Source: a virus. From it: a stretch of DNA of 38,879 nt. The notes beneath the pieces are model-generated. The model had not been told where the DNA came from, made no database searches, and saw only the letters and a program-made list of their open reading frames with translations. Below, piece after piece: positions 1 to 38,879 of this stretch (positions are counted from its first letter, which is position 1; each line of letters begins with the position of its first letter). The position numbers and the translations under genes are program-made. The DNA is taken from IMG/VR virus record IMGVR_UViG_3300027834_000295, positions 1 through 38,879 of that record; one strand, written 5' to 3'.

Positions 1-963
1 ATGGCATCCATCCGAAAGCATAAAGATAGCTGGCGCGCGTTCATTGATCGTCGCGGGATTCGCAAATCCAAGGTATTCCCGACTCGCCAGCAGGCCAAGG
101 ATTGGGCGGCGCGCGAAGAATTCAAAATCATGAACGGCGAAAAGGTCGCGGCGGCTATGCGGCTGGCTGATCTTCTTGACCGATACGCGCGCGAGGTTTC
201 CCCATCCAGGCGCGGCCACCGTTGGGAGGTTCTTCGCCTTGAGCGGATGCAGCGGGAAATCGGGCATCACCGGTTGGGCGAGTTCGAGGCGCGCGACGTA
301 GCAAGCTGGCGCGACGACAGGCTGCGTGAGGTTGCGCCCGGATCTGTTCGCCGGGAAATGGGGCTTCTCGGCGCTGTGCTGCGTCAGGCGCGCGAGGAAT
401 GGGGGTTGATGCAGTCCAACCCCATGACAGGCGTCAGGAAGCCTACAGAGCCGCCCCCGCGCGACAGGCTGCCCACTGAGGCCGAGATCGAACGGATGCA
501 GTATGTGGCTGGCACAGACCTTGCCACGGCCTCTGGGCGCATGTTCCACTCCTTCCGCTTTGCCTGCGAGACGGCTATGCGGGCCGGTGAGATAATCGGC
601 CTGACATGGGATAACATCGATCTGGATCGTCGGGTTGCGCATCTGCCCATGACGAAAAACGGGCGGTCGCGCGATGTGCCTATGACTGCGGATGCTGTTG
701 CGCTTCTGCGCGCCTTGCCGGGAACTGACCCCGTGTTCGGATTGACCAGCCGCCAGCTTGACGCGCTGTTCCGTGCGGTCAGATCCAAAGCGCAAGTTGA
801 AGGGCTGCGGTTCCACGATTCCCGCGCCTATGCTCTGACCAAGCTGGCGCGGAAGGTGGACGTTTTGACACTGGCGAAGATTAGCGGGCATCGGGATCTG
901 CGCATATTGAGCAACACCTATTTTCGTGAAACGGCTGAAGACATAGCGAAGCGGCTGGATTAA
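1..963 (+). CDS. int: Tyrosine recombinase (phage integrase)
   Basis: Site-specific recombinase expected to integrate and, with the neighbouring excisionase, excise the phage genome. The 320-residue protein has an N-terminal arm-binding and core-binding region (about 1-150) and a C-terminal catalytic domain. The whole catalytic set is visible: R194 in AMRAGE, K219 in MTKNG, H272 and R275 in HDSR, H297 in SGHRD, and the nucleophile Y307 in NTYF. Length and order are normal for the family. It points rightward and its stop overlaps the stop of the leftward excisionase gene by 4 bases. The attachment site normally beside int would lie left of base 1, outside this window. The ATG at base 1 fits the usual N-terminus; its ribosome binding site cannot be seen. 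Confidence 0.96.
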   Translation: MASIRKHKDSWRAFIDRRGIRKSKVFPTRQQAKDWAAREEFKIMNGEKVAAAMRLADLLDRYAREVSPSRRGHRWEVLRLERMQREIGHHRLGEFEARDVASWRDDRLREVAPGSVRREMGLLGAVLRQAREEWGLMQSNPMTGVRKPTEPPPRDRLPTEAEIERMQYVAGTDLATASGRMFHSFRFACETAMRAGEIIGLTWDNIDLDRRVAHLPMTKNGRSRDVPMTADAVALLRALPGTDPVFGLTSRQLDALFRAVRSKAQVEGLRFHDSRAYALTKLARKVDVLTLAKISGHRDLRILSNTYFRETAEDIAKRLD

Positions 964-1229
964 AGCCGCACTCGCCTTGTCTTGCCGCTCCCCTTCGCGT
1001 CGATTTCACCGGATGCAACCTTGCGCCGGATGGTGTCGGTCGAAACCCCCAAGGCTTCCGCCGCTTCGGATATTTTGATCCATTCCGGCCTTGGCTTGAT
1101 GGTCGCCCCGTCGAGGGCGGCGCGCAGCTTCCTTAGCTCATCTTCAAGCCGCTCAATCCGGCTGGCGTCAATTGCGATTAGCATATTGTCCTCCTTCACA
1201 AGCTCTCGCGCCTTTTCGTGCGTGGTCAT
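960..1229 (-). CDS. xis: Excisionase-like MerR/HTH_17 DNA-binding protein
   Basis: Small DNA-binding protein (89 residues) likely to act as excisionase or recombination directionality factor. The C-terminal part (about 50-89) reads WIKISEAAEALGVSTDTIRR followed by a basic wing with G-K-T-R-R, the classic winged HTH_17/MerR layout of excisionases. The N-terminal half (about 15-40) looks like a short coiled coil. A good GGAGG lies 8 bases upstream of the ATG, inside the end of the preceding gene. It is the last gene of the leftward early operon and its stop interlocks with that of int, so excision would be induced together with the early genes. Family membership is clear; the excisionase role is inferred from position. 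Confidence 0.8.
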   Translation of the reverse strand: MTTHEKARELVKEDNMLIAIDASRIERLEDELRKLRAALDGATIKPRPEWIKISEAAEALGVSTDTIRRKVASGEIDAKGSGKTRRVRL

Positions 1230-1232
1230 CGG

Positions 1233-1514
1233 TCAGGCCTCCACTGTCTCTGGCAGCTGTTCGATCAGATCTTGCAAGATCGTCAGGCCGCGTGGGCGTC
1301 GGATGCGGTAGCGGATGATTTTGGCCTCCCTGCACCGCTTCGCCTCGCAATCACTCCAATCCCAACAATCAACCTCATCAGGAAGAGGGGGGCGGCCCTT
1401 AGTGACTGCTTCGGTTACAAGTCCATCCAAATGCTGGACTATGACAAGAGTTCCGCCCGGAAGTGGGTGGGGCATTCCATTGTGTGTAATCCACGGTCCC
1501 CATTCTTCTGCCAT
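1233..1514 (-). CDS. Conserved small phage protein (EWGPWI family)
   Basis: Cytoplasmic 93-residue protein of unknown function. The N-terminus EEWGPWITHNGMPHPLPGGT resembles a frequent phage family that starts with E-W-G-P-W-I followed by a Gly/Pro-rich turn and a short beta-barrel-like part. The C-terminus carries an I-I-R-Y-R-I strand and an acidic helix. The start codon lies one base after the stop of the upstream gene, so translation is probably coupled. I recognise the sequence style but no biochemical role. Confidence 0.75.
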   Translation of the reverse strand: MAEEWGPWITHNGMPHPLPGGTLVIVQHLDGLVTEAVTKGRPPLPDEVDCWDWSDCEAKRCREAKIIRYRIRRPRGLTILQDLIEQLPETVEA

Positions 1515-1515
1515 C

Positions 1516-1866
1516 TCACTCGGCCTCCATCATCATCTTGCGAATCCGCGTCATGGTCTTTCGCTTGACCCTTACGCGGCCAACAATTCTCGCCGCATCG
1601 CACGAGTAGGACAGGCCAATCTCAGAGCAGTCTGGATCGTATTGAACTTCGCCCTCTGTCTCGACTTTGTAGACACGCCCATCGCCGCTTGGGTGCATGC
1701 TGGCGAACATTGCGGCGGCGGACGGCAACGGGGTGACGTAGACTTTGGATGGATCACATACTCCCTTTGCCCCGTAGCTCGCAGTCGATGCGACGCCTGT
1801 CTTAATTGGCGGCAAAATCCGTTGCCCGACGTGCAGCCCCGGCGGGCCTCCGTGGTATGCAATCAT
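1516..1866 (-). CDS. Arr-like ADP-ribosyltransferase candidate
   Basis: Predicted small ADP-ribosyltransferase of 116 residues, resembling rifampin ADP-ribosyltransferase (Arr). Features seen in Arr order: YHGG at 4-7 (Arr has YHGT), an L-x-x-G-x-x-I segment at 11-17, KVYVTP at 41-46 followed by an Ala-rich helix, GRVYKVE at 63-69, YDPD at 76-79, and SYSCDAARIVG at 86-96 (Arr: SYRTCEPLRIVG). The Arr catalytic His, Tyr and Asp would correspond to H5, Y43 and D77. Arr modifies the antibiotic; a phage enzyme in an early operon could instead modify a host target or nucleic acid, which is inference. It starts one base after the preceding gene ends. Likely NAD-dependent and cytoplasmic. Confidence 0.68.
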   Translation of the reverse strand: MIAYHGGPPGLHVGQRILPPIKTGVASTASYGAKGVCDPSKVYVTPLPSAAAMFASMHPSGDGRVYKVETEGEVQYDPDCSEIGLSYSCDAARIVGRVRVKRKTMTRIRKMMMEAE

Positions 1867-1867
1867 C

Positions 1868-2191
1868 TCACTCGGCCTCCGCTATCAGTGCTTCAAGGAT
1901 GGCGATCAGCCACGCGCGGGCCATTGAGGTGGCGACACCATCGAAAGTCTTGCATTTAAGCGGACGCGCAACTGACGCCTCGAAAGTATCATCTTCATAT
2001 GTTACGATCTGGATATCCCACCCCGGCAACAGCGCCTCGTGAAGGTAAAGAGCTGAGTCCAGAGAACCGTTCATCGCGCATTCTGCATAAGTGCAAAGCC
2101 CGACTTCATGCCACATCGGGCAAAACATATCGTGTTCATCCTTCCCCGCCTTCACCTTGTCCCGCAGGTCTATCAGTGCTTGCTTGTTCAT
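1868..2191 (-). CDS. Conserved phage protein (LPGW/ARAWL family)
   Basis: A 107-residue protein of unknown function. Visible features are N-terminal MNKQALIDLRDKVKAG, a central GSLDSALYLHEALLPGW, and C-terminal SMARAWLIAILEAL. This combination recurs in early regions of many alphaproteobacterial phages, from memory of the family style. Three cysteines (FCP, LCT, ECAM) lie in the middle and might bind metal. The start overlaps the previous stop as ATGA and is preceded by GAGAGGACGCCCC, one of the recurring start cassettes described in the findings. Confidence 0.78.
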   Translation of the reverse strand: MNKQALIDLRDKVKAGKDEHDMFCPMWHEVGLCTYAECAMNGSLDSALYLHEALLPGWDIQIVTYEDDTFEASVARPLKCKTFDGVATSMARAWLIAILEALIAEAE

Positions 2192-2400
2192 GGGGCGTCC
2201 TCTCGGCCATGTTTCTCCAGCAGCCGGTCATACATGCGCTTAGACAACAGGATCACCGGCTTGTGGATCATGTTGTCGTTTCGGGGCATGACGGTCATTT
2301 GTCCTGCGACCACAAGCGCCGCGATCGCATCCAAGAGATTGTCGCGCTCGCCGTCAGCAATAGCCTGGGCTTCCTTGACCCGGTCCAGCATGTCGTTCAT
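2188..2400 (-). CDS. Small early protein, unknown
   Basis: A 70-residue acidic, helical protein with no recognised domain. A longer frame is open upstream, but ATG 2400 is chosen because it overlaps the previous stop as ATGA and follows TGGAGGACACCCC at ideal spacing. The C-terminus is GREDAP, which is dictated by the start cassette of the next gene embedded in its last codons. It lies in the leftward operon, so it is presumably made early after induction or infection. Confidence 0.68.
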   Translation of the reverse strand: MNDMLDRVKEAQAIADGERDNLLDAIAALVVAGQMTVMPRNDNMIHKPVILLSKRMYDRLLEKHGREDAP

Positions 2401-2639
2401 GGGGTGTCCTCCAGGGCAGATTTGGTGATCTGCGATATATTTGGGTTCCACGTTTCCTCGCTGCTGATTTCAGTCTCGACAGCGTGCAGCGCCGCCCGCA
2501 GCTTGGCGTTCTGCGCTTGCAGGTCGCGGATGGCTTGGGCTGCTTTGGACACCCTGCCAACCATGTCGGAAATATCATCGCTGCCTGAGTAAACTAACGC
2601 GTCCTTGCTCAGTTGCTCCGCTAGATAATCATAGGTCAT
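2397..2639 (-). CDS. Small coiled-coil early protein, unknown
   Basis: An 80-residue protein. Residues about 30-60 (AAQAIRDLQAQNAKLRAALHAVETEI) form a clear coiled-coil heptad pattern, suggesting a dimer. No catalytic motif is visible. It is joined to both neighbours by ATGA overlaps, and its C-terminal ALEDTP again comes from the start cassette of the next gene. A structural or regulatory role is possible but cannot be assigned. Confidence 0.72.
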   Translation of the reverse strand: MTYDYLAEQLSKDALVYSGSDDISDMVGRVSKAAQAIRDLQAQNAKLRAALHAVETEISSEETWNPNISQITKSALEDTP

Positions 2640-2818
2640 TGGCCCGTCTCCTGCTCGTCCCTGTCGATTGGTATCAACATGCGCCTTAGAAATGCATCAG
2701 CGCATGCCGGGCATCTATCGCGCTTCGGGTCCGGCCACGTCAGCACCGCAGCAGGGGTGAACCGCACGCCACATTCACCGCATGGGCGCTCTGTTGGGAT
2801 TTGCACTCTAACGCTCAT
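2636..2818 (-). CDS. Zinc-ribbon protein
   Basis: A 60-residue protein with two CxxC pairs, CGECG at about 16-20 and CPACA at about 39-43, separated by some 20 residues. This is a typical four-cysteine zinc ribbon. Such small ribbons usually bind nucleic acid or another protein. ATG 2818 is preferred over an upstream extension because it overlaps the preceding stop as ATGA. The function is otherwise unknown. Confidence 0.72.
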   Translation of the reverse strand: MSVRVQIPTERPCGECGVRFTPAAVLTWPDPKRDRCPACADAFLRRMLIPIDRDEQETGQ

Positions 2819-3318
2819 GCCCCCGGCTCCTTGTCCAGGAAGGCGATGATGGTTTTTGCGGCGTCTTGGCTGATACCGGCAACCCATCGCGCTGCCTCCC
2901 TCACGCCCCGCTCATATGCCTCCCGCTTCACCTGCTCCAGCGCGGCGAGGTGGTCGGCGTCGGTGCGGGCGCGGATGGCTTTGGCGATGCCGTCAAGTAA
3001 GTTTGACACCGCCGTAACTATTGGCTCCGGGAGTGGCGTATCTCGTAGAAGATTGAGCATTGCTTCAAAGTTTAGATGCGCGCGGTTGCTTTCCACCTTC
3101 TGCGCGCAAGCCTCCCGCTCCGCCGCCACAGCGGCCTTGAGGTGGTCGGCGCGCGCATCAATCGCCTTGATAAGTTCTGGGGCGAGGATGTAATGCGCGT
3201 CCATCTTGCCAAGAGTGTTCTTGGTTTCAACGATCACGCGATCCGCGCCGCGCAATGCACGGGTGAAGACGTCCATCATGTCGGCTTTTTCGGTTTGGCA
3301 GGGTGTTTCATTCGTCAT
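2815..3318 (-). CDS. Helical early protein, unknown
   Basis: A 167-residue, almost entirely helical and charged protein. Two long segments (about 55-80 and 120-145) hold repeated AAxxREA/ERG patterns such as HLKAAVAAEREACAQKVE and HLAALEQVKREAYERGVREAARW, which look like an internal duplication of a coiled-coil unit. No enzyme motif was found. The ATG follows AAGGGAGAGACCG, the second recurring start-cassette type, and overlaps the end of the upstream gene by 11 bases. Confidence 0.72.
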   Translation of the reverse strand: MTNETPCQTEKADMMDVFTRALRGADRVIVETKNTLGKMDAHYILAPELIKAIDARADHLKAAVAAEREACAQKVESNRAHLNFEAMLNLLRDTPLPEPIVTAVSNLLDGIAKAIRARTDADHLAALEQVKREAYERGVREAARWVAGISQDAAKTIIAFLDKEPGA

Positions 3319-3547
3319 CGGTCTCTCCCTTGATCTTGGCGAGGCGTTCTTTTGTTTCCCTGTAAATGCGCCACCGTTCGTCTTTGTCTTCTGTGAACAT
3401 TTCAGAGATGCAGCATGAAAAGTCAGGGCAGCATTCGTCGCACACCCCCTCGTGATACGGCTTGCCCATAGCCCAAGATAGCGTCTGGGTCATAATGCGC
3501 TGTTCGTAATCATGGGGGCGTGGTGGGGCTAGGTTGACTACCATCAT
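3308..3547 (-). CDS. Cysteine-rich phage protein with CCPDFSCC motif
   Basis: A 79-residue protein whose centre reads CDECCPDFSCC, a cysteine cluster of a type I recall from small phage proteins; it probably binds zinc. The C-terminal third is a charged helix (DERWRIYRETKERLAKIK). The start overlaps the preceding stop as ATGA. A second ATG at residue 19 could also serve. Function unknown. Confidence 0.74.
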   Translation of the reverse strand: MMVVNLAPPRPHDYEQRIMTQTLSWAMGKPYHEGVCDECCPDFSCCISEMFTEDKDERWRIYRETKERLAKIKGETDDE

Positions 3548-4041
3548 CCACCGCCCGACTTGTGATCAGCGTATGGCCTTCCGCAACTGGCGCAATCATC
3601 TCCGCCTGCTGCTAGGTCAGGGGAGTACCCAGTGCACTTCCTGAATGCGTTGATACGGTCAATGGTGTCGCGAGCAACGCCATTCATATGCGTGGCCCGC
3701 CATGAGGCGTCTCTGCCTTCGGTGTAGTAGAGGCGTTCAATCTCAGTGATGCCCTCCACCACCTCGGCCAGCCGCGCCTCTGCGGTCTCGGCGCGGGTGA
3801 GGAGGGCGCGGTATGCGACCCAATCATGATCGGAAACGCCGTCTTCGTGAATGAAGCTCATACCGTCTCGTGGCCCTTCGCACCCGTTGGGATGTGAAAT
3901 GCTTTGCGCTTCCTCCAACGTATATCGCCCGGCTTGTATCGCGCTGGTGGTATATCCTCGGCTGTCTGGACCATAGTAATACCCACCTTTACGGATTAGG
4001 TATGCGGGCCGTTCCACCGCTTCTCTGCTGGTGTCAGTCAT
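3544..4041 (-). CDS. Conserved phage protein (GGYYYGP...GYT family)
   Basis: A 165-residue protein with three parts: an N-terminal beta-rich segment PAYLIRKGGYYYGPDSRGYT and GRYTLEEAQSISHPNG (about 12-54), a helical middle, and a C-terminal CASCGRPYADH that looks like a half zinc knuckle. The N-terminal block is common in small proteins of alphaproteobacterial phages and has no assigned role. The start follows GAAGGGAGACCGAC and overlaps the upstream gene by 8 bases. Confidence 0.76.
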   Translation of the reverse strand: MTDTSREAVERPAYLIRKGGYYYGPDSRGYTTSAIQAGRYTLEEAQSISHPNGCEGPRDGMSFIHEDGVSDHDWVAYRALLTRAETAEARLAEVVEGITEIERLYYTEGRDASWRATHMNGVARDTIDRINAFRKCTGYSPDLAAGGDDCASCGRPYADHKSGGG

Positions 4042-4198
4042 GTCGGTCTCCCTTCGTGGCGGCGTTCCAGGCGGCGATCTGCTTCACCTGATATGCTGGC
4101 AGGCACTTGCGCAGATCATCGGTCGAGACAATCCCGCGACGGGTGGCGAGAAAGTCGCTACGGGCCAGCGTGGCGGCTATGCGGTCAGCGGGGGTCAT
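4034..4198 (-). CDS. Small early protein, unknown
   Basis: A 54-residue basic protein. The start at 4198 is chosen over an upstream extension because it forms ATGA with the preceding stop and sits behind CGAGGCCACCCC. That start context is identical over 19 bases to the start at 7757 on the other strand. The sequence is helical (DRIAATLARSDFLATRRG; DDLRKCLPAYQVKQIAAW) with no recognised domain. Confidence 0.62.
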   Translation of the reverse strand: MTPADRIAATLARSDFLATRRGIVSTDDLRKCLPAYQVKQIAAWNAATKGDRHD

Positions 4199-4449
4199 GG
4201 GGTGGCCTCGTCGGATTCTTCGACGCCCGCCGCACGATCCACCGCCCGGTCGATCTGATCGGCTGCGCTTCGCAATTCGGCGGCAAGCTCTTTGGTCCCG
4301 ACAACCGTTGAAATCACGTCGCCGCCCCTGATAGCCTTTCGCAACGTTACCAGCGGAATGCGCCGGTAATCGGCGGCGGAAACTACCTCTGAATCTATCC
4401 ACAGAAACCAGTCGCCTACGCGCTGACCTGCTTTTGTTGTTTTTGCCAT
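4195..4449 (-). CDS. Small early protein, unknown
   Basis: An 84-residue protein with a lysine-rich N-terminus, a W-F-L-W strand and a C-terminal acidic helix (ELAAELRSAADQIDRAVDRAAG). The C-terminus SDEATP is set by the start cassette of the next gene. The ATG follows AAAAGGAGATGTGAG at good spacing. No domain recognised. Confidence 0.7.
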   Translation of the reverse strand: MAKTTKAGQRVGDWFLWIDSEVVSAADYRRIPLVTLRKAIRGGDVISTVVGTKELAAELRSAADQIDRAVDRAAGVEESDEATP

Positions 4450-4450
4450 C

Positions 4451-4498
4451 TCACATCTCCTTTTCCGCGCCTGGGGCGCTCAGGGTTTCGGGGGTCAT
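4451..4498 (-). CDS. Possible 15-codon mini-gene in the overlap chain
   Basis: The peptide is MTPETLSAPGAEKEM. Its ATG overlaps the stop of the preceding 19-codon frame as ATGA, and its last codons contain the GGAG of the next gene. It may serve only to carry ribosomes through the operon rather than encode a functional peptide. The evidence is the continuous stop/start chain, not sequence similarity. Confidence 0.3.
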   Translation of the reverse strand: MTPETLSAPGAEKEM

Positions 4499-4554
4499 CT
4501 CACAATCCCCAGCGGCTCGTCGCGGATTTCTGCGAAGGGTGGGAGGTCAATCAT
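4495..4554 (-). CDS. Possible 19-codon mini-gene in the overlap chain
   Basis: The peptide MIDLPPFAEIRDEPLGIVR starts inside the end of the preceding membrane-protein gene (8-base overlap) and ends in ATGA with the next mini-frame. Together the two mini-frames fill a roughly 100-base gap that would otherwise break the coupled operon. There is no upstream ribosome binding site of note, so it would depend on coupling. Confidence 0.33.
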   Translation of the reverse strand: MIDLPPFAEIRDEPLGIVR

Positions 4555-4762
4555 TGTTCCGGTCCTTCACATATGCCGTGACAATCAATGCGGCGGGGGT
4601 GACGATCCAGATGAGAGCGGGAACGATCCACAGGCCCGCGCTTAAGGCGATTAAGCTCGTGACCATCAGAGCACCGAAAAATACGAAGGTGAGAACGATT
4701 ACAGAAGGAATTACATACCAAGGTGCTTCATCACTAAGCCATTCAAAGAAACTCCACATCAC
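4547..4762 (-). CDS. Small two-helix membrane protein
   Basis: A 71-residue protein with two strongly hydrophobic stretches, about 15-40 (YVIPSVIVLTFVFFGALMVTSLIAL) and 43-63 (GLWIVPALIWIVTPAALIVTAYV), then a charged tail KDRNND. It is predicted to be an inner-membrane hairpin. It lies in the early operon, so it is unlikely to be the lysis holin; superinfection exclusion or membrane anchoring is possible but is inference. ATGA overlap with the upstream gene. Confidence 0.75.
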   Translation of the reverse strand: MMWSFFEWLSDEAPWYVIPSVIVLTFVFFGALMVTSLIALSAGLWIVPALIWIVTPAALIVTAYVKDRNND

Positions 4763-5088
4763 TCAGCCTCCCATACCAGCTTGACGGGCTTTCCGTCGTG
4801 AAGGGTGAGGGTGTAGGTGCCGGGGGTCGGGCATTCGAGAACAAGGTATTCGTCTTGAAGCGGACGCCATTTGCTATCGGTTGCCCGGCCAGTCCGCCCC
4901 GTCCTTGTCTCCACCACTGGGGATGGCTTGACGCGGTAGGCTACTTGGCAACTCCAATGGGGGTTAATAGGAATCCATCTCCCGAAAGATCCGAACACCT
5001 CATAAGGCCCGCCATGCGCTTTGAGCGAGTCTTGCGTTTCCTTGTCGAGTAGGCCGAAAGGGGTTGTGAGTTTGGTTAGATCAGTCAT
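4759..5088 (-). CDS. Small early protein, unknown
   Basis: A 109-residue protein, beta-rich, with an N-terminal helical part (LTTPFGLLDKETQDSLKAHGGPYEVFG) followed by Trp/Arg-rich strands (WIPINPHWSCQVAYRVKP, KWRPLQDEYLVLE). The pattern resembles small phage proteins that begin by recognising a G-P-Y/E-V-F turn; no function is known to me. The start follows AAAGGGAGAAAGACCA and overlaps the upstream stop as ATGA. Confidence 0.73.
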   Translation of the reverse strand: MTDLTKLTTPFGLLDKETQDSLKAHGGPYEVFGSFGRWIPINPHWSCQVAYRVKPSPVVETRTGRTGRATDSKWRPLQDEYLVLECPTPGTYTLTLHDGKPVKLVWEAE

Positions 5089-5306
5089 TGGTCTTTCTCC
5101 CTTTCGGTCGCGTCGATCATGGCAAGCGTGACCTCGCAGAACTGGCGCAGGCCTTCCGGCGACAGGCTGACAACAGCCCCGAGGGAAATCTCCGCATCGC
5201 CGCTGTCGTGAACGCTGAGAATGAAGTTGCCCGACTGCGATGGGTGGTGTTCGGCGGAAACGCTGAAATCATTCCAGTCGGTCCGCCCGTTCATTGTTAC
5301 CCGCAT
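5085..5306 (-). CDS. Small beta-rich early protein, unknown
   Basis: A 73-residue protein consisting of alternating strands (NFILSVHDSGDAEISLGAVVSLS) followed by a C-terminal helix. ATG 5306 shares its A with the previous stop codon (TGATG), so the in-frame upstream extension is judged spurious. No recognised domain. Confidence 0.66.
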   Translation of the reverse strand: MRVTMNGRTDWNDFSVSAEHHPSQSGNFILSVHDSGDAEISLGAVVSLSPEGLRQFCEVTLAMIDATEREKDQ

Positions 5307-5584
5307 CACGCCACCTCCCGCAGCCAAGCTGGCATCTGGTATCCGCGCTTCTGGCGGTAGCGGTTGCGAATGCGTTCCTCGGCGTCGGCGGTCACGTCGA
5401 TACAGATCCCGCAATCGGTGTCCCGTGGTTGGCGCGGTTCAATGAGAAACACGCAAGCCTCTTGGCCCTCGTCGCGGCGCTCTGCGTAGGCGTCACATGC
5501 CCCGTCAAAGTCGGTCGGGTCGCAGGCGTGGCCTAGCGCACCGTCATAAAGGGCGTAGGTGACATAGTGGGGGGTAGGGTTCAT
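5306..5584 (-). CDS. Small early protein, unknown
   Basis: A 92-residue acidic protein with four cysteines (HACDP, GACDA, EACVF, DTDCGICI) that could form a metal site. The C-terminal RNRYRQKRGYQMPAWL is basic. It is linked to its neighbours by ATGA at 5581-5584 and TGATG at 5306. No catalytic motif was recognised. Confidence 0.7.
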   Translation of the reverse strand: MNPTPHYVTYALYDGALGHACDPTDFDGACDAYAERRDEGQEACVFLIEPRQPRDTDCGICIDVTADAEERIRNRYRQKRGYQMPAWLREVA

Positions 5585-5793
5585 TGCTCCGGCTCCGTGA
5601 CATGAATTTGCTGGAATACGGCGAAACGCTCGCGCTGATGCAGCGATGTAAGGCGCTCGGCCTCTGTCTTTGCCGCCTCGAATGTGGGGTGCTCAAACGG
5701 CAATGTGTTTTTGGCCGATATGCGGTTAGTCTTCTTGCCCCGGCGGAATACAAAGAATCCGCCCCCAACTTTCTCTCCGTTTCGTTCTTTCAT
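5581..5793 (-). CDS. Small early protein, unknown
   Basis: A 70-residue basic protein. The N-terminus KVGGGFFVFRRGKKTNRI forms a strand-turn-strand and the middle is a helix (FEAAKTEAERLTSLHQRERFAVFQ). It looks like a small single-domain nucleic-acid-binding or adaptor protein, but that is only an impression. ATGA overlaps on both sides. Confidence 0.68.
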   Translation of the reverse strand: MKERNGEKVGGGFFVFRRGKKTNRISAKNTLPFEHPTFEAAKTEAERLTSLHQRERFAVFQQIHVTEPEQ

Positions 5794-6032
5794 TGCTTCC
5801 GTCCTTCCATGTGCGCCAGCCGTCCGACGCGGTGTTCAAGTTCGACAAGCAGACGCGCGTCCAAATCCGGGCGGGATTCCAGAACTTCCAGAAACGCCTC
5901 AATCTGGGCCGGAAGTGGCAGGTCGCGCTGTGCGTCCGTTGCCATGAGGTAGTCGGCGCGATACTTGGCGAGGCGCGCAACGTGCGGGTCGCTCTGGCCG
6001 GGGATCGGGCGAAGGCGGGGGTGCTTGGTCAT
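5790..6032 (-). CDS. Small helical early protein, unknown
   Basis: An 80-residue helical protein (PLPAQIEAFLEVLESRPDLDARLLVELEHRVGRLAH). ATG 6032 is selected because it forms ATGA with the stop of the upstream zinc-binding gene; the frame also extends further upstream without support. Function unknown. Confidence 0.67.
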   Translation of the reverse strand: MTKHPRLRPIPGQSDPHVARLAKYRADYLMATDAQRDLPLPAQIEAFLEVLESRPDLDARLLVELEHRVGRLAHMEGRKQ

Positions 6033-6409
6033 GCTGTAATCCCCCGCGCGGCAAGGTGGTCGCGCCATTTGATGTCGGAGATCTGCTCGTGGAACTCCAT
6101 GCGCGTCACAGGGCCGGGGAATTTTCCCCTGTATGAATCGCAGAGGCTCTGGAACTCGCCACTATTACCCCACTCCTCTCGGATCGGCGGGTATCCATCG
6201 TCAAAATCATAGAAGCTAAATCCAGCGTCAGACTCGTATTGCTTCCATAGGGCTTCGCAGTCATCGTGGATGCGGAGGCTGTAAACGTAATCGTATTTGC
6301 ATGTAGACTTGCGGTGCGCCTCGCCCGGCACGATCCATCCGCCGCAATGGAAGCAACGGTGGTGCTTTCGGGCGCGGGGGCGCTCATCGGAGATAAGCTC
6401 AACGCTCAT
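6029..6409 (-). CDS. Zinc-binding treble-clef-like phage protein
   Basis: A 126-residue protein whose N-terminal half holds C19-x2-C22 (RCFHCGGWIVPGEAH), C37, and H48-x2-C51 (IHDDC). The pattern R-K-x-H-x-C-x2-C-G-x-x-I-x-P-G with a later H-x2-C is a common phage zinc-binding family of unknown function. The C-terminal half is Trp/Phe-rich and may bind a partner. ATGA overlaps with both neighbours place it firmly in the operon. Confidence 0.78.
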   Translation of the reverse strand: MSVELISDERPRARKHHRCFHCGGWIVPGEAHRKSTCKYDYVYSLRIHDDCEALWKQYESDAGFSFYDFDDGYPPIREEWGNSGEFQSLCDSYRGKFPGPVTRMEFHEQISDIKWRDHLAARGITA

Positions 6410-6801
6410 GAAGTCACCTCCGGCGCTGCAAGCAGGTTCTCGGTCATGGCCTGAGAACCTTGGCGCAGGGGCGACATGACTTCATCGGGCAGGTTGAGCG
6501 CGTGGCCTTCGTCAATCACGCCGCCCAGCTTCTTCTGCCAGTTCTGTTTGGCGGCGGTGTCGGGGTCGGGAAGGCTGGCGATATAGTCGGAAGCGGCTGT
6601 CAGGAGGCCGTCAATGCTGTCGCCGGAAATGATCTTGTAGCTATCTCCGCCGAAGGGCTTGGTGTCGTATTTCGCATTGAGGTGCATGGAGTACCTTCCG
6701 CCAGACTTCTGCAGAAGCGTCACCTCCGGCAGCTTGATCCCGGCGTCCGTCATCGCAGCCGCAATGGCATCGAGGCGCTTTTGTGTTTCTTCGTGGGTCA
6801 T
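6406..6801 (-). CDS. Early protein, unknown
   Basis: A 131-residue protein: an N-terminal helix (EETQKRLDAIAAAMTDAGIKLPEV), a beta segment (GRYSMHLNAKYDTKPFGGDSYKII), then helices. ATG 6801 is chosen because GGGAG lies 8 bases upstream, whereas the earlier in-frame ATG at 6816 has no ribosome binding site. It is the second gene after the leftward promoter. No family recognised. Confidence 0.72.
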   Translation of the reverse strand: MTHEETQKRLDAIAAAMTDAGIKLPEVTLLQKSGGRYSMHLNAKYDTKPFGGDSYKIISGDSIDGLLTAASDYIASLPDPDTAAKQNWQKKLGGVIDEGHALNLPDEVMSPLRQGSQAMTENLLAAPEVTS

Positions 6802-6836
6802 CGTCGGTTCTCCCATGTGGCGGGTTGCGGGGTGGG

Positions 6837-7067
6837 TTAGGCGGCGGAGCGGCGGGCCATTTCGAGACCAAGGCGCGCGGCATCTTCGCGAAAACGCTTG
6901 TTCAGCATCTTGGCGGTGGTCGCGTCATAGCCGGTGATCTGGGCGGCGCACTCACAAGCATCGACGTTCAGGTCCACATCGGGCAGGCGGCGCATCGGGT
7001 AGTTTGCCATCGCGTTCAGAATGTTTTCTGCGCTGGCAACCTCTGCGGTGAATTCTTCGTAGGTCAT
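6837..7067 (-). CDS. First gene of the leftward early operon, unknown
   Basis: A 76-residue, mostly helical protein. It starts about 28 bases downstream of the predicted transcription start of the leftward promoter and has a strong AGAGGGAG six bases before the ATG. First position in an early operon often belongs to antitermination or anti-host proteins, but nothing in the sequence shows that. The C-terminus is basic (LNKRFREDAARLGLEMARRSAA). Confidence 0.73.
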   Translation of the reverse strand: MTYEEFTAEVASAENILNAMANYPMRRLPDVDLNVDACECAAQITGYDATTAKMLNKRFREDAARLGLEMARRSAA

Positions 7068-7101
7068 TTCGTTCTCCCTCTGCCGGTGTGGCTATGGGGA
7101 A

Positions 7102-7130
7102 CATCTAACAAAAGTGCAGATGGCTGTCAA
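7102..7130 (-). promoter_or_regulatory. Leftward early promoter with embedded operator
   Basis: Read on the minus strand: TTGACA (plus 7125-7130), a 17-base spacer, then TAGATG (plus 7102-7107). The 19-base ATCTGCACTTTTGTTAGAT (plus 7103-7121) starts 3 bases after the -35 box and covers the spacer and -10. The same layout is present in the rightward promoter, so this is the likely repressor/Cro target controlling the leftward operon. Confidence 0.72.
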
Positions 7131-7194
7131 ACAAAAAGTTATATGCTAAAATGCAAAAACACGACCAAAGCGGAATCACCTTGGCGTAAAAGTC

Positions 7195-7458
7195 TTACGA
7201 TGCGAGGAGGGTTCTGCGTTCGCCAGATATAAGCGTATCGAGTGACACGTTTGTTAACTTGGAAATGCGCTGAAGGTGAAAAAGGTTTGGCTCAGTTTCA
7301 GCGGCTTCCCAACGCCTATAGGTGGCCTCTGCTACGCCTAGAATCTTGGCGAAGTCGCGCATGGTCTCATAACCAGCAGCGACACGCGCAGCTTCCAGGC
7401 GGCGCGCGAATGCAACGCGATATTCGGCAGAGGCTTTGGGAGGGCGTTTTGCAGGCAT
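7195..7458 (-). CDS. HTH_XRE lysogeny repressor (CI-like)
   Basis: Helix-turn-helix repressor of 87 residues, with RDFAKILGVAEATYRRWE at 34-51 as the HTH and a following helix pair ending in SLDTLISGE. It lacks the C-terminal peptidase domain of lambda CI, so it is a short repressor. It sits between two promoters bearing matching operators, as expected for the prophage repressor. The start is uncertain: ATG 7458 gives a typical length, but its GAGGG is too close; GTG 7494 or TTG 7557 are in frame, and the latter would overlap the Cro gene on the other strand. Confidence 0.82.
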   Translation of the reverse strand: MPAKRPPKASAEYRVAFARRLEAARVAAGYETMRDFAKILGVAEATYRRWEAAETEPNLFHLQRISKLTNVSLDTLISGERRTLLAS

Positions 7459-7506
7459 GCCCTCATGATGAATGATTTCTTGTAATGCTGTCACGTGAGC
7501 TTTCCG

Positions 7507-7535
7507 TTGACGAGTATCTGACAAACTGTTAGATA
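7507..7535 (+). promoter_or_regulatory. Rightward early promoter with embedded operator
   Basis: TTGACG (7507-7512), a 17-base spacer, and TAGATA (7530-7535). The operator ATCTGACAAACTGTTAGAT (7516-7534) is a near-perfect dyad: the 9-base arms at 7515-7523 and 7527-7535 pair at 8 of 9 positions. Thirteen of 19 bases match the leftward operator. The predicted transcription start is at or beside the ATG of the Cro-like gene. Confidence 0.75.
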
Positions 7536-7541
7536 GCAGAT

Positions 7542-7760
7542 ATGAGGTATCCAGCAAAACTTATCAAGGGCAGGTTCGGAACAGTGGAGGCATTCGCCGC
7601 CGCCGCATCCAGTCACAAGCTCGCCCCAAGAAGGCTAGACGGCACCAAGCGAACGCTGGACCGGGCAGCCGTTTATATGTGGAAGCGCCGGGAGCACGTG
7701 CCATTCATGTGGCAGCCAGTTGTCGAGGCGCTTTCAACGGAAAGCGAGGCCACCCCATGA
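7542..7760 (+). CDS. Cro-like DNA-binding protein
   Basis: Predicted Cro-type repressor, 72 residues. Its pattern is LIKGRFGTVEAFAAA for the first helices, then AAVYMWKRREHVPFMWQPVVEAL for the recognition and support helices. The W-K-R-R-x-x-V-P-x-x-W-x-P-V-V-E-A-L signature is typical of Cro-like proteins in alphaproteobacterial prophages. It is the first rightward gene, divergent from the repressor, and would shut down early promoters. No ribosome binding site precedes the ATG, and the promoter places the start of the mRNA near it, so translation may be leaderless. The C-terminus is SEATP because of the next start cassette. Confidence 0.82.
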   Translation: MRYPAKLIKGRFGTVEAFAAAASSHKLAPRRLDGTKRTLDRAAVYMWKRREHVPFMWQPVVEALSTESEATP

Positions 7761-7897
7761 CCCTTCACGGCATCCTGAGCGCGGCAGGGACTCCGCGCGT
7801 GTCTCCTCTCCCTCCCATCCGGCTTCGAGTTCTGGGCCGGACAACTTCCCGCTCCCTTCGGGGGGCGGGCCTTTCGGGGGGGGTGACGCATGACTGA
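7757..7897 (+). CDS. Possible small coupled ORF after the Cro gene
   Basis: A 46-residue basic peptide rich in Arg, Leu and Gly. It starts in an ATGA overlap behind CGAGGCCACCCC and overlaps the next gene by 8 bases, so it bridges the two. Much of it is encoded by a strong GC hairpin (7848-7869), which makes the amino-acid sequence look incidental. It may be a translated leader rather than a functional protein. Confidence 0.4.
   Translation: MTLHGILSAAGTPRVSPLPPIRLRVLGRTTSRSLRGAGLSGGVTHD
7848..7869 (+). promoter_or_regulatory. Strong UUCG-capped RNA hairpin
   Basis: Arms CCCGCTCCC (7848-7856) and GGGGGCGGG (7861-7869) pair over 9 positions (one G-U) around a TTCG loop closed by C-G, an unusually stable tetraloop. 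No T run follows, so it is not a standard terminator. It ends 20 bases before the DUF3310 gene start and may act in RNA processing, attenuation or translation control. Confidence 0.6.
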
Positions 7898-8093
7898 CAT
7901 GGTAAATCATCCGCCGCATTACACGGCGCACCCGTCCGGAGTCGAGTGCATCCAGATCACCGAACATATGAATTTCTGCCTCGGCAACGCGCTCAAATAC
8001 ATCTGGCGCGCTGACCTGAAAGGCGGCGTCGAGGATCTGGAAAAGGCGGTTTTCTACCTCAACCGTGAAATCGAAAGGCGGCAAGGCACATGA
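7890..8093 (+). CDS. DUF3310 family phage protein
   Basis: A 67-residue protein matching the DUF3310 (SaV-like) pattern: VNHPPHYTAHPSGVECIQI, then FCLGNALKYIWRADLKGG, then a DLEKAVFYLNREIERR helix. Family members are very common in phage nucleotide-metabolism and replication regions, often beside thymidylate or helicase genes, but I know of no defined activity. It is coupled to the resolvase gene by an ATGA overlap at 8090-8093. Confidence 0.9.
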   Translation: MTDMVNHPPHYTAHPSGVECIQITEHMNFCLGNALKYIWRADLKGGVEDLEKAVFYLNREIERRQGT

Positions 8094-8566
8094 GGATTAT
8101 TGGCATTGATCCCGGCTATTCATCCGGCGCTGTTGGCGTAATTGATGAAGGCGGCGCGCACGTCTATGACACGCCCCTTATCGGTGGCGGCGGCGTCAAT
8201 TGCCGCGACCTTCTCGACATCATCCAATATCATGAAGTCGATCACATCTTTGTCGAGCGCGTTGGCTCTATGCCACGTCAAGGTGTCAGCACGACATTCA
8301 AATTCGGCATGGGGAACGGAATGGTTCTCGCTGCCGTGCAGATCGCGCGCGTCCCATACACACTCGTTACGCCCGCCAAGTGGAAGGCGCACCACAGGCT
8401 TCCAAAGGACAAGGATGCGGCGCGCGCCAGGGCGCTTCAATTGTTCCCGTCTCTCTCCAGTTCACTCGCCCGCAAGAAAGATGCCGATCGCGCTGAGGCG
8501 CTTTTGATCGCCGCTTACGGCGTGGACGCGATGCGCGGCGCTCATGTGGATGGAATGACGACATGA
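8090..8566 (+). CDS. RuvC-like Holliday junction resolvase
   Basis: Predicted RNase H-fold endonuclease of 158 residues that resolves branched DNA before packaging. The acidic active-site positions are visible: D7 in IGIDPG, E56 in FVERV, and the D131/D133 cluster in KKDADRAEALLIAAYG. SMPRQGVSTTFKFG (about 60-73) is the hallmark block of the phage RuvC subgroup. Length fits the family. It is coupled on both sides by ATGA overlaps to the DUF3310 and nuclease genes, forming a recombination/replication cluster. Confidence 0.88.
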   Translation: MRIIGIDPGYSSGAVGVIDEGGAHVYDTPLIGGGGVNCRDLLDIIQYHEVDHIFVERVGSMPRQGVSTTFKFGMGNGMVLAAVQIARVPYTLVTPAKWKAHHRLPKDKDAARARALQLFPSLSSSLARKKDADRAEALLIAAYGVDAMRGAHVDGMTT

Positions 8567-9312
8567 ATGGATTTGAGAAACACAACATCGGCCACCTTTC
8601 GGCATCCAGCATCAACCTCTGGACAAACGCGCCTGACGTTTGGGTCGCGCGTTACCTGCTGAAGAAATCAACACCCTTTGGCCCCGCGCCGGAACGCGGC
8701 AAATCCGTGGAAAAGGCAGTTGTTCACACGCTTATGGGCGAAGACTTCGAGACCGCCATGAAAGGTGCGCTTGATGACTTCGACCGCCGCTTTCTGATCG
8801 GTGATGAGAAGACCACAAAAGAGCGCGACCTGATCAGGCCGATGGCTGAAATCGCCATTGATGAGCTGAAGGAATACGGCGCGCCAGAGTTTGAGACAGG
8901 CACCGACCAGGAAAAGATCAACATCACCGCAAACGGCGGTGACTGGAAGATTGCGATCTGGGGGTTCCTCGATCTCGTCTACCCAAAGCATGGGCTGGTC
9001 GTGGATCTGAAAAGCACCACGCGCATTCCGTCAAAAATGTCGGCAGATCACCAGTTGCAGCGCGCCATCTACGCCAAAGCGAAGGGCAACAGCGCGGTGA
9101 AATTCCTCTACGTCAGCGCGAAGAAAGCGGCGTGGCTGGAAGACGGTGACGTTGCCGAAACGCTGGCGCGGGCCAAGACGCAAATCGCGCGGATGGAGAA
9201 ATTCCTGAGCCTGCATGATGCGGATAGCGCAGCCGCCTGCGTCCCGGTCAACCCAAACAGTTTTTACTGGAACGGCGCTGAATCCCTCCGGTCTGAAATC
9301 TTTGGCCTCTAG
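8563..9312 (+). CDS. RecB/Cas4-like PD-(D/E)XK nuclease
   Basis: A 249-residue nuclease predicted to act as exonuclease in phage recombination or replication. The RecB-family sites are visible: an early HLSASSINLW helix, GKSVEKAVVH (about 47-55), D137 in GFLDLV, the catalytic D148-x-K150 in VVDLKST, and Q164 or Q166 in HQLQRAIYA. No four-cysteine iron-sulphur set like that of Cas4 is present, so it belongs with the phage PDDEXK_1-type exonucleases. It follows the resolvase with an ATGA overlap and precedes an SSB-like gene, a typical exonuclease-plus-annealing/SSB neighbourhood. Confidence 0.85.
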   Translation: MNGFEKHNIGHLSASSINLWTNAPDVWVARYLLKKSTPFGPAPERGKSVEKAVVHTLMGEDFETAMKGALDDFDRRFLIGDEKTTKERDLIRPMAEIAIDELKEYGAPEFETGTDQEKINITANGGDWKIAIWGFLDLVYPKHGLVVDLKSTTRIPSKMSADHQLQRAIYAKAKGNSAVKFLYVSAKKAAWLEDGDVAETLARAKTQIARMEKFLSLHDADSAAACVPVNPNSFYWNGAESLRSEIFGL

Positions 9313-9365
9313 GCCAAACGATCCGCGCTGGCCGGTTGCCAGTATCCAACGCCCCATAGGGCAAC
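9301..9365 (+). repeat. Inverted repeats in the intergenic gap
   Basis: TTTGGCCT (9301-9308) and AGGCCAAA (9311-9318) form a perfect 8-base inverted repeat across the nuclease stop codon. Further on, GTTGCC (9335-9340) pairs with GGCAAC (9360-9365), with a GCCC/GGGC pair inside. The 71-base gap has no gene. It may hold an RNA-processing hairpin or a protein-binding dyad; no clear promoter was seen. Confidence 0.5.
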
Positions 9366-9383
9366 ACGACAAAGGAAATAGAC

Positions 9384-10016
9384 ATGGCATTTGACATCGA
9401 CACAGGCTCCCAAGGCAGCCAAGGCCCTTGGATCGCATGGAGCGCGCGGGGAACGCTGGACGGGGTGATTGAGCCCAAGTCCTTCTACCTGCGCGACGAG
9501 GGCGGAAAGAAGCCACTCGACGCTTTCAACAAGGGCGTCGTGATGGACATCTACGGCATGAAAACCGGCTGGCAGAAGTCGGAAGGCATCGCCGGTCAAG
9601 CACCGGATTGGAAGTGGAACGCAACCGTTTCCCAGATGATGCCGCAGCCCGGTGAGGACTTCAAAAAGGGCTTCTCCATCCCGTGCGCGATCAGCAAGAC
9701 CGAAATGGCAACCTGGGAACAGGCCGGGGCGGCGGCGTGGAACGCCTTCACCAACCTTGTGCCTGCGCTTCAGCAAGCACCAGAGGGCAAGCTGCCCGTG
9801 GTGAAACTGACCGGAACGCAGCTTGAGCAGTTCAAGCGCGGATCCACCGTCACGCCCATCCTTGAGGTCACGAAGTGGGTGGATCGCCCGGATTGCCTGA
9901 AGGAAGGCGTCCAGGCGGGCATCGACACCGGCGACCAAGCTCCGGCACAGGCACAGCCCGCCCAACAAGCTCAGGCTGCACCCGCACCGGAAACGGCAGA
10001 AGTCGACGAATTCTGA
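9384..10016 (+). CDS. Single-stranded DNA-binding protein candidate
   Basis: A 210-residue protein with an aromatic-rich beta-type N-terminal domain (about 1-165; for example GPWIAWSARG, DIYGMKTGWQ, WKWNATVS), then a flexible Ala/Gln/Pro linker (about 180-202) and an acidic tail ending EVDEF. Globular domain, low-complexity linker and acidic tip with final Phe is the architecture of bacterial SSB and of T7 gp2.5, where the tail recruits partners. I do not see a canonical OB-fold signature. Placement between the nuclease and the primase-helicase supports the role. AAAGGA precedes the ATG. Confidence 0.62.
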   Translation: MAFDIDTGSQGSQGPWIAWSARGTLDGVIEPKSFYLRDEGGKKPLDAFNKGVVMDIYGMKTGWQKSEGIAGQAPDWKWNATVSQMMPQPGEDFKKGFSIPCAISKTEMATWEQAGAAAWNAFTNLVPALQQAPEGKLPVVKLTGTQLEQFKRGSTVTPILEVTKWVDRPDCLKEGVQAGIDTGDQAPAQAQPAQQAQAAPAPETAEVDEF

Positions 10017-10034
10017 GCGCGCCGACACCAACCG

Positions 10035-10056
10035 CCTGCGCCCTACGGGGCGCGGG
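10035..10056 (+). promoter_or_regulatory. UACG-capped RNA hairpin before the primase-helicase
   Basis: Arms CCTGCGCCC (10035-10043) and GGGCGCGGG (10048-10056) pair over 9 positions around a TACG loop closed by C-G, a stable UNCG-type tetraloop. It fills most of the 72-base gap between the SSB-like and primase-helicase genes. With no T run after it, an intrinsic terminator is unlikely. It matches the size and loop class of the hairpin at 7848-7869. Confidence 0.55.
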
Positions 10057-10088
10057 CAACCCAATAACACGGATTGAGGGATTCGATA

Positions 10089-12254
10089 GTGGTGCCGGAA
10101 AACAATGTGACCATCGCAGATGCAGACGAAATCCGGCGCGATCTGGAATACATGACCGCGCGCTGGCATGAGCTGGACACAGCCGCCGTCTTTGAAATCC
10201 GCGCCTTCAAGGAAGATTGCCCCCCGAAATCCGCCAAGTTCTCGCCAGACTGGATGGATGACGCCGTTGAGTGGTGCGAGTCCATGAACGGTCTGGGCTA
10301 CAACATCTATTGCGTCAGAAACCCGATCCGCCACAACGCAGGATCCGGCAGCGCATCGGACGGCGACATTCTCGCAGCCTTCTTTCTCTGGGCGGATTGC
10401 GATGATACCGAATCCGCCAGCAACGTGAAACGGTTCGACGGCCCGAAATACTCCGCCGCCGTCACCACGGGTCGCACCCCAAGCACCCGCGTTCACGTCT
10501 ATTGGCAGCTTGAAGAACCATGCACGGATATGGCGGCATGGCGGGCCATGCAGTCGCGCATCGCCACGCATTTCAATTCAGACAGGGCCGTCATCAACCC
10601 ATCGCGAATCATGCGCGTCGGCGGCACGGTGTCATACCCGTTCAAGAAAAAGCAGGAAAAGGGATACGTCAAGGAACTGACCACCATCCGCACCGAATAC
10701 CCTGACGCCCGTGAGCGCGTCACGATGGAGCAGATGGACCGGGTGTTCGCAGACGCGCCCCAGAACGCCGCACAGCCCGCTACAGGGGCCTTGCAGATAG
10801 ACACGGGGCCGCAGCCGCTGGATCGCGCCCTTGCCGCCGCAAACATCATGGCAGGCACGGACTGGCGTGAGAACGTCAAGAAGCTGGTGGCGTCCTACGT
10901 GGCGCGCGGATGGACAGACGACGAGATTATCGGGCGGTGCCTCGCCTTCACCCTGCCGGGGTGGACGCAAGACGAAACAGCTCAGGACGTGGCGGCGTTC
11001 ATCAAGTGGACCCGCGAACAGGAGGCCAGGAGCGGCGGGCAATATGCCGTCAGTCCTGAAGCCAACGGCGATGACCACCAATTCCGGGAAATGACGGATG
11101 AAGAAAAGGACGCCGTTGAACCCATGCTGTTTGAGCCGTGGGGGAATCGCGACCTTGCAGCAATTCCATATCCCGAATTTGTATATTCTGATTTCTACGC
11201 TCGGGGCTACACGTCCGTAACGCTGGCACCGCCCAAGGTCGGCAAGTCCATGCTGGGGCTAGCAGAGGCGCTGGACATGGCATCCGGCGCAGGCATTCTG
11301 ACCGGCGATCAGCGCGACAAGATGCGCGTGGTCTACTACAACGCGGAAGACGATCAGAACGTCATTGATAGCCGCGTGGCGGCGCTTCTCGGCTTCTATA
11401 AGATCGACCAGACCGAAATCGCGGAAACGCTGTTTCCGGTTTCCGGTGTCGAGCGCGATGATTTTTTCATGATTTCAGGGCAGGATGGCGTCATCAATGA
11501 ACGCCTGTTCGTGGCCCTCGAAAAGTTCATCGAGGCGCAGCGCGCGGACGTTCTGATATTTGACCCGCTGCAAGACCTTTCGCACAGCCCGGAAACGAAT
11601 GAGGTGTTCCGGCTTCTCGGGCAGCGCCTGCGCCGCATGGCGGCAAAGACGGGCGTTGCACTCGGGCTTATCCATCACACGCGCAAGATAGCACCGGGGC
11701 AGACCGCCACCATAGAAGACGGGCGCGGCGGTAGCGCACTGCGCGGAACCGCCCGCTTTAACCGCCTTCTGGTCAGCATGACGGAAGATGAGGCGGCAAA
11801 GGCAGGCGTTGAAAACCATCGCCACTTCATGCGGATCGGTGACATTGAAAGCAACCTCGCGCCGCCTTCATCTGACGTGAACAGGTGGTTTGAAAAGATA
11901 TCAGTCACCATCCCCAATGGTCGGGATGTGGGGGCTATCCGCACTTGGAACTGGCCTGACGCATTTGATGGCATAACGCGCCAGCATGCGGGGCGGGTTC
12001 GCGCACTGGTTGATCAGTCCCTGACGCCACCACGCTATGACATCCGGGCATCCGCCTGGGTCGGGGAGCTTGTGGCGGACGCAACGGGCCTCAATCTGGC
12101 AGACAAGAACCACAAGGCCCGCATCAAGACCATCGTGGATAAATGGATTGAAAGTGACGTTCTCAGGGTCACTGAAGAAGAAGACAAGCGCGCCGGACGC
12201 ACCCGCAAGGTCGTGATTTGCGGCTCAAATGATCCACTTCAGGAGGCGCGCTGA
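10089..12254 (+). CDS. Primase-helicase fusion (RepB-type primase plus RepA-type ATPase)
   Basis: Replication initiator/helicase of 721 residues. The N-terminal part (about 30-220) resembles RepB/prim-pol-type primases: FFLWADCDD (DxD acidic site), RVHVYWQLEEP (conserved His), and INPSRIMRVGGTVSYP. The C-terminal part is a RecA-fold ATPase: Walker A APPKVGKS near residue 385, YYNAEDD, Walker B VLIFDPLQDL near 490, GLIHHTRK, then GGSALRGTARFN, as in hexameric RepA helicases. GTG 10089 is chosen because GAGGG lies 8 bases upstream; TTG 10074 lacks a site. It probably opens and primes the candidate origin lying just after it. Confidence 0.87.
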   Translation: MVPENNVTIADADEIRRDLEYMTARWHELDTAAVFEIRAFKEDCPPKSAKFSPDWMDDAVEWCESMNGLGYNIYCVRNPIRHNAGSGSASDGDILAAFFLWADCDDTESASNVKRFDGPKYSAAVTTGRTPSTRVHVYWQLEEPCTDMAAWRAMQSRIATHFNSDRAVINPSRIMRVGGTVSYPFKKKQEKGYVKELTTIRTEYPDARERVTMEQMDRVFADAPQNAAQPATGALQIDTGPQPLDRALAAANIMAGTDWRENVKKLVASYVARGWTDDEIIGRCLAFTLPGWTQDETAQDVAAFIKWTREQEARSGGQYAVSPEANGDDHQFREMTDEEKDAVEPMLFEPWGNRDLAAIPYPEFVYSDFYARGYTSVTLAPPKVGKSMLGLAEALDMASGAGILTGDQRDKMRVVYYNAEDDQNVIDSRVAALLGFYKIDQTEIAETLFPVSGVERDDFFMISGQDGVINERLFVALEKFIEAQRADVLIFDPLQDLSHSPETNEVFRLLGQRLRRMAAKTGVALGLIHHTRKIAPGQTATIEDGRGGSALRGTARFNRLLVSMTEDEAAKAGVENHRHFMRIGDIESNLAPPSSDVNRWFEKISVTIPNGRDVGAIRTWNWPDAFDGITRQHAGRVRALVDQSLTPPRYDIRASAWVGELVADATGLNLADKNHKARIKTIVDKWIESDVLRVTEEEDKRAGRTRKVVICGSNDPLQEAR

Positions 12255-12439
12255 TGACCGGTATTTCCACAGTCTTCCACAGTCTTCCACAGTTCACCAC
12301 ACCAACTGTGGAACACTCCCCGCGCCCCACCACCACAGTTTCCCTGTGGGGTGTGGGGAGTGTGTGGTGGAAGCGTGGAAATCAAAAAAATCGTTCATCG
12401 CACACACACAGTCCCACAGTTCAGGAGAAATCGGCATGA
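12254..12439 (+). CDS. Possible small ORF spanning the candidate origin
   Basis: A 61-residue peptide rich in His, Thr, Ser and Pro. It has an excellent AGGAGG 7 bases before its ATG and ATGA overlaps at both ends, which argue for translation. However, it is encoded by the repeat/dyad cluster, so its sequence is largely dictated by DNA repeats. It may be a functional peptide, or simply a way to carry ribosomes across the origin. Confidence 0.42.
   Translation: MTGISTVFHSLPQFTTPTVEHSPRPTTTVSLWGVGSVWWKRGNQKNRSSHTHSPTVQEKSA
12263..12369. repeat. Candidate replication origin: phased DnaA-box-like repeats and a long dyad
   Basis: Three direct copies of a 9-mer (ATTTCCACA at 12263, TCTTCCACA at 12273 and 12283) lie exactly 10 bases apart, with an inverted copy at 12307-12315. 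Each is one mismatch from the DnaA box TTWTNCACA. They are followed by a nested dyad: CACCACAC (12296-12303) with GTGTGGTG (12362-12369), ACACT (12313-12317) with AGTGT (12359-12363), CCCCAC with GTGGGG (12325-12330/12353-12358), and CCACAG with CTGTGG (12333-12338/12344-12349). Position directly after the primase-helicase suits an origin. Confidence 0.6.
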
Positions 12440-12669
12440 ACAAGAAAGCATGGCTCATCGTGCAGACGCATCTATCGGCGTCTCCGAACATGAAGGAAAT
12501 CAAATCGAACTTCCTCACCGGGAGCGGAACACTCGTCGCGTTCTCGCTGGATGGCTATTACTACGACAAGGAAATGGCGCGCGGTGTTGCGCAGCACATG
12601 AAGGTGACACATCCCAAGCTGACAACACACCTACTTGAGGTTGTGGAGACGTGGGAGGGCGAAGAATGA
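12436..12669 (+). CDS. Small phage protein, unknown
   Basis: A 77-residue protein (MNKKAWLIVQTHLSASPNMKEIK...) with an alpha/beta pattern of short strands and a C-terminal acidic helix. An AGGAG sits 8 bases before the ATG, and ATGA overlaps link it to both neighbours. No family recognised. Its place between the candidate origin and further replication-operon genes suggests early expression. Confidence 0.72.
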   Translation: MNKKAWLIVQTHLSASPNMKEIKSNFLTGSGTLVAFSLDGYYYDKEMARGVAQHMKVTHPKLTTHLLEVVETWEGEE

Positions 12670-13244
12670 ACAAGCGCCCCCGCCGCCAGAAAAAGGGCGA
12701 CCGTCTCCTGGATCGGGACGCCACGCAAAATGAAATCATGTGCGACAAGGCCGTCGCGGTGATGGATCGTCTCGCCATCCAGATGGATGAACGCTGGGGC
12801 GTGGATCGCCTGCCCGAACTGGTCAGCATCGAGACCGCTCAGAAATACGGGGCGGCACTCGCCAAGCTCAACGCCGCACTGAAAGCTGGCGACCCCAAGG
12901 AGGTCGCGCATCGGGCGCAGGTCTGCATGAGGGGCCTCAAGGCGATGAACGACGAAGCCGAGGCAGCGGGCCAGCCCAAGGCATCCGCCGATTATTGGGA
13001 ATACGATATCGACGGCTTCAAGTTCGCCGTGATGAAGGACGGCGGGCATTGGATGGCCTGCAAGGACGCAAGGCCGGATCTGCGGTTCTTCACCATGCGC
13101 GAAATCGGCGTGGCGCTGCGCGCCCTGAATATCGACAACCCGATCTTTGCCGAAATCAAGAAACACTTCCCGCAAGCCCAGATCGACAGCATCGCGGAAC
13201 GGGCGACCGACCGCGAAACGCTGGACGATCCAATCCCCTGGTAA
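12666..13244 (+). CDS. Replication-operon protein, unknown
   Basis: A 192-residue protein with a very basic N-terminus (NKRPRRQKKGDRLLDRD) that could contact DNA, a helical middle (about 45-105), and a beta-type section YWEYDIDGFKFAVMKDGGHWMACKDARPDLRFFTMREIG. The last residues are acidic (RETLDDPIPW). The length and order look like a genuine phage gene with conserved style, but I cannot name its function. ATGA overlap upstream. Confidence 0.74.
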   Translation: MNKRPRRQKKGDRLLDRDATQNEIMCDKAVAVMDRLAIQMDERWGVDRLPELVSIETAQKYGAALAKLNAALKAGDPKEVAHRAQVCMRGLKAMNDEAEAAGQPKASADYWEYDIDGFKFAVMKDGGHWMACKDARPDLRFFTMREIGVALRALNIDNPIFAEIKKHFPQAQIDSIAERATDRETLDDPIPW

Positions 13245-13256
13245 GGAGGCCAGACC

Positions 13257-13637
13257 ATGCTTCAATCACAACGCGACACCACCCGGCTCTGCCAGAAGTT
13301 CACCGAGCCGCGACGGGTCAAGCCATTCGACAGCTACAGCCAGGACGAGCTGCGCTTTCGCATGATGGAACTGGACGGGTGCAACGGGCGCTTGCCGCCG
13401 GACCCACGCCCGCTATCCGGCGAATCCGCCCGCGCAAGTTCCGAGGTCAAGCGCCGCCGCATGGAGATTGCCGACGCGATACGCAAGGCAGGCGTGATGA
13501 CGCTTCCCGATGTCCGCGAGGTGTTCCCGCATGTGAATCCAGAGTCGATCAAGAGCGACCTGCGCCGCCTCAAGGCCGAGGGCGTTCTCAGCAACAGGCA
13601 CATCGCCAGCAACGTTTGGGAATGGAGGGCGGCGTGA
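13257..13637 (+). CDS. Winged-helix-like DNA-binding protein
   Basis: A 126-residue basic protein. Residues about 70-125 (IADAIRKAGVMTLPDVREVFPHVNPESIKSDLRRLKAEGVLSNRHI...WEW) read as a winged helix: three helices with the V-N-P-E-S-I-K-S-D-L-R-R-L recognition region and a beta hairpin. The N-terminal half contains an S-Y-S-Q-D-E-L-R-F-R-M-M-E-L helix. An AAGGAGG precedes the ATG. It may regulate later genes or assist replication; this is inference. Confidence 0.72.
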   Translation: MLQSQRDTTRLCQKFTEPRRVKPFDSYSQDELRFRMMELDGCNGRLPPDPRPLSGESARASSEVKRRRMEIADAIRKAGVMTLPDVREVFPHVNPESIKSDLRRLKAEGVLSNRHIASNVWEWRAA

Positions 13638-14440
13638 TGAATCCTTACACCTTGCCCGACCGCAACGTGCATATTGCTTTTAGCGGTGGTCGCACCAGCG
13701 CCTATATGCTGCATCAGATTCTTGAGGCCAACGGTGGATTGCCGGATCGGGTGCGCGTGGTCTTTGCAAACACCGGGCGAGAAATGCCTGAAACGTTGGA
13801 CTTTGTGCAGGAGTGCGGCAGTCGATGGGGCGTCCCGATTGTATGGGTCCAGTATATCCCAGTAGACCCGTGGTTTGAGGTTGTCAGCCACAACAGCGCA
13901 GCGCGCGACGGTGAGCCGTTTGAAGCGATGATTCGCCACAAGCGGTATATTCCGAACGGTCGTAAGCGCATCTGCACCGATCAATTAAAGGTCCGGACCG
14001 CAAAGCGGATGCTTGTGGCGGAAGGCTGGAAGTCATGGGTGAAGGCGCTTGGAATTCGCGCCGACGAACCTGACCGGCACGACATGCCAGACCAGCCACG
14101 CGAACGGATATGGATGCCCATTGTTGACGCTGGCGTTACTCGTGATGTGGTGATGCGGTTCTGGCGTGGGCAACCGTTCGACTTGCCTGCTGGAACCGTC
14201 AGCAACTGCCGCCTGTGCTTCCAGTTTCAGCGAGCCAAGCTGGCGTTTCAGATGCTCAACGACCCGAAAGACGACTGGCCTGAGCGCATGGAGGCAATCG
14301 GCCTTGGTACGTTTCTGGGTGATCGACCTTGGCGTGAGTTCCGGGCGGCAGTCGAGGCACAAGGCGATCTTTTGATTGATTGGAAGGAGCCAGCGCGCTC
14401 GCCATGCGGCGCAGCAATGGACGGGGAGTGTGTTGGATGA
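13637..14440 (+). CDS. PAPS reductase-like PP-loop enzyme
   Basis: A 267-residue member of the adenine-nucleotide alpha-hydrolase (PP-loop) superfamily, nearest in style to phosphoadenosine phosphosulfate reductase-like proteins. The PP-loop SGGRTSAYM is at 16-24, followed by VVFANTGREMPETLDFV. Cysteines C113 (RICTDQ), C191 and C194 (NCRLC), and C257 and C265 near the end could bind an iron-sulphur cluster or carry sulphur. Phage copies are often annotated this way without a known substrate. The start shares a base with the previous stop (TGATG). It is coupled to the next gene, suggesting a shared nucleotide- or nucleic-acid-modifying role. Confidence 0.87.
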   Translation: MNPYTLPDRNVHIAFSGGRTSAYMLHQILEANGGLPDRVRVVFANTGREMPETLDFVQECGSRWGVPIVWVQYIPVDPWFEVVSHNSAARDGEPFEAMIRHKRYIPNGRKRICTDQLKVRTAKRMLVAEGWKSWVKALGIRADEPDRHDMPDQPRERIWMPIVDAGVTRDVVMRFWRGQPFDLPAGTVSNCRLCFQFQRAKLAFQMLNDPKDDWPERMEAIGLGTFLGDRPWREFRAAVEAQGDLLIDWKEPARSPCGAAMDGECVG

Positions 14441-14832
14441 AGGTTTATGTGGCAGCGCATTGCAGGTGGGCGGCGTGTCATGTTGCGGATGCTCTCCGCT
14501 CTGCGGGGGTCAATGTGATTTCGTCGTGGCATGGAAAGGCGTTCTTGCCGACCGAAACTCATACTGAACAAGAGCGCCGAGAGATTGCCATAGAGGACGC
14601 ATCAGAAGTCATGGATTGCGATGCCTTAGTGTTGGTCGCCGGGAAAGAAAAATACAGTGGCGGAAAGTTTGTTGAGGCAGGAATAGCCATCGGCCTTGGC
14701 AAGCGCGTGGTCGTTCTTGGGCGGCGCGAAAACATGCTTCTTTGGCATCCACTGGTGACAAGCGTGGAGGAACCAGAGGACATATCGGGGGCACTATATG
14801 ACCTGTCAAGCCGCGCAGAGGCACAGATATGA
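14437..14832 (+). CDS. Nucleoside 2-deoxyribosyltransferase-like protein
   Basis: A 131-residue Rossmann-like protein. MKVYVAAHC forms the first strand, IEDASEVMDCDALVLVAGK (about 52-70) the acidic strand region, and GGKFVEAGIAIGLGKRVVVLG (75-95) holds the E80 position corresponding to the catalytic Glu of nucleoside 2-deoxyribosyltransferases. These transfer deoxyribose between bases; related short phage proteins may remodel nucleotides or hydrolyse N-glycosidic bonds. ATGA coupling to the upstream PP-loop enzyme is notable. Family-level confidence is good; the substrate is unknown. Confidence 0.8.
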   Translation: MKVYVAAHCRWAACHVADALRSAGVNVISSWHGKAFLPTETHTEQERREIAIEDASEVMDCDALVLVAGKEKYSGGKFVEAGIAIGLGKRVVVLGRRENMLLWHPLVTSVEEPEDISGALYDLSSRAEAQI

Positions 14833-14861
14833 CCCGCAAAACTATGGAGGACACCCCATGA
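14829..14861 (+). CDS. Possible 10-codon mini-frame carrying a start cassette
   Basis: The frame MTRKTMEDTP begins in ATGA with the previous stop and ends in ATGA with the next start. Its last codons are the cassette TGGAGGACACCCCATGA, identical over 17 bases to the one at 2400 on the minus strand. It probably functions only to couple translation. Confidence 0.28.
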   Translation: MTRKTMEDTP

Positions 14862-15070
14862 CATTCCGAGAACGCATTGCCGACTGGATATCAGGCGGGG
14901 CGCTGACGCATGAAATTTGGGTTAGGAAGAGATTAACTGACCTAGCGGGGGTTCTCACAGATTTAGCGAAAGAACGGGCCGATCAGCTCGACCGCATCGC
15001 CGCCGAGGAAAAACCCACCAGCAACGCCACCGTTCGCCGGATGGCAAGAATCGCGAGGGGCGAGGAATGA
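14858..15070 (+). CDS. Small phage protein, unknown
   Basis: A 70-residue helical protein (FRERIADWISGGALTHE..., DLAGVLTDLAKERADQLDRIAAEE) with a basic C-terminus (NATVRRMARIARGEE). ATG 14858 is chosen for its GGAGG at 7 bases and ATGA overlap. No domain recognised. Confidence 0.68.
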   Translation: MTFRERIADWISGGALTHEIWVRKRLTDLAGVLTDLAKERADQLDRIAAEEKPTSNATVRRMARIARGEE

Positions 15071-15357
15071 GCAGGCGGGCTGACAAGAAGGCCCAAGAGG
15101 CCAAGAGCCTTGAGGGGCGGTTGATCCAAGAGGGCAGGCACATGGACGCGCAGGTCATTGCCCGGATCAGGAAGGCGGCAGCGTCGGCCTCCGCCACCTG
15201 CAAAATGCTTCACGACGACAACATGGCTCTGCGCCAGCAGCTCGGCCTGCCGTCCTTTCTCGACAGCAGGGCAGCCAAGGAGCGCCAGCAGCACGCCGTC
15301 CTGGGCGACCCGGAGAACGCCGATCCATACGGCGCGCAGAACCACCCGCTAAAATAA
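15067..15357 (+). CDS. Small basic helical phage protein, unknown
   Basis: A 96-residue protein: highly charged N-terminal helix (SRRADKKAQEAKSLEGRLIQEGRHMDAQVIARIRKAAAS) and a tail rich in His, Gln and Pro. Such basic helical proteins often bind nucleic acid, but there is no specific motif. It is joined to the upstream gene by ATGA. Confidence 0.68.
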   Translation: MSRRADKKAQEAKSLEGRLIQEGRHMDAQVIARIRKAAASASATCKMLHDDNMALRQQLGLPSFLDSRAAKERQQHAVLGDPENADPYGAQNHPLK

Positions 15358-15379
15358 CCAACAGGCAAAGGGCAGTGAT

Positions 15380-16012
15380 ATGAAATACTCAAAGGCCGCG
15401 CGCCGCCGGAACAAAAAGGCCATGCCGCAATTGGCGGACGTGCCGCGCAGGGAACGCAGCGGGTGCTTTGTCGAGCGAACCCGCCAGATACAGGATGACC
15501 CGCAGGGGACCGTCCTGAAAGCCCGCAAGCGCCGCATGGGTCACACCGGACCAGCGCGAGATATGAACATTGCCGCGCTCTCAGAGGCCGCAGGAATGGC
15601 GATACATGCCGTTCATGGGGACCGAAAGGACAAGGACGGTAAGCCGGTCGCAAAAACCCTCTGGGACGCTTACAGGGGCCTCACAGCCGCCGAGGAGCGG
15701 TATCACAAGATTGTTCTGGGCCAGCGCATCCACGCAAAGACCGCCAAGATCGAAATGATGCCCGAAAGATTCGAGGCCAGGGACGACGATAACCCTGATC
15801 TGCGCAGCGAGGATGAAAAGCACCGGGATGCGGTGAACAACTGGATGCGCTGGCGCGGCTACGTCATGCACCTGCCGTCATACCAGCAGGTTCGCATCTT
15901 CGATGTGGTCTATGGGCGATATGATCCGATGGATGGCGGCAAGGTCACGTCGAACGGGCGCAAGTTTGTCGAGGCCGTGGAGGCGCTGGCGGATGTGGTT
16001 GCGAGAAAGTAG
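15380..16012 (+). CDS. Last early gene; candidate late regulator
   Basis: A 210-residue protein with a strongly basic N-terminal third (KYSKAARRRNKKAMPQ; KARKRRMGHTGPARD), a helical middle (LWDAYRGLTAAEERYHKIVLGQ) and a C-terminal domain containing NNWMRWRGYVMHLPSYQQVRIFDVVYGRYDP. I recognise no family. Its position, directly before a TATAAT box and intrinsic terminator that precede the late genes, is that of Q-type antiterminators in lambdoid phages. That role is inference from layout only. Confidence 0.66.
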   Translation: MKYSKAARRRNKKAMPQLADVPRRERSGCFVERTRQIQDDPQGTVLKARKRRMGHTGPARDMNIAALSEAAGMAIHAVHGDRKDKDGKPVAKTLWDAYRGLTAAEERYHKIVLGQRIHAKTAKIEMMPERFEARDDDNPDLRSEDEKHRDAVNNWMRWRGYVMHLPSYQQVRIFDVVYGRYDPMDGGKVTSNGRKFVEAVEALADVVARK

Positions 16013-16045
16013 TTGACACCCGAATCATGCTCAGGCAAACTCGTT

Positions 16046-16051
16046 TATAAT
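16046..16051 (+). promoter_or_regulatory. Candidate late promoter (-10 TATAAT)
   Basis: A perfect TATAAT lies 34 bases after the last early stop codon. TTGACA at 16013-16018 is 27 bases upstream, too far for a normal pair, and the hexamer at the usual distance is poor, so the promoter may need an activator or antiterminator. An inverted repeat (GTCGCGCG with TGTGCGAC, 16052-16071, around TTCG) follows at the expected start of transcription. Confidence 0.5.
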
Positions 16052-16075
16052 GTCGCGCGTTCGTGTGCGACGATG

Positions 16076-16107
16076 AAGCGCCCAGCCTAACGGTTGCGGC
16101 GCTTTTT
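16076..16107 (+). terminator. Intrinsic terminator at the early/late boundary
   Basis: The stem pairs AAGCGCCCAGCC (16076-16087) with GGTTGCGGCGCTT (16092-16104) around a TAAC loop with one bulged C. It ends in a run of five T (16103-16107). It lies about 20 bases after the predicted start of transcription from the TATAAT box, so unmodified transcription would yield a short RNA only. Confidence 0.75.
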
Positions 16108-16135
16108 CTATTCCACCGCCAACGCGGAAACACCC

Positions 16136-16312
16136 ATGCAGATCACCGAAAGCGAATACTACCGCGATGCCGTGGCAATGGCGGCGGTGGACCGGATCAG
16201 CCATGTCCAGCTTTGGGACTGCATCATCATGGGCCGCACCGGGCAGGCATTCAACGCAGCGGTATGGGCCACGATCAGGCTGAATGAACTGACCCACAAC
16301 AAGACAGGATAA
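16136..16312 (+). CDS. Small protein at the start of the late operon, unknown
   Basis: A 58-residue helical protein (ESEYYRDAVAMAAVDRISHVQLWDCIIMGRTGQAFNAAVWATIRLNEL). It is the first gene after the terminator. A weak GGAAA precedes the ATG. No domain recognised; it could be a small packaging or assembly factor. Confidence 0.6.
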   Translation: MQITESEYYRDAVAMAAVDRISHVQLWDCIIMGRTGQAFNAAVWATIRLNELTHNKTG

Positions 16313-16317
16313 CCGAT

Positions 16318-16620
16318 ATGGCAACAGCAGATGTGAGCTTTGGCCTGGCGGGTTTGGTCGTGAACGGTTCTGCCGTTGGCATCCGTAGCGGCAACCCGAC
16401 ATCGACAGAGCAAGTGACTACCAGCGGCACAAGCGCGGCAACAACCAACGCCGCCGCTGTCGATGGGGTGGCGACGATTTACAGCGATGCAGCGCATTAC
16501 GCCGTTGTAGGCAAGAACCCTACGGCGTCTGCGACGACTGGCTGGGTCTGCCCCGCTGACATCCCGACAGATATCGCCGTCGCTAAAGGCGAAAAAGTCG
16601 CCCTGATCACCAGAACCTAA
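16318..16620 (+). CDS. Small Gly/Ala/Thr-rich structural-type protein
   Basis: A 100-residue protein of low charge, rich in Ala, Thr, Ser, Gly and Val, with predicted alternating strands (DVSFGLAGLVVNGSAVGI; VATIYSDAAHYAVVGKN; IAVAKGEKVALITRT). Composition and size resemble decoration or small fibre proteins. It lies before the terminase genes. AGGAT precedes the ATG by 8 bases. Confidence 0.68.
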   Translation: MATADVSFGLAGLVVNGSAVGIRSGNPTSTEQVTTSGTSAATTNAAAVDGVATIYSDAAHYAVVGKNPTASATTGWVCPADIPTDIAVAKGEKVALITRT

Positions 16621-16669
16621 ACGCAGCAACAAGAGGACGCGACCGCTCAAACCGGCGCGGCTCAGGCAA

Positions 16670-16939
16670 ATGGCAGCACGTAAGCAGCTTTTCCACCCCG
16701 ACGAGGTGAAGAAGAAGATCCAAGCCAGTCAGCTCATTAACAGGTTGCAAAATCACGCACTTTGCGAGCCAGGCGACGAAAATTTTGCCAACAAGATCAT
16801 GAGCGCCGATCAAGTTCGCGCTGCGTTCGGCCTTCTTGCAAAGGTGGTGCCGGATCAGAAGCCCGTGGACGGGTCAGGTGATGCAACTGACAGGATGGTG
16901 CTTGAGGTTGTGATCGGCGGCGATGCGGATACGGATTGA
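16670..16939 (+). CDS. Terminase small subunit candidate
   Basis: An 89-residue protein with the pattern HPDEVKKKIQASQLINRLQNHALCEPG..., MSADQVRAAFGLLAKVVPD. This resembles the short DNA-binding small terminase proteins of podophages, in which I-Q-x-S-Q-L-I-x-R-L is followed by a helix Q-V-x-A-A-x-x-L-L-x-K-x-x-P-D. It overlaps the large subunit gene by 17 bases. Role inferred from motif plus position. Confidence 0.72.
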   Translation: MAARKQLFHPDEVKKKIQASQLINRLQNHALCEPGDENFANKIMSADQVRAAFGLLAKVVPDQKPVDGSGDATDRMVLEVVIGGDADTD

Positions 16940-18227
16940 GCCGCGCAAGCAGTTCCGCCCCTATCTTCTACGTGACCAGCGGTGGGCCTGCATTGTCGCG
17001 CACCGTCGAGCCGGAAAGACCGTCGCCTGCATCCAGGATCTGATCGCAAGGGCGCTGCAGCGAAAGAAAGACAACTCGCGATTTGCCTACATCGCTCCGC
17101 ACTACGTCCAAGCTAAAGACGTGGCGTGGGCTTACCTGAAAGAATACACCCGTGACATTCCGGGCGTGAAACCGAACGAGGGTGAACTTCACGTTACATT
17201 CGCCCACAACGGCGCGAGAATACGCCTCTACGGCTCTGACAATTACGACCGGATGCGCGGCATCTACCTTGATGGCGCGGTTCTTGATGAATACGGCGAC
17301 ATGGACCCAAGGGCATGGCCGGAAGTCATCCGCCCCGCGCTGTCTGACCGCAAGGGATGGGCAACGTTCATTGGAACGCCGAAGGGGCGCAATGCCTTTT
17401 ACGAGGTCTACGAATACGCGCAGGAGCATGACCACTGGTTTGACCTGACCCTGAAGGCAAGCGAAACCAAGTTGGTGGACGAGGGAGAGCTTGTCGACGC
17501 CCGCGCGATGATGACGCCAGAGCAATACGCTCAGGAGTTCGAGTGCAGCTTTGATGCCGCTGTTCTGGGGGCCTACTACGCCAGCTTGATCGCAGACGCC
17601 AAGGAGGGCGGGCGCATCACGCAGGTAGACGTTGACGAGTCGCTGCCCATCCACACGGGTTGGGATCTGGGCATTGGCGACAGCATGGTTATTTGGGTGT
17701 TCCAGGCTGGCCCAGAGGGGATGCGCCTGATCGACAACATCGAGGACCACGGCAAGGCGCTGCCGCACTACGTCGCAGAGCTTGAGGCGCGGGGCTATAA
17801 GGGCGGCAATGATTACGTGCCGCACGATGCTAAGGTGCGCAGCCTCGACACTGGCCGGTCACGGCTTGAGACGCTGGCGGGGCTTGGTCGCAATCCAATC
17901 CTTTTGCCGCCTTCTGCGGTGGATGACGGGATCAACGGCGTCAGGCAGCTTTTGCCGCGCATGTGGTTTGACGCTGACAGATGCAAGGACGGGCTGGAGG
18001 CCCTTCGCCACTACAGGACCGAATACGACGACAAGGCGCGCGTTTTCAAGCCGCGCCCGCTGCATGATTGGTCGAGCCATACGGCTGATGCCCTGCGCTA
18101 CGCAGCCCAAGGTTACAGGGATCTGGCGGTGCAGCGCGTCAAAGAGGTCGCAAAGCCAAAACCCGGACAAGTGATGATCGGCCCGCCCGGACTAGACACT
18201 GGCGATGGCAAGCGAACGCGGCTCTAG
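16923..18227 (+). CDS. terL: Terminase large subunit
   Basis: Packaging motor ATPase and nuclease of 434 residues. ATPase: Walker A VAHRRAGKT (25-33), Walker B GAVLDEYGDM (118-127), and coupling motif FIGTPKG (149-155). Nuclease: GWDLGIGD (246-253) gives the first acidic residue, with further acidic residues in VPHDAKVRS and the C-terminal DWSSHTADALRYA. Order and length match podophage terminases. It is directly followed by the portal, as usual. The ATG lies inside the small-subunit gene, pointing to coupled translation. Confidence 0.95.
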   Translation: MRIRIEPRKQFRPYLLRDQRWACIVAHRRAGKTVACIQDLIARALQRKKDNSRFAYIAPHYVQAKDVAWAYLKEYTRDIPGVKPNEGELHVTFAHNGARIRLYGSDNYDRMRGIYLDGAVLDEYGDMDPRAWPEVIRPALSDRKGWATFIGTPKGRNAFYEVYEYAQEHDHWFDLTLKASETKLVDEGELVDARAMMTPEQYAQEFECSFDAAVLGAYYASLIADAKEGGRITQVDVDESLPIHTGWDLGIGDSMVIWVFQAGPEGMRLIDNIEDHGKALPHYVAELEARGYKGGNDYVPHDAKVRSLDTGRSRLETLAGLGRNPILLPPSAVDDGINGVRQLLPRMWFDADRCKDGLEALRHYRTEYDDKARVFKPRPLHDWSSHTADALRYAAQGYRDLAVQRVKEVAKPKPGQVMIGPPGLDTGDGKRTRL

Positions 18228-18237
18228 GAGATCGTGG

Positions 18238-20244
18238 ATGGAATACCAGGACGAGCCTAAAGAGCTTGGCACATCAAAGCATTGGCTTGAAATGATCCGG
18301 GAGGCGGAGACCGCCTTTCAGGTGTATCAGGACAAGTGCGACAGCATCGACAAGCAGTATGGCAACCTGAAGTCGCTAGCCGAGGCCGTTGGGGACCGTG
18401 AGTTCCAAATCTTCTGGGCAAACCTCGAAGTCCTGAAGCCGACGATCTACCAGCGCCCGCCGCGCCCCGTTGTCATGCCGCGCCACAACGATACGGGCGA
18501 AGTCGTGCGCAAGGCGTCGGAGCTGCTTGAGCGCGTCCTTGAGTTCGACGTTGAATACGATGACCTGCACGACACGCTTCTGCTTGTGCGGGATGATCTG
18601 GCAATGTCGGCGCGTGGCGTTCCGTGGGTGCTGGACAACGGCAAGTGCATTCACGTTGATCGCTGCGATTTCCTGCACGATGCGGCGCGCAAGTGGTCTG
18701 AGGTCGGCTGGGTTGCCCGCCGCGCCTACCTGACCCGCGACGAGGGCGTTGAACGCTTCGGTGACGTGTTCTGGGATGCCAAGTGCGAGGCGCAGGGCAA
18801 GGACCGCGAGGACGACTACCAGACTTCGGAGAAAAAAGCCGAGGTTTGGGAAATCTGGTCAAAGACCGAGCAGTGCGTTGTATGGGTCACTGAGGGCATT
18901 GATACCACGCTGGACGAGGCCGATCCGTTCATTGACGTGAAGGGCTTCTTTCCCTGCCCGAAACCGGCTTATGGCACACTTGAGCGGCGCACACTGAAGC
19001 CGATCCCCGATTTCGTCTACTACCGTGACCAGGTGGACGAGATCAACGAACTGACGGCCCGCATGTCTGCATTGGCCGAAAGCCTGCGGATGAAAGGCTT
19101 CTACGCCTCTGGCACATCAGAGGTTGGCGAAGCGATTGAAGCTGCCATGCGGCAGACTGACAACACGGCAATTCTCGTGCCGGTGTCGAATTTCGCCGCC
19201 TTGGGTGGTCAGGCGCTGAAAGATGCGATTATCTGGCTGCCAGTGCGTGAGATTGCCGAGGTCATTGCGAACCTCGTGGAACTGCGCCGCCAGTTGATCG
19301 AAGACGTTTACGAGATTACCGGCCTCAGCGACATCATGCGAGGCAGCACTGAGGCGTCCGAGACTGCCACGGCGCAGAACCTCAAGGCACAATATGGCAG
19401 CGTTCGGGTGCGTGAGCGTCAGAATGAAATGGTGCGGGTGGCACTGGATATCCTGCGCATCAAGGCGGAAATTTACGCTGAAACCATGCCCGCGCAGGAG
19501 CTGGCGCAAATGGCTGGGATGAAAATCCCGACAATGGCTCAAATCCAGCAGATGCAGCAACAGATGCAAATGCAGCAGATGCAAGGCCAACAGCCGATCA
19601 GCGAGAAGGACATGGTGCCGCTTGAGGCAATCGACCAGCTTCTGAAGACCGACAAGATCCGCTCCTTCATGATGGAGATCGAATCCGACAGCACGATTGC
19701 ACCGGATGAACAGGCGGAAAAGGAAAGCCGCATCGAGTTCATCACCGCAATCGGCGGATTTATCAGCCAAGCGGGGCAGATGGTGGCGGCGCAGCCCGAA
19801 ACAGCGCCATTCGCGGCGGAGTTGATGAAGTTCGCAGCCGGGGGCTTCCGTGCCGGTCGTGACCTTGGCGGCGCGATTGATGAGTTTGCCGAGCAGGTGA
19901 AGGCAAAAGCAGCGCAGGCGGCTCAGAACCCGCAGCCAAACCCCGAACAGATCAAGGCGGAAGCCGAGGCCAAGGCCAAGGAAGCTGAGTTGCAACTGAA
20001 GGCGCAGGAGCTTCAGCTTAAATCGCAGGAAATGCAGGGCCGGATGTCCATTCAGTCGCAAAAGGACCAGATGGACTTGGCGCTGAAGCGGTTCGACATG
20101 GCTCTGAAGGCCAAGGAATTGGGCCTCAAGGTCGATGAGCAAACCTTGAGTGAGCGCAAGGCCGAGTTGGACGCCATTTTGCGCATCGAAGAGAAGGAAA
20201 TGGAGCAGGAGCAGCAGCGCGCTGTGAAGTTCGGCAATGACTGA
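18238..20244 (+). CDS. Portal protein
   Basis: Dodecameric head-tail connector of 668 residues through which DNA is packaged. The N-terminal and central regions (about 1-430) contain portal-type features such as FWANLEVLKPTIYQRPPRPVV, DFVYYRDQVDEINELTARMSALAESLRMKG and ETATAQNLKAQYGSVRVRERQNEMVRV. A Met/Gln-rich stretch (QIQQMQQQMQMQQMQGQQ) and a long C-terminal coiled coil (about 585-665), probably the barrel, follow. Start 18238 is chosen for AGGAG at 7 bases; ATG 18205 overlaps terL and lacks such a site. The size is near that of P22-type portals. Confidence 0.92.
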   Translation: MEYQDEPKELGTSKHWLEMIREAETAFQVYQDKCDSIDKQYGNLKSLAEAVGDREFQIFWANLEVLKPTIYQRPPRPVVMPRHNDTGEVVRKASELLERVLEFDVEYDDLHDTLLLVRDDLAMSARGVPWVLDNGKCIHVDRCDFLHDAARKWSEVGWVARRAYLTRDEGVERFGDVFWDAKCEAQGKDREDDYQTSEKKAEVWEIWSKTEQCVVWVTEGIDTTLDEADPFIDVKGFFPCPKPAYGTLERRTLKPIPDFVYYRDQVDEINELTARMSALAESLRMKGFYASGTSEVGEAIEAAMRQTDNTAILVPVSNFAALGGQALKDAIIWLPVREIAEVIANLVELRRQLIEDVYEITGLSDIMRGSTEASETATAQNLKAQYGSVRVRERQNEMVRVALDILRIKAEIYAETMPAQELAQMAGMKIPTMAQIQQMQQQMQMQQMQGQQPISEKDMVPLEAIDQLLKTDKIRSFMMEIESDSTIAPDEQAEKESRIEFITAIGGFISQAGQMVAAQPETAPFAAELMKFAAGGFRAGRDLGGAIDEFAEQVKAKAAQAAQNPQPNPEQIKAEAEAKAKEAELQLKAQELQLKSQEMQGRMSIQSQKDQMDLALKRFDMALKAKELGLKVDEQTLSERKAELDAILRIEEKEMEQEQQRAVKFGND

Positions 20245-20608
20245 TCTGACTGAAGGCAAGAAGTTCGACCGCATCTCCGGCACATGGATCGATCCAGAGG
20301 AATATGCGCGCCGTTACGCTCAATGGGAAGAACAGGCGTTCATGCGCAAGCCCTCACAGGGCCAGCTTTGCGCGCCGCGCATCCTGCGGGATGACATGCG
20401 CCCCGTGCAGTCGATGACAAACGGCAAGTTCTACGACTCCAAGTCCGAAATCAGGAAGGAATATCGCCGCGCTGGCGTCATCGAGGTTGGAAACGATGTG
20501 CCGACCAAGAAGACGGAGCCGTCGCGCGACGAGAAAAGACGGGCAAAAGAGGCCCGCAAGGCCAGCGTTGGCCGTGCGCTCAGCCAAATGGGCTTTGGCG
20601 CACCCTAG
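20237..20608 (+). CDS. Small virion-operon protein between portal and scaffold
   Basis: A 123-residue basic protein overlapping the portal gene by 8 bases. Its core RDDMRPVQSMTNGKFYDSKSEIRKEYRRAGVIEVGND looks like a short conserved domain found in phage head operons, followed by a Lys/Arg-rich tail (PSRDEKRRAKEARKASVGRAL). Function unknown; an assembly cofactor is likely from position. Confidence 0.75.
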   Translation: MTDLTEGKKFDRISGTWIDPEEYARRYAQWEEQAFMRKPSQGQLCAPRILRDDMRPVQSMTNGKFYDSKSEIRKEYRRAGVIEVGNDVPTKKTEPSRDEKRRAKEARKASVGRALSQMGFGAP

Positions 20609-20631
20609 CAACCTCTCAGACAGGTAAACCA

Positions 20632-21744
20632 ATGGATGAAATGACCGAAGTAACCGCCCCGGCGGAACAATCCCCCGCGCCCGAACCACAGGCTGAACCA
20701 GCGAAGACCGAGGACGCGCCGCGCAGCCGCCTTGACAGCATCGAAAAGGCGTTCAAGGACATGGGAGTCGAGGACGACCCTGAACCCGCCTCACAGGGCG
20801 ACACAGACGCTGAGAAGGCCGAAACAAAGCCGAAGGCCGAGGACAAGCCCGAAGCAAAGGCCGAAAAGGCCGAAGATGACGGCCCGGCCCGTGGTCCTGA
20901 CGGTAAATTCGTGGCGAAGGACGGCGAAAAGGAGGTTGAAGCGAAGGATGATGCAAAGCAGGAGAAAACCCCGCTTGCCGATCCGCCTTCTCGCTTCTCA
21001 TCCGATGCCAAGGAGGCATGGAAGGATGCGCCAGAGGCCATCCGCGCCGAAACGCACCGAATGCTTCGTGAACTGGAAGGCGGACTTCAGAAAAAGGACG
21101 CGCAGCTAGAGCCGCTGAAGCCATATTACGAAATGGCGGAAAAGCACGGCGTGAAGCTCGAAAGCGCGCTGGCAAATTACGTCAACATGGAAAACATGCT
21201 GCGCCAAGACCCGGCGCAGGGCCTGCAGGTGCTGGCCCGTAACATGGGCATGTCGCCGCAGCAGTTGGCACAGACGCTCATGGGCGAGCAGGGCGACGGG
21301 AAGCAAGACCCGCGCGACCAGGAGATTACACGGCTTCACAATGAGCTTCAGCAGTTCAAGCAGCAGTTCAGCGGGCTGAACCAGACGGTTCAAAGCCAGC
21401 AGGAGGCCACAATCGCGCAGCAGATCCAGCAGTTCGCTGCGGATAAGCCGCATTTTGACATGCTGTCTCAGGACATCGCGGGGCTGCTTCAAAGCGGTCA
21501 GGCGCAGGGCCTTGAAGACGCATACGAGATTGCGCTTCAGAAGGCGCAGAAATATGTCGAGCAATTTGCTCCGCAGCAACCGGCCCCTGAGCCGGAACAA
21601 CCCCAAGCGCCAGCGGCTCAAACCCGCCCCGCGCTATCTGTGACAGGCGCTCCGAACGCAGGCTCAAACCCTGGCAATCGACAGCCGTCCAAAAACCGAA
21701 ATGAGGCCCTGTCTCGTGCTTTCCAGCGCGTGGGTCTCGCCTAA
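20632..21744 (+). CDS. Head scaffolding protein
   Basis: A 370-residue protein with scaffold character: an acidic, Ala/Glu/Lys/Pro-rich disordered N-terminus (about 1-120), a helical middle with Gln-rich coiled coil (ITRLHNELQQFKQQFSGLNQTVQSQQEATIAQQIQQFAADKPHF), a Pro/Gln linker, and a basic C-terminal helix (KNRNEALSRAFQRVG) of the kind that binds coat protein. It sits directly before the major capsid gene. Expected to guide procapsid assembly and then leave. Confidence 0.85.
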   Translation: MDEMTEVTAPAEQSPAPEPQAEPAKTEDAPRSRLDSIEKAFKDMGVEDDPEPASQGDTDAEKAETKPKAEDKPEAKAEKAEDDGPARGPDGKFVAKDGEKEVEAKDDAKQEKTPLADPPSRFSSDAKEAWKDAPEAIRAETHRMLRELEGGLQKKDAQLEPLKPYYEMAEKHGVKLESALANYVNMENMLRQDPAQGLQVLARNMGMSPQQLAQTLMGEQGDGKQDPRDQEITRLHNELQQFKQQFSGLNQTVQSQQEATIAQQIQQFAADKPHFDMLSQDIAGLLQSGQAQGLEDAYEIALQKAQKYVEQFAPQQPAPEPEQPQAPAAQTRPALSVTGAPNAGSNPGNRQPSKNRNEALSRAFQRVGLA

Positions 21745-21766
21745 CCTCAATTGATGGAGAAGCCAA

Positions 21767-22777
21767 ATGGCTCTTAACACCAACGAACGCCTCCAGGAGG
21801 CGCTGTCGCTGGCTATCGAGGATCGGTCGTCGGGCTATCAAGACCTTGTGTCGAACGCCAACGTCCTCCTTGCGGTCATGAAAGACAAGGGCATGTGGAA
21901 GACTTTCGAGGGTCCGACGATCCGCGAACGCCTGCTCTATGCCGAGTCCGGGACTTACACCCGCTATTCGGGATACCAGTTCCTGAACCCGAAACCCGCC
22001 GAACTGCTCAACGATGCAGAATACACCCCGAAGATGGCCGCTGTGTCGGTCGTTCTTTCGATGGAGGACATTCTGCAGAACAATGGCTCGACCGCGCAGC
22101 TCATGAACATCATGGACGTGCATCTCGAAGCCGCCGAGCAGGAACTGCAGGACCGCTTCACCGAAGACCTGCACTCGGACGGCACGGCAGACAGCGGTCG
22201 CCAGATTGGCGGTCTGCAGCTTGCCATCCCGACTGACCCGTCTGCGGGTGTCTATGGCGGCATCAGCCGTGTGAACAACACGATCTGGCGACCCACGACC
22301 TACGACGCGAACAGTGATTTCAGCGGTGTTTCCGCCGTCACCTCGTCTTCGGTCAAGCCGATCTTCAACGAGATCGTCATCGAGCGGTCGCGCGGCAAGC
22401 AGGGGCCTGATCTGGTTCTGTCCTCGCAAGAGCACTACCTTTCCTATCAGGCTGCGACTGAAGAAATTCAGCGCATCACGGATGGCGGCAAGGTGGCGAA
22501 GCTGGGTTTCCCGTCGCTGAAGTTCTACGGCGCTGGCAAATCCATCGACATCGTGCTCGAAGGCGGGATCGGTTCGGCCATGCCGAGCGATACCACCTAC
22601 TTCATCGACACCAACAGCCTGCGGTTCCGTTACCACAAGGATCGGAACTTCTCGAAGTTCGGCGGCAAGCAGACGCCGGTCAACCAGGACGCCGTTGTGC
22701 AGCACATCGGCTTCTATGGCGAGCTGACGATGGTGAACCCGCTTCACATGGCCAAGCTGTATGACAGCGCGACCTAA
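21767..22777 (+). CDS. Major capsid protein
   Basis: A 336-residue coat protein, likely with the HK97 fold. It follows portal and scaffold and has a good GGAGA six bases before the ATG. Sequence features fit podophage coat proteins: an N-terminal helix region, the E-loop-like ERLLYAESGTYTRYSGYQFLNPK, GGLQLAIPTDPSAGVYGGISR with an asymmetric loop, and a C-terminal FRYHKDRNFSKFG...YGELTMVNPLHMAKL. No protease gene lies beside it and no propeptide is evident. Confidence 0.9.
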   Translation: MALNTNERLQEALSLAIEDRSSGYQDLVSNANVLLAVMKDKGMWKTFEGPTIRERLLYAESGTYTRYSGYQFLNPKPAELLNDAEYTPKMAAVSVVLSMEDILQNNGSTAQLMNIMDVHLEAAEQELQDRFTEDLHSDGTADSGRQIGGLQLAIPTDPSAGVYGGISRVNNTIWRPTTYDANSDFSGVSAVTSSSVKPIFNEIVIERSRGKQGPDLVLSSQEHYLSYQAATEEIQRITDGGKVAKLGFPSLKFYGAGKSIDIVLEGGIGSAMPSDTTYFIDTNSLRFRYHKDRNFSKFGGKQTPVNQDAVVQHIGFYGELTMVNPLHMAKLYDSAT

Positions 22778-22792
22778 TCAGGAGGAACTGAA

Positions 22793-23284
22793 ATGACCAT
22801 CGGTCAAAACGCAATCGGCGTGAATGTCGCCGAAGCCCTTACGCTTGGGAGCGCAGTTCATGTGCATCCTGAGTGGGAACTTGGCACCCGCGTCCACGGC
22901 GCGGCTGGCAAGGAATACGTGTATGTTCAGGCAAGCGGCGCAGTTGCCGCGAATGATGTCGTCATCCTGACTGAAGCCTTCCAGGCTGCCAAGGTCGACA
23001 CCACCAACTCGGCTGGTGCCGTTGGTGACAAGGTTGCGGTCGCTCCCGTGGCGTTCAGCGATGATGACTATGGTTGGGTTCAGATTTACGGCGCTTGCAC
23101 CGTGAATGTCGGCTCGTCCGCTTCGGCGAACACCAAACTGAACACAACCGGCACGGCTGGCCGTGTTGACGACGATGCCACCAGCGGCGCGGAGACCATT
23201 CTTGGCCTCGTGACCACGGCGGCGGAGTCGGACAACGCAGCCGCCGGGATGCTGAACTATCCCATGATTGACGCCACTCTCTAA
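22793..23284 (+). CDS. Head decoration-type protein
   Basis: A 163-residue, low-charge, beta-rich protein (EYVYVQASGAVAANDVVILTEAFQAAKVDTTNSAGAVGDKVAVAPVAF...YGWVQIYGACTVNVG). The pattern, with G-W-V-Q-I-x-G and repeated Val/Ala strands, resembles small capsid-decorating proteins of the DUF2190 type. It follows the major capsid gene with a strong AGGAGG start. Likely a capsid-stabilising trimer. Confidence 0.78.
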   Translation: MTIGQNAIGVNVAEALTLGSAVHVHPEWELGTRVHGAAGKEYVYVQASGAVAANDVVILTEAFQAAKVDTTNSAGAVGDKVAVAPVAFSDDDYGWVQIYGACTVNVGSSASANTKLNTTGTAGRVDDDATSGAETILGLVTTAAESDNAAAGMLNYPMIDATL

Positions 23285-23291
23285 GGCGCAC

Positions 23292-23319
23292 GGGCGGGGC
23301 TGTAGTGGCCCCGTCCTTT
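23292..23319 (+). terminator. GC-rich hairpin after the capsid genes
   Basis: Arms GGGCGGGGC (23292-23300) and GCCCCGTCC (23308-23316) pair over 9 positions with one G-U around a 7-base loop, followed by TTTC. It may be a partial terminator that lowers expression of the tail genes relative to capsid genes. The T run is short, so strength is uncertain. Confidence 0.55.
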
Positions 23320-23351
23320 CCCCTGCATTTCCCTCAGAAGGAACACGAATT

Positions 23352-24023
23352 ATGGAAAACCCCGATATGTCGCTTGCCGTCGAGTTCTTCGTCAAGCCGA
23401 TCGAACTGAAGGCAAAGAGCCGCGAGGAAGGTCGACCGATCTACGAGGACCGCGAGTTTGTTCGCATCCGCTTTCCCGCCGACAACAAGCGCGAACTGGT
23501 CGCCCCGGCCAATGAACGGCACTACGTTTCACATGCGCGCCAACAGATGACCTATGCCGAGCGGTTCGCCGCGTCCTATGACGCATGGAAGAAAAGCGAT
23601 GCCGAGTTCATTTCGGGAACGCCCCTGAGTGAGCTTCCCGCCATCACATCTGCCCGCCGCGAAGAACTGAAGGCGCAGAACATCCGCACCGTCGAGCAAA
23701 TGGCGGGCATCACAGATGCCGGTGGCCGCAAGCTGGGCATGGGATGGCGCGAGGAAGTCGACGCTGCCAAGGCATATCTTGACCGCGCATCCGGGACCGC
23801 TGAGGTTGCCGAATTGAAACGCCAGATCGCCGCGCTGCAAAAGCAGGTGACAGGCCCCACCGACGAAAAGCCAACCCTGACCGATCAATTCGAGGGGATG
23901 GATGACGAGGATCTGAAGAACATGATCCGCGATGCAGGTGGCGAAGTTCCGCGCGGGCGCGCTGGCCGTGACAAGCTGGTCGCTGAGTTGGAGCGCATCG
24001 CAGCAGAGAAGGAAGCGGCGTAA
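23352..24023 (+). CDS. Head-completion-type protein with HhH-like and SAP/HeH-like segments
   Basis: A 223-residue protein. Residues about 90-125 (PLSELPAITSARREELKAQNIRTVEQMAGI) read as a helix-hairpin-helix. The C-terminal about 180-215 (MDDEDLKNMIRDAGGEVPRGRAGRDKLVAELERIA) resembles a SAP or helix-extension-helix element. A short coiled coil (EVAELKRQIAALQKQV) lies between them. Both end motifs typically bind DNA, so the protein may contact packaged DNA or the connector. It lies between decoration and adaptor genes. Confidence 0.72.
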   Translation: MENPDMSLAVEFFVKPIELKAKSREEGRPIYEDREFVRIRFPADNKRELVAPANERHYVSHARQQMTYAERFAASYDAWKKSDAEFISGTPLSELPAITSARREELKAQNIRTVEQMAGITDAGGRKLGMGWREEVDAAKAYLDRASGTAEVAELKRQIAALQKQVTGPTDEKPTLTDQFEGMDDEDLKNMIRDAGGEVPRGRAGRDKLVAELERIAAEKEAA

Positions 24024-24719
24024 ATGTCCCGCACGATCCTTGAAATAGTGCAGAGCATAGCACCGCGCATCGGCCTTGATGCGCCTTCCGCGCTGTTCTC
24101 TAGCACTGATCGCACCGAGATTGAATTGCGCGAGGTCGCAATGGAATTGTCGGACAGGATCGTGCGGCTTCACGACTGGTCGCTGCTTTACACGCAGGAA
24201 ACACATACGGGCGACGGCACGACAACCGATTTTGACCTGCCGACCGACTTTCTCAGGATGCCGAAAGAGGGGCAAATCTGGTCAACTCGCTGGGAGCGCC
24301 CGCTACTGCATATCTCCGCAGAGGACTACCTGCAGCTTGATGTCCGCGAATACGACCTGATTACCGGGACGTGGACAAAGATCGGCGGCGACATCAAGTA
24401 TCGCCCCGCGCTGGCGTCCGGTGAGGACGCTAAGTTCTGGTATATCAGCAACAAGGTCATTCAGGACACGGGCGGCACGAACAAAGCGCGCTTCACTGAT
24501 GATACCGACACGTTCCGCCTTGATGACCGGATGCTTGAACTGGCGTTGATCTGGGAATGGCGACAGCGCAAGGGGCTGGACTACTCCGAAGACATGATTA
24601 CCGCCGAGCAGGCGATTGCGCAGGAAATCAGCCGGGACAAGGGCGCGCGCATCATCACGCAGAACACGCGCCGCAATGTCCGGGCGCAAGTCGCATACCC
24701 CTGGCAGATCACTCCATGA
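24024..24719 (+). CDS. Tail adaptor protein (T7 gp11 / P22 gp4-like)
   Basis: A 231-residue protein expected to join portal and tail nozzle. It shows an N-terminal helix bundle (TILEIVQSIAPRIGLDAPSALFSSTDRTEIELREVAMELSDRIVRLHDWSLL), a beta insertion (GDGTTTDFDLPTDFLRMPKEG), and C-terminal helices (RMLELALIWEWRQRKGLDYSEDMITAEQAIAQEISRDKG), the layout of podophage adaptors. Its place just before the large nozzle-type protein agrees. Confidence 0.8.
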   Translation: MSRTILEIVQSIAPRIGLDAPSALFSSTDRTEIELREVAMELSDRIVRLHDWSLLYTQETHTGDGTTTDFDLPTDFLRMPKEGQIWSTRWERPLLHISAEDYLQLDVREYDLITGTWTKIGGDIKYRPALASGEDAKFWYISNKVIQDTGGTNKARFTDDTDTFRLDDRMLELALIWEWRQRKGLDYSEDMITAEQAIAQEISRDKGARIITQNTRRNVRAQVAYPWQITP

Positions 24720-26500
24720 GAAGGCCACAGCGCCGCGCCAAGGCGCAGATGACTTCCTTTCCGGCCCCTACCGCCGGGATGGTCGAAAACGTCCCCATAG
24801 CGGCCCCCAACCCGAAGGGCGCAGAGGTTGTGCGAAACTTCCTGCCGACGCAGCGCGGGCTGAAGGTGCGCGGCGGCATCACGCGGGCAGCCTATGTCAC
24901 GGACCCGGTGCAAACGCTGTTTCCCTACAATGTGCCGTCAACGCCGGGCTTCTTCGCCGCGACGGATGATGCGATATACGACATCACGTCCCTCACGCCC
25001 GGATCGGCGGCATCGCAGGTCGCCAGCGGGCTTTCGTCTGGCGACTTTTCGGCGCAGCAGATCGGCACATCCGGCGGTAACTTCCTGATGGCCGTGAACG
25101 GCGCGGATTACGCGCAGCTTTATGATGGTGGTGAATGGAACCCGGTCACGGGCGAGGCAATCAACGATCTGGCTTATGACGCGCTGACCGCTGATTTCGA
25201 GGTTGGCGAGACAGTCACGGGCGCAGGTGGTGCATCGGCTGAAATTCTCGGTATCGTGCGCACCACAGCAACAACTGGCATTCTGCGCATCGGGGCCGTA
25301 ACCAGTGGGCCGTTTGTAGATGATGAGCTGATTACGTCTGCCAGCGGGTCGGCGGATGCGGACGGCGCGGAGGCCAGCGGGTCAAGCGTTACGATCACGG
25401 GCGTTGATACCGACACCCTATCTGATTTGTGGCTGTTCAAAAGCCGACTGTTTTTCATCGAAAAGGACAGTCTGACGGCTTGGTATCTGCCCGTTGCTTC
25501 TGTCGGTGGCTCGGCCAGCGATATCAGCTTTGCCGGTGTGTTCCGGCGCGGCGGTTCGCTCCTGATGGGCGGCACATGGTCGCTTGACAGTGGCAGCGGC
25601 ATGGATGACCGCTGCGTGTTTGTATCTGATGAGGGCGAGGTTGCGATATACGAGGGGACCGATCCGTCATCCTCGACAACATGGCAGATCGTCGGGCGCT
25701 ACGACATCGGCAAACCTCTGGGCAAGCGCGCCACCATGCAGGCCGGGGGTGACTTCCTGATTGCCACGGTGGACGGCATTGTCCCGCTGTCACAGGTGAT
25801 CAGCAAAGACCCAGCTGCGCTGTCTCTGGCGGCTGTCACGCGCCCCATTGAGGAAACGTGGAAGATCGAGGCCAACCGGGGCAGCGCGATTGAGTTGCAC
25901 AAGTGGACGAATGAAGGGCTTGGCCTTGTCCCCCTGCCGGATGCCGAGCGAATGCTGACGGTCAACCTGCAGACGGGCGCATGGGCTGAGCAGACGGGCT
26001 GGTATGCCAATTGCGCCAGTCTTTACCTGGGGAGTGCGTATATAGGGCGCGACGACGGGCGCATTTACAAGATCAACGATAGCGGGACCGATGACGGCGA
26101 GGCTTTCACTGCGCAATATTGCCACTCGTTTCAGGATCTGGGGGACGCGGTTTCATACAAGTCGGCCCAGCTTGTCCGGTGCTCGTTCTTCGCGTCGTCT
26201 GATTTCAACTACAAGCCCGGACTCGCCTTTGACTACAACGTGAATTTCCCGGTCGCGCCGTCCGCGTCGACGGATTCCGGTGATACGCTGATTTGGGGTG
26301 TTGGCGATTGGGACGTGAACACATGGGGCAGCGACGTTGCGGAGCCAGCAACGGCCCTGACGACAGAATGGCGCACCGTTACCGGCGCTGGATACGCCCT
26401 TGCGCCGATGGTTCAAATCACTTCGGGGTCTTCGGTTTACCAGACCATTGAACTGGTGCGCATCGACGTTGCTTATGAGGCCGGGGGGCGTGTGGTTTGA
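24716..26500 (+). CDS. Tail nozzle/hub protein
   Basis: A 594-residue beta-rich protein resembling podophage nozzle or stabilisation proteins (T7 gp12, P22 gp10 type). The N-terminus AAPNPKGAEVVRNFLPTQRGLKVRGG is a hallmark, followed by repeated propeller-like blades (LLMAVNGADYAQLYDGGEW; LWLFKSRLFFIEKDSLTAWYLPV; CVFVSDEGEVAIYEGTDPSS; DFLIATVDGIVPLSQ). An insert with GETVTGAGGASAEILGIVRTT looks like an added small domain. It starts in ATGA with the adaptor gene. Confidence 0.82.
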   Translation: MRRPQRRAKAQMTSFPAPTAGMVENVPIAAPNPKGAEVVRNFLPTQRGLKVRGGITRAAYVTDPVQTLFPYNVPSTPGFFAATDDAIYDITSLTPGSAASQVASGLSSGDFSAQQIGTSGGNFLMAVNGADYAQLYDGGEWNPVTGEAINDLAYDALTADFEVGETVTGAGGASAEILGIVRTTATTGILRIGAVTSGPFVDDELITSASGSADADGAEASGSSVTITGVDTDTLSDLWLFKSRLFFIEKDSLTAWYLPVASVGGSASDISFAGVFRRGGSLLMGGTWSLDSGSGMDDRCVFVSDEGEVAIYEGTDPSSSTTWQIVGRYDIGKPLGKRATMQAGGDFLIATVDGIVPLSQVISKDPAALSLAAVTRPIEETWKIEANRGSAIELHKWTNEGLGLVPLPDAERMLTVNLQTGAWAEQTGWYANCASLYLGSAYIGRDDGRIYKINDSGTDDGEAFTAQYCHSFQDLGDAVSYKSAQLVRCSFFASSDFNYKPGLAFDYNVNFPVAPSASTDSGDTLIWGVGDWDVNTWGSDVAEPATALTTEWRTVTGAGYALAPMVQITSGSSVYQTIELVRIDVAYEAGGRVV

Positions 26501-26916
26501 TCCTCGTCTGGGATGGGCGCATTGCGGATTGGGTCGCAAAGCGCATTCCGGGATGCGAGCGGGGGTTCAGTAATTGCACCTGCCTTGGGGTCATAAGCCA
26601 AGACAAGATTATCGCCGGATTGGTGTTTCACAACTGGTCGCCCGAAAGCGGGGTGATCGAAATATCCTGCGCCGCCACTGATCCAAGGTGGATGACGCGA
26701 ACAACAATGAATGTGGCGTTTTGGTATGTTTTCGAGGCGGCCAAATGCCAGATGGCGGTCGCCCGAATTGATGAGACCAACGCACCGGCCCGCAAGCTCT
26801 GGCTGGGCCTTGGTGCAAGCGAATACGTCATTCCGAGACTGCGCGGCCCTCAGACGGCTGAAGCGATTTACACTTTGACCGATGACCAGTGGTCGCGGTC
26901 GAGATTCAAGAGGTAG
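26497..26916 (+). CDS. GNAT-family acetyltransferase, virion operon
   Basis: A 139-residue GNAT-like protein. Strands and helices run VIEISCAATDPRWMTRTTMNVAFWYVFEAAKCQMAVARIDETNAPARKLWLGLGASEYVIPRLRG, containing the acetyl-CoA region and the N-A-P-A-R-K-L-W-L-G-L-G C-terminal motif. Such proteins often occur between nozzle and ejection-protein genes in podophages; the substrate is unknown. The likely start is TTG 26497, overlapping the previous stop as TTGA; no in-frame ATG lies nearby. Confidence 0.82.
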   Translation: MILVWDGRIADWVAKRIPGCERGFSNCTCLGVISQDKIIAGLVFHNWSPESGVIEISCAATDPRWMTRTTMNVAFWYVFEAAKCQMAVARIDETNAPARKLWLGLGASEYVIPRLRGPQTAEAIYTLTDDQWSRSRFKR

Positions 26917-26919
26917 GCA

Positions 26920-27963
26920 ATGGGCAAATCTGACCCTCCCGCACCGCCCGATCCGCAGGAAACTTCGGCGGCGCAGACCGGCACGAATGTTGCGACCGCA
27001 ATCGCGAACTCGCAACTCGGCATGGTCGATCAATACACGCCGTATGGCAGCCTGACCTATAGCCAAAAGCGCACCGAAGGCGGATCTGCGCCCCGGATCG
27101 AGCGTATCCCCGGCACAACCGCCCCGATGGGCGGATTCGGTGGCTTTGGCGATGAAGGCACATCAAACGATCCATTCGGGTTTACCGGCACGGGAACAGA
27201 GACCACAGCCGACCGCTTCCGCGTTGGCGGTGAGACGTTTGATAGTCGAAAGGCTGCGCGTCAGTATCGCACTGGGCTTATGGAGGGCGGCGCGCCACAG
27301 ACCTACACGTTCACTGATCCATACACGGGCAAGAGCTACGAAATCCCGCAGTTTGAATCCCGCATTGAGCTGACCCCGCAGCAGCAGGCCACGCTTGACG
27401 CCAGTCAGGCGGCGCAGGGCAATCTTGCGTCACTGGCCGAGGATCGCTCGGACTTCCTTCTGGGTTATCTTCCCGACACGGAAGCCATCACCGACCAGAT
27501 CGACAGCAAGCTGTATGACCTTGGGGCGAAGCGCCTTGACCCGCGATTTGAGCAGGAACGCGAGGCCCTGCGCACTCAGCTTGTGAACCAGGGCATCAAT
27601 ATCGGTTCCGAAGCCTATGACCGCGAAATGGGCCGACTGAACGAGAGCAAGAACGACGCTTACAACCAGTTGGTGCTTCAGGGACGCGGGACGGCCCTGA
27701 ACGAGGTGAACCAGCCCATCAACCAGATCATCGGCCTTCTGAGTGGAACGCAGGTTCAGAACCCCAACGTCCAAATGCAGCAACCGGCGCAGATCCCGAC
27801 CACGGATAACGCTGGGATCATCATGGACAATTACCGCACTCAGCTTGCGAACTGGAACCAGCAGCAGAGCCAGCGGCAAGGCATGATGGGTGGCCTGTTC
27901 GGAGCCGGTGCAACGCTTCTCGGCGCACCGAGCGGGAGCGTATTCGGGAGTTTGTTCGCATGA
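26920..27963 (+). CDS. Ejection/virion protein, TSAAQTGTN family
   Basis: A 347-residue protein with N-terminal PPAPPDPQETSAAQTGTNVATAIANSQLGMVDQYTPYGSLTYS, a block common in podophage virion proteins upstream of internal proteins. The middle is helical with many Gln and Asp; the C-terminus is a Gly-rich hydrophobic segment (GMMGGLFGAGATLLGAPSGSVFGSLF) that could insert in membranes. Probably an ejected or tail-hub-associated protein. ATGA overlap with the next gene. Confidence 0.72.
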   Translation: MGKSDPPAPPDPQETSAAQTGTNVATAIANSQLGMVDQYTPYGSLTYSQKRTEGGSAPRIERIPGTTAPMGGFGGFGDEGTSNDPFGFTGTGTETTADRFRVGGETFDSRKAARQYRTGLMEGGAPQTYTFTDPYTGKSYEIPQFESRIELTPQQQATLDASQAAQGNLASLAEDRSDFLLGYLPDTEAITDQIDSKLYDLGAKRLDPRFEQEREALRTQLVNQGINIGSEAYDREMGRLNESKNDAYNQLVLQGRGTALNEVNQPINQIIGLLSGTQVQNPNVQMQQPAQIPTTDNAGIIMDNYRTQLANWNQQQSQRQGMMGGLFGAGATLLGAPSGSVFGSLFA

Positions 27964-29741
27964 GCTATGTTTTCGGCGGTGACACCGGGATGTCGTATGA
28001 ACAGCTTCAGCAACGCCGCAAGATGGCTGAGCAGTTGCGCGCGCAGAACAGCAGAACGCCCCGGAATGTCGGGGAGGGTCTGCATTCGATTGCCCGCGCT
28101 CTTGTGGCGCGCGGCGTCGATCGGCAGAACACGGCGCGCGAAAAGGAAATGCGCGCGGACATGGCGCGGCAATACGAGGGCATCGTGGGCGCTCTGACCG
28201 GCAACGCAGGCGGCAGCTATGGCGGCTCCTATTCCGCAGCCCCGCAAGATCCTGCGCAGGCTATGGGCCTCGATATGGGGTCTTACGAGACAAAGCCGCG
28301 CGAAACCGCTGAAGTGCCGTTTGTGCCGGTTGATCCTGGCGCGGATGACATGACGTGGAAAGCGATGGCATCCGGCGCTGGTGGGCTGGATATGGGCCGC
28401 GACGATATGTCGAAGTATCGTGATGCGATTGCCTCGATCGAGAGCGACGGCAGCGGCGGGTATCAGGCCGTAGGGCCGACCCATCCGAAGCTGGGCCGCG
28501 CATTGGGCCGGTATCAGGTGATGGAAGCGAACCTTCCGCAATGGTCGCAGGAAGCCTTGGGGCGTCAGGTATCGGCTCAGGAGTTTCTTGCGAACCCGGA
28601 TATTCAGGACGCCATCTTTGACCACAAGTTCGGCGGCTATGTCGACAAGTTCGGAGACGAGGGCGCGGCGCAGGCATGGTTTGCCGGTCCTGGCGGCGTT
28701 GGCAAGATGGGCCGCAAGGACTCGCTCGGCACATCCGTTGCGGACTACACGCAGAAGTTTTCCGGTGCCTTGGGCGGGACACAGGGGGGCGGAGTGCGCA
28801 CCGCCAATGCGGGCGTTGATCCGTCGCTGGTGCAGATGGCAACCCTTCTCAGCAACCCCATGCTGCCGGAGGGACAGAAGGCCGTTCTCGGTGCGCTGTT
28901 GGAGCGTCAGTTGCAGCAGGCAGACCCCATGCGCCAACTCGACATGCAATACAAGCAGGCTCAGCTTGAACAGCTTCAGAACCCCGCGCCGGATCTTCCG
29001 TCTTCTGTCGAAGAATACAACTTTGCCAAACAGCAGGGCTTCGAGGGGACTTACGAGGACTGGACGCAGGCCAAGGCCAAGGCGGGCGCATCGAATGTGA
29101 GCGTAACGACCGGCAGTGGCGAAAAAGATCGCTATATCTACGGTTCCGATGCGGGCTTGCCTCAAGGGTGGCGGCTTGATCGCGAAACCGGCGAGGCCAG
29201 CGTTATCCCGTCCGGGCCGGTGGCCGTCGAACAGCAGCAGGCCGAGGCGCAGGCAAAGTCCAAGGATGCGCAGAAGGACGCCAGCACGTCCCTCGTTCTC
29301 GATGAGATTTCGCTTGCTCGTGACTTCATCAAGGAACAGACGTTCTTTAGCCCGACTACGGGGATTACTGGGTCGCTGTTGTCAAATATCGACAGCACCG
29401 ACGCGGGCGCGCTCAAAAATCGTCTCACCACGATCAAAGCGAATATCGGCTTCGACAAACTGCAAGCCATGCGTGACGCATCGCCCACGGGTGGCGCGCT
29501 CGGCCAGGTGTCCGAGTTTGAAAACCGCCTCCTGCAAGCGGTCTATGGTTCGCTTGAGCAGGCGCAAAGTGCCGAGGAACTGCTTTACAACCTCGACCGG
29601 CTCGAAAACATCTACAAGCGCATTGTTCATGAGGGTATCGGTGACGACGAGGCCCGCGACCTCTACAAGCAGGTTGTCGGCGGCGAGAAGCCGGAAGCGA
29701 AGCGCCTGAAGTTCAACCCTGAGACGGGGGAGCTGGAATGA
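27960..29741 (+). CDS. Ejection protein with lysozyme-like transglycosylase domain
   Basis: A 593-residue virion protein. Residues about 150-270 resemble a lysozyme/SLT-fold domain: E161 in AIASIESDGSGGYQAVGP is the catalytic Glu candidate, followed by GRALGRYQVMEANLPQWSQEALG and AAQAWFAGPGG. The rest is coiled coil and Gln/Ala-rich, as in internal virion proteins (T7 gp16, P22 gp16 type). It likely opens peptidoglycan locally at DNA entry and is separate from the lysis endolysin further right. Confidence 0.8.
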   Translation: MSYVFGGDTGMSYEQLQQRRKMAEQLRAQNSRTPRNVGEGLHSIARALVARGVDRQNTAREKEMRADMARQYEGIVGALTGNAGGSYGGSYSAAPQDPAQAMGLDMGSYETKPRETAEVPFVPVDPGADDMTWKAMASGAGGLDMGRDDMSKYRDAIASIESDGSGGYQAVGPTHPKLGRALGRYQVMEANLPQWSQEALGRQVSAQEFLANPDIQDAIFDHKFGGYVDKFGDEGAAQAWFAGPGGVGKMGRKDSLGTSVADYTQKFSGALGGTQGGGVRTANAGVDPSLVQMATLLSNPMLPEGQKAVLGALLERQLQQADPMRQLDMQYKQAQLEQLQNPAPDLPSSVEEYNFAKQQGFEGTYEDWTQAKAKAGASNVSVTTGSGEKDRYIYGSDAGLPQGWRLDRETGEASVIPSGPVAVEQQQAEAQAKSKDAQKDASTSLVLDEISLARDFIKEQTFFSPTTGITGSLLSNIDSTDAGALKNRLTTIKANIGFDKLQAMRDASPTGGALGQVSEFENRLLQAVYGSLEQAQSAEELLYNLDRLENIYKRIVHEGIGDDEARDLYKQVVGGEKPEAKRLKFNPETGELE

Positions 29742-31297
29742 TTGAAGTCGAGCTGTCCGATGGAACGATCGCCGAATTCCCTGACGGGACACCGAGCGAC
29801 GTAATCAAGGGCGCGCTGGAAAAGCGGTTCCCTAAGAAGTCATTTGGCACGAAGGCCAAGGAATTCTTTCTGGGCGACGATGACCCGACGACTCAGAACA
29901 CGGGCGAAATGATCGGTTCGGCGCTGAACAAAGCCGGTGAGGCCATGACGTTTGGTCTGATCGGTGATGAAGCATCCGCAGCGGCGGAAAGCGTGTTGCC
30001 CGGTGTGAACTATGAGGATCGCCGCGACCACTATCGCCAGCAAGAAGAAGTCCTTGAGCGGGACAATCCGGGTTTGGCTCTGACATCCGAAATCGGCGGC
30101 TCTCTTATGGGTGTTGCCGTTCCTGGCGGAGCGATTGCGCAAGGGGCGTCTCTCCCGGCCCGTATGGCGGCTTCAGGAGCCGCTACGGGCGCTATGGGCG
30201 GTGTGTATGGCTTCATGGAGGGTGAGGGCCTGCAGGACCGCGCACAGGAAGCGCAGGACGCCGCCAAGTTCGGCACAGCCATAGGCGCTGCCATCCCGGT
30301 GGCAGGCGCGGCTGTAAATGCAGTCGGTGGGCGTATGGCTGCAAACCGCATGGCGAAGCAACTCGCCAAGGGCGCGGAAACTACCGACGACATGATGCGG
30401 CGCGGCATGGCGGAATACAAAGCCGTTGATGACTTGGGCGTTCAGATCAAGCCAGAGGCTTTCGATGATGCGCGCGGGCGTATCATTGAGGCGCTGCGCA
30501 GCGGGACAGGGTTTGACGAACTGCCCGGACCGGGCAGCCTGACCCCGAAAACGGCGCGCGTGATGCAGATCATGCAGAAGTCGGCTGACGACATGGCTGG
30601 AAGCAACGCAAATCCCGCTTTGCCGTTTCGGTCTCTTGACCAAATGCGCAGGCAGGCCGGCGCGGCTGCCGGAAATGTCATGGAGAAATCAGACCAACAG
30701 GCAGGAATGAAGGTCATCGAGGGGCTTGACGAATTCGTGCGCAACCTGACCGATGATGACGTTATCGCCGGTGATGCAAAGAAACTGCCCGGATTGATCG
30801 ACAAGGCCCGCAAGACGTGGGCCACCATGTCGAAAAGCCAGAAAATAGACGACGCGATGGATGCGGCGGAAAACTACCGTTACGGCTTCTCGAACGGCAT
30901 CAAGTGGCAGTTCAAAAAGATCCTGAACAGCCCGAAAATGTCGCGCGGCTTTTCAGATGCTGAGCGCCGCGCAATGCAGCGTGTCGTCAACGGGACATTC
31001 CCGGAAAAGACGCTTGAGCTTCTGGGGAGCGGCCTTACCCAAGTTGGCGGCTTGGTCGGTGCGGGGCTTGGCATGGCGGGCGGTGGGTTGCCTGCCGTTG
31101 CTGGCGGGCTGGCGCTGACTGGCGGCAGTATGCTGGGCCGGAAAGGCGCTGATGCGGTTGCTCGAAAGAACGCTGAAATCGCCCGTGCACTCATTGCAAG
31201 TGGCAAAGCAGCCAATCTGCCCGCGAAGATTGATACTAAGGTTGCACCGATTGTTGAGCAACTAATGCGTCGAGGGACGGCGGTAGCTGTCCAGTAG
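29738..31297 (+). CDS. DNA ejection-type virion protein
   Basis: A 519-residue protein. It starts with a small beta-type domain (IEVELSDGTIAEFPDGTPSDVIKGALEKRFP) often found at the N-terminus of phage ejection proteins. Two Gly/Ala-rich hydrophobic regions follow (about 115-155 and 165-205) and a third near the C-terminus (LTQVGGLVGAGLGMAGGGLPAVAGGLALTGGSML), which could enter membranes. Helical segments lie between. Its stop region is overlapped by an antisense membrane gene. Coupled to the previous gene by ATGA. Confidence 0.75.
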   Translation: MIEVELSDGTIAEFPDGTPSDVIKGALEKRFPKKSFGTKAKEFFLGDDDPTTQNTGEMIGSALNKAGEAMTFGLIGDEASAAAESVLPGVNYEDRRDHYRQQEEVLERDNPGLALTSEIGGSLMGVAVPGGAIAQGASLPARMAASGAATGAMGGVYGFMEGEGLQDRAQEAQDAAKFGTAIGAAIPVAGAAVNAVGGRMAANRMAKQLAKGAETTDDMMRRGMAEYKAVDDLGVQIKPEAFDDARGRIIEALRSGTGFDELPGPGSLTPKTARVMQIMQKSADDMAGSNANPALPFRSLDQMRRQAGAAAGNVMEKSDQQAGMKVIEGLDEFVRNLTDDDVIAGDAKKLPGLIDKARKTWATMSKSQKIDDAMDAAENYRYGFSNGIKWQFKKILNSPKMSRGFSDAERRAMQRVVNGTFPEKTLELLGSGLTQVGGLVGAGLGMAGGGLPAVAGGLALTGGSMLGRKGADAVARKNAEIARALIASGKAANLPAKIDTKVAPIVEQLMRRGTAVAVQ

Positions 31298-31517
31298 AAA
31301 CCAGCGATAGCGCGAAGAAGATCAACGGGAGTCCGAGGGCGGCAAGAACCATAAACGAATGGTTTTCGCCGTCCTTTGATTTGTTGAGGCCCCAAACGAA
31401 CGCCAGCGTGAGAACGTTGGCGAAAAATACGGCTGAAAATATGGCCGAAGCGAAAGCGGAATAGTCCATCCCATCAAAATGGACTTCCCCCACGTAAAAA
31501 TCAAGGAGCATTGCCAT
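31236..31517 (-). CDS. Antisense small membrane protein (possible moron)
   Basis: A leftward 93-residue frame filling the only sizeable plus-strand gap in the virion operon (31298-31515). It has two clear membrane helices, YSAFASAIFSAVFFANVLTLAFVWGL and FMVLAALGLPLIFFALSLV, joined by a charged loop (NKSKDGENH). ATG 31469 (77 residues) is an alternative start. It overlaps the ejection gene by 62 bases and the fibre gene by 2. No promoter was firmly identified. A lysogenic conversion or exclusion role is inference. Confidence 0.58.
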   Translation of the reverse strand: MAMLLDFYVGEVHFDGMDYSAFASAIFSAVFFANVLTLAFVWGLNKSKDGENHSFMVLAALGLPLIFFALSLVSTGQLPPSLDALVAQQSVQP

Positions 31518-32406
31518 GCCGAGAAATGGCGCGGGCGTTTACAGCCTGCCAGCGGGTTATGCCGCGACATCAAACGCAACGGCGACGGCAAGCCAGCACA
31601 ATGACCCCTTGGAGGACATTGAGGCCGACGCCAACGCTGCGCGCCCGATTTCCGCAGGCGGCACAGGTGCGACATCTGCCAGCGCGGCGCGGACGGCTTT
31701 GGTGGTTCCGGGCAAGTCGGCATCTGAAACGATTGACGGAGACTGGACAGTTTCTGGCGACTGGACCATTTCCGGCGATCCAGCCTTTACCGGTAGTCCT
31801 GACTTTTCGGGCGTAGGGAACGCGGCGACAATTCGCAGCGATCTGGGCGTCCAGGCGGCAGCGGATCGGCTCAACGCGACGGCTTTGGACTTCTTGGCAA
31901 CGGCTGATGCGTCGAGCGATGCGGCGGTTGAGTTTACGCAGTTGGACGACACCAAATACGACGCTTACGAGATCGTCTTGAACAACGTTATCCCGGCGAC
32001 AGACGATGTGCATCTGTATATCCGCACGTCCACTGATGGCGGGTCGAGCTACGACAGTGGCGCATCGGCTTATGGCTGGGAGGCGCGCGGGGGAGGTGCG
32101 AATGTCGGCAACGATCAAGCCGACAATGCAATCAGGCTGACCGATACCGGGACGGCCAACGCGGTTGGGTCTGCGGCAGGTGAGGGTGGCGTTTCGGGGC
32201 GGTTGTTCCTGCCCGGACCTAACCTCGCAAAAAACACGATGATTTCATTCGAGCTGACGATTCAGAACGCTGCCGGAAACATCATCAAGGTGTCTGGCGG
32301 CGGCGCGCGCCTTTCGGCGGCTGACGTAGACGCGGTGCAGATCCTTTTCGCCAGCGGCAACATCGAAAGCGGGACAATCACACTCTACGGGCTGAGGAAT
32401 GCATGA
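31516..32406 (+). CDS. Tail fibre/appendage protein
   Basis: A 296-residue protein beginning MPRNGAGVYSLPAGYAATSNATATASQHNDPLEDIEADANAARPISAGGTGATSASAARTAL, the typical virion-attachment start of podophage fibres. The C-terminal half is beta-rich (YEIVLNNVIPATDDVHLYIRTSTDGGSSYDSG... NIESGTITLYGLRNA), resembling a lectin or galactose-binding-like jelly roll. AAGGAG lies 7 bases before the ATG. Likely a receptor-binding or fibre-base component. Confidence 0.83.
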   Translation: MPRNGAGVYSLPAGYAATSNATATASQHNDPLEDIEADANAARPISAGGTGATSASAARTALVVPGKSASETIDGDWTVSGDWTISGDPAFTGSPDFSGVGNAATIRSDLGVQAAADRLNATALDFLATADASSDAAVEFTQLDDTKYDAYEIVLNNVIPATDDVHLYIRTSTDGGSSYDSGASAYGWEARGGGANVGNDQADNAIRLTDTGTANAVGSAAGEGGVSGRLFLPGPNLAKNTMISFELTIQNAAGNIIKVSGGGARLSAADVDAVQILFASGNIESGTITLYGLRNA

Positions 32407-32756
32407 TGGCGACAAAACTTGTGAACGGGCAGCGCGTCGAGGTTCCATCAGAGCAGCTTTCGGCGCTTGAGGCGGAGTGGGCGGCGAATAGCAGCGATGC
32501 CGCCATCCTTGAGCGCGAGCGCGCCACCATGATCTGCAGCCGCTTTCAGGCCAAGGCGGCACTGGCGGCGGCTGGTCTGCTTGATGACGCAGAGGCGGCG
32601 GTAGCAGCAGCAGACGCAACGGCGCAGCTTGCATGGGCGGAGGCGATAGAGTTCCGGCGCAACAGCCCGACCATAGCGGCCTTGGCAACAGCCGTGGGAC
32701 TGAAGGACGAGCAGATAGACGATCTGTTCCGAGCAGCGATGCAGATCGAGGCGTAA
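32403..32756 (+). CDS. Small fibre-associated protein or chaperone
   Basis: A 117-residue protein. The N-terminus KLVNGQRVEVPSEQLSALEAEWAAN is typical of short proteins following phage fibre genes, and the rest is Ala-rich helical (AAAGLLDDAEAAVAAADATAQLAWAEAIEFRRNSPTIAALATAVGL). Family style and position suggest a fibre assembly factor. ATG 32403 or 32406 can start it; both overlap the fibre stop region. Confidence 0.75.
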   Translation: MMATKLVNGQRVEVPSEQLSALEAEWAANSSDAAILERERATMICSRFQAKAALAAAGLLDDAEAAVAAADATAQLAWAEAIEFRRNSPTIAALATAVGLKDEQIDDLFRAAMQIEA

Positions 32757-32758
32757 AT

Positions 32759-33079
32759 ATGCAAAGCTGGTTCGATCTTCCAAACTGGCCATCTGAGGCT
32801 AAGGCAATATTCATCGGATTTGTTGGGCTTGGGTTCAAGGCAATGTTTCGACGTGATGTCCCGTGGTGGCATTTCGCCATTGATGCGGCGGTTATCCTTC
32901 CGATTGCGGTCTTTATCGTGGCCCCGGCGCTTTCCGAGTTCTTCGAGCTTGGACCGGCTGGTGAGCGGGCGATTGTCTTTGTCATAGGCGCATACGGGCG
33001 CGACATCGTGCGGGGCTGTTTCCGGCTGGCGCGCATGTTCGGCGCTGATCCAGAGGTATTTATGTGGTGGCGGAAATGA
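32759..33079 (+). CDS. Holin candidate
   Basis: A 106-residue membrane protein with hydrophobic segments at about 15-30 (AKAIFIGFVGLGFKAMF), 37-60 (WHFAIDAAVILPIAVFIVAPALSEFF) and 70-85 (AIVFVIGAYGRDIV), and a basic C-terminus (RGCFRLARMF...WWRK). Size, topology and position ahead of the endolysin suit a holin. Assignment is by context; the next but one gene is a second candidate. Confidence 0.68.
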   Translation: MQSWFDLPNWPSEAKAIFIGFVGLGFKAMFRRDVPWWHFAIDAAVILPIAVFIVAPALSEFFELGPAGERAIVFVIGAYGRDIVRGCFRLARMFGADPEVFMWWRK

Positions 33080-33258
33080 ACTGCCTGCGCTGCGGCGGTC
33101 TGGGGTGGGTTTGCGAAAACCACCCGGCCTCACCGTGGAACAAGGACGCGCCTGACGGCTGCGAGTGCGGCGCGGGGATGCCGTGCGAGGACTGCAACCA
33201 AGACGAGCCGCCGCGAATGCCGCCTGGAATAACCGTTCTTTATGGAGCTACAGAATGA
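33076..33258 (+). CDS. Cysteine-rich zinc-binding protein
   Basis: A 60-residue protein with CLRCGGLGWVCENHP and CECGAGMPCEDC, three to four knuckles able to bind two zinc ions. The C-L-R-C-G-G-x-G-W-V-C-E-N-H-P block is a known style among small alphaproteobacterial phage proteins. ATG 33076 forms ATGA with the holin-candidate stop; GTG 33064 is a less likely start. Function unknown. Confidence 0.72.
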   Translation: MNCLRCGGLGWVCENHPASPWNKDAPDGCECGAGMPCEDCNQDEPPRMPPGITVLYGATE

Positions 33259-33467
33259 AACTTGTTCCGAACGCCCGCCAAGTCGCATGGCGGTCCTATT
33301 CTCTCTGGCTGAACCGCTTGGCGTTTGGCCTCATGATCTTGCCAGAGGTGATCTTTGGCATGACGGGCATCGACACCAATCCGTATATCCTGTTCTACGC
33401 AGGTGCGGCGCTTTACCTGATGGTTGAGGCGGCGCGCTACGTTGACCAGAACATCACGCGCAGCTAG
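33255..33467 (+). CDS. Two-helix membrane protein; holin or antiholin candidate
   Basis: A 70-residue protein with a basic N-terminus (KLVPNARQVAWRSYSLWLNRL) and two membrane segments (AFGLMILPEVIFGMTGI and YILFYAGAALYLMVEAARYV). This S-Y-S-L-W-L-N signature belongs to a phage membrane family often located in lysis cassettes. Its stop overlaps the stop of the antisense HNH gene by 4 bases. ATGA overlap upstream. Confidence 0.72.
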   Translation: MKLVPNARQVAWRSYSLWLNRLAFGLMILPEVIFGMTGIDTNPYILFYAGAALYLMVEAARYVDQNITRS

Positions 33468-34123
33468 AGGAATTTTCCATTGCGGTCTCTGGCGCGTGGC
33501 TCGCGTCGCTTTCTGTAGGGGTGTGTCGCTGCCTCCCGTCGGCCCCACCCTGCGTGGACCCTGTTTCTGTAGGCAGTGTCTGGGATGCCGTTATCCCTAG
33601 CAATGTGCAGCCACAATCGCCCATCTGGAGCGCGCGAAACAAACTGTCTGTTTTCACTTTGGGTTTGATGGGTGGCCCATCTGCAGTTCTCGGGTTCGTA
33701 TCCCTTTTTGTTGTCGATGCGGTCAATAGAAAGGTCGTCACGATATCCATTCGCCATCGCCCACCTGCGAAAGCAGACGTAATCACGATCCCAATCTGGG
33801 CAAATCGAAACCCCGTTGTAACACTTGTCCCTATTATCTCTTGAGCGAGCGCGACGCCGCATCAACATCCAGATGTTATGAAGTCTGGTTCCCGACTCAC
33901 CGTGGGTTTTCCATCGCCCCTTCATCACCTTTACGCTTCCGCAACCGCATCCTGTAGATTTGCCATTTCGCAGATCGGACCCCAAGACGGCGCGCTTTGT
34001 TCCGCAATCGCACACGCACCACCAAAGGGCTGCTCCCCGAGGGGTGTTTCCGTGCTTTCTATGGACAGTCCATTTCCCGAATGTCTGCCCGGTCATGTCA
34101 ATGAGACGAGGATTGTTTGCCAT
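33464..34123 (-). CDS. HNH homing endonuclease (antisense insertion)
   Basis: A 219-residue free-standing HNH endonuclease on the opposite strand to the lysis genes. N-terminal MTGQTFGKWTV and the CVCDCG...GCGCG zinc-binding part precede the catalytic HNH core SIDRIDNKKGYEPENCRWAT, with a helix-turn region (LHIARDNGIPDTAYRNRVHAGW) at the C-terminus that may bind DNA. The frame extends upstream to ATG 34189, but that would run over the endolysin start; ATG 34123 fits the family N-terminus. Probably a selfish insertion between holin and endolysin genes. Confidence 0.88.
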   Translation of the reverse strand: MANNPRLIDMTGQTFGKWTVHRKHGNTPRGAALWWCVCDCGTKRAVLGSDLRNGKSTGCGCGSVKVMKGRWKTHGESGTRLHNIWMLMRRRARSRDNRDKCYNGVSICPDWDRDYVCFRRWAMANGYRDDLSIDRIDNKKGYEPENCRWATHQTQSENRQFVSRAPDGRLWLHIARDNGIPDTAYRNRVHAGWGRREAATHPYRKRREPRARDRNGKFL

Positions 34124-34174
34124 ACACAAGCATAACGAGACGTTCGGTCCCGCGCAATAGTTATGGAGGAAATA

Positions 34175-34696
34175 ATGAGGATTATACATGTTTTCGCAGC
34201 CCTTATGCTGGCGCCCTCTGCGATTTCGTCGTCTCCGGTATCAGTGGATGGCTTCTTGCGCACTGCGGTCCCGCTCGTAATGAAGTGGGAAGGTAAACGA
34301 AACGAAGCCTACCGTGATTTGGTCGGAATCTGGACCATCTGCTATGGCGAGACGCGGGGTGTTAAGCAAGGCGACTTTAAAACGGATGCCGAGTGCGAGG
34401 CCATGTTAAAGCGTGGCTTGATTACTTACCGAAATGGCCTGCACAAGTATTTCACGCTGGAAACCAAGCAGGAGCGGCTGACGCCGGAACGCGATGCGGC
34501 CTATGTGTCGCTTGCGTGGAACGTGGGCATTCGCGGGGCTGGCAGATCGACAGCAACGCGCCGCCTGAACGCCGGTGATATCGCTGGCGGGTGTGAGGCT
34601 ATCACTTGGTGGAACCGGGCAGGAGCGCGTGTTGTGCGCGGCCTGGTGCGGCGCAGGGCCGATGAATACCGGCTGTGCATGAAAGGATTGACATGA
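34175..34696 (+). CDS. Endolysin: GH24 lysozyme with signal sequence
   Basis: A 173-residue muramidase of the T4/P22 lysozyme family. The catalytic set is E39 (MKWEG), D48 (YRDLVGIWT) and T54, with the correct E-8-D-5-T spacing, followed by YGET and an AAYVSLAWNVG helix. Residues 1-20 (MRIIHVFAALMLAPSAISSS) look like a Sec signal or SAR sequence, so export may not need a holin pore. ATG 34175 is chosen because GGAGGA lies directly upstream; ATG 34163 is part of that site. Confidence 0.92.
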   Translation: MRIIHVFAALMLAPSAISSSPVSVDGFLRTAVPLVMKWEGKRNEAYRDLVGIWTICYGETRGVKQGDFKTDAECEAMLKRGLITYRNGLHKYFTLETKQERLTPERDAAYVSLAWNVGIRGAGRSTATRRLNAGDIAGGCEAITWWNRAGARVVRGLVRRRADEYRLCMKGLT

Positions 34697-34944
34697 ACGA
34701 AGGTTGGAAATGCCCGAATTGCGGGAAGGCGCACGCGCCGCACATCGAGACATGCCCGGAGCAATCCACGTATGCGCCTTATGATCCGGTCGACCGGGAC
34801 GTGATGACGGATTGGACAAGCCCCTTTATTCATCCCGTCCCAACATGGCCGTATGTAACCCCGCACCCGTCTTGGTTCTACACCACATGCGGGTCCGCTG
34901 GCGATGATGATTGCACACGCACCACCACTTGGAATGGGCAATGA
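34693..34944 (+). CDS. Small zinc-knuckle protein in the lysis region
   Basis: An 83-residue protein. GWKCPNCGKAHAPHIETCPE holds a Cys/His set for one zinc ion; the rest is Pro/Thr/Trp-rich (PFIHPVPTWPYVTPHPSWFYTTC) and likely disordered or extended. It is ATGA-coupled to both the endolysin and spanin genes. Function unknown. Confidence 0.68.
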   Translation: MNEGWKCPNCGKAHAPHIETCPEQSTYAPYDPVDRDVMTDWTSPFIHPVPTWPYVTPHPSWFYTTCGSAGDDDCTRTTTWNGQ

Positions 34945-35165
34945 TCGGCAAGCTCAAGCTCTACGGCATCATCGGACTCGGAGCCGTTCTCGCGCTCACA
35001 GGAACCTATTTCGTGGGCCATATGAATGGCCGGTCGGCTGAACGGCAAGACGCGCTAGAGCAGCGACTAGAGGACGCCGGAAAGGCAGGGAAGGTGCAGG
35101 ATGAAATCAACAGCCTTGATGACGGCGCTGTGCGCGATGAGCTTGACCGCTGGATGCGCGACTAG
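34941..35165 (+). CDS. Inner-membrane spanin candidate (Rz-like)
   Basis: A 74-residue protein with an N-terminal membrane anchor (YGIIGLGAVLALTGTYFVGHM) and a charged periplasmic helix (RSAERQDALEQRLEDAGKAGKVQDEI...). It is shorter than lambda Rz (153 residues). A lipoprotein gene starts inside it in another frame, the arrangement that defines Rz/Rz1 pairs. Expected to bridge to the outer membrane in the last lysis step. Confidence 0.75.
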   Translation: MIGKLKLYGIIGLGAVLALTGTYFVGHMNGRSAERQDALEQRLEDAGKAGKVQDEINSLDDGAVRDELDRWMRD

Positions 35166-35295
35166 CCCGCAGGAGTGCGACATATTCCTGCCGATCCGGC
35201 CCAGCGTGAAAGACGAACTGACCGATGGCACGGCGCGCCAGATCGTGACGCACAATCGAAAGGGCGAGGTCGTTTGCCGGTGGCAAGCGAAGTGA
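35101..35295 (+). CDS. Outer-membrane spanin lipoprotein candidate (Rz1-like)
   Basis: A 64-residue predicted lipoprotein with signal MKSTALMTALCAMSLTAGC; the lipobox ends at C19 (T-A-G-C, with a non-ideal T at -3). The mature part (ATSPQECDIFLPIRPSVKDELTDGTARQIVTHN) is short and lacks the proline richness of lambda Rz1. It overlaps the Rz-like gene by 65 bases in the +1 frame. The pair is recognised mainly by architecture. Confidence 0.76.
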   Translation: MKSTALMTALCAMSLTAGCATSPQECDIFLPIRPSVKDELTDGTARQIVTHNRKGEVVCRWQAK

Positions 35296-35349
35296 CCTGC
35301 ATTTTAACAATGCAAGCGAAACAGGTTAACGAAAGCGCGGAAAATTAAC

Positions 35350-35661
35350 ATGAACAGAACGCTATTCGAGATCCGCCACATGATTGCCGCGCCGGTGACG
35401 CTGTTTCTCCTGGCGTGGTTCGCGCTCTATGCCGCCTTGAACACGTTCCTGCCGCGTAAGCTGGTGGTGGTTCTGGCGTTCCTGACGGGCTTTGTTCTGG
35501 CCGACGTTCTCTACAACCTGACTGTTGGATCGTTCCTGTTCTGGGAGCGGCCCAAGGAATGGCTGTTTACCGACAGATTGAAAAGGCTGCACGACGCGGA
35601 CGTTCACGCGGTGGACAGGTTTGTCGTGGTGCTGAATTCACTTGATGAGGGGCATGTATGA
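35350..35661 (+). CDS. Small membrane protein after the spanins
   Basis: A 103-residue protein with two hydrophobic segments (IAAPVTLFLLAWFALYAAL and LVVVLAFLTGFVLADVLYNLTV) and a charged C-terminal domain. It could be a second holin-like or an exclusion protein; neither is shown. A short inverted repeat (TGCATT/AATGCA) lies in the 54-base gap before it. Confidence 0.7.
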   Translation: MNRTLFEIRHMIAAPVTLFLLAWFALYAALNTFLPRKLVVVLAFLTGFVLADVLYNLTVGSFLFWERPKEWLFTDRLKRLHDADVHAVDRFVVVLNSLDEGHV

Positions 35662-35927
35662 TCGGGACCGACGACATCGAAGCCTTCGCGGCTGACAACG
35701 AGGACGCGCTGAAAGCAGCCCGTGAATACGCGCGGCGCTCCGACAAGGGGCTACCCGCCGACAGGCTGTCAGACGGCGTGACGGGTGCGCACATGGTCGC
35801 TCAGGGCATCAAGGCGCAGGCGCAGATGATCGACATGCTGGCGGGCGCGTTTCTGGCGCTCTGGAACGAGAAAGCAGGCGCAACCCGCCTTCACAGCCAA
35901 GACAGCAAGTATCACGAAGCGGAATAA
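35658..35927 (+). CDS. Small acidic/helical protein, unknown
   Basis: An 89-residue protein with helices DDIEAFAADNEDALKAAREYARRS and AHMVAQGIKAQAQMIDMLAGAFLALWNEKAG. ATGA overlap ties it to the preceding membrane protein, suggesting a joint role. No domain recognised. Confidence 0.68.
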   Translation: MIGTDDIEAFAADNEDALKAAREYARRSDKGLPADRLSDGVTGAHMVAQGIKAQAQMIDMLAGAFLALWNEKAGATRLHSQDSKYHEAE

Positions 35928-35958
35928 TCCCATTTCGCACAACAGGGGAGACGCCCTG

Positions 35959-36624
35959 ATGACACGTCTCGTTGCCGCCGCCAAATGGGCGGCTATTTTT
36001 TTGCCCGCCGTTGCGGTCTATTTCGCACTTGAGCACTTCACGCCATCGCTTGATGACAAGATAGCAGCGGCAAAGGCCGATCTGCTTTCGCATCCGGTGG
36101 TCAGGGTTCAACTCGAAAAGGGCCATGGCTCGGCGGTTCACATCGGAAATGGGTATTATCTGACCGCTGCGCATGTCTCGGCTGAAAAGCCCGATATCAC
36201 TCTGCGCACGGATGGGGGCGAGGAAGCGAAAGCGGAAGTCCTCTGGTATTCCAGGAAGCACGACATCGCGCTGATGAAGTCTAACCTTTTGGTGCGAAAA
36301 GCCAACCTCGAATGCCGCCGCCCCGCGTTCAAGGAGGTTCTGGAACTGCGCGGCAACCCGCTGAACCTTGAACACATTTCCACATGGTCACGGGTGGCCG
36401 GTAATGGGGTATCTCTGGAAGGCGCATGGGATCAGGTTTTGCCGCTGGATGGCGCGATTGCTGGCGGCATGTCAGGCGGCGCTGCATTCGACATGGACGG
36501 GGATCTGGTCGGCATCAACGTGGGCGCTGCGGTGCAGCCTATGGGCTTCTCAGGCACCTTTGTAGGGATTGCCTACATCGTTCCGGCTGACGTGATCTGC
36601 GGGCTGATGGGGCTGGATACCTGA
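35959..36624 (+). CDS. Membrane-anchored trypsin-like serine protease
   Basis: A 221-residue protein: a membrane anchor at about 7-25 (AAKWAAIFLPAVAVYFAL), then a chymotrypsin-fold protease with the whole triad visible: H72 in YYLTAAHV, D102 in RKHDIALMK, and S172 in GGMSGGAAFD. The late strand VGINVGA also fits the fold. The topology would place the active domain outside the cytoplasm. It lies in the late operon, coupled to the phosphoesterase gene by TGATG. Target unknown: host envelope proteins or virion maturation are both possible. Confidence 0.86.
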   Translation: MTRLVAAAKWAAIFLPAVAVYFALEHFTPSLDDKIAAAKADLLSHPVVRVQLEKGHGSAVHIGNGYYLTAAHVSAEKPDITLRTDGGEEAKAEVLWYSRKHDIALMKSNLLVRKANLECRRPAFKEVLELRGNPLNLEHISTWSRVAGNGVSLEGAWDQVLPLDGAIAGGMSGGAAFDMDGDLVGINVGAAVQPMGFSGTFVGIAYIVPADVICGLMGLDT

Positions 36625-37748
36625 TGAGCGGTTCGGACAAGCAGCAGCAGGCCATTGATCTGCAACGTGAGGGCCTGACGCGGCGGCAAATCGCTGCAGA
36701 AATGGGCATGAAGGAAGTAGCAGTCAAAAGCCTGATCCGTCGCGCGCGGGCCAACGGGCTTCATCTATCGTTCGGCGCACGTCAAGCAATGTTGAACGCC
36801 AATCTTGATGGAGTTGAGGCAAAAGGCGGCTGGATTCACAACTACGACAGCGAAGGCAAGAAGATCGGCACAACGCGCTGGTCTGCGCCGGTTGAAGAAA
36901 CCGAGAGCGTTGTCGATGCCCTGCGCGCTGGCCTTGAGGAATGCCCAAGGGCGGAACCCATACCTAACAAGCAACGCAGCGCCAACGGCCTTGCAACGGT
37001 TCTTACGGTTGCTGACCTGCACATCGGGCTTCTTACCGACGAGGAGGAAGTCGGCACGGACTGGGACACCAAGAAAGCGCGGGACCATCTTGAGCGCACA
37101 TTCGGGCGACTGGTGAGCGTCACGCCTGACGCGGAGGTCGCGGTATTGGCGCAGCTTGGCGACCTGACCCACAACGACGATCAGCGGAACGTGACGCCGC
37201 AAAACAAGCATCAACTGGACGTGGACAGCCGGTATTTCGTTATTCTGCGCCGCGCGGTTGCGGCCATGAAATGGTGCATCGACACAATGCGCCAAAAATA
37301 CCCGAAGGTGATTTATCGGGGGTGTCGTGGCAATCACGACATCACCAGCCATTACGCGGTCACGCTGGCCCTGATGGAGCATTACAAGGACTGCCCAGAC
37401 GTGGAAATCGTGGACCACGCGGGCGAGTTCTACGTTTTCGAGTTCGGGCAGAACATGCTTCTGCTGCACCACGGCGACAAGGCCAAGCCGGAAAGGCTGG
37501 TGCATTTCGCGGCGGCTGAGTGGCCTCAGATCTGGGGTCGGACGCGCCACAGGCTGGCCCTATCTGGCCACGTTCACCACGAAACGAGAAAAGAGATAGG
37601 CGGCATGTTCTTTGAGAGCGTCGGGACAATCGTTCCGCGCGATGCCTACGCCTATTCCCACGCATACAGCGCCAGCCGTGCGCTGGTGTCCATCACCTTC
37701 GACCAGTTCGAGGGCGAGGTCTCGCGCGCCCGCGTGGCCTGCAAATAG
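36624..37748 (+). CDS. HTH-fused calcineurin-like metallophosphoesterase
   Basis: A 374-residue protein. An N-terminal helix-turn-helix (QQQAIDLQREGLTRRQIAAEMGMKEVAVKSLIRRAR, about 7-42) is joined to a metallophosphoesterase domain with all motifs: ADLHIG (130-135), LGDLTHND (178-185), GNHD (236-239), HHGD (282-285), GHVHH (315-319). Similar HTH-MPE proteins occur in phage late regions and are often called DNA phosphoesterases or DNA-repair exonucleases. A DNA-cleaving or end-trimming role is likely but unproven. Confidence 0.88.
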   Translation: MSGSDKQQQAIDLQREGLTRRQIAAEMGMKEVAVKSLIRRARANGLHLSFGARQAMLNANLDGVEAKGGWIHNYDSEGKKIGTTRWSAPVEETESVVDALRAGLEECPRAEPIPNKQRSANGLATVLTVADLHIGLLTDEEEVGTDWDTKKARDHLERTFGRLVSVTPDAEVAVLAQLGDLTHNDDQRNVTPQNKHQLDVDSRYFVILRRAVAAMKWCIDTMRQKYPKVIYRGCRGNHDITSHYAVTLALMEHYKDCPDVEIVDHAGEFYVFEFGQNMLLLHHGDKAKPERLVHFAAAEWPQIWGRTRHRLALSGHVHHETRKEIGGMFFESVGTIVPRDAYAYSHAYSASRALVSITFDQFEGEVSRARVACK

Positions 37749-37758
37749 GAGATACCAC

Positions 37759-37878
37759 ATGGCCCTTTGTTTGAGACTCGGCCTTCGCCTTGCGGGGGTC
37801 ATTCGCGGCACTTCACCAACGCCGCCCGCAAGCGGGATCGGTGCAATGACAATCGGATCAACTTTTGAGGTGGCATAA
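37759..37878 (+). CDS. Very small ORF before the terminal fibre gene
   Basis: A 39-residue peptide, Leu/Gly-rich (MALCLRLGLRLAGVIRG...). A good AGGAG lies 7 bases before the ATG, and its stop shares a base with the next start (TAATG), so translation is plausible. It resembles very short peptides found beside phage fibre genes. Function unknown. Confidence 0.55.
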   Translation: MALCLRLGLRLAGVIRGTSPTPPASGIGAMTIGSTFEVA

Positions 37879-38879
37879 TGGCACAGCAGAACAGAACGAC
37901 CCTCAAGGGTTACTTTAATACCGGGGATACACCGACAGAGGCGCAGTTTGCGGATCTGATCGACAGCTTCCACAACCCATCGAATGACGGGGCTGTGCAG
38001 GTGCAGCCGTCCGAAGGCGCGTTTGCCAACGGCGACAAGACCAAGCTGGATGGCATTGCGACCGGCGCAACCGCGAACAGCGACGAAAGCATCCAAGACC
38101 TTGTTGGAGCGATGCTTACGGGCAACACCGAAACCCGCATCACGGTGACGTATCAGGACGCGGACGGCACGATTGACTTCGTGGTGGATAACGACCTGTC
38201 CAACTACGACAACACGACCTCTGGCTTTGCGGTCGCGGCAACCCTGGCATCTGCAAGCGTGGGCGACGGTGCGGCTCTGGTGGGCTACGACAATGCCGAC
38301 AGTGGGCTTTCCGCAACCACAGTCAAGGCCGCTCTGGATGAGCTGGATACCGATATCAATGACCTCGGTTCGATGGCCCTTGAGGATACGTCCAGCTACA
38401 CCACGTCAACGAACCTGCCGGTGAACTACTACGACGCGGGCGACGACAAGACAGCGGCGCGGCCAAGCGTCCCGACTGCGACCCGCGTTCTCTGGGCCAA
38501 CACCGAAGGTCTGCCGCCCGACAATCTCGGCGTCAATGACACATGGGATGGGTATTACGCCGGGTCTCTGCTGATTTCCGACAAGACGGCGGCTTACAGC
38601 TTTGTGGACGCCGACCGTGGAACGATTGTTCGCGCGACCAGCGGCACCCTGACCTTCACCATTGATCCGAACGCGACAACGGCATGGACCGCTGCGACTG
38701 GCATCCCCGTGTCGGTGGGCGTGGTCAACGACAGCGGCAACAACCTGACCATTCAGGGCGGGACTGGCGTGAGCGTCAACGGCGCATCTGCCGGGTCTGT
38801 CACCGTCCCTGATGGCGGGACTGGCCTTTTGATCCGTAATTCCTCTGACGACTGGAGCTACTACGGGGATGCGTCCTGA
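37878..38879 (+). CDS. Tail fibre/appendage-type protein
   Basis: A 333-residue protein with N-terminal NRTTLKGYFNTGDTPTEAQFADLIDSFHN, typical of phage and prophage appendage proteins, then KTKLDGIATGATANS, a well-known fibre repeat element. Middle helices (SATTVKAALDELDTDINDLGSMALEDTSSYTT) and a C-terminal beta-helix-like region (VVNDSGNNLTIQGGTGVSVNGASAGSVTVPDGGTGLLIRNSSDDWSYYG) follow. It ends at the last base of the window with its stop codon, so it appears complete. Confidence 0.84.
   Translation: MAQQNRTTLKGYFNTGDTPTEAQFADLIDSFHNPSNDGAVQVQPSEGAFANGDKTKLDGIATGATANSDESIQDLVGAMLTGNTETRITVTYQDADGTIDFVVDNDLSNYDNTTSGFAVAATLASASVGDGAALVGYDNADSGLSATTVKAALDELDTDINDLGSMALEDTSSYTTSTNLPVNYYDAGDDKTAARPSVPTATRVLWANTEGLPPDNLGVNDTWDGYYAGSLLISDKTAAYSFVDADRGTIVRATSGTLTFTIDPNATTAWTAATGIPVSVGVVNDSGNNLTIQGGTGVSVNGASAGSVTVPDGGTGLLIRNSSDDWSYYGDAS

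Follow-up and report, generated by a model that had tools for sequence, protein, structure and literature searches.

A repeated ribosome-binding site with overlapping stop and start codons as a probable gene joint in a temperate phage

The precision with which phage mosaics are joined at gene boundaries has long called for an explanation. Short conserved boundary sequences were proposed for lambdoid phages, and gene 68 of Island3 is flanked by a duplicated 3′ end of approximately 50 bp; most phage mosaic joints, however, are described as lacking any recognizable sequence of this kind (PMC3029335). Another class of short repeat, the Start Associated Sequences (SAS), recurs in cluster K mycobacteriophages, where its role is given as unknown (PMC3203893, PMC12699233). 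Here we describe a translation-start cassette that recurs in a virus record of 38,879 bases (IMGVR_UViG_3300027834_000295), the whole of which is termed the window, and we compare it with both of these systems.

The window begins with a gene for a tyrosine integrase (positions 1–963, + strand), followed by some 20 small genes, overlapping and arranged in an array (960–7067, −) that runs toward an excisionase-like gene (960–1229) adjoining the integrase, a repressor, and then rightward replication, packaging and structural genes. The phage is temperate. Its recombination genes include those for a RuvC-like Holliday junction resolvase (8090–8566, +) and a PD-(D/E)XK exonuclease (8563–9312, +), and no ERF protein was recognized in a search of the window. 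In most relatives a conserved gene (9384–10016, + in the window) lies 3′ of the exonuclease gene; the fold class of its product is unknown, and assignment as an SSB or annealing protein was rejected for want of an assignable fold or solved-structure match, although the product may be a putative SSB-like or recombination accessory protein. Two further genes deserve mention in their own right. One (13637–14440, +) is an auxiliary gene resembling phosphoadenosine phosphosulfate reductase, and the other (7890–8093, +) is a DUF3310 gene with 74–80% DNA identity over approximately 175 nt to homologs in many mycobacteriophages (e.g. Omnicron and Kratio), in Gordonia phages and in Sulfitobacter phage phiGT1, which is unusually close given the distance between the hosts.

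The cassette consists of GAGG, a 7 nt spacer and ATG, and the upstream gene terminates at the TGA contained in ATGA. Exactly five copies of GAGGNCNCCCCATGA occur in the window, each at a gene start and each overlapping the upstream stop codon, and no others appear when one mismatch is allowed. These searches confirm the observation made in a sequence-only reading of the same DNA, which had listed the five copies with their strands and had noted two identical pairs. On the minus strand, GAGGACGCCCCATGA (2188–2202) forms the start of gene 1868–2191 and the end (EDAP-stop) of gene 2188–2400, GAGGACACCCCATGA (2397–2411) forms the start of gene 2188–2400 and the end (EDTP-stop) of gene 2397–2639, and GAGGCCACCCCATGA (4195–4209) forms the start of gene 4034–4198 and the end (EATP-stop) of gene 4195–4449. 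On the plus strand, GAGGCCACCCCATGA (7746–7760) is the end (EATP-stop) of a small gene opposite the repressor (7542–7760), and GAGGACACCCCATGA (14847–14861) is the start of gene 14858–15070, where the upstream frame again terminates in EDTP-stop. The copies at 2400 (−) and 14858 (+) share TGGAGGACACCCCATGA without a difference, and those at 4198 (−) and 7757 (+) share CGAGGCCACCCCATGACCC, where the exact run reaches 19 nt; exact identity between copies ranges from 8 to 19 nt.

The upstream frames all end in E-(D/A)-(T/A)-P because their stop codon is the TGA inside the block. The earlier statement on this shared ending holds for all five frames, but what had been counted as a ‘protein’ with its end at 14861 is an open reading frame of only 10 codons, MTRKTMEDTP (14829–14861, +), located between gene 14380–14832 and the cassette. 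It is possibly the remnant of a deleted gene, as it resembles the start and end of a gene without its middle. Similarly, all five starts do carry the block, but the frame that opens at 7757 is doubtful as a gene: it has 46 codons, no homolog was found for it, and its GC2 of 0.65 is like that of non-coding sequence, so that this copy may not mark a true gene start.

Gene 2188–2400 (−, 70 amino acids) has a cassette at both ends. The adjacent gene 1868–2191 (−, 107 amino acids, phrog_23823) has a 61% homolog in gene 66 of phage phiGT1, and that gene ends in CCAAGGAAACCCCATGACCCTT, with ACCCCATGACCCTT in common with the 7757 site of the window. A second repeated start block, GGAGGCCGAGTGAGATG, is found in the left arm at 1514 and 1866, bracketing gene 1516–1866 (−, 116 amino acids), and neighbouring starts in the left arm are more alike than in shuffled order (p = 0.007). 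A third, looser start context, like GGGAGA(N)ACCGA and followed by ATGAC, is seen on the minus strand at 3318, 4041, 5088, 6801 and 7067.

The count against shuffled sequence that had been proposed as a check gave 0.06 copies of GAGGNCNCCCCATGA expected in shuffled window sequence against the five observed, a number reached in none of 100 shuffles. As a ribosome-binding site is expected at any start, we also used a stricter null in which each upstream column was shuffled among the 58 gene starts, so that the Shine-Dalgarno signal was kept, and scored the bases upstream of ATG. Against this null, five pairs of starts agree at 12 or more of 16 bases (0.6 expected, p = 0.0004) and two pairs at 14 or more (0.007 expected). 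GAGG occupies positions −11 to −8 at 15 starts in the window, and the spacer NCNCCCC follows it at five of these and at none of the other 10; most starts in the window have spacers other than that of the cassette.

Among relatives of the window, one contig (L006) matches it over 9078 nt with 0 differences, a region that includes the 7757 junction. Apart from this identical contig, the cassette is absent from contigs carrying the replication proteins of the window, and thus it is not conserved with the genome backbone. Apart from L006, no close relative covers the cassettes other than those of gene 2188–2400, and exchange at the window's own copies was not seen directly. For gene 2188–2400 a single homolog was found (L069, 79% identical), with the match confined to the gene body; both of its flanking junctions differ from those of the window and match each other (GRARAAAGACGATGAGT), and the gene upstream of it resembles its counterpart in the window only along a short coiled-coil stretch. 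Scans of genome contigs with the 8563–9309 protein and the 14858 family found no relative that could serve for a comparison with host prophages, and scans with the proteins of 1868–2191 and 4195–4449 gave no matches. In ordinary relatives there was no genome-wide excess of repeated starts (2 pairs, compared with 1.1 expected).

The sequence-only reading had also suggested that genes are shuffled by recombination at these boundaries, and had advised a search of related phages for gene gain or loss at the cassette. Such cases are present in other phages that carry it. The cassette scan identified three related phage contigs, in each of which copies lie between consecutive small genes of an accessory array. 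There are five copies in G003 (L138), three together with the variant GATGCCGCCCCATGA in G002 (L097 and L082), and three in G004 (L135); in G003 and G002 the array leads straight into the excisionase and integrase genes. The upstream genes all end in DTP-stop (or DAAP-stop), and exact identity between copies is 8–18 nt. With J denoting the cassette, the gene orders are A-J-Y′-J-U-J-Z1-J-Z2-J-xis, A-J-T-j-Y-J-Z-J-xis and Y-J-V-J-...-J-Z″, and they differ at J. When Z2 was removed in silico between its two cassettes in G003, the product matched G002 across the junction (Z1 tail-J-xis) for 373 nt at 100% identity. Z2 is precisely present or absent at the cassette, as a loss or a gain. Gene Y is identical at 372 of 390 positions (95%) between G002 and G004, but the genes that flank it in the two contigs are unrelated, upstream as well as downstream.

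The ends of homologous blocks in these arrays were located relative to the cassette, with related HSP ends counted separately, and 16 of the 25 ends fall within 12 nt of a cassette ATG. Random shifts of the cassettes place 2.8 ends within 25 nt, and 16 was reached in none of 20,000 trials. The remaining nine ends are 146–237 nt away, and all lie in coiled-coil linker repeats like RIAELEAEIERLR. The small array genes of L138, L135, L097 and L082 share this linker, and N-terminal heads and C-terminal tails are swapped there; it is a second, intragenic shuffling joint. The recombination reading thus finds its most direct support in other phages, and, in the window itself, indirect support from the one homolog with both junctions replaced. 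The three contigs that provide the direct cases are metagenomic and not closely related to the window, and their junctions could conceivably be assembly chimeras formed at short repeats.

Bracketing of genes by similar start junctions extends beyond this cassette. Among 1606 mechanically found overlapping starts at 176 loci, where adjacent starts were those on the same strand 120–700 nt apart, junctions identical at 13 or more of 16 positions were found for 13 of 958 adjacent pairs, compared with 5 of 9804 other within-locus pairs. With tighter de-duplication and only loci that had not been chosen by motif, the odds ratio at 12/16 was 14 (p = 7e-5) when the window was included and 15 (p = 0.001) when it was left out; at 13/16 it was 36 (p = 0.002) and 22 (p = 0.02), respectively. 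Permutation of contexts within loci gave 1.3 cases against the 7 observed, and none of 300 trials reached that number. Unrelated genes are clearly bracketed in this way in three independent cases, namely phiGT1 gene 32, L125 and L158; a pair in L183 was left out owing to an internal protein repeat. Gene 32 of phiGT1 (L072, 25173–25397, −) is bracketed by the perfect 19 nt repeat ATGAAGGGGGAGAGTGATG, which comprises the upstream gene end, ribosome-binding site and start. No empty site was found for the phiGT1 accessory block, which its nearest relatives do not share. Tandem gene duplication was rejected as a source of the repeats, as the bracketed genes are not paralogs, except for the partly alike Z1 and Z2 in G003. 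Given that the genome-wide recurrence test was negative in relatives, the effect is one of local bracketing of single genes rather than of one master sequence per phage.

We consider it probable that the block, which combines an ordinary ribosome-binding site with overlapping stop and start codons, became a repeated gene joint, and that its copies at unrelated genes are alike by descent from one another through recombination. Every upstream gene ends in (D/A)(T/A)P-TGA inside the block and every downstream gene begins at the same ATG, so that exchange or deletion between two copies would leave a working stop, ribosome-binding site and start between the new neighbours. Any recombinant join should thus be translatable, and single genes could be gained, lost or swapped without harm to reading frames or coupled translation. 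Phage or host recombination would make use of the short homology, and the ATGA overlap would allow coupled re-initiation, by which recombinants could be expressed at once. The coupling signal, a Shine-Dalgarno sequence with an ATGA overlap, can be read from the sequence itself and is consistent with translational re-initiation, and the shuffling and selected-coupling readings put forward earlier are compatible. The ERF-family annealing protein encoded by G004, a protein annotated likewise in phiGT1, and the RuvC-like and exonuclease genes of the window support the recombination route without proving it. By analogy with the array phages, we infer that the five copies in the window arose in the same way.

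Convergent selection on one good translation-coupling signal, with a Shine-Dalgarno sequence, an A/C-rich spacer and ATGA, would instead make the copies alike by function and not by kinship. Indeed, a scan of viral contigs recovered the 16-mer GGAGGACACCCCATGA in 66 stretches and AAGGAGACACCCCATGA in 49; nearly all of them stand at ATGA junctions between genes, and most are single copies in unrelated phages with a GC content of 0.35–0.73. This shows that GGAGGACACCCCATGA is a usable ribosome-binding site that also arises by convergence. As a full account convergence is unlikely, as other spacers serve most starts in the window, the sharing of non-pairing spacer bases exceeds what column composition accounts for, matches are far commoner between adjacent starts than between distant ones, genes have been exchanged at the block in the three array contigs, as their flanks show, and cassette starts have no better predicted RNA accessibility. 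Less likely again is a regulatory role like that envisaged for SAS, in which a phage or host RNA or protein would bind the block and co-regulate the five genes. As in SAS, conservation extends beyond the Shine-Dalgarno sequence to non-pairing bases (ACCCC), the copies belong to non-structural genes in both arms, and GACACCCCATGA is absent from two Ruegeria megaplasmids (NC_006569 and NC_008043; 1.3 Mb), but within a single operon the copies are distributed patchily over adjacent genes, the cassette is missing from the phage's relatives and from those of the many homologs of the 14858 family that are found in 15 other phage contigs, where start contexts vary, and gene 2188–2400 has different junctions on both sides in L069.

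Recombination could also be illegitimate and occur anywhere, with selection for joins at gene ends, so that the block would be a by-product and not a guide to crossover. Illegitimate recombination has been described as an attractive mechanism of phage mosaicism (PMC3029335), and the surviving breakpoints do all lie at functional joints, where selection of viable joins would likewise place them. This explanation also seems improbable to us, since the crossovers fall within 16–27 nt of shared sequence instead of being scattered near gene ends, and since inserted genes have a copy of the junction on each side; these features suggest that the shared sequence guides crossover. Finally, the motif is short and the contigs are metagenomic, which would favour chance or an assembly artefact. 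For the repeat itself this explanation is largely refuted and we regard it as very improbable, as the excess over shuffled sequence survives the column-shuffle null, L006 repeats the 7757 junction without a difference, and phiGT1, a complete genome with a named host, has a gene bounded by a perfect junction repeat.

If descent by recombination is correct, start-junction repeats may be a general device in the accessory arrays of temperate phages, although we offer this extension tentatively. A lineage-specific ribosome-binding site/stop/start joint would be copied on gene entry and reused on exit, giving snap-on/snap-off gene content, and within those arrays the second joint, at coiled-coil linkers, would shuffle the heads and tails of proteins. 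Here the boundary sequence is visible and coincides with the translation start, and the gene loss that it predicts agrees with a second contig to the base. Any phage collection can be tested cheaply by looking for single genes that lie between repeated start junctions and for the corresponding empty sites.

Both boundary sequences and start-associated repeats were already known; we found no repeat of ribosome-binding site, stop and start acting as a boundary sequence in the literature searched, which comprised open-licence papers. Like the SAS of cluster K, the cassette is a Shine-Dalgarno-containing repeat just upstream of the starts of unrelated non-structural genes, where it occupies the position of the ribosome-binding site, and has conserved non-pairing bases ending in CCC. 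The SAS consensus GGGATAGGAGCCC (two or fewer deviations, 11–19 copies) is not enriched in the window, where 3 matches with two mismatches were found compared with 1.0 expected. SAS mostly precede genes more than 50 bp from the upstream gene, whereas every cassette copy in the window overlaps the upstream stop, and SAS are conserved with their gene families, with no gene exchange reported at them in the section consulted.

The lambdoid boundary sequences and the Island3 repeat are likewise short repeats at gene or module boundaries, across which homologous recombination explains gain, loss and exchange. In keeping with a boundary sequence, one short sequence stands at several module boundaries of one phage, and related genomes differ exactly between copies in G002, G003 and G004 and, by the indirect evidence of L069, in the window. 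The cassette differs from those systems in that the boundary itself is a ribosome-binding site with an overlapping stop and start, 12–20 nt in length, and in that three to five copies per genome lie between many unrelated genes. The window is set apart in turn by having its copies in both arms and in both orientations.

Follow-up and report, generated by a model that had tools for sequence, protein, structure and literature searches.

The question raised by this locus is what occupies the 181-bp gap (12255-12435) between the gene of a primase-helicase (10089-12254) and a 77-aa gene starting at 12436 in a viral DNA of 38,879 nucleotides, the whole of which was analysed and is called the window. 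The initial annotation placed a candidate replication origin here. From the comparison with related loci, we conclude that positions 12263-12420 probably serve the phage as its replication origin, with the product of the preceding primase-helicase gene as the reader. The features of the locus are the following.

10089-12254, plus strand: primase-helicase and proposed initiator, 721 aa, with a PrimPol-like N-terminal domain, a RepA-type RecA-fold helicase, and a C-terminal winged helix
11952-12251, plus strand: C-terminal winged-helix domain, residues 622-721, the proposed iteron reader (AlphaFold model, structural matches, word tracking)
12265-12274, plus strand: iteron 1, TTCCACAGTC
12275-12284, plus strand: iteron 2, TTCCACAGTC
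12285-12294, plus strand: iteron 3, TTCCACAGTT
12304-12313, minus strand: inverted iteron copy with an ACTGTGG core, which pairs with iteron 3
12313-12363, no strand: central GC hairpin, with an equivalent hairpin in most relatives
12333-12339: further CCACAGT inside the central GC hairpin
at the loop of the central GC hairpin: CCCTGTGGGG
12263-12382, no strand: outer dyad, which encloses both hairpins (from the fold)
12414-12420, plus strand: distal CCACAGT copy, just ahead of the next gene

The array comprises three 10-bp repeats at 12265-12294 with the consensus TTCCACAGTY, that is TTCCACAGT(C/T). The repeats were annotated as spaced exactly 10 bases apart, accompanied by one inverted copy and placed directly after the primase-helicase gene. 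All of this was confirmed: the three copies stand in exact register, the inverted copy lies at 12304-12313, and the gene ends at 12254, with the first iteron at 12265. The annotated element (12263-12369) starts correctly but ends about 50 bases short, as a further copy is found at 12414-12420. Folded as single-strand DNA, the gap reached -38.9 kcal/mol (z = -4.2), and no shuffled sequence equalled it. The fold contains two hairpins (arms 12286-12294/12304-12312 and 12313-12330/12346-12363) within an outer stem (12263-12280/12367-12382), in agreement with the multi-part nested inverted repeat described previously.

Among short-period signals (lags of 5 to 30), none in the window is stronger than the lag-10 run at 12265-12301. 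It scored 20.4, whereas the best score in 20 shuffled windows was 13.8. The second strongest such signal is an 18-bp periodic stretch at 31738-31811 in a tail-fibre-like gene. Allowing at most one mismatch, TTCCACAGTC has five matches in the window, four of them inside one 50-bp stretch of the array. The GC skew across the window tracks gene direction and marks no origin, and no nucleotide similarity to the window was found in named phages. Shortly past the element, the ORF at 12995-14440 contains a phosphoadenosine phosphosulfate reductase-like domain (residues 215-433) and is a gene of the host-takeover type. Additionally, the 67-aa ORF at 7890-8093 matches many phage proteins annotated as nucleotide kinase, in a C-terminal segment, and it may represent a free-standing domain.

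The protein encoded upstream has the composition expected of an iteron-origin initiator, as it combines a helicase with a predicted terminal DNA-binding domain, and its gene lies beside tandem short repeats. The helicase domain matched Pfam AAA_25 (E 7e-25), residues 358-603 matched RSF1010 RepA (1g8y, E 9e-13), and residues 84-180 matched the PrimPol AEP domain (6zp9, E 5e-6). The motor is thus of the RecA-fold RepA type, and the SF3 helicase of a pRN1-type replicon is absent. Nor is the arrangement that of RSF1010 (IncQ), with separate RepC and RepB' genes; the primase-like and predicted DNA-binding domains are located in the helicase chain. The AlphaFold model of the C-terminal domain (pLDDT 89) has a helix-helix-helix-strand-strand order with winged-helix topology, and its best structural alignments were to winged-helix proteins, RecQ-family RQC domains first, with Z of about 8. 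The sequence search of this domain against solved structures gave no significant match, and all Foldseek E-values were above 0.01; therefore, the winged-helix assignment rests on topology and structural alignment. The full-length model had a mean pLDDT of 60 and was used solely as a hint of the C-terminal fold.

Homologues of the helicase were gathered from viral contigs and genomes, mostly of Rhodobacterales and other Alphaproteobacteria, as well as from plasmids and named phages. In nearly all relatives, the same plan directly follows the helicase stop codon: three to four tandem copies of a word at a step of 9-11 bp, an inverted copy, a GC hairpin with the same word in its arms, and one or two more distal copies. 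Phages, prophages, and plasmids, mainly of Alphaproteobacteria, all include examples of this layout behind a homologue of the helicase gene. For 31 of the 33 loci, the count of the most repeated 7-mer was above that in all 40 shuffles. In a second set of loci, fetched later from genomes, it exceeded all 30 shuffles in 15 of 23, and the remaining eight fell below this threshold; several elements of the later set are degenerate forms, and three loci (L082, L083, and L086) have no clear element. The exact helical phasing proposed initially for the array holds across the family, as autocorrelation over the first 65 bases in 52 elements is highest at lag 10 (0.396; other lags give about 0.25-0.32). 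In 37 of the 52 elements, a strict regular expression detected a loop rich in T/A between runs of C and G; this loop is common, not universal, and so is not proposed as a fixed motif.

Some loci depart from this plan. One (L018) has an extra small gene between the helicase and the element, and the iteron array comes after that gene. Two others (L017 and L045) have a small gene after the helicase stop, and their sole 10-bp signal lies several hundred bases downstream. The distant relative RHph_X2_26 showed no iterons after the helicase when inspected by eye. In the Microcystis phage Mae-Yong1326-1 (L061), words of the TGCGCCAGT type were seen by eye, direct and inverted, after the helicase stop at 6149, downstream of a RecA-family ATPase gene; a cyanobacterial host is unusual for this origin family.

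The element is also present on circular plasmids. The plasmid pVL1_6 of Methylobacterium indicum encodes ParA and a RepA helicase preceded by a separate TOPRIM gene, and it keeps the element. Its annotated genes and the ten proteins that were scanned, a set that covers part of the small proteins, include no other recognised Rep, and no terminase or capsid gene is annotated on it. This occurrence indirectly favours a capacity of the element for autonomous replication. In two further loci (L010 and L012), the N-terminal part of the protein is a different module, and the element is still present. The element thus accompanies the helicase and winged helix, whichever primase type is present. A Rhodoplanes phage-plasmid carries the element with its own word, TGCGTCACCTT. 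Two Microvirga plasmids (L058 and L059) are weaker cases, and one of them has RepBC. A protein of about 410-424 aa is common to both (25932-27206 in L059 and 30837-32063 in L058; 29% identity), and its L059 copy gave a weak MarR/TrmB-like helix-turn-helix match; this protein could be another replication initiator.

The repeated word is consistent within each element and differs between elements. The words include CCACAGT, CCACACCT, CCGCACCT, CCGCAGGT, CCCCACCT, TGCACCCACCT, TGCTCCAGT, TGCGCCACCT, TGCGTCACCT, and CCCTACATA, among others. Recurrence of the tandem-array word in the distal part of its own element scored 81.3, compared with a mean of 14.4 and a maximum of 41.7 in 20000 permutations. 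We then compared word similarity with protein identity by Mantel tests, in which phylogeny is not fully removed. With motor similarity controlled for, words resembled each other more where the last 100 residues were more identical (partial r 0.33, p 0.0002); with the C-terminus controlled for, no significant relation to the motor was left (r 0.06, p 0.19). For instance, the motors of L047 and L048 are 87% identical, their winged helices are 65% identical, and their words are TGCACCCACCT and CCCCCACCT. In Gemmobacter nectariphilus DSM 15620, two loci (L021/L043 and L044) have the same word, TTCCACACCT, so co-resident copies need not differ. The anatomy of the element, its conservation, the coordinated change of the word, the protein domains, and the correlation of the word with the winged helix were shown computationally.

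The helicase is encoded in 36 of 36 loci, and the next independent gene family occurs near the element in at most ten; because homology to the helicase guided the selection of loci, its presence in all of them is to some extent a product of the sampling. The distribution nevertheless argues against a reader encoded by some other conserved neighbour. The second option of the initial annotation, in which the primase-helicase itself binds the iterons, appears better supported, since its gene is the only one common to all loci and the word tracks its winged helix.

The first option of that annotation was that the repeats are DnaA boxes, here weak ones at which host DnaA would open the dyad, and we regard such a DnaA-dependent origin as highly improbable. 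Every box is one mismatch from TTWTNCACA, as annotated, and L003 has one perfect TTATCCACA; however, L003 is the only one of 52 elements with an exact box. The window contains 28 one-mismatch sites against 31.9 expected, hence no enrichment, and no exact TTWTNCACA site, whereas a DnaA-box origin would have several consensus boxes. The words CCGCACCT, TGCTCCAGT, CCCCACCT, and TGCGTCACCT of homologous elements are unlike DnaA boxes, the first three being unrelated to them, and a near-invariant host protein cannot account for a word that differs between phages of related hosts. The DnaA identity was therefore abandoned. The proposal of a replication origin as such is favoured by the comparative evidence.

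An operator or partition site, where a repressor or a ParB/CopG-like protein would occupy the iterons and control downstream genes or segregation, is unlikely. Operators and centromeres commonly contain short phased repeats together with inverted copies, but no regulator or downstream gene is common to the loci, the scan for sigma-70 promoters found none, and the word tracks the helicase winged helix. Moreover, the sole relative of the downstream 77-aa protein among viral contigs comes from its own near-identical contig. The helicase could act as a regulator from the element in a second role. The GC-rich hairpin straight after the stop codon and the stable fold would suit a transcription terminator or a structured RNA ending the helicase transcript, a reading that we consider very unlikely given that no terminator call, T-run, or Rfam match was obtained. 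Neither the fixed 10-bp tandem copies nor the distal copies are needed by a terminator, and the same word stands in both orientations. Finally, repeats and dyads are also features of packaging or integration sites (pac, cos, attP). Such a site is extremely improbable here, as the terminase is 4.7 kb away, the integrase lies at 1-963, no terminase or integrase family is common to the loci, and the element is kept on pVL1_6, where no terminase or capsid gene is annotated.

For the element as an origin read by its own primase-helicase, we infer binding, unwinding, priming, and replication in the following manner. The C-terminal winged helix of the primase-helicase would bind the 10-bp iterons and their inverted copies as double-stranded DNA, and several initiator molecules would align on one helix face at the phased iterons. 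The aligned initiators would strain the DNA and load the RepA-type helicase ring at the adjoining dyad. The opened strand would expose the hairpin, near which the PrimPol domain, or a TOPRIM domain in other branches, would lay the first primer, and host polymerase would then take over.

Several known systems resemble this scheme in part. In the SaPI and SCCmec Cch2 initiators, the C-terminal domain reads iterons directly downstream of its own gene, the SCCmec origin being putative (PMC7581432). The order of an initiator helicase gene followed directly by short iterons is the same here; however, their helicase is DUF927 or D5/Primase_Cterm instead of a RepA-type RecA fold, and a conserved GC hairpin that contains the word forms part of the element here. 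In pRN1, a single protein (ORF904) contains an AEP primase, a helicase, and a winged helix. Downstream of its gene lies a stem-loop of about 100 bp that is essential, and the loop sequence diverges while the fold is kept (PMC4234260). The domain combination and the downstream hairpin are thus shared with pRN1, which differs in its SF3 helicase and in having no iterons. P4 alpha consists of a primase, a helicase, and a C-terminal winged helix binding origin repeats, and it was described together with RSF1010 as a scheme related to pRN1 (PMC4234260). P4 alpha is likened to the present protein by this description, not by sequence, and its primase is TOPRIM. The P4 alpha helicase is SF3-type.

At the RSF1010 oriV (RepA, RepB', RepC), RepA exposes hairpins, and it is there that the AEP primase begins, according to the literature compared. 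Iterons, hairpins, and an AEP primase are found in both systems, and the helicase is sequence-related to RepA. In RSF1010, three proteins are used, whereas here the primase, the helicase, and the proposed DNA reader form one chain; likewise, the RSF1010 iterons are 20 bp long, and those here are 10 bp. By analogy, the best explanation is that the element would operate in the manner of SaPI Rep-ori, P4 alpha, or pRN1 and use RSF1010-like chemistry. The origin family appears to combine features of the SaPI/SCCmec, pRN1, P4, and RSF1010 schemes with a RepA-type motor. No description of it was found in the literature searched, the coverage of which was incomplete.

Tentatively, and with less than even confidence, we propose that these loci may form an undescribed large origin family of alphaproteobacterial phages, prophages, and phage-plasmids. 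In this family, the winged helix and the word would diversify together and fast, with the motor and hairpin fixed, driven by the avoidance of cross-initiation between co-resident replicons. If the co-diversification reading is true, the family would provide a natural recognition code for one winged-helix fold. The compact origin and its proposed reader come in dozens of natural variants with a recognition word visible by eye, so domain and iteron swaps could be used to test initiator-origin co-evolution, replicon incompatibility, and DNA recognition by winged helices. Additionally, the layout offers a simple rule for locating origins in unclassified alphaproteobacterial phages, and it would link the three-protein RSF1010 scheme to single-chain initiators.
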